A stretch of DNA of 33,755 bases from Sistotremastrum niveocremeum HHB9708. Taxonomy: Eukaryota; Basidiomycota; Agaricomycetes; Sistotremastrales; Sistotremastraceae. Shown here in pieces: positions 1 to 33,755 of the stretch. The notes beneath the pieces are model-generated. The model saw only the letters and a program-made list of their open reading frames with translations, did not search any database and was not told the DNA's origin. The stretch lies in contig KV419409.1 of the NCBI GenBank assembly GCA_001630475.1, forward strand, positions 683,883 to 717,637. Direction: 5' to 3'. The position numbers and the translations under genes are program-made. Every line of letters begins with the position of its first letter. Positions within the stretch are counted from its first letter, which is position 1.

Positions 1-46
1 GACCTTCGGTTGCCTGCAGTCACGTGGACTGGACCTTCAAACTCTA
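1..46. mobile_element. Terminal fragment of hAT-like miniature element (family A)
   Basis: The first 46 bases match the end of the family A elements found complete at 4010-4823 and 5969-6474: a CAGTCACGTGGACTGGACCTT block followed by a terminus resembling GGAACTCTA (here AAACTCTA). The element enters from outside the window. By analogy with complete copies, the target duplication should be GTCCCTCT at 47-54, but its left copy lies outside. It abuts the open frame of the next gene, so that gene is probably interrupted here as well. Confidence 0.7.
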
Positions 47-1311
47 GTCCCTCTGGACTTGGAAGACTATCGAGAGTACAAGCGGTTGTTTGAGAGGTGG
101 GCGGGTATATTTGTGGCGACTATAGACAAATATCGGATGGAGCATGGTTTGAAGTCGGTGGCGGAGGTTGAGCGGAGAGAGATGTTGACGGCGGAGGAGG
201 AGGAGGTCACGAAGATCGAGGAGGTCACCGTTGCTAAAATAGAGGACGTGTGAGTACTGGATGGACCCTCGTTGTTGAGACTTTACTGACCTCGACAACG
301 CAGCGACGAACCCGCCCTGACTTTAGAGGCGAACGTCCGGTCAAGAGAGCGTCCGGTAAAGGGTGAATCGCCCGTGCTCATCTCCGATGACGAAGACTAC
401 GAAATGTTGGCGCCGGCTATGGTTCCTCCAGCTCAGGCCCTGGTACCAACGGCGGTTCAGGCCCAAGCACCAGAGCAGGCGGCATATGAGACGGTCGCGT
501 GGGGGTTGGCGATTCCGCTTCATCTCCCGTTGGAGATACGCACTCAGTTGCGAGAGGCTGCGGAGATAAATGACATGATGGGACTGGCGCAGATGGTCGT
601 GAATAGTGTTTGCAAGTCAGGTCAACTAACCGCCAAATAACTGCGACTTAGCTGTAACTTAACCATTTGTGACCTAACCATGGTTAATGGTCATGGCTTA
701 GAGCTGGTGGTCAAGTCAGAGTCACAGACCTCCGTGGAATCCTTGACCGCTTGCCTTAACCAACATGGGTAAAACCTTGTCTACAGCCTTCCCCAGGCCT
801 TCTGGTGTGTTCTACTTGTCATATACATCAAATATGAGGTCCAATAACCTAGATTAAGTAGTAAAAAGTGGAGATTTATGACTTTTTTGAGGTCATAACC
901 GCATTAACCGGTCAAAGTCAGGTCATGGTCAGCCAATTTTGGCTTAACCGTGACCGTTGGCGGTTATAGGTTACAGCAAAACCCCCCAAAATAACCGCAG
1001 TTAGGTTACGGTTAGGGCCTCTCAGGTGCCCATAACCTAACTTAACCCGACTTTCAAACACTAGTCGTGAAGACTTGGACTCACCCTCTTAGGCCGGACT
1101 GCCCACGCTCGGCATATACGGGAAAGTATGGAAAAACACGCCTCAATGCACTTATCAAGGTACGTGCATCTTTGGATGGTACAGATGCTCAGCTGATGAA
1201 GACTTGTGTCAGCACTTCAAACCACAGGAAGACGACGTATTCGAAGAGGGGACTCACTGGGCTGTCGTCTGCCCTTTGATTCTTGATATTCTGGTGCACC
1301 GCCGAAAATGA
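47..1311 (+). pseudogene. 3' part of unrecognised multi-exon gene, interrupted by two hAT-like elements
   Basis: Not recognised by family. The frame is open from the element edge at 47. Proposed exons are 47-249, 304-603 plus 1072-1159, and 1213-1311. The intron at 250-303 starts GTGAGT and ends GCAG. The intron at 1160-1212 starts GTACGT, has a CTGAT-type branch site and ends CAG. Removing element C (604-1063) with one 8-bp duplication restores the frame exactly (the junction reads QMVVKTWTHP). The product has an acidic, Glu-rich stretch near the start, then a SDDEDYEM patch, an Ala/Pro/Gln-rich stretch, and a C-terminus containing ALIKHFKPQEDD and ending ILVHRRK. The N-terminus lies beyond the element at 1-46. 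Without excision of element C the frame stops at 640, so the copy is probably not functional. Confidence 0.6.
604..1063. mobile_element. hAT-like miniature element C (460 bp) with perfect 8-bp target duplication
   Basis: The ends are imperfect inverted repeats: TAGTGTTTGCAAGTCAGGT on the left, and on the right a terminus whose complement begins TAGTGTTTGAAAGTCGGGT. The identical octamer GTCGTGAA flanks it at 596-603 and 1064-1071. Eight-bp duplications and termini fitting YARNG are hallmarks of the hAT superfamily. It has no coding capacity. Inside are repeated subterminal motifs of the GGTTA / TAACCG type in both orientations, as expected for transposase binding sites. It lies in an exon of the surrounding gene. 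Its sequence is distinct from families A, B and D. Confidence 0.88.
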
Positions 1312-2163
1312 ATTGGTTGATTTTTCTTTTATCTTTGGTTTGGGAAGCGTCGACACATGAGGGCGCCCAAGGTTTGGCTGGCTGGGCCAGCTGGCAGTTC
1401 AAGGAAGTTTCATGGCGTAAAGTGACGCAGTTGATGAAGAACGGACTTGGTAGTAGAGCAGAAAATTTATTCGTAAACCCATTGTAAAGTGATGTAGTCT
1501 CGCACACGCAATGACAACTGCTTTGCAATGATGAATTCGGTTCGGCATGACGGGGATGCACCAGCTGAGAAGACTTTGAGAGGGTCAATCGGTGGCGCCG
1601 CCGCGAGTGGAGCTTCTTCCGGTCGAGGCACTGAAACACACAGCTAGCTTGGATTTATTACGGGCGACATCTAACGACAAAATGGATCTTCTGTATGAGC
1701 ATATCTTGTTCACACAATGCCGTCAGTGACTGAGGAGGTCTTGTTCACACAGTTGCGGCAGTCACTATGGAGTAAATGGACCTCAGATTCACGATAGTGG
1801 ATGTCTCAACAAAACAGACACGTACGGAAATGAGACAGTCCGGGTGCTTCGGGCAGCGAGAATGTTGCGTCCGAGTTATACCGTGAGAAGCCAGCGTACC
1901 CAATGCAGGAGGAGTCACAGAGACTGCAACGGCAAGGAGTCTTCTCTACCACGCTTCACTCAACAGTGCCAATTGAGGCAGCGTCGAATGAATCGGGGCA
2001 GAGGCGGAGGGGTCACCTTTGGGCTGTGCCTGGCAGAAACTGTCAGTGTCTGGGCTGTAGTAGTGGGCACGAGAGCATACTCACCAAAACTTTCTAAGCC
2101 TTGACAGCGCTTGGTCACTTGTCCGACACATCTTCCTACGATCTAGGGCGGATTTCGAAAGCG
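1308..2163. other. Mostly non-coding stretch; one possible small ORF
   Basis: No gene is supported here. A 59-codon plus-strand frame (1308-1487) begins at an ATG overlapping the preceding stop codon in an ATGA configuration, and its first 15 residues are hydrophobic (MNWLIFLLSLVWEA). It could be chance, a further exon of the preceding gene in another phase, or a small secreted protein; I could not decide. From 1640 onward I see only short, arginine-rich frames typical of non-coding sequence, and imperfect direct copies of a CTTGTTCACACA motif near 1707 and 1741. Confidence 0.3.
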
Positions 2164-2481
2164 ATGCCCCAACCAATAGAAATACTCACAATGACCGCGT
2201 TTGTGGGACAGCAGGCGATTGAAATACACAGCGAGATGACCTTATGCGATATGATCAGATACCAGCTATTCAAGGACATTGATCGACTTACATACAGCTC
2301 GACGTCGCAGAGAAGAGGCTTGTCGACGTGGAGGTGGGAACGTGGAGTAGTTGGCGGAGTCAGAATTGATCCCGTCCGCGGATCCGTCACGGCTTACATG
2401 ATCGTGACATGCGTGACTTTGGATGAGCTCACACACCACCAGGCGACTACATGGGTTATCCGCGCTCTGTATGAAGGATGA
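2164..2481 (+). CDS. Possible hypothetical protein or gene remnant
   Basis: A frame of 105 residues runs from ATG 2164 to a stop at 2479-2481. It has a balanced composition and a plausible ordered C-terminal region (TLDELTHHQATTWVIRALYEG). The frame remains open upstream to about 2101 without an ATG, so it may be the last exon of a longer, unrecognised gene. No family is recognised, and no splice site clearly links it to neighbours. Confidence 0.3.
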   Translation: MPQPIEILTMTAFVGQQAIEIHSEMTLCDMIRYQLFKDIDRLTYSSTSQRRGLSTWRWERGVVGGVRIDPVRGSVTAYMIVTCVTLDELTHHQATTWVIRALYEG

Positions 2482-2967
2482 GGAAGGTGTCGATCAAGGC
2501 CAATCACCCACGGGCCATAAACGGACGCATCGAGGCTTTATTCGGCGTGTCGATAGCGAATAAGTGGAAGTAATAAGGGTTTTTTTCGCATTGGTAGACC
2601 AGTTCTCAGGGAACTAATACAACAAATTGACCGTGGATAAATGACCGTCACTAGCGCTCCTCGATACCGACCAGAAAGGTCCGGGCACTGGTTCACAGTC
2701 GCACTCAAAACAGAGCCTAACGACAGAAACGTCACGGATCACGTACACATTTGATCCCGTGATCGCCACCTAAAAATATGCGCTCCCGATCAACCCGAAC
2801 GGACTTCGAAATTAACCTCAGTTGTCGATCGTCTGCTCCCGCCGCCATCTGCAAGACACCGCCTCCTCATCTGTCGTCCTCAATTGGGCCGCAGAACGGA
2901 GCTCGGGGATCTCGTGCTCATCTGCACCAGATCAAGAAGAACTTGAGAACGTCAGGCACGAACTCCA
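2482..2967. other. Intergenic stretch without a supported gene
   Basis: Frames here are short and none could be joined convincingly. The last 190 bases, with proline- and serine-rich reading frames in all phases, may contain the degraded 5' end of the gene that follows. Confidence 0.35.
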
Positions 2968-4009
2968 ATGGAAATAGACGAACGACCCTCAACCCCTTCT
3001 TTGGAGGACGGCGAGGTACCTCAATCGACGACAGGTGGCTTTCCTTTCATTGAATCGCGACAGTCCAGTCTTACTGACTGATCTATCAGATCGACTCAGA
3101 GTCCCTGATCCAGTTTTATGGGCCACCATCAATGCCGCCCTTCACATCTCTACCCCCAACGCTCATTTTATCCCCTCACCGCCCCTCGATTCCCAAACCA
3201 TTCAGATGCGCTCAGACGGTCGTTATGGCCACGCCGATCATGGGCTCAGTCCACAATACTATTCTTCGACGTTCCCACATCTTGCTTATCTGCCGAAACC
3301 GACTCACCCGCAATATCGGCCCCTCCTAGTGTTCTCCAATGACCTTGGGCCTGAAGACATCGAAACCATCGCTGACCCAGCGCGTGATCATCCTCTGCGT
3401 CGATTACGAAGGCATGTCCGCAAGAAAGCCTCAGAAGGGATCGAGGTCTTAACTTCGCAACTCGATCAGCTCATCTCCGGTCAACGTCAATCACTATCGC
3501 GGGAGCTCGTGAGGCAGGCCTTCGCCACACTCAAGCTCGGTCAAGAACAGAAGATGTACCTAGATATTCCGATGCCTTGGGGCTCTCTCTTGCGCGTTTG
3601 GGGCACCATTGAACGCCTGTGCCAGGAAATCGCCGGCTTCATCGAATACGGCCGTCATCTGATCGCTCAGGTGAACGCCCCGTCTGCACCGACCAACTGC
3701 GAGCATCACCTGGTAGGCGCTTTTACGCGCGATGCATCGGTCCTCGCACAACTCTATTTTCACGGCGTTCCTGTCTGGTACATTTCGACTGCCCTTCCAA
3801 AGCTCTCCATCCCTGCTTCCCTAGTCGATTCGAGTCGTAATTTGCAGCCTCTTATTCCCCCCTCCTTCTCCGACGAAAAAAACCCCTTCGAGGCTTGGGC
3901 TGACCTCGGCTCATTTAATTCCGATGATCCGACGTCGATTCTCAAACGTAGAGAATATGACGCGTCGTTCACGGCGAACCCTTACAGCTATCGCATTCAA
4001 GACGAACAC

Positions 4010-4823
4010 TAGAGTTCCAAGGTCCAGTCCACGTGACTGGTCGTATTGGGCAACCGGACCGAAGTCGCGACTGGACTGCAGTTGCCAGTTGCCTCAGTTT
4101 CTGAAAATCAGGCAACCGGCAACCGCAGTCATGACCAGTCGTGACCACGGTCGCGACCGATGCTCAGGGAAGACCCTTAAGGGTCCCCAAATAGGGTGTT
4201 CAGAGGGCAATGTAGTGGTATTTTCCTCATCTATGGTCATGTATTCATGGTATATGATGTATATACAGTATGTATATGATCAATAGACACCAATAGACTA
4301 TATATAAGAGGGTAAAACAATATATTAATCATTAAAATATTACATTTATAGGGCAGGCAACTGGTCGTGACTGGTCATTTGAGGACTGGTTGCCGGACCG
4401 TGACTGCAGTTGCAGTTGCCAGTCACAGCAATTTTGGAATTTGGCAACCGGTCGCAGTTGCCAGTCACGGGGAATTTTGGAAAAAGTCCAGTTGTGACTA
4501 AGGCTTCCAACGAGTATCATCAATTTAAGGGTACCCACAGGTATACCTGCGCAGGTACCTGCCAAAATTAGCGTGCGTGGGTATGAGTTTGGCCCTTGAC
4601 CATTTTGGCAGGTACCTGCCTCCAACAAAGTGTTCTAATTTCACCATTTAACCACAAAACAAGACAGTTTTGGCAGGTATACCTGCATGGGTACCTGTAC
4701 TTGGCAAGTACGGGTATGGGATTTTGGCCCAAAAAAACAGGCAGGTACCCGCACGCAGGTACCTGAGTACCACAGGTACATACTCGTTGGAGGCCTTAGT
4801 TGTGACTGGACTTTGGAACTCTA
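4010..4823 (+). mobile_element. hAT-like miniature element A1, carrying nested element B1
   Basis: The terminus TAGAGTTCCAAGGTCCAGTC on the left is matched in inverted orientation by GACTGGACTTTGGAACTCTA on the right. The octamer ACGAACAC flanks it at 4002-4009 and 4824-4831. Removing B1 and one of its duplications leaves 506 bp, the same length as A2. There is no coding capacity. Subterminal regions are packed with CAACCGG / CCGGTTGC and GACCAGTC / GACTGGTC motifs in both orientations. The centre holds a CCCTTAAGGGTCCCCA block and an AT-rich core. Confidence 0.93.
4499..4798 (+). mobile_element. hAT-like miniature element B1, nested in A1
   Basis: This 300-bp element has inverted termini TAAGGCTTCCAACGAGTA and (complement) TAAGGCCTCCAACGAGTA. 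The octamer GTTGTGAC, part of the A1 terminus, is duplicated at 4491-4498 and 4799-4806, showing that B1 jumped into A1 after A1 existed. The inside is dominated by GGTACCTGC / GCAGGTACC motifs in both orientations, likely transposase-binding repeats. It has no coding capacity. Confidence 0.93.
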
Positions 4824-4882
4824 ACGAACACACGAGCTCTCGAGACCGAATCGCCACTCGCATTCCTTTGGAGAGCTCATAC

Positions 4883-5181
4883 TAAGGCCTCCAACGAGTA
4901 TGTACCTGTGGTACTCAGGTACCTGCATGCGGGTACCTGCCTGTTTTTTTGGGCCAAAATCCCATACCCGTACTTGCCAAGTACAGGTACCCATGCAGGT
5001 ATACCTGCCAAAACTGTCTTGTTTTGTGGTTAAATGGTGAAATTAGAACACTTTGTTGGAGGCAGGTACCTGCCAAATGGGCAAGGGCCAAACTCATACC
5101 CACGCACACTAATTTTGGCAGGTACCTGCGCAGGTATACCTGCGGGTACCCTTAAATTGACGATACTCGTTGGAAGCCTTA
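4883..5181 (-). mobile_element. hAT-like miniature element B2, inverted copy of B1
   Basis: This 299-bp element has the same termini as B1 in the opposite orientation. By eye it differs from the complement of B1 at only a handful of positions. The octamer GCTCATAC flanks it at 4875-4882 and 5182-5189. It landed directly in an exon of the host gene, 84 bp from B1. It has no coding capacity. Confidence 0.93.
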
Positions 5182-5968
5182 GCTCATACCCAGCGATCCA
5201 AAACTCGCATAGCCGTGCGCACCCATGTAAGTGTGTCCCATGAACCCAGCAATTCATAACCTTACATGTGCATCCAGACAAGAAATCTCCTGATTCTACT
5301 ACTGTCGTCGCAATTCAGAATTTTGGCGTTGCCTTCCGGAAGCCAGACCAGGTCCCGGATTGGTCTGTGGCTTTAGATCGTTGTCGGCACTTGAAGGAAG
5401 CTAGAGTCGCCGCACGTCATGTGTATCCCCCGTCACACCTATTCGCTAAAGTCAACGATCACACTCGCCTACGGTATCTCGTGAACTGGCTTGCGGTGCG
5501 GAAGCAGTGGTTCGCACACGTGCACGCCAGCTTGCAAGCCTCAGATTTCTCTGAAGTCAACCTCACCCGCCAGGATTGGCGACATATGCTCAGTCACCGA
5601 CCAGAGCGGGGGACCTTCCTGAGAAATGGTCATCCTTCACCGAGTTTCTTCGACTTGGTGCTGCCAACTGGCGCACCACCTATTCGGGAGAGAGCGGACC
5701 TTTTGGCCCACACATGGTTCGGTCGAACTCTGGACCCTCTAAAAGCCGAAGACAATGTGGTCACTCAGCGTCTGATTTTGTGGGAGTTAGACGAATGGAC
5801 CTTTCGCCACGAATTCTTTGAGCTCGACCATTATCTGTCCCTCAAATGTGGTCGCAGTGACGAAACTATTGCCCATCGTCGTGCACTCATCATGCGAATG
5901 TGGGCGGGGTATCCTCTGGATTCCGACAACCACTTTCTGTACGAACCGGATCTGGACCGCGGCATCAA

Positions 5969-6474
5969 TAGAGTTCCAAAGTCCAGTCACGACTGGACTT
6001 TTTCCAAAATTCCTTGTGACTGGCAACTGCGACCAGTTGCCAAATCCCAAAATGGCCATGACTGGCAACTGCAAATGCAGTCACGGTCCGGCAACCAGTC
6101 ATCAAATGACCAGTCACGACCAGTTGCCTGCCCTATAAATGTAATATTTTATTGATTAATATATTGTTTTACCCTCTTATATATAGTCTATTGGTGTCTA
6201 TTGATCATATATATACTGTATATACATCATATACCATGAATACATGCTCATACATGGGGAAAATACCACTACATGACCCTCTGAACACCCTGGATGGGGA
6301 CCCTTAAGGGTCTTCCCTGAGCAACGGTCACGACCGTGGTCACGACTGGTCATGACTGCAGTTGCCGGTTGCCTGATTTTCAGAAACTGAGGCAACCGGC
6401 AACTGCAGTCCAGTCGCGACTTCGGTCCGGTTGCCCAATACGACCAGTCACGTGGACTGGACCTTGGAACTCTA
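5969..6474 (-). mobile_element. hAT-like miniature element A2
   Basis: This 506-bp element is in the opposite orientation to A1, with which it shares length, termini, the central CCCTTAAGGGT block and an AT-rich core. The octamer GGCATCAA flanks it at 5961-5968 and 6475-6482. Removing it joins two coding pieces in phase. It has no coding capacity, so movement would depend on a hAT transposase elsewhere; none is present in this window. Confidence 0.93.
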
Positions 6475-6908
6475 GGCATCAACTCCTTTATCTGGGATTT
6501 TTCAGTCCCTGCTCTCAACACCGCGCGCATTATCATGCGATCTTGGCCCAACGCCCCCGACTGTTTCACCGGCGAACTACACCACGAGGTAGACATGAAT
6601 TCGATTCCTGTGGTTCGTCGAATGCAGCAAGCTATCCCGCTATTCTTCTGTGAATCGTATTATCGTGCATTCGAGCGTCTCCCTATCGTGCCGAGTCAGA
6701 TTCCGATCCCCTACAACGGTCTGCCCCCCGATCTGACGTGTACTACGCGCTCTCAATAATTTTGTCAAATATACGCCGGTTAAGATTCAGATTAGCAGTC
6801 TATCTGCTCTCCGTGTGATCTCTCAAGTTTGCTATCGAGACCCGATAATCTTTTCCGAATACTTATAATACAAAATGAGCTGGCCGCAGAAATACAGAAA
6901 CCCGAAAA

Positions 6909-8526
6909 TTACAGTTCGGCTGCTCTAGCTTCCAAGATTGTGACTACCTCTGTATACACTTGCATACCCACTTGGTTATCCTGCCGCATGACATCAAACT
7001 CTCCCAGCACGGCTCTACCCCACTCCACGGCCTGCCCTAACAGCGTAAGCTGAGCCTCGTTCTCTTCGCCATTAGCGTCATCGTCTCTTCGGTGCTCTCG
7101 CTCAAGACCCTCCAGGACATCAGGTGGTAAGTCATCTTCATCATCGACACCATAGTACCGCTGCTGTGCCATCTCTACAGGATCTCCAGGGTCGTGCCAG
7201 TATCGTCCCAGAATCGCCTGCTGTTTTGATAATGCATAGATGGCTTTTGGGGATCGGTGACGTTCAGTGCTTAATGCGTGGTGGTTCCAGGTACGCGTGG
7301 CCTCGTCGAGGGATGCTTGAACGCGAGGCTGATAGACTAATATCATCGCAACTCGATGAATGCGATTCTCCAATACGAAGAGGCCGTTTGCGCGCAAGAG
7401 ACGAAAGACCGCAGCAAATGGCGCCAAGGTCATCTTGCCGATATCGCGCCACAACCGTTCAATCCTGACGTTATGAACGGAACTGGATGGCGTTGGTAAG
7501 TAACCTATTCTGTCTACTTGACCCCCTCACTCACCGTCCTCTCAGAAAGGCGTAATGCCCGCCATTTTCACCGCCCCAATGCTCTATCATCTTGTGAGCA
7601 ACCACGTTGTTCTCCGTCCCAAAATCCGCTCTGATACGACTCGGCCAGCCGAATTCAGCGAGCTTCGGTCGAAAACATTCCCAAACTGTTAGTGCTTTCT
7701 TATTCCAGCGACACTCCAAGTATATGATGTGGCGAGAAAACCCATCAATACATCCATGAATATACAAGCCTGCACGAACCAACTTCTCGTTCGCATCCAT
7801 GTGCCACAGAGCGTTGGCACAGCGAACGTTGTATTGTCTTCGTGCAACGATCTTGTCGTGGCTAAACTCCGTAAGTATTTGAGCGGAAATATAATTGAAT
7901 GCAGCTCACAAGTGACGTAGAGGACGGGTATCAACGCGATGCACACTCGCACGCATTCGAGCGCGGGGAACACGATGACCGAGGGAAATCAAATGCCCCA
8001 TGAGGAGCTGTTGTCCATCATCCGGATGGTTCTCGAAGTAAGTGCGACAGATTATATCGAGGTCTGCGTCTGATATATCGGAGAAAGGCCGAGGAGTTTC
8101 GATGCCGGCTTTCTTGAACTGACGCCAAAGCGTCCAGCGTGTGACTCCAAACACCTTGGCTATGTCACCCCAACTGCTGCCGTTCTGATACAGCTCCAGT
8201 ATGGCCTCCAGCGGCAATTCAAGACTCGGTCGGCCTTTTCGGCCAGTACGACGGACCGGAAGCTGAGGAGTTTCGTCGACAGGTGCGAGAACACTTAATT
8301 GATGAACCAGATCTAATACCAGATCTAGCATCTGATCAATGGTTTCTGGGGCTACATGAGGGTCTTCGAGATGAACGAGTATGGGGATCATCGCTCGCAA
8401 GCGCCTGTCGACATGCTCACGATCTAAGGGATCGCCTCTAGGATATTCGTTTATGAGATGTCGGGCGCGATCGCAGGTAAGCTGGGCACTCCGATACAAT
8501 TGAACGAGGCGATCGTTGACATTCAT
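6909..8526 (-). CDS. Integrase-core (rve, RNase H fold) protein, intact
   Basis: Three exons, 8526-7910, 7861-7535 and 7482-6909, encode 505 residues. The introns are 48 bp (GTGAGC...TTTAG) and 52 bp (GTGAGT...CCAG). The start is the ATG at 8524-8526. Residues about 98-140 look like a helix-turn-helix of resolvase/Hin type (AILELYQNGSSWGDIAKVFG, then VTRWTLWRQF). Residues about 225-330 form an integrase core with acidic residues D228 (WHMD) or D245 (GCIDGFSR), D285 (RADFGTEN) and E323 (SVHNVRIERLWRD), fitting a DDE triad. The IDGFSR...RADFGTEN...RIERLWRD arrangement belongs to an integrase-core family widespread in animals and Agaricomycetes and thought to derive from transposons. All catalytic positions seem present and no stop interrupts the frame. 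Flanking terminal repeats were not found. Confidence 0.88.
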
Positions 8527-9157
8527 GATGCAGGACTCGACTTGGATGCAGAGATGAAGTCGGTCTCAGATTAATAAGCAGTCAAATTTATTCAGGGGTA
8601 ACTATTTACCCTTCCCTTATCATTCGACATACAACTTTTGAACCCTTCTGAGTATACAGGAACAACGAGAGGGCTTAACGGGAATGTTAAGACAAGCGTC
8701 ATGCTTTCGTATGCATCCAACACGTGAGATTGAGGTCAACAAGGTTACTTTCCCAATGAGGCAAGTCAAAACAATGGCAAACATTGACTTTGTCTTTTGA
8801 AAGACGAGTTTGGCTGATCTATAATGGCAGTGGTGGGTGTATGGGACTGTCTACACCTTGTAATATAAACTTGGAACAGGCAGTCCGGCTGGAAGCTCGG
8901 AAGGCGGTTTATTGCGCAGAGATGATTGCTTGGGGAAAAAAGAGGAGTTAGAAACATCTTCGACTGGGAAAACATCCTAGCCAAAAAACATCTTGTCGAC
9001 GTGGTTGCAAAAGAAAGAAAAGTCTGAGAGCTGAAAAGATCCTTGGCGCCAAGTTGGCTGAGGAAACATCTTGAGTTGAAAAGAAAAGGAAAGTGGGCGT
9101 ACAAGGAAACAAGTTCAAGACAAAACATGTATTGTGTGGACACAGAGAAAGAAGACA
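8527..9157. other. Non-coding stretch with purine-rich imperfect repeats
   Basis: No gene is supported. From about 8930 to 9180 the plus strand is a run of imperfectly repeated AACATCTTG / GAAAAGAAAAG-type units, including two direct copies of GAAAGAAGACATCAA near 9147-9178. The composition suggests old duplicated or slippage-derived sequence. Frames on the minus strand here are by-products of this bias. Confidence 0.4.
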
Positions 9158-9678
9158 TCAAAGAAAGAAGACATCAAGATGAAAACAAGATGCGCAGATT
9201 TTATTTATGCACCCATGGGCTGGGCATACTCCTGGGAGTATTCCTGCCGGTGTTTTGCGACTCAGAATACCCTCCGCACCAAACATGTAGCTTGTGATTG
9301 AAGCTTTTCTGGGCTGCATCTCATCGTTTAAAGGAACGACTACGTCTTTCGCGAACTTCTTTTGCAATGCCACTGCTCGACAAGCCAGCCAATAGATTTC
9401 ATCGATCGGAACGGTTTGGATAGTCTTGCCCATGGGAAGAGGGAGGCGATATCTATCCGGGGATGTAGACCAAGGATTTCTCTGTGACAAGAGGATGTCT
9501 TGAAAGCGTCGACATGTCTGCACGAAGGCGTACCATGGGCAATCAGTTTACCAAATATTCAAGTTTTCTCTGGAAAACGAGCGCTCACCGCACCGACGTT
9601 GCACAAATCTTCAAGGAATAATTCCAGCATGCAGTTGACAGTCATTTCATCTGGTATGCGCAGTATGAAGTCTTTCAT
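9158..9678 (-). pseudogene. F-box-type gene remnant, paralogue of the gene at 11110-12807
   Basis: A start codon at 9676-9678 opens MKDFILRIPDEMTVNCMLEL, followed by an exon end at 9589, a 71-bp intron (9518-9588, GTGAGC...GCAG) and a second exon from 9517 (TCRRFQDILLSQR, YRLPLPMGKT). It aligns with the gene to its right at the F-box region, at the same intron position, and along the segment PLP(M/F)GK...(A)xxAxALxxxxA. The similarity fades near 9240, after RKTPAG, where repeat-like DNA takes over, so only about the first 130 residues of a roughly 500-residue gene remain. F-box proteins usually recruit substrates to SCF ubiquitin ligases; this one is probably dead. Confidence 0.6.
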
Positions 9679-10727
9679 TACCGTAGAAAGTGATTGGAAA
9701 GTGATCTTGAAAGTGATAGGGATTGAACGTCAGCCGAGTTTGAAAGTCCGCCACATCTCTTTCTCAAGGCGTCAAGGGTATCGATTCACTCTTTTTTCCG
9801 ACCCGTAGTCTGCCTTTCATTGTTCAATCATCTTGCTATTCAAGAGGATACGAAGATATAGCCAGTTTCTAGCGGAAAGCAGGATTACCTAGGTTCGACC
9901 CCAGAGTCGTGGATGACATCGAGTCACTCAAAATCATCAAGCCACCTCGAGCTCCTCTCGTTAGCAGTGCCGGATCAGAATCCAACAGATGGCTTTCCAT
10001 TGTTCCCGAAAAAGGTACGTGCTTCCGAATCAGGCTGTTCTTGTGCGTCGAACCAGGAATTAATTCTGAATTTATTCAGAGATGGGCTGTATTCTGGATA
10101 ATGAATCCACAATGGTCGACCCCTCTCGAGAAATCTTCCCGTGATCTTGGTGCGTGCGTACTCTCCCTCATCCATCTCTGTCAGTAGTCACACACAGACT
10201 TCAGATAGCAATATCCAACGTCGTCGCCAAAGGCCCGAAGCCACCGCTCCGTCAGGAATTTCTCAAAGTCATCATGTGTTAGGAACTTTTGGATGCGGCT
10301 TGTGTGGTGCTGCGTGATGTTAGGAGGAATATAAGAATGGGTCTAAAGTCCACGAGGACGAGGTTTATTAATTCCATCAAGCCTGGAGGTGAGTCTTTGA
10401 TTTGGTATCGTCTTGGATGATGTTGACAAATTTCCGTTCTTCCCAGCTCGTTCCTAGGCCCGAGGGGACTATTCAGGTGGCTTTCGTAACGGAAAACCTG
10501 ACTGGCGGGAAGGTTCGCAGTTGCTCCCATTCCACGATATCATACATTTTTTGACATTGGAACATGGATCGTTCTTGCAGGCGGCTTCCATGGATAACGT
10601 GACAGAGGTGGCGAAGGGAACACTCTAAGCTGCTGCTGATGGTTCGGCGTATGTCTCGAACGTATGATCAGGGCAACGTGTCTTGGTTTCTTTCCGTAGT
10701 CCGGCCCTCCAGTCTCTGCAAGAGCTT
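9679..10727. other. Stretch with possible degraded coding pieces, no complete gene
   Basis: On the plus strand a protein-like piece runs about 9890-10016 (FDPRVVDDIESLKIIKPP ...), with a plausible intron at 10017-10078 (GTACGT...TTCAG) leading to a short exon that stops near 10142. A second piece near 10447-10530 (PEGTIQVAFVTENLTGG) follows a plausible acceptor but has no clear upstream exon. Both may be the decayed 3' ends of unrecognised genes. Nothing supports a working gene. Confidence 0.25.
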
Positions 10728-10815
10728 CTTCAGAAAAAAATAGACCAGCTAATTCAGCTCCTGAGCGCTCAGGAGGACTCAGGAGTCAAATTAGCTGGTC
10801 TATTTTTTTCTGAAG
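10728..10815. mobile_element. Miniature palindromic element P1 (88 bp)
   Basis: A 27-bp perfect inverted repeat begins CTTCAGAAAAAAATAGACC and ends with its complement. The interior contains the nested perfect palindrome CTCCTGAGCGCTCAGGAG. It is flanked by TT on each side, compatible with a 2-bp duplication. The whole unit should fold into one long hairpin or cruciform. It is the sister of P2 at 30630-30727 and has no coding capacity. It is followed by about 290 bp (10816-11109) without a supported gene. Confidence 0.75.
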
Positions 10816-11109
10816 TTTGCGTGTACGACGGAGTGCTGAGTGTCTCCCTGCGGCATTTGACTAGAATATTGAGTGCAGTTGCTAGCCTTCATTTATATGT
10901 ACGCTTTGCCTGCCTGCAGAACTTTCTTCATTGTACTCGTATTCGACTTTGGTGAGATCGGCGAGTTGGGATGTTCAAGACGCAGGACGTGACTTGATAT
11001 ACGGTACATTGTACATTGTAGAGACAAATAGACAGAGACAGCTAGATACGGCGTAGATATACAAGGGCAAAGTTCGAAACACCAAGAAATCAGTACGAGA
11101 AGAAGAAAT

Positions 11110-12807
11110 TCAATATTCAAAAATCTGAACGCGATCGTTATCATTGAAGAATAACCACCCTCTCTGCAAGTCGAATCCGACCAGCGCTTCACTGTATCTC
11201 CCATCCAGATGTTCGAGGGCCCAATCTTCGAATCGAGGCAGTTTCAATCGAATGAATCTTGTCTCCGGGTTATATTCGTCTCCAAGTCGAAGAACGTCGA
11301 CTTCCTGCTTTGCAGGATTCTTGGCCACATGAAGAGGGCCATTTGGCACTACTGTTGGGGGTCCGGTAAAATGGTCTCGAATCCTAGTCAAAGGCAGCGG
11401 CTTCGTGATAGGTACCGAACTAGTTTTGAAGTCGGAGAGCGATATCGCGAGATGCTCCAACCGATGATCAACTTCGGTCAATCGTTCGCTGGGCGGATAT
11501 TGTATGATATCCAGGATAGAGTCTCTTCCCGATGGACGGATACTTATCAAATGCCGCCTTTCGTTCTCAATGTCGTCAGCATCAAAGTCAAAGTCAAAGG
11601 GTACCTCATCCCTGAGACTGGATTCTTCTTCGATAGACTGTTCAGGGATCGAAAGGGAAATCTCCTCTATCCTGAAGTTATATGTGGGAAACTGAGATTC
11701 TTCGAGCTGGACCGTCGGGACGATGTCGACGTTGAAGCTGGTCCCGCTATTATCTGCGGGAACCATAGGCGGCATAACGACGGGAACGTCGACGGAGAGA
11801 AGCCAGTGTCCGGTGCTTCCTCTAATAATGTTGCTAGTCACATAGTCAACGATGACCGTTGCTTTGTGGGGATGGAAGTGAAGGCTGAATATTTCAATCT
11901 ATTACCGGTTAAACGAGTACCACAGATTTCAGACAAAGAGAAAAGCGTACATGATCTGAAGAGACCGGGAGTGAGAATACCAGCGCTGTACGTTTCTTCC
12001 AATCACTGACAATGATGTCATTGCGAGAAAGAAAAGCAACAAGATCGCCTTGGAGCTTAACGAATTGAATGTAAAAATCCGATCCGGTGAATGTGATTTG
12101 GGTCTGGGAACTTCCAAACGCATCTTCGGTCAAGGAATACTTGTTAACGGTGATCGTTTGGGTGATATGGAAGTTGTGCATATGGTAATTGGAGCATTGG
12201 AGCGCAATAAAGATCTCATTACCTGAGTCGGAAATCTCGCACGAAGAGCTGACGATGTTGGGGTAGGTCTTTTCTGCCCGAGCGCCCGTCAGCAAGTTGG
12301 CGAAATGTACTCCGCGGCGGGAGATGAAGATTGCATGACGCTCGGTGTAGCATAGACTGATAAGACGATCTCGATTATGGAAGGGTCCATCCGGCTCAAC
12401 GAAGGCTTCCCTATATTTAACTTCTCGCCTATTCCGAGGAGCGGGAGCGTGGTTCAAAGTATGCCCCGCAAGTCGTCGGGACAGCGCTATTGCTTGGACA
12501 GCTCGAGCGAACAACTCTTCGCCTGTGAGTGTTTCTGCAGAGGACTTGCCAAATGGGAGAGGGATAATCCGGAAGTTCAGAGTATTGATGAAAGCAGTTT
12601 TGTTCTCCAAGATGATTCTTCGGAAATTGGTACAAGTCTAGCCATTTGATGTCGTCGAAAATCGTTGCAAATCAAAGACTGAGGGCGTCGAGAAGAGAGG
12701 TGACTCACTTGAGACATCGCAAGAATATCCTGCACACATAGATGCTCCGCAATCGACAGGAAGACATCTTCTCCTATCCTTGCAAGATTTAGCGCCAGAG
12801 CATATAG
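11110..12807 (-). CDS. F-box-type protein, 5' end lost at a mobile-element edge
   Basis: Exons are 12807-12709 (5' incomplete), 12637-11951 and 11898-11110. The introns are 71 bp (GTGAGT...GCTAG) and 52 bp (GTACGC...AATAG with a TTTAAC-type branch). About 520 residues are visible. The first 45 form an F-box (IGEDVFLSIAEHLCVQDIL, then MSQTCTNFR). A long region without a recognised domain follows, probably beta-rich. Near the middle of the last exon is an acidic stretch (FDFDFDADDIENE), and the protein ends DNDRVQIFEY. The family's expected role is substrate recruitment for an SCF ubiquitin ligase; the substrate is unknown. No in-frame ATG precedes the F-box: the frame meets a stop at 12808-12810, about 2 bases from the inverted-repeat element. 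The gene is likely decapitated, though a few-codon upstream exon cannot be excluded. Confidence 0.75.
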
Positions 12808-12812
12808 CTAAA

Positions 12813-15671
12813 TATGTATACAAGTTCATGGCCGAGGGGTTGAGAACGTGTAGGTACTTTATCTACATGGACATAAAATGAATATATTTATTATTATTGC
12901 GGACATGTAGATAAACTTATCTACATGAAATTCGGAAAAATATTGAATATATTTGCGATTTATGTAGCTCCTGAACGGCTGGCCCGTTTGGGCTGGTTCT
13001 TGGCACGTTCTGATCAGGGAAAGAAGCAGACCCTGACCAGACCCTGCCAAGGGACCCTGAGCCAAACAAATACAAACATCAGGGTCCTGGGAGACCCCAG
13101 GCACCATTTTTTGATGCCGTCGCAGCCGTGACAGTGACAGGGTCTGCTTCTGAACAAACAAACAACCACAAACATTCCAAAAATGGAAAAAGACCTACCG
13201 GGGGTTATTTTGCCCTGCGATCGCAATGGTGAGGGTCTCAGGGTCCAGTGCCAAACATGTACAAACATTTGGACCCTGGGGCCCACCAGGCACCATTTTT
13301 TGCCCTCTTTTCAATGGTGGGGTCCATTTTGGGCGATTCTCAGGGTCTGGGTCCACCTGTCCCCAAAATGGGGTAAAAGGGGTCAATTCTGGTAGCCCCT
13401 GATCAGGGCTTTCCAGGGCTGGGTATATGGGCTCAAATNNNNNNNNNNNNNNNNNNNNNNNNNNNNNNNNNNNNNNNNNNNNNNNNNNNNNNNNNNNNNN
13501 NNNNNNNNNNNNNNNNNNNNNNNNNNNNNNNNNNNNNNNNNNNNNNNNNNNNNNNNNNNNNNNNNNNNNNNNNNNNNNNNNNNNNNNNNNNNNNNNNNNN
13601 NNNNNNNNNNNNNNNNNNNNNNNNNNNNNNNNNNNNNNNNNNNNNNNNNNNNNNNNNNNNNNNNNNNNNNNNNNNNNNNNNNNNNNNNNNNNNNNNNNNN
13701 NNNNNNNNNNNNNNNNNNNNNNNNNNNNNNNNNNNNNNNNNNNNNNNNNNNNNNNNNNNNNNNNNNNNNNNNNNNNNNNNNNNNNNNNNNNNNNNNNNNN
13801 NNNNNNNNNNNNNNNNNNNNNNNNNNNNNNNNNNNNNNNNNNNNNNNNNNNNNNNNNNNNNNNNNNNNNNNNNNNNNNNNNNNNNNNNNNNNNNNNNNNN
13901 NNNNNNNNNNNNNNNNNNNNNNNNNNNNNNNNNNNNNNNNNNNNNNNNNNNNNNNNNNNNNNNNNNNNNNNNNNNNNNNNNNNNNNNNNNNNNNNNNNNN
14001 NNNNNNNNNNNNNNNNNNNNNNNNNNNNNNNNNNNNNNNNNNNNNNNNNNNNNNNNNNNNNNNNNNNNNNNNNNNNNNNNNNNNNNNNNNNNNNNNNNNN
14101 NNNNNNNNNNNNNCAACTCTCTGTTGGGATCTGGTCATTTTGAAGCACAATGTGAAAGATTTCCAAAGTTCCAAAATACCCCAGAATATGAAATGTGCCA
14201 TTTTTTGAGCAGAGTTCAAATCTAGTTACAGAATTTGAATAGCTGCTCTGGTTCCTGAGATAGAGGCTGTTCTTTGCCAGGATATCCAATATTGTTTGCC
14301 CTATAGAGAGCCAGGCAGTGGACCAAATGTGTTCATATTCTGTCAGTGTGTTATGCACATATATTCCAACCCACTGACAGCCAGTGAGGTCATTTCCATG
14401 TTATCTCATGTCCGTATTAAGGTATTGAAATTCAGAAGTAATTCTCAAATACAGGAGGAACCAGAGAAGCTATTGAGCTGATTTTGATTTGTAAAATCAT
14501 GAACTTGTGTCTAGTACCCACATACTAGGTACCATGAATTATGCATCAGTTCCTGTGGCTGCAGAGCTGTAATACTGGTTCAAACCAGCAGTATTTCCAT
14601 TCCAGGAGACCATAGGGCAGGTGAAGTGACTTCCAGCCTTGATTATATGACAATACTAGTATAATAAACATTCCCAGGAGGTCAGGAGCACCAATATACC
14701 CCTGGTTGCTGTAGGAATGAGCATATATGGCTGTATAGCATCAGCACAAGAGAGGGTCTAGTTCAAGTGATTGCCAGGGTATATACTAGTGGGACAGTCA
14801 TGTAGAGAAGGCCATATCCTATTATGGTGGCCCTGAATGCCCCATACACCCTGGATATGGCTACAGCAGCAATTTCAGGAGTGGGCAGCCTTAGTACCCA
14901 GGGTCTGGGCAAGTAAAACAGGGGTATATTGGGTCAAATGGGCCAAACATACCCCAACAGTTCTGGGACAGCCCTGAAGTGCTGTGAATAGCAGGGATGG
15001 GCCAGAATTGGGCAGCTGGGGTGACCAGGTAGCATATCACCTAATTTGGCCTGATATGCTCACCATTGGATAGCCCTGACTGAGAGCTTCCAGAATTGAC
15101 CCCTTTTACCCCATTTGGGGGCCCGATGAACCTGGACCCTGAGAATTACCTAAAATGGGCAGCACCATTGAAAAGAGCACAAAATTTGGTGCCTGGTGGG
15201 TCCTGGGGTCCAAATGTTTGGTATTGTTTGGTTCTGGACCCTGAGACCCTCACCATTGCGTTCCCAGCGCAAAATAACCCCTGGTGGGTCTTTTTCCTGC
15301 TTTGTTTGTATCTGTTTGTTCAGAAGCGCACCCTGTGACCGTCACGGTTGAAACGGCGTCGAAAAATGGTGCCTGGGGTCTCCTGGGACCCTGATGTTTG
15401 CACTTGTTTGGCTCAGGGTCTCTTGGCAGGGTCTGGTCAGGGTCTGCTTCTTTCCCTGATCACAACGTGACAAGAATCAGCCCAAACGGAGCAGCCGTTA
15501 CTGAGCTACGTCAATCCCAAGAAATTCCCCATTATATTCAATATTTTTCCGAATTTTCATGTACTTAACAATATCTACATGAAACCAATATTATTAAATA
15601 AATGAATAAAATATGCGGCCATGAACTTGTCTACATGTTCTACACCTCGTGGCCACAAACTTGTATACATA
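12813..15671. mobile_element. Long-inverted-repeat element (about 2.9 kb) or inverted repeat pair
   Basis: The left arm (about 12813-13438) and the complement of the right arm (about 15030-15671) align over more than 600 bp with moderate divergence. Both start TATGTATACAAGTT, then GGCC, share the CGGAAAAATATTGAATATA block, then repeated AGGGTCC / ACCCTGACCAGACCCTGCC motifs. The arms run into the assembly gap on the left, so their full length is unknown. The central part (14114-15030) has no frame longer than about 60 codons. A TA flanks both ends if the termini are drawn at TGTATACAAG. It may be a foldback-type or non-autonomous TIR element, or two copies of one repeat in inverted orientation. 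Confidence 0.65.
13439..14113. other. Assembly gap (675 N)
   Basis: This unresolved run lies inside the long-inverted-repeat element, just where its left arm should continue. The inverted arms are a likely cause of the assembly failure. Any protein spanning it is an artefact. Confidence 0.99.
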
Positions 15672-16012
15672 TATAGGCTTTAGCATTGGGCTACCTATGA
15701 GATAGCCTGGACCCTTCAACACTTGAAGTGAGGATGAGTAGGACGTCTGTTAGGTGGACATTGAGAGCGGCATCAGTCAGTCCTGCGCACTCGAGGCCCC
15801 CAATCGATGACGTGCAGGCTCGGCCGAAGTCCCGTCGGAGATCGGAAATTTCCCAATTGGGCGTCTGTCCTTTGCAGAATTGCCAGAGACTCAAAAAGGA
15901 ATGGGGTTGTCTGTTCCAGACACTGACTATTGCAAGATGACCTCTACGACGGGAGTCTGTCTGATTGAAGGCGTTCGGTCTTGCTATCCACTCGGTTTCA
16001 GCAGTTCTGGTC
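15672..16012. other. Intergenic stretch upstream of the F-box/LRR-like gene
   Basis: No gene is supported. A long minus-strand frame here overlaps the start and first intron of the plus-strand gene at 16013 and is best read as its antisense shadow. No convincing TATA box was seen for the downstream gene. Confidence 0.4.
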
Positions 16013-17003
16013 ATGTCATATCTGTCGCTCTCTCCCGCGCTTCCCCACGACGTCCAAGTCATGATTGTTGAATCCGCTGCCCGTGATGGAAGACAGTATT
16101 GTTTGAAACTAATTGTTGTCTCTAGGAATTTCGCCGCATGGTAAGTCAATTGCATTATAATCAAGTGTCGTAGTCTGCTAAGTCACTCTCATCGCTAGGG
16201 TGCGCCCTATCCTATACGAGTCCGTCAGAATCTCCGGATATATCTCCATTGTCTCCTTCGCTCAGCGCTCTCTCTTTTTATCGCCAAACGTCAATCCTTC
16301 CCTCTGTCCTACCGATTTATCTCGGTTTTCACTTGTGAAACACCTGTTCCTAGACACCTGCTTTGATTCCACGTTCGACCTCAACATCTTGAATGCGTGT
16401 CCGAGCTTGCGAGCTCTAGCCATTCAAGGATTCAGTCTCAGAGAGCGCTCCTTCACGATGAATAACGGCTGTTGGAGCACTAGGCAGATTGCTTGTCGGC
16501 CATCCCATGTCACCCTATTCAACACCAATTGCGCGATCTTCCAAAAATTCAGACGACCAGCACCATCGATTCTCAATGCGTGCACGCATCTCTCTATTGA
16601 ACACACCACTATCGACTTATCGTGCATCACGTACCTCATTGGGCTGGTTCCCACTGTGACCCATCTTGCCCTCCTCTACTCCTCTCGCCGTATGGAAGCC
16701 GTTGTACACGTACCTGCTATGTGTGCAGCTAATCCTCGGCTAACACTCATTCTTTTTCTTCTGTTTGCCCGCTCCGAAACCAAAGGGAGTCGGAACGTGA
16801 GGGGTGGGGCAATGGGAAGGCCCTATGGGCGCCATCGATTTGAAGAGGGGGACCCTCGTGTGGCCGTCGTGGAAATGGACTCCGAGATATGCGAGGTTGC
16901 GGATCAGTGGAAGGAGATGGCCACAAGAGATCTCGATATCTGGAAACTTGCTGAAGAGCGATTGAGAGATATGCGAATGATGTCTTCAGACTTCAGCGCC
17001 TGA
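16013..17003 (+). CDS. F-box/LRR-like protein, intact
   Basis: Two exons, 16013-16140 and 16199-17003, encode 310 residues. The 58-bp intron (GTAAGT...GCTAG) splits the tryptophan codon of NFAAWVRPILYESVR. The first 50 residues (LPHDVQVMIVESAARDG ... VVSRNFAAWVRPILY) match the layout of the F-box-like start of many Agaricomycete proteins: Leu-Pro, a short helical core, then 'xVRPxLYExVxI'. The middle contains leucine-rich, repeat-like segments (SLVKHLFLDTCFDSTFDL, LNACPSLRALAIQGFSLRE, THLALL). The C-terminus is charged and helical (QWKEMATRDLDIWKLAEERL). The likely role is a substrate adaptor for SCF ubiquitin ligase; the substrate is unknown. The start is the first ATG compatible with the F-box frame. 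No damage is seen. Confidence 0.82.
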
Positions 17004-17957
17004 GGGATTCCGAAGTTCAGTAGCAGTGTCCGTAGGAGCATTTCGCGACGCGTGACAATCTATTCTCGGACCGTGTGGATCCTCAGCGCATTTATCGACA
17101 TTGCTTCAATATATGACACACTGATATGAAAGTATTTTGAGCGTTCACTCCCAGTGCTTATTTTGAGGAATCTCCTGCCCTGACGTCACAATCTGGTGTC
17201 CGATCCATATCTTTCCCGGACAAAGGGTACAATGAAAGGCCTGAAGTCGCACTCAGGCTTCTCCTGGACGATGCTGCACCTCACGTTTTATGTTAATGCC
17301 AAGTGCTCGCATTGCTGGAGTGTTCAAATGACATCACGCTGCGTCTCTCGGGCTGGCGAGCATCGCGAGTCAGGAGCCAAGGCTTCGATTTACGAAGGAA
17401 AATGCAAGTGAGGTAGTCGACAACAAGGGGGGAGAGCAATGCACGGAGACTCGAGACACGAAGTAGAGCTCAGGTCTCATTAATGAGCGTTCATTCCGAG
17501 TCGAGAGTCCGGATTACGGACAGGGCATACTTAAATTAAACGCTCAGCTGGCTAGCGCTTTCACGTCGATGAACAGCCGATCAATGCAATGACATCCGGA
17601 ATCAAGGGTAAACAGACTTTATTGCTACTACAACATAAAGGCTACACTAGGAAGAGAGGAAAGGATGGTTGAGTCACAGAAATGAATGAGGAAGTAAGCA
17701 AGAGCGCTAGGGAAGAGAAACTGTTAAAGGACAAGCATTAAAGAATGGCGATGAAGGTCAAAATTAAACAGGGATACTTCTGTAGAAACACGACAAAGGT
17801 AGAGATGGCGGAGAAAAAGTAAGGAAGGGAATGGAGTGCGGCGAGGCTAATTAGATCGGTGAAGGAATGCTAGGGTGGACAAAGGATTGGCGTGACACGA
17901 CGGAGAGAACGATTTAAGGAGAGATCATTGCGTATCAAACGCGGTAGAGGCGAGGTC
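17004..17957. other. Gene-poor stretch
   Basis: I see no supportable gene. About 17600-17930 is purine-rich on the plus strand and lies just beyond the 3' end of the minus-strand gene that follows, so part may be its 3' untranslated region and terminator. Confidence 0.4.
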
Positions 17958-18607
17958 TTAAACAAAATGGATAGAGTGAAGCTCTAGAGCGAATACGGGT
18001 TGCCACCGGTTGAGCGCGACATGCTCCAACTTCAGCAACCGTAGTTTACGGAAGTCGAGCTCATATGCATTCGCTTGAGGGTGAGGACGAAAGTGGCGTA
18101 TCCAGGGAGTCTTGGCGTCAACTTCTGCAACGGACTGTAGATGATATGTCATATTAGACTGGGAGAGCACTAGAAAGGCATTGAAGACGCACCATGAATG
18201 CCTGTCTGACGTGTTTCCATATGAAACGGAGTGCCTCCGAGTTCAGCTCGACGGTGTCGGGGAATGATGCGTTGGGTTCGGACGTGCCAGGGAACTGCAT
18301 CAAGCGTGAATTCAGGGAGTAGAGAGAGAGGTGTGGCACTTACACCGACATAAATGAGTTGCCCCTGCAGACGGCTTACGTCCTCGATCGAAGGACACAG
18401 CTGAGCCAACGCGGTACGGGAACTATGGTAGTCGACAAAGGGTACACCGGGAGACCCATCCCGAGCATAGAAGCGGACGGGTGGCATACGTTGAGCGACA
18501 AAGGATGGCACGCGTTCGAGCGTCTTGGGCCACAGCCGACGAAGCTGACCGTCGAAAGTAAGGAGTTGGTGGTTGACGAGCCCTTCCAGAGGGTTCTTAG
18601 CGTTCAT
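17958..18607 (-). CDS. Hypothetical 180-residue protein, three exons
   Basis: Exons are 18607-18344, 18294-18193 and 18134-17958. The introns are 49 bp (GTAAGT...TGCAG) and 58 bp (GTGCGT...TACAG), both between codons. The start is the ATG at 18605-18607, 50 bp downstream of a TATATAAG box. The protein reads smoothly across the joins (LIYVG-FPGTSEPNA, RQAFM-SVAEVDAK). No signal peptide, membrane segment or recognised domain is visible. The middle is acidic and helical, and the C-terminus is basic to hydrophobic (LRLLKLEHVALNRWQ). The family is not recognised. No break is seen, so it is probably an expressed orphan gene. Confidence 0.7.
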
Positions 18608-18656
18608 GACAAGGAGCGACGAGGGATGAGAGGAAAGGTGGGTCCACTCACGGAGT

Positions 18657-18664
18657 CTTATATA
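18657..18664 (-). promoter_or_regulatory. TATA box of the gene at 17958-18607
   Basis: Read on the minus strand this is TATATAAG, 50 bp upstream of the ATG. This leaves room for a short leader if transcription starts about 30 bp downstream. Confidence 0.5.
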
Positions 18665-19274
18665 GGCCTACCCGGCGCTTGCATTCCTTTGTGCGCCAGT
18701 CTGAAGGATCTGGTTAGCCGTATATATAAGGAAAACAAAGGATCGAGACTTCCCAGGGTCGAATTCAACTTAAACCCGAGGTGGGCTGGTCAGCAATCGG
18801 AGAAGACGGAGAGGATGGTCTTGTCCTGCGTCAAGGAATAAGAACCTGCGAAGAGTCAGGAACGGAATCTGACATCTCGGCGTCGAGTGGATTGGCAGAT
18901 TGGACAGGACAGACAACTGAGAGGAAAGACTGGAGCGCCGAATGAGTAGTCGGGTGCAGAATGTCGAGCAGTCATTCCTTTTCGGCCAAGAACTTGGGAG
19001 GGCATGCGGAAAGACGGATTGAGCATGAGTCGTGGGCCCACATTTCAGTCGCCGCTTTCGGAAGTATGACCTTTGGTTCCGATGATCGATGATCGATGAT
19101 CAGCCGTTCGGCATCAAATTGTAGGATCGAAGGACATCGTTCAAATGTAAAAAAAAAGTACGGTACAGATTTTTATACAAGAGACATAGTGAATGTAGCT
19201 AAGTATAGCATTGGCAGTTTTGCAGAAGGAAGAAATTCAGCCGCGGTGGGGAATATACCTGGTTATAACTGTGA
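18665..19274. other. Intergenic stretch with a small tandem repeat
   Basis: No gene is supported. Three tandem copies of GATGATC-type units occur at about 19081-19101. A second TATATATAAGG motif lies at about 18720 on the plus strand, without an associated gene. Confidence 0.4.
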
Positions 19275-21951
19275 TCAGAATCTACCGGCTCGATGGGAGA
19301 AGAATACAACACACATTAAATATTGAGGAGGGAGCTCGAAGGGATCAGCCTCTTTGATGAACAAGTCGTATCGTTGTTCCGGAGTTAAGGCCTGGAGCCA
19401 TATAACGTCATAGTAGTTCTCAGGGAGGCCGGGAACGGGCAAGGCTTGGGAGATACGATCGCATTGAAGGCGCAAACGAGTACGATTGCCTTGAGTCTTT
19501 CCGCCGTTTCGTGAAGAAGTTTCTCGGCGTTCGTAGTGGAGAGCGTCCAGCATCCGGAGCAGATCAGTCAACCATTGCGGTCGATCAATGCGCAAACGAA
19601 TCCGGTATGTTTCGTGGTGTGAGTGCGTTGTGTAACGGTGTGGACCTCCATCGGATTCATCGCTGCTCATGCCGTTTGTCCCGAGGCGACCGAGAATCTT
19701 GATCATGGGTTTCAGGCCGTGCTCCTTTTGCGCGATGTGCATCCGTCTCCAATACAGCTGAGGGAAACGTTACCAAGGGGGCAAGACAAGAGAGATAGTT
19801 GCGTGCTTACACCGATACGACGCGAATTCGCGCGTGCTTTCGCTTTGAGAAGCGCAAGCTGAGCATCACTCAGCTGTTTCTCCAAGAGGAGCCAGGTTTT
19901 GCGACGGCCTCGCAGGTGCTCCCTGGCCCGAGTTTGGACAAGGGCAAAGGTGTAGGATTCTTCGGCGGCATATCGTTCGAGGAAAGCTTGGGTGAAGACT
20001 AGTGTTCCAAGGTCCAGTTGCCGTGACCGGTGGCAACCGGCAGTCGCGACCGGACCATGACCGGACCGCAGTTGCCGGTTGCCCAGGTTCTTGGAAAATC
20101 AGGCAACCGGCAACCGCAGTCATGACCGGTCATGACCGTGGTCGCAACCGAGGACCCTTAAGGGTCCCCAACCAGGGTACCCAGAGGGTATTTTGGGTCT
20201 CAAATGGGTGTTTATGGTGACATATCTGGTATATATTGGTCTCTATATGCATGTACCACATCATATGAGGTGTATATACAGTATATATAATATAATAATG
20301 ATTAAAATATTGACATAAGACCAGTTGTGACTGGAAAAACTGGCCATGACTGGTTGCGCAACCAGTCGCAGCCATGACCGGTCGCCGGACCGCAACCGCA
20401 GTCGCAGTTGCCAGTCATGCAAAATTATGGACGGCAACCGGACCGGCAGTTGCCAGTCGCACCCTCTGGGGGTCAAAAGTCCAGTCGTGACTGGACCTCA
20501 GAACACTAGTGAAGACGGTTGTGGCGATTTTATTCCAGGCCGATTTAGGTTTCCGATTGTAAGCGAAGAAGAACTCATTGCGGGTGGGACCGCTGTGTCT
20601 CTTATCGTCAAAGGCAGCAAGAACTTCGGCGGATGGAAGAGGGAAGTGAAGTGAGGTGGGGGCTGAATCGTCTTCGGCAGGTCGGTGTTCCATTGCTGCG
20701 AGGAATGTACGAATTCGTTTCTGAAAGGCGATCAGCTTAAATTGAATGAAGTGCACAAAGCCTGACCATCAGGAGCAAGATGTGACCAGATTTGTGTTTG
20801 GGACGCAACTTGATAGGCCGATCTACTCCATCTTCGTCCTGGTCGACGTAATGAGAACGTATCTTCATCTGATCCTTGAATTGATTCCCCAAACTGAGCA
20901 GCTTCGTATTCGTATCGGACAGAGCCTTGGTGTTGCGTCTCACAGCTGTATTCGTCCTTCGCGAAGATTTGACAAGCTCTGCGAGGAGCGCTTTCATGGA
21001 CACATTCTCCTGAAAAGGACGTCAGTAGCTGCAGGGGGAAAAGTTATAGCCATAAACACTCACCAGATCGTCTAGGTCGGCTTCGTCATCCGCATCGGAA
21101 TCAGTATCGGACGATCCAGATCGACTGTGGCCATCAGCACCATCGTCTTGATCCATAGCTTGATCGCGCTCGGTAGGCTGAGGTACATTATTGCGCGAGG
21201 TGTGTGGGTGCGCATTCGGGGATGGTGGCATAACTGAAGATGGGACGTGGGTTTCGGAGGGAGCGACATCAGCAGCGTTGGTTTGGGGAGCCCAATCTGG
21301 AGGAGCGAGATTCATGCTGTGTAGGTGATCGCGCCTGACATGGGCATCTGTCATGTTCTGCAGAGCGTGATTGCCTGACCCTAGAGGAATAGGGATGACA
21401 TACTATATCTTTGCCATTGGCCATGTTGCCGTCATTGACTGTGCCTTGTACATCTACGGCGTTGATGGATAGCCCGGTACCATGCAATATCTCTGCGCCA
21501 GAACTTGCCTCTGCGTCATTCGTTGGACCGAAGCCATTAATCAAGTCTGCGCGGCTCGCCTGAAACTGCTGAGTGAGAGGGAAAGTGACTCCATGACAGA
21601 TGACACACAACAGGAGTCGGCAGAGTTGCCTGAGGAGACACAACCTCAATAGCATCCATGCCTCCCAGATAGGAAGGGTCTATGACAAGGTCGGTATGAA
21701 CGCGTGACGTGGACACCTGAAGGGATCGTACCTGGTGTGGGTGGAACGAAGTTACTTCCATGAGATTGTACAGCATTTCTCGATGGACGACGTCGGTCAA
21801 CATCGTCTGTCGATTCTTCGACTCCACGAGAGGGTCTACCCGGGTATGGTTCGAAACGCAGGGCTTTTATAGTGCGCTCGTCGCGAGCTCTTTTGCGAGC
21901 GGCCAAATGGCGACGGGAGACCGTATGGTCTGAGTTGACAGAGGAATCCAT
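19275..21951 (-). pseudogene. Seven-exon unrecognised gene interrupted by one hAT-like element
   Basis: Exons are 21951-21732, 21679-21609, 21559-21404, 21357-21064, 21009-20767, 20720-20509 plus 19999-19811, and 19757-19275. Introns are 46-54 bp with GT and AG ends. With element D and one 8-bp duplication removed, all joins stay in frame and give 619 residues. Visible parts in order are a basic N-terminus (HLAARKRARDERT), a Ser/Asp-rich acidic stretch (RSGSSDTDSDADDEADLDDL), a helical region (NTKALSDTNTKLLSLGNQF), a Lys/Arg-rich helix (AREHLRGRRKTWLLLEKQL), and a C-terminal region with the signature LGTNGMSSDESD. I associate the GMSSDESD motif with an expanded family of uncharacterised proteins in mushroom genomes, from memory and not verified. 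The only visible lesion is the insertion. Confidence 0.78.
20000..20508 (+). mobile_element. hAT-like miniature element D (509 bp), diverged relative of family A
   Basis: The termini are TAGTGTTCCAAGGTCCAGT and (complement) TAGTGTTCTGAGGTCCAGT. The octamer GTGAAGAC flanks it at 19992-19999 and 20509-20516. It shares with A1 and A2 the length, the CAACCGG-rich ends, the central CCCTTAAGGGTCCCCA block and the AT-rich core, but is clearly more divergent. It has no coding capacity and lies in exon 6 of the surrounding gene. Confidence 0.93.
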
Positions 21952-22488
21952 ACCGGTACGCGCGAATGGGAGGGAGTCTAGGACTGTAGAGCATTTGTAG
22001 CTCTGCCATCGTATAAGGTGCTTGGAAGGGGAGGTCGGGTCGGATGCCGGATGGTTCCGTATTTGGCTGAGCACATCTAAAGCTATGAAAGTGTCTCAGA
22101 ATGGTAAGTAGGTGAACCGCAGAAAGAAGATTCCAGATGAAGACAGGGGGACGCACAGCGGAAACAGTGAGGCGATGGCGGCCCGATAGGCTACAAAGGA
22201 CATATTGACGTCATCTCTTGCGATAATTTCTTTGAATGTTCAAAATTTGCCGAACGAGTTCAACGGGATAACAAATAGTGCGTTTATTGTCAAATTGTTT
22301 GGTTGACGGCACTTTAGGCTATTGTGCATGCTATTGTGCATTGGTATCAAATCAGAACTACATTGACACACTTCAGAAATATTCAGTCAAACTACTGGCT
22401 AGGTTCCTGTATCTGGAAAGATAGACTAGTCGCGTGATCAGTTATCAAAAAGATCGGGACCAGTCTTCGCTTGGTTTGCTTCGTTCTC
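21952..22488. other. Intergenic stretch between two minus-strand genes
   Basis: No gene is supported. About 22210-22440 is AT-rich and holds two close copies of a CTATTGTGCAT unit near 22319 and 22330. Upstream frames that extend the 19275-21951 gene to the right (an ATG at 22072-22074) are possible but look less protein-like than the start at 21951. Confidence 0.35.
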
Positions 22489-23210
22489 CTAACCATCTGT
22501 CAATGCCAGAAACAACGGACAATGCGACAGAGATACCCTGCAGACGAGGCCGAGTTCGAGCAAAACATCCCCCAAGTTGTCTTCCACATGACCGGCAGTC
22601 ATGAAAGGGTGATGCTCATCTCCCAGAGTTGGGTTGCAGGATTGGACCAGAGTCCCAAGTTCGTCGATGTATTGGGTGAGAGTCAATTCGGCGTTGGGAG
22701 TGAGGGCCATGTGGGTGAGCGATGCAGCCTGTTGCGCCAGGCGGAGGTATTCCTCTTCTTTGGCGGCGGACTGGTGCAGAATTGTGGGTCATGTCGTTAT
22801 CGGAGAGATATGGACACTTACATGGTTGGGAAACGTCTGATAATGTAACAGTTCAACCCGGAATCGATAGAGGTATGTCCGAATCTGCTTAAGCGTGGCG
22901 AGCTCAGATCTGACGCGGCTCAGTCGACAACAGTCTAGTTTTCCTTGTACCTGATGTTCATGTCAGAATGGATAATAAGGAGCTATATGGAACGTACGCA
23001 AGGTCCCGCTATCCAGCCGAGCCTGATTGCATCGAGAAGGCGTGCTTCTTCGTGGTATAGACTTTGTTCGAGATGTCGGAGCTCAGAGTCTAGACTGAGC
23101 ACGGTCCGCTGGCTTCGAGGTTGATTGAACCATTCCAGCAATTTAAACACTTGAGAACCGAGGGAGGTTGCCAACGTAGCGAGGGTGAGCGTAGTAGTCC
23201 AAGATGGCAT
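22489..23210 (-). CDS. Hypothetical 207-residue protein, three exons
   Basis: Exons are 23210-22998, 22950-22822 and 22770-22489, each a whole number of codons. The introns are 47 bp (GTACGT...ATCAG) and 51 bp (GTAAGT...CACCAG). The N-terminus (WTTTLTLATLATSLGSQVFK) is weakly hydrophobic and could be a signal anchor. Residues 30-110 are predicted helical and possibly coiled coil (LDSELRHLEQSLYHEEARLL; LATLKQIRTYLYRFRVELLH). The C-terminal third contains ELTLTQYIDELGTLVQSCNP and GHVEDNLGDVLLELGL. The family is not recognised. It is divergently transcribed from the WD-repeat gene at 23488, with only 277 bp between start codons. No break is seen. Confidence 0.75.
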
Positions 23211-23265
23211 TCGATGAGTTGAGCACAGACTGACGACGGTATGGGCGATTCATCCAAGATTAGCG

Positions 23266-23273
23266 TTTTTATA
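23266..23273 (-). promoter_or_regulatory. TATA box of the gene at 22489-23210
   Basis: Read on the minus strand this is TATAAAAA, about 56 bp upstream of the ATG at 23208-23210, in the shared divergent promoter region. Confidence 0.5.
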
Positions 23274-23487
23274 ACGTTGAAGATGGATCGGATGAGCGAA
23301 GATTGGAGAGAACGGAGAGCGCAGACTCGGAAGGCCCATAGATTCTCAAGGTCTTGGCCCAAACGGGAATGGCGGTCCAATTCCGTATCAAGAATCGGAT
23401 TTCGGAGACCATCCGAGCTTTATTCCAGCTGCTCCCACAATACGAACTCTCTGTTCTGCCCTCGTCTCGGCGGTCCCGTGTCTAGAG

Positions 23488-25136
23488 ATGCCCCTCCAAC
23501 GATCGAAGCTGTATCGAAGAAGTCATTCCCGGCGGATCAACTGTGTTTCGATATCGAAGTGTTCGCGCTACGTCGCTACAGGTGCGCATGAGCTAGCAGT
23601 GTGGGACTTGCGAGATACCAAGAAAGCTGCTTGTGTGGTGCCGACGGGGGAGATCATTCTGTGTTTATCCTGGATAGAGTCCAATGCTCTGGGCTGGACC
23701 ATAGCTTGTGGTCTTCACAATGGTGTTTTGCTGACTTTGAGGTTCAGAGGGGTGAGTTCCGTGCATCGATACGAGTGAAGGTTGACTCGGAATAGGATTC
23801 TGTCGAAGTGACCGCATTTCAGCAGCCCGCGCACTCTTCTCCGATCACTGCTCTATCTGCGTACTTGAATAACGGGACCATCGTTACCGGAGGTCAGTCA
23901 GACGGTTGTGGATTGTGGGATCGTGCCGGTGAAGGTGATTGGGTTCTTGTAGCGAAGACGTGGATCTGAAATTGGAACAGAATGGTCAAAGAGAGCGGAC
24001 TTGTTGCCAGATAGCCGTAGGAAATACCCTCCCGTGGTCCAGATTCAAGCTCTGGGGGGTCAATCCTACCTCGCTATCCTGTTCAAAGACGGAGGGCTCT
24101 TGTGAGTTGATTCACCAATACTGTGCTGCGCGGGAGCTCATAGTGCTGAAGGTGTTTGTCAATGGAATCAGAAGAAGTCTTATGGGTGTCGAATGTTGAC
24201 ACCCCAACGTATGTGTCGATTTCGTTCGTGGTCGCTGAACAATTAACCTGGAGTCAGTGTGTCGACGGGATTGTCTGTCGGTACATATGGGCTTTCACTC
24301 ATTACGCTGAAACGCCGGGGCGAAATTCGATTTCACTCTACACCGGATGTAAGACAACAGGAGAGGTTCGAGATTTCAGGCACAGTTGTGCACAACGAAC
24401 GACTGGAGGGCCCAATGGCCTTTGTGTCCCCTGATTTTGTCGCAGTAGGATGTGGGGATACTGGAAATGCCGATATCTGGGATCTCAGCACGGGCAGGAT
24501 AGTGGAGCACTTGAATCATGAAGGTTAATACTAATTGATGGGTCCCGAATTCTTATGCCATTTGACATCTCAACAGGCGCTAGCATTCAGGCAATGACTG
24601 TGAGGCTATTCCTAAATGTTCATGACAATCCTCACCCAACGATTAAGAGCGCTTTTGACCCACATACCGGATTGGCATTGGTCGCGACAGTGGCCAACGA
24701 GAGCGGGGAAACCATCATCAGGGTGTGGGAGAGTATCCCGGACATGAGCGCTTGTCCGTTCTTCTCTCTTCGTAAGGGTTTCGCAATTTGACATGATCTC
24801 CACAGGGGACTACCTTGCGACGGCTGAAAATTCTGGATACATTCCCGTGAGTCACATCAAATGACCCAAGGACTCCGGGGTGACGGTTCATGCTTAGCGG
24901 GTCTCTCGACGAGAGCCCGAATCACGCAGTCGAGGATGCAATATCCACTACGCCTGGACCGTGAGTTTGAGATGGAATCTTGCATGTCTTACCTGATGAG
25001 GGTGTAGATTGCGGTTTTCACAGCACTTGGGTTATTCAGCTTGTGGATCTCGCGCGACGAGGCAGCCTCTTACGATGGGGCCTCGAGCGCTAATGTGGGG
25101 GGCTCCTATAGCCGTTTCGGTGCATTGTTCTATTGA
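23488..25136 (+). CDS. WD-repeat protein with C-terminal membrane segment
   Basis: Nine exons, 23488-23751, 23796-23934, 23981-24101, 24152-24208, 24258-24523, 24577-24771, 24806-24846, 24898-24960 and 25008-25136, keep one frame and give 424 residues. WD-type motifs include HSRRINCVSIS with ELAVWDLRDT, GTIVTGGQSDGCGLWDRAG, VGCGDTGNADIWDLSTG and TIIRVWESI, fitting a beta-propeller scaffold. After the propeller comes a basic stretch (RVSRREPESRSRGC) and then the hydrophobic segment IAVFTALGLFSLWIS, which should anchor the protein in a membrane with the propeller in the cytosol. Introns are 44-53 bp except the one at 24772-24805, which appears to be only 34 bp. The start ATG at 23488 begins MPLQRSKLYRRSHSRR. 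Exons 3-4 are the least certain joins. The partner is unknown. Confidence 0.75.
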
Positions 25137-25755
25137 CTATCATTAAATCCGCACCCAATCTGGAAATACGATTCTGCTTCATGGTGTCTGAACGTCAGTT
25201 ATAACGAAGAGCGTTCTTTCATCTCAGACCATTATTTCAATGTCGAGTGCGCAGTGTTACATGTCCTGCCCAAGTCTTTTCTCGCTTGTTAGAAGCGGAA
25301 AGAAGAGTCCGTCAATGTGTGAAGGTTGTGCGATACACATCTTATGACATAGGCAACTCTTTAGCTTTACGAATCTGAGGCTGCTTGTTGTTGGTATTGT
25401 TACGTTTGACTTTTGCATTTCGACGATCGCGAGATTACAGCACAGTTGGTCATCTATGTGGTTATCCTATAGCAGAGTTTTGCATTTTAACTCTCACGCG
25501 TTCGCATTTACGGTTGTTGCAAAGACTCTAAGTGGGAGGAATGAGACTATAGTTGAACGTCGAATATGGAGCGAACGAGACCTGTTGAGGAACGAGAAGG
25601 GGGACGAATCTTCGTGTTGTGTTCGGTATTTCACTCAATTTACGCTTGGATGCCAGCACTACATGATATTCAGAACGACTGAGCATGGACATCAAGATTC
25701 ATATAGCCAACGCTACAGTTATTCATGCATGTGAATATATTCAAATACAGTATAT
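25137..25755. other. Convergent 3' intergenic stretch
   Basis: No gene is supported between the two 3' ends of the WD-repeat gene and the minus-strand gene at 25756. It is moderately AT-rich and presumably contains both 3' untranslated regions. Confidence 0.45.
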
Positions 25756-26936
25756 TTACATCAGGCGCGCTTTTTCCAGCTCACGTTGATATTTCTTCTG
25801 CGTCTCCAGTTTGATCCAAGATGGACCGGTGGCGTCGTCTCTTATGTACAAGACATATTCTGGGATTAGAGGATGATGCGAGCCGAGGAATACTTCGAGC
25901 CATTGCGGCCCTTCCTGTCGAACCCATATAGTCTTGTCCGTTGCAGTGTACCGAAGTTCATAGACATCTCCGGCAGAGGCACTGTCAGCTGAGACCAACG
26001 GTCCAATGGCGGAGCGAACGTGGTCGGTAAGCAGGGTTGAGGCTGATTCGCGCCACAAAATCCAATGCGGGCCTTGGCGCGTAGTACGTGTGAGACGTGT
26101 TGGCGGTTGGCGGTAAGGATGGTCAGGATCTTGAATAACAGGGGAAGGATCGAAGGGGCTGAGGTGTCGCTGTGCGATTTCCGGGGACGAGGGAGCCAGC
26201 GAAGACTGTCTAGATTGCACAAATGCGGCATTGATGGCTTTCAGTCTGGAGTTTCGTTGAGCATGCTGAATGGTATGAAGGGAGAAGCTCACAAAGATCT
26301 GGCGGCAGCGCGATCAAGCTTCAATATAATTTGATGGCCATTCCGAAAAATGAGGCTGAGACGGATTGAGACGTCGAAAAACGGAAGAGATGGAAAGTGG
26401 CACCATTCAGTGGTATCAGAGTCATAATTCCAGTGCGCGGGCGTATCGGAGTCCACGAACTGTAAAGACACCTGTTCCCCCATGGCGTAGGAATGTCTTT
26501 CGGGTGTCTGGATGTGCCACGATGAGCTCGAAGAGGGAAAAAAATTAACAGCAAGCCGACGAACCTTCTGTCTCGTGGACTTGGACGATAATTTGATTTT
26601 GGCATTCGAAGTGGATGCGGACCTTTCTTGAGGCGATGGAAATGTTGCAAGAGTCGTCCGAGCTCGAATTTCGGATTGTAGGTCTGGCTGAGGACCCTCG
26701 CTTGCAGCCCTGGCAGGTGAAGATCGGGATGTGATCGCTATTTCCTTGCTAAGATGAGACCTGGAACTCTTTCATCAACATGCCATAATATCACTGCGGT
26801 TGGTTCGAACACTGGCTTACCTCTGAGATGAGTTATGGGGATCGTCGGCCTTCGGGAGGTCGGCCGCGGAGGCATTGAGCCTGAAGACCTGAACACCATC
26901 TGTAACGGGCTGAGAATGAACTCGTACAGGAGGCAT
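25756..26936 (-). CDS. Hypothetical 338-residue protein, four exons
   Basis: Exons are 26936-26821, 26737-26561, 26526-26293 and 26245-25756; total length and all junction phases agree. The introns are 83, 34 and 47 bp. The start at 26934-26936 gives MPPVRVHSQPVTDGVQVFRL. After the first join comes IPIFTCQGCKRGSSARPTIR, whose CxxC could be part of a small metal-binding site, although no second CxxC is visible. A beta-rich middle follows (VRIHFECQNQIIVQVHETEG; FVDSDTPAHWNYDSDTTEW), then a Pro-rich linker, then a C-terminal globular part (PHWILWRESA ... QEGPQWLEVFLGSHHP). The family is not recognised. It is divergent from the membrane-protein gene at 27181, with 244 bp between starts. The 34-bp intron at 26527-26560 is the weakest point of the model. 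Confidence 0.7.
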
Positions 26937-27180
26937 TGTATTCAGGAAATGTCGAGGGTAAGGATCCCGATAGCGGATTCCTCATTTAAAGGAGGGATGC
27001 ACTGGTCCCGCTTTTGCTCAGATTGCCGCTTACGGTCGTCTACTGGGAATTATATAGTCGAATCCCTTTTCGGTAAGCTCCGATCCGGCTACCGCAAACG
27101 CGCATACGGGGTGATGCTGCGTCTTATCATGAAAGTCTGTGTCCTGTGTTCCCTCGAGCTCCCCTTGGTCTAAATCAGTG

Positions 27181-27732
27181 ATGTCAACAGAATCTTCTCA
27201 ATGGTCTCCCGTCGAAAGCAAGTTCAGAAAAGGTGATCGTATGTTCCGCAGGCCGCCACCGCTAACAGGTGGATCGGATGGCCGTGAGTCTCCAGATGGT
27301 CATCATTATGGCTGCGTCGTAATCCGCTATCCACAGGAAATGTCAAACCAGTGAATCCGGACGAATATGGAGATTCCGTCCACGAATCCGGGCACGGTTT
27401 CAAGGAGCAGCTCACTAGGGTGAGATAATCATGCACCTTGTCAATGATGTTGCTTATAGATCGGCTTACAGGCGTTCTGGGGAGTTGACGGTGTTCAAGA
27501 GAGAGATTATGGGCAACGTTCATTAGACCCTATTGTCATCCAAGTCTCGCCATCCTTGAAAATGGTGTGGCTGTTTGTGAGCTGTGTCCTCATATCCGTG
27601 GGTGCGACGTTAGCATTGGGATTGGCGCTGGTATGGTATCATTCCGGGGTGTGCTCTGTAGGGGAACCGGAGACGCCGAATCGCTGGTCGGTACGTGACA
27701 ATGTCATCCATGGTGTGCGCGAGCTCGAATAA
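27181..27732 (+). CDS. Small single-pass membrane protein, 157 residues
   Basis: Exons are 27181-27298, 27337-27419 and 27460-27732. The introns are short (38 bp GTCATC...CACAG and 40 bp GTGAGA...TATAG). The N-terminal 95 residues are polar and proline/glycine-rich (SSQWSPVESKF; RRPPPLTGGSDGRESPDG), as for a disordered tail. One clear membrane segment near residues 97-121 (MVWLFVSCVLISVGATLALG, then LALVWY) is followed by about 35 polar residues ending NVIHGVRELE. There is no signal peptide, so it is probably a signal-anchor or tail-type protein. The last exon contains no early ATG and is easily missed by frame scanning. The family is not recognised. Confidence 0.65.
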
Positions 27733-28125
27733 TGTATTCTGCTTAGTTAGCCGATGACCTGTAGCATTGAGTCGTAGCTCCGTTTGATACCATTAGTTCT
27801 GGATACTGCTCTTGGGCCGCGCTGTCGATGCTACGTGTGTAAGATGCTTGACGTGTTGGAAGATCATTCGAGTATGGGCCTGCCCCGAGGTTGAAATAAC
27901 ATTTTAACAGCATTTTGGTATATTAGCAGCCAGTGCGAGGGACGAAAAGTGTATCATGTTCGCAAAGACTACTGACAATTGGGCAAGTGAACGTGGTGAA
28001 TGTCGAGTAATATTGAGTCCGCAGATTGATAGCGCACAATCAGAGACATATTAGGGCTTTTTGTGAAAGTAGTACAAATTTCTGGTGATACGCTAAAGAG
28101 AGAGAGCGTGACATCCGACGAAGAC
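27733..28125. other. Intergenic stretch without a supported gene
   Basis: No convincing coding signal on either strand. It separates the 3' ends of the convergent neighbours. Confidence 0.4.
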
Positions 28126-28882
28126 TCAGTCGTCTGCCTCGTCGATGGTCGGAAGGCAAGAGGCATTGGACGACTGTCCAAGCGATGCATTAAGGTATCG
28201 TGATGGTCTTGCGGTTTTCTCTTTGTATATTTCCTATGCACCAAGCAATGTGTAGGGCTCATTACCTCTCACATATCGAAACTCACCATCTTCAGAAGGA
28301 GCATATGAATGAGAGAGTCGCGAAGGAGTATCCATTTAGAGGGATGAGACAAGAAGTCGGACCCTTCATATGGTGGATGACGAAGGAGGTGATCCTTAGC
28401 CTGCTTCAAAAACTTCATAGGAGTCGGAACTTGATGCCACATAACCAGAACGGGATGATTTGTGGGCCTTGAAGAGCGCTGAGATGACAGAATCATGTAT
28501 GTGGACGAGCTTACATTGTCTTGAGTTCAGATTTCAGCTGGTCACCCACGTTGTCGAGGTGCAGCTTGAGCAACAGTTGAAAACGCAGGCTGGGATCAGA
28601 GATGGAGTGAACTTGAGCCAGTCGTCGTTGCATGCGATTGGCTATCGGGGGACGGGAGCATGATGACAGGGCTAGCATCGCTCGGTGAGCACTGAAAGAC
28701 TGGTATAGGTCGGTGTAATGGGCAGTTCAGCTGGGTTCCAATGTTCCTAATGCGGCCACATCAGCGATAAGACGCATGAGGTAGACACGGCGGATGCCGG
28801 CGGGTAAGGGCGTTCGGCTTGTGCGAACGCGAACAAAGGAAAGAGGAGACAATGCAGAATCTTGCAGGATAGCGGAGTTCAT
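28126..28882 (-). pseudogene. Unrecognised, probably decayed multi-exon gene
   Basis: Protein-like pieces occur in order but do not join cleanly. From ATG 28882: TPLPAGIRRVYLMRLIADVA, then LGTLEPS and an in-frame TGA near 28738. The same frame continues with TAHYTDLYQSFSAHRAMLAL and ISDPSLRFQLLLKLHLDN up to a GTAAGC donor. A piece with PVLVMWHQVPTPMKFLKQAK and HPSKWILLRDSLIHMLLLKM follows, then a good intron (GTGAGT...GCATAG) and a last exon EIYKEKTARPSRYLN ending DEADD with a stop at 28126-28128. The in-frame stop and one phase mismatch suggest decay; an intron I failed to place could also explain them. The family is unknown. Confidence 0.4.
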
Positions 28883-28897
28883 ACCCTGATTGCACAG

Positions 28898-28905
28898 TAT
28901 ATAAG
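28898..28905 (+). promoter_or_regulatory. TATA box of the gene at 28978-29739
   Basis: TATATAAG lies 73-80 bp upstream of the ATG at 28978. A leader of about 45 bases, rich in CCTCAACCACCACC-type pyrimidine sequence, would follow, as is common before fungal start codons. Confidence 0.55.
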
Positions 28906-28977
28906 CTCGTCCTTGATACTAGATTCTTCTGGTCCTCAACCACCACCTTCCTATCGTCTTTACTAGGCGTCCTCCAA

Positions 28978-29739
28978 ATGGCCCCCGAACCCAGTCAACC
29001 TACCCCTTATATGCCAGAGAAGTTTACCCATGCCCTCGTTCTCCTTCAAGAGAAAGCTCTCACCCAGAAGTTCAATATGGAGCTCCTCACTGACGCAGAC
29101 GGACCAACCAAAGTCACGGCGAATATCTATACAGTCTTTCTGAAACAGAAAGAATTCATGTTGAATCGTTTCGCGAACAGGTGAGTGATGTTATTGTATA
29201 CATGAATGTATGCCGACCGAGTTGCGATTGCATGATAGTGCGACTTGGCCTGCGGACAAGATGACGGGAATCCCAGGCGCGGTCCAAGGGCCCGCGCTGC
29301 AGCTAAACGTGATCAGGATACTGGGCAGTCGAGCAAGCTTCGAAAACTTCCACCAGAATCCCCTTAACTCTATGTACGTCACCGCATCGCTTGTGGCCCA
29401 TGCCATCTGGTATCTGTCCGATACTCGACTGGATACCCTCAGGCCGTACGCGAGACTTATGCGGGATGCGATTCGTGCCCACCTGCACGCTCGCCTGGTA
29501 CGCCATTTCCTCCCCTTGAACAACTCGATACTCATACAAGGAACGTTTAGAGAGAGCTATATGACACCGGAAGTGATCACGAAGGTGACGGTGGTTATTC
29601 CTCGAGCGAGAACTCGTTCGAGGAAGAGGATAAACAGGACAGCAAGTGGTTTCTTGAACGCATCATGTTGGACGCACCTCCGGTCGAGGGTGATTACGAA
29701 GTTGACGAAGACGATGAAATCGTTGAGGAATGCGATTAG
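28978..29739 (+). CDS. Hypothetical 216-residue protein with acidic tail
   Basis: Exons are 28978-29180, 29239-29497 and 29551-29739. The introns are 58 bp (GTGAGT...GATAG) and 53 bp (GTACGC...TTTAG), and all phases agree. The start MAPEPSQPTPYMPEKFTHAL follows a TATA box and a pyrimidine-rich leader. Residues 1-155 look globular and mainly helical (ALQLNVIRILGSRASF; LNSMYVTASLVAHAIWYLSD; LRPYARLMRDAIRAHLHARL). The last 60 residues are strongly acidic (SSSENSFEEEDKQDSKW; DYEVDEDDEIVEECD). No domain is recognised. It ends 290 bp from the 3' end of the convergent transposase gene, so it might be a passenger of that element, but no element boundary was found to show this. Confidence 0.72.
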
Positions 29740-30029
29740 GCTATCAGTATCAACTCAAATGTAGAGAATCATCCTATGTTCGCCGTATGTACAATGCTAC
29801 CAACAAGAAGAACGCTACTCCTAGACAGGATTGTGCTTTCCGCATTCAGGACAAAGCAACGGACATTCGGGCTACTGCTCCGAGCGCTAAGTACTCTTAT
29901 GACGTAAGTGCCGACGATCCGTCGTTGAATCCGCGTCCCGGTCAAACCACGAGCGCTGCCACAGTTGCTCTCCTTTGGATGTTAGAGAGGCAGAGATTTG
30001 TGAGTTATACCGTTCTAGCGAGAGATGAG

Positions 30030-33000
30030 TTAGACTGCTGTTTGGAAAAAACAGAATCGACAAACTCTGTCCAACGGGAGGATCCATCTCAATTGTTGGG
30101 GATTCGGTGCTGCGGGCTGGTGGGGACAAGACGTTTGATGATAGCACTTTTCGTACATCTTTTGACGATGAGCACAGGTGCACTCATACTCAGCGAGTGC
30201 GTGAGCGCAATGACAGATGACGTCATCTACAAGTACGACCGTGTCCTCAGCCTCGAAGTCGTCATGGTACAGGGACCCTGCAAAGGTACCAAATTCACGA
30301 TACGGATCGTAGCAGCGCTCGTGTTCCAAAAGAGGGCGAAATGTCGAAATAATAGCGTACTTCTGGCAGGTCTTGGATGCGGGGGATTCGGGTGTCTTCG
30401 GCAGTAAGAGTGTGTGAGTGAATAAGAGCCTGATCACACCCACTAGATTCCGATTGCCCTTTCGAAAGAGGACTGTGGAATCACGAGTGGAGCTTTGTTG
30501 GATGTGGAGCCTGACGCCGTGATATTCGACAGAGTCATGAAGCATGACTGCGTTCTCGACGAAAGTGCCTGAGGGACCAACACGAGGATTGGCTATGAGG
30601 TCAAAGTTTGCGGGATATTGAGCGTTCAGCTTCAGAAAAAATTAGACCTCCTATTTTGACTCTTGAGTACTCCAGAGTACTCCAGAGCGCTCAGGAGTTG
30701 AAATAGGAGGTCTAATTTTTTCTGAAGAGGTGCTTGATGAAGAGCGAAAGATGTTCTTCTTTCAAGGAATCCGGTAGCATCGACTCGTTTTCAACCGTAG
30801 CCGAGATAGGTTCTTCGGAAGCATTTGATGGGTCGCTGAGCAAGTCGCTGAGGAGAGTACCGCGGGCCTTCGGTTCCAAGAAGCGCTGGAACCGCATGCG
30901 AATTTTATCGAATTGTTTGGGCAATTCTTTCGTGACGCGATCGAATATGGCCTTCAAATTACTTTGCATGCAGAAATACCGGACATAGGTCCCCGCAAGC
31001 TCCTCTGGAACCAGGATTCAGTGAGCTGTTGCGACGGGGGGTCGAGACGAGAGTACTCACCAATTTTGGAATTAGTGTTAATATCGTGCATCATCCCATT
31101 GTAGCGCTCAAATGCGTATGCACGCCATGAGTGCACAGGTCCAAATGCACGAAGAAAATCGGCAAAATGCGTCGCCCCATGTTGATAAATGCTGAAAACT
31201 TTGTCAAGAAAGAGTTCTTGGTGACCTGTCAAATATTCCCGGATATGGAAGTCGTAAGCGGCGATGGTGGCGGCGTTGATCTGACGCAGGTTCGCTAATT
31301 CCCCAGCCGCGACAAGGTGCATAAGGTTTCTCAAGATGGCTTGATAGCGCGCGGTCTTCGTCCGCCATTGTTTGATAAGACTGAACACCAGGGTTATGGT
31401 GACGAAATTCCGCCATTCATCTGCCTTCAAGGTACCCGCACCAGCTGATCCTGCCTGATGCGGTGCCCGGCCCACCCAAGACGGGGTAATAATCTGTTCA
31501 TTGTCCTTCCAGATTTCGGGGAGTGTCTTCTTGCCTAAGACGACGGAATGGACCACTTCCGCTCTCTGCGTGACCGACGGATTAGTAGGGACTCCGTATC
31601 CGTAACTGAATGTGTCTTACCCAAGTCATCAAGCCTTTGAGTAACACAGTCTCGTCGTCGTCCGTGATCTTTATTTGCTTCATTTCGCATAGTGCTTTCA
31701 AGCGTTCCTGCCCCAGCGCCCTGAGCTCTTTTCGAGAAGTCCCAGGGAACAACAAGAGTTGCTCGTCCTCCCAGAGAATTTGTTGAGGTGATGGTTGAGG
31801 CTGGGGCTGGGCCTCGGGAGGCGAGGTCGATGTGGTCTCGACTGACGCATCGACTTCACCTGAATCGTCAGCGATGCCAGCACGTCTCTCGGCAGCACGG
31901 TAGCGCTGTGAACCGGGATATTAGCAGTTGAAATTCAGGGATGGAACATGCTCGCCTCTTTTTCAATACGTTTGATTATGTCAGAAAGTTTGCCTTCGGA
32001 TGAGACACCCATATGTGTGCAAATGGCACGACAGCGTTCTATCCCCAGCTTCTGTAATAAACGCCGAGGCTTTGGATGATTGATAGCGTATGACTCCTGC
32101 GTCATCTGGCCGACAGGTGGGCGGGGTCTCACAGCTCGCTGCACGATATCCACGTCAGTCAGGCAACTTTTATTCCTATTCTTTACTTACATGCGCATGC
32201 AACGCGTCAACATATTGCTCTTTTGTAGGCTTTCCGGAAACAGATACATGGACTTCAGCACATAACGCTGCGAGAACGTCCTTCCTTGATTTCGATAGGT
32301 GCGATCTCAGATCAAATCCTTCATCCCATGGCCATTCAAACGCCCATCTCGCCCTGAGAACCAGTCGGGAGAATGCATTGTCAGCCTTGCTTAATCGAAC
32401 TTCTCCAGCATTCTCAGAAGGTGCCTACGGGATCGTTATTATAACATTTAAACGAAGGAATTCCGCTAAAGCGCTCACCGAAACCAATGACGTCACCAAA
32501 GGCGCTTTCGCACGGCCTCCCCAGGGAAGATTTCGTTCCGCGCACAAGCTACGCAACACAGGAAGCGAGAGCTTCGAGAGCACAGTCACGTTCTTGTTAC
32601 GAATAGCATCGGCGTACTCTGCCCTTTTCTTGGGATCTCGAACCTTTGGCGGTCGGGGAGTGTTGCCATCACCGTCAGGAGAGGTCGCGTTCATGCCCAG
32701 AACTTTACGACAATGTCTCTCGTAGAGCGTAGTGGTAAGATGCATCGGATCCAGCACCTTGAAAGCCATGGGATCCCAATAAGGTAATCGTAGGAGCTCG
32801 GACCATCTAGCGCCATCTTCCTCTTCAATCCGATTTTGCTCATCCTCCGTCTCCGCGCTTTTCCAAGCGCTCGCAGACTCTCGATGCACTGAGGCAAATC
32901 TGGGAGGGAAAGCTGAGTCTAGTTCTCCGAGCTCTGAGAGGGTGATCCAACAATATGGGCATGGGAAAGTGGCACCGTGATGACGAAAGCCCGCAACATC

Positions 33001-33611
33001 ATTCGACGCTGGCAGATCGCACACCAGAGGGATGAGCACACTGCGGATGAGTCTGCCTTCGGGATGCTTGGGAGTCGGAATGATGACACCGGGATCCCAG
33101 AATTCAACTAGGTCGTCGACGAGGTACTGTAGGATTCGGTTGACCTGAGCCTTGGTGGGATGAGACGGACCGGGAATGACGCCGACGAGATAGGCATTTT
33201 CAGCCTTGTATCGAAGTGATACGGGGAGATTGAGGCAGACCATATAGATCCCGGTCACCGATGCTGACCGCCCGCCATGCAGATTTCCTTCGGGGTTGAA
33301 GCCGTCCACATTCAAGCTGAACGCATATCGACCTTCCTCGGTTTCAACGAAGAAACGTGTCCCGTCCTGATCTTTAAAATCACGGAATATATTTCCATCC
33401 CAGATATCGCGCATGTCGACATTATCCTCAGATGATCGCTGCCCGGCATGCCGAGTACGAGAGTCCATGACTGACTCTAGCTCAGGTCGCGCGAGCATAC
33501 GAGCGATCCAATGAGCCATGTCTTGATGAACGTACTTCCGGACTGGTTGCTTCGGGTTCTTTGCTTTGAAGAGAGCCGAATCGCATGGACGAGATTGTAA
33601 GGGCCCTGTCC
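30030..33611 (-). pseudogene. Plavaka/CACTA-type tnp2 transposase, broken only by palindrome P2
   Basis: Visible exons are 33611-32479, 32424-32191, 32138-31956, 31905-31621, 31565-31061, and 31004-30728 plus 30629-30030. Earlier exons lie outside the window. Every internal exon preserves phase. Signatures of the tnp2 family occur in order: CDSALFK and YVHQDMAHWIARMLARPELE, SLNVDGFNPEGNLHGG with the first candidate catalytic Asp, GATFPCPYCWI, LDPMHLTTTLYERHC (the D-x-M-H motif), AFERYNGMMHDINTNSKI, and the C-terminal CYDPYREFGTFAGSLYHDDF, VDDVICHCA. These are hallmarks of Plavaka-type CACTA elements of Agaricomycetes. The intron at 31906-31955 is a GC-AG intron. P2 adds 100 bp with its duplication and brings a stop just after FIKHL, removing about 200 C-terminal residues. 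No element ends were seen. Confidence 0.85.
30630..30727. mobile_element. Miniature palindromic element P2 (98 bp), inserted in the transposase gene
   Basis: A 27-bp perfect inverted repeat begins CTTCAGAAAAAATTAGACC. The interior holds tandem AGTACTCC units and AGAGCGCTCAGGAG, shared with P1. The dinucleotide AG flanks it at 30628-30629 and 30728-30729. Removing the element and one AG restores the transposase frame exactly (FIKHL-NAQYPANFD), which fixes the boundaries and proves insertion into an existing gene. It has no coding capacity. In transcripts of either strand it would fold into a strong hairpin. Confidence 0.85.
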
Positions 33612-33755
33612 CTAGTATAGCTATATATTCGTGATAAACGAATATATATATTAATAAATGACTATAAATAGATACAAATAATTGTAATCGTACTTAAGTC
33701 CGACTTGTGCTTATGTAAGCGCAAGTCTTTTCACCTGTACAACTCGATAGCAATA
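33612..33755. other. AT-rich end of the window
   Basis: An AT-rich stretch with TATATA runs and a CGAATATATA inverted motif. On the minus strand it ends in ACTAG, a plausible splice acceptor for the first visible transposase exon, so it may be an intron. An inserted element at this point is also possible. Nothing further can be read. Confidence 0.35.

What the first reader, a model, noticed from the sequence alone, without database searches (positions are those of the whole stretch)
10728..30727. Two miniature palindromes whose stems differ by compensated changes
P1 (10728-10815) and P2 (30630-30727) share the terminus CTTCAGAAAAAA, TAGACC, and an interior GAGCGCTCAGGAG. Within each copy the outer 27 bp of both arms are perfectly complementary. 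Between copies the arms differ at positions 13, 20, 21 and 25, and each difference appears in both arms of the same copy; all four are A/T or G/C transversions. Independent point mutation would not give this. Either the hairpin is under structural selection, or one arm is regularly copied from the other through a snap-back or hairpin intermediate. I know of no named family of this description, which is not proof that none exists.
Basis: partly seen in the sequence, partly recalled or inferred. Interest (0 to 1): 0.78.

Follow-up and report, generated by a model that had tools for sequence, protein, structure and literature searches.

The report
Palindromic Plavaka MITEs with covarying arms
The two hairpin-shaped repeats belong to a family of tiny fungal-type jumping elements, and the two halves of each element change together between lineages, most simply because one half is now and then recopied from the other.

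Summary
P1 (88 bp) and P2 (98 bp) have perfect 27-bp outer arms that differ between copies at positions 13, 20, 21 and 25, each time in both arms. They belong to a family with at least 67 palindromic places in the source genome (34.7 Mb, fungal-like). Copies carry a 2-bp target-site duplication of variable sequence (52 of 59 insertions; 3-5 of 59 at control offsets), and six empty sites show clean insertion. A 6.5-kb element with similar ends and a TA duplication encodes a Plavaka transposase (PF18759). So these are miniature inverted-repeat elements (MITEs) of the Plavaka group, not an unknown class. Across 57 copies 11 of 1539 outer-arm cells are mismatched (shuffled mean 139, minimum 90). 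By parsimony at least 13 matched column changes separate the arm types, mostly transversions. Half-changed copies exist at positions 5, 13 and 27. I favour occasional within-element arm copying by hairpin template switching, known elsewhere, followed by amplification of the perfect copies. New arm changes in the youngest burst are all one-sided, so copying looks rarer than point mutation. Structural selection and separate palindrome births are not excluded.

The parts
10726..10727 (.). left 2-bp target-site duplication of P1 (TT)
   Evidence: family-wide test
10728..10754 (+). P1 left arm, outer 27 bp (subfamily A)
10762..10781 (.). P1 centre: two 10-bp units, TGAGCGCTCA and GGAGGACTCA
10789..10815 (-). 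P1 right arm, outer 27 bp, perfect complement of the left
10816..10817 (.). right 2-bp target-site duplication of P1 (TT)
30628..30629 (.). left 2-bp target-site duplication of P2 (AG)
   Evidence: family-wide test
30630..30656 (+). P2 left arm, outer 27 bp (subfamily B)
30664..30693 (.). P2 centre: three 10-bp units with cores AGTACT, AGTACT, AGCGCT
30701..30727 (-). P2 right arm, outer 27 bp, perfect complement of the left
30728..30729 (.). right 2-bp target-site duplication of P2 (AG)

Best explanation
P1 and P2 are non-autonomous miniature elements (MITEs) moved by the transposase of Plavaka DNA transposons, whose ends and target duplication they resemble. Each element is almost wholly palindromic: two 34-bp arms around one to three 10-bp units. 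The arms covary because, now and then, one arm is rewritten from the other inside the same element, when a nascent strand snaps back (or switches template) at the hairpin during replication or gap repair. A one-arm mutation is thereby erased or doubled. Elements made perfect again can then amplify and found subfamilies. Shown: family, target duplications, empty sites, ends shared with a Plavaka-coding element, covariation, half-changed copies. Inferred: mobilisation by that transposase, template switching as the copying step, its direction and its timing.
For: Family: 67 places with exact GACC/GGTC arms; arm types A-E. Target duplication: 52 of 59 distinct insertions have the same 2 bp on both sides, 3-5 of 59 at five control offsets. 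Empty sites: of eight loci with a match running through the junction, I aligned six, and none has extra or missing bases at the junction; L047 is 60 of 60 identical. Partner: C8:707362-713876, ends CTTCAGAAAAAATTAG.. and CTTCAGAAAAAATTAC.., TA on both sides; two ORF pieces match PF18759 at 1.3e-17 and 9.9e-73. P2 shares the first 16 and 15 bases with these two ends; P1 shares 12 before a mismatch at 13, but shares 20 with a second Plavaka-linked end, L099. Covariation: 11 of 1539 outer-arm cells mismatched over 57 copies, 2000 shuffles mean 139, minimum 90; among 13 unique arm pairs 8 mismatches against mean 42.9, minimum 18. On a D-centred star the arm types differ by 15 matched columns, 12 of them transversions; my own parsimony count on the same arms is at least 13. 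Half-changed copies: position 5 is A/A, A/T and T/T in type D on otherwise nearly identical elements; position 27 is C/C, C/T and T/T in type C; position 13 is T/A in two B copies. No copy joins arms of types A-D as judged at positions 19-30, 0 of the 56 length-intact copies, which exchange between copies should produce. Mechanism known elsewhere: PMC8604942 (Introduction read), PMC8794818 (passages).
Against: No copying event was observed directly. In the D burst (21 copies with T/T at position 5) the new arm changes seen are one-sided (positions 28, 29, 30 in L076, L085, L067; none matched). Half-changed elements transposed as such (L003 and L010; L060 and L061; all four with target duplications). 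Seven duplicated copies of one insertion near contig ends are identical, and none of 59 insertions shows two versions of its element among the copies fetched. No unambiguous centre inversion, the strongest mark of template switching, was found: P2 and the commonest B type differ in which way round the centre lies relative to the arm marks at 28-29, but decay of TCGA to TTGA or TCAA explains that too. Positions 2 and 5 lie in the end that the transposase must read, so selection for matched ends could explain those. The L099 end already has the A-type states at 13 and 20, so those two need not have arisen in a palindrome. The A at position 13 in L060/L061 could be a small exchange with an A-type end. 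The shuffles ignore relatedness. The copies counted must have intact outer ends, which favours young copies and undercounts mismatches at positions 1-10. Type E rests on one intact copy (L106); L107 and the truncated L110 carry the same arm.
Confidence: 0.55

Rival explanations
1. Structural selection: the hairpin (in DNA, for transposition, or in RNA) is needed, so a mutation in one arm survives only if the other arm mutates to match.
For: Strong hairpins; pairing is strict in the outer arm while the inner arm and centre vary; the largest burst is a perfect-armed type (21 of 57 copies).
Against: 12 of 15 arm-type changes are transversions, which have no wobble-paired intermediate; mismatched elements nevertheless transposed (L003, L010, L060, L061, with target duplications); the C8 Plavaka element's own ends agree over only 15 bp.
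Confidence: 0.2
2. Separate births: each subfamily is an independent palindrome made from one end of a different Plavaka parent, so the arms differ between subfamilies but match within them from birth.
For: A Plavaka-linked end (C54:17772, L099) matches type A at 24 of 27 bases, 20 in a row, with A at both 13 and 20; type E has the CATCA..TGATG ends published for PlavakaB.
Against: The arm types share arm length and 10-bp centre units; of 57 places with a 3-unit array all 50 listed lie in these MITEs (some truncated or damaged), though the reversed control pattern also has 12 places, so the array alone is not specific; matched changes at 5 and 27 occur within a type on otherwise nearly identical elements.
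Confidence: 0.18
3. Exchange between copies: two half-changed copies aligned in opposite orientation recombine in the centre and give one A/A and one T/T product.
For: Many near-identical copies; arms are interchangeable because the element is a palindrome; all four combinations of position-5 arm state and one centre state occur in D; the A at position 13 in two B copies (L060, L061) could be a short exchanged end.
Against: No joining of arm types A-D at positions 19-30, 0 of 56 length-intact copies; target duplications intact in 52 of 59, whereas crossovers between sites would pair unlike flanks (conversion without crossover would not).
Confidence: 0.07

Closest known systems
Plavaka DNA transposons (CMCT clade; PlavakaA and PlavakaB, PMC12730594, passages seen)
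   Same: The 6.5-kb partner encodes a PF18759 transposase; 2-bp, sometimes 3-bp, target duplication; type E ends CATCA..TGATG as given for PlavakaB.
   Different: P1, P2 and types A-D end CTTC..GAAG, which the passages I saw do not list; no coding sequence; wholly palindromic.
MITEs, especially fully palindromic or hairpin MITEs (general features recalled)
   Same: Under 100 bp, inverted ends and target duplication like those of a coding element in the same genome, dozens of copies, burst amplification.
   Different: Arms beyond the transposon end change together between arm types; centre of one to three 10-bp, mostly palindromic units.
Quasi-palindrome correction by template switching (PMC8604942, Introduction; PMC8794818, passages)
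   Same: One arm is rewritten from the other, giving matched multi-base changes in a hairpin.
   Different: In the parts seen it is described for genes, RNA genes and short inverted repeats, not for a mobile family; here it would act between transposition bursts.
Bacterial REP/REPIN palindromes (recalled; titles and abstracts listed)
   Same: Short mobile palindromes with many copies.
   Different: Different transposase type (recalled); not tested further.

Membership tests
MITE | short, terminal inverted repeats | tested here: met
   78-98 bp, inverted arms
MITE | target-site duplication and empty sites | tested here: met
   52 of 59 with 2 bp; six empty sites
MITE | ends and duplication length shared with a coding transposon in the same genome | tested here: met
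   C8:707362-713876: P2 16 and 15 shared end bases, P1 12 before a mismatch; one such element delimited at both ends
MITE | mobilised in trans by that transposase | not testable with these tools
   needs a transposition assay
PlavakaB | 2- or 3-bp target duplication | tested here: met
   52 of 59 with 2 bp; of the other seven, L022 (GCT) and L087 (GGC) have 3 bp and five have neither; definition from PMC12730594 passages
PlavakaB | termini CATCA..TGATG | tested here: not met
   P1, P2 and types A-D have CTTCA or CTTCT with GAAG at the other end; only type E (C20:79838-79935) has CATCA..TGATG
PlavakaA | termini TGT..ACA | tested here: not met
Plavaka (group) | partner transposase of the Plavaka family | tested here: met
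   PF18759 on two ORF pieces, 1.3e-17 and 9.9e-73; 38 stretches match in the genome, 37 over the cut-off
Plavaka A or B lineage | position of the transposase in the Plavaka tree | not tested
   no tree was built
Template-switch homogenisation | matched multi-site changes in both arms with half-changed copies | tested here: met
Template-switch homogenisation | inversion of the loop relative to the flanking arms | tested here: inconclusive
   B types differ in centre orientation relative to marks at 28-29, also explained by CpG decay; no insertion with two versions among the copies fetched

The most novel reading that the evidence does not exclude
Arm copying is part of the element's own life cycle: the palindrome passes through a hairpin or snap-back intermediate during excision, gap repair or reintegration, so that new founders are regularly born with one arm copied into both, and the spacer length shifts in 10-bp steps by the same process.
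Probability: 0.1. Interest if true: 0.8.

Novelty: new member of a known kind. Interest (0 to 1): 0.45.

Why it matters
The family is a compact natural record of how inverted repeats stay perfect: dozens of insertions of related palindromes, with perfect and half-changed states side by side. It could be used to measure how often one arm overwrites the other relative to point mutation, and whether perfect palindromes transpose better. It also adds an end type (CTTC..GAAG) and a miniature family to the Plavaka transposons, for which the literature searches I ran showed no described MITE.

Tried and rejected
Unknown element class: rejected after the target duplications and the Plavaka partner were found. 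Chance or recurrent independent point mutation: rejected by shuffles. CpG decay as the whole explanation: it fits the inner columns 27-29 (TCGA to TTGA or TCAA) and the unit cores (GCGC, GTGC, GTAC), but not the A/T and G/C changes among the arm types at 2, 5, 13, 18-21, 24 and 25. Parents carrying the palindromic arms: the exact 19-mer hits that do not belong to complete palindromes are truncated or damaged copies (L095, L096, L097, L109), one copy cut by masked bases (L098), and one Plavaka-linked end, L099; L099's right end could not be read because that stretch is masked, and a DNA search with its first 238 bases found only itself and one fragment. Other collections: one single-arm match in viral contigs, not followed, none for the two-armed pattern in prokaryote genomes; no related fungal genome was available. 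One search found nothing because my gap range was too short; one search repeated it with a longer one and found one copy.

Rows dropped: copies without both outer ends intact by my pattern (L095, L096, L097, L098, L107, L109, L110, L111) are in no arm count, and two copies with small indels (L045, L063) were left out of the 57. Copies with identical 25-bp flanks were counted once; 59 distinct insertions remain of the fetched copies.

Literature: a Plavaka MITE was looked for (8 of 9 papers listed; 5 of 1,304 listed; whole words Plavaka and MITE, 0 papers; word beginnings, 2 papers; passages name both terms in classification lists and describe no Plavaka MITE). The one paper holding Plavaka and 'miniature inverted' was looked at in passages: the latter is in a reference, and its non-autonomous families are hAT and TcMar. 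Arm homogenisation or template switching in MITEs: capped listings, none seen in titles or abstract openings; one search's fungal hit concerned cDNA synthesis. Other listings gave nothing used. Most subscription papers are not in that library.

I lowered the main reading from 0.6 to 0.55 and raised separate births from 0.15 to 0.18 for that.
Full report
Observation. Both palindromes are exactly where stated and the arm comparison is correct. The shared terminus occurs four times in the window, at the two ends of P1 and P2, against a shuffle mean of 0.03. Single-strand folding gives -35.4 and -34 kcal/mol, z -12.2 and -11.9.

Family. The window lies in a 34.7-Mb assembly of 111 contigs, fungal-like by its transposases (tnp2 and Plavaka; inference). 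The exact 19-mer terminus has 84 places, 0 for the reversed control. Patterns for both ends give 35 places with CTTCAG..CTGAAG and a further class with CTTCTG..CAGAAG or mixed ends (24 forward, 28 reverse matches); 67 places have exact GACC/GGTC arms whatever their outer end. Sizes are 78, 88 or 98 bp, plus two copies with small indels. The centre is one, two or three 10-bp units, mostly with the core AGYRCT (AGGACT in P1's second unit). Arm types: A (88 bp, P1; one copy 78 bp), B (98 bp, P2; one copy 88 bp), C, D, and E, whose arms begin CATCAGAAAAAATTAGGGATCC.

Insertion. I extracted 59 distinct insertions with intact ends and 25 bp of flank on each side, collapsing copies with identical flanks. 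In 52 of 59 the two bases before and after the element are identical; at offsets 2, 4, 6, 8 and 10 the counts are 5, 3, 4, 4, 4. The duplicated pair varies (13 different pairs among the 51 of 58 counted). Of the other seven, L022 and L087 have 3 bp instead and five have no such duplication. Eight loci have a match running through the joined flanks elsewhere among the fetched loci or in the window; I aligned six, and taking out the element plus one duplicate leaves no extra or missing bases at the junction. One is identical over 60 bases, so that insertion is probably recent. Of the sites compared, three are in the window's own repeats, near 6.3-6.4, 15.0 and 20.3-20.4 kb.

Partner. A stretch of C8, 707362-713876, begins CTTCAGAAAAAATTAGG and ends with the complement of CTTCAGAAAAAATTAC, with TA on both sides. 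It has ATAGC/GCTAT repeats inside both ends and a type C MITE nested within. Two of its ORF pieces match the Plavaka transposase model (PF18759); another matches DUF6532 (PF20149). The genome has 38 stretches matching PF18759, 37 over the cut-off; these are exons, not whole elements. A second Plavaka-linked end is C54:17772 (L099), with a transposase match 3.5 kb inward; its other end is masked. PMC12730594 (passages) reports 2-bp duplications for PlavakaA and 2-3 bp for PlavakaB, with TGT..ACA and CATCA..TGATG ends. Type E has the PlavakaB ends; A to D have CTTC..GAAG. Filing P1 and P2 as PlavakaB therefore fails on the end motif, but the Plavaka group assignment holds through the partner.

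Covariation. Over 57 elements of length 78, 88 or 98, 11 of 1539 cells (27 columns) are mismatched between arms, 8 of them in columns 11-27, where the patterns that brought in most copies did not force identity. Dealing the right arms out anew gives a mean of 139 and a minimum of 90 in 2000 shuffles. Counting each arm pair once (13 pairs) gives 8 against a mean of 42.9 and a minimum of 18. These shuffles ignore relatedness; the count of arm types is the fairer measure. With D as centre, A differs at 13, 20, 21; B at 21, 25; C at 24; part of C at 27; most of D at 5; E at 2, 17, 18, 19, 21, 24, 25: 15 matched changes, 12 of them transversions. Joining B and E (shared 21 and 25) gives 13, the least I can find by parsimony on these arms. 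Seven one-arm changes remain in the outer 27: at 5, 13, 17, 20, 22 (two kinds) and 27. Three of these, at 5, 13 and 27, are half-way states of changes seen matched in other copies. In D the states A/A, A/T, T/T at position 5 stand on an otherwise nearly identical 98-bp element, and T/T makes up 21 of the 57 copies. The direction of these changes is not known.

Reading. One-arm mutation followed by copying of one arm into the other explains matched transversions, the half-changed states, the lack of copies joining arms of two types (0 of 56 length-intact copies, judged at positions 19-30) and the freedom of the centre. Template switching at imperfect inverted repeats is documented (PMC8604942, Introduction read; PMC8794818, passages). 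Against a frequent process: the D burst shows only one-sided new arm changes, half-changed copies have transposed, and seven copies of one insertion near contig ends are identical. So copying is slow compared with a burst and is seen between arm types. Selection on founders (perfect palindromes transpose better) may act together with it. Against that rival as a full account, all 50 listed of the 57 places with three 10-bp units fall in these MITEs (reversed control 12 places), and matched changes occur within types C and D.

Verdict. A real, well-marked MITE family of the Plavaka group and a good natural system for measuring arm homogenisation, but neither a new class of element nor a new mechanism on present evidence.

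Noticed in passing
window 4009-6475: A roughly 2.5-kb structure with 491-bp inverted arms, 95% complementary, and inner inverted arms (4589-5092) full of GCAGGTACCTGC-like palindromic units; related pieces at 17-48 and 19993-20517.
   Followed up: no
window 12808-15676: Nested inverted repeats (arms 12953-13172/15301-15520 and 13178-13438/15044-15304, 81-86% complementary) around a masked stretch; the interior cannot be read.
   Followed up: no
window 32425-33519 (-): ORF of 364 aa with a tnp2 transposase match (PF02992, 1.7e-14), a different family from Plavaka.
   Followed up: no
L066 430-557, L101 212-339, L103 178-305: A second miniature family of 128 bp with the same CTTCAGAAAAAA end but a non-palindromic interior of AATAGC-like repeats.
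   Followed up: partly
C11:943473, C18:685014, C42:2042, C64:100696, C75:2042, C93:26752, C105:11330: One half-changed type D insertion present in seven identical copies, about 1.7-2.1 kb from contig ends, apparently in a duplicated chromosome-end repeat.
   Followed up: partly
C8:707965-708062: A type C MITE sits inside the 6.5-kb Plavaka element that shares its ends.
   Followed up: no
L100 (C5:1207028): Another end, CTTCAGAAAAAAATAGACA, followed by GGTACCTGC-type palindromic units, perhaps a further Plavaka-like element.
   Followed up: no
C12 and C27 (L011, L047, L048): Nearly identical segments on two contigs, one with an extra MITE insertion: a recent duplication or two haplotypes in the assembly.
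   Followed up: partly
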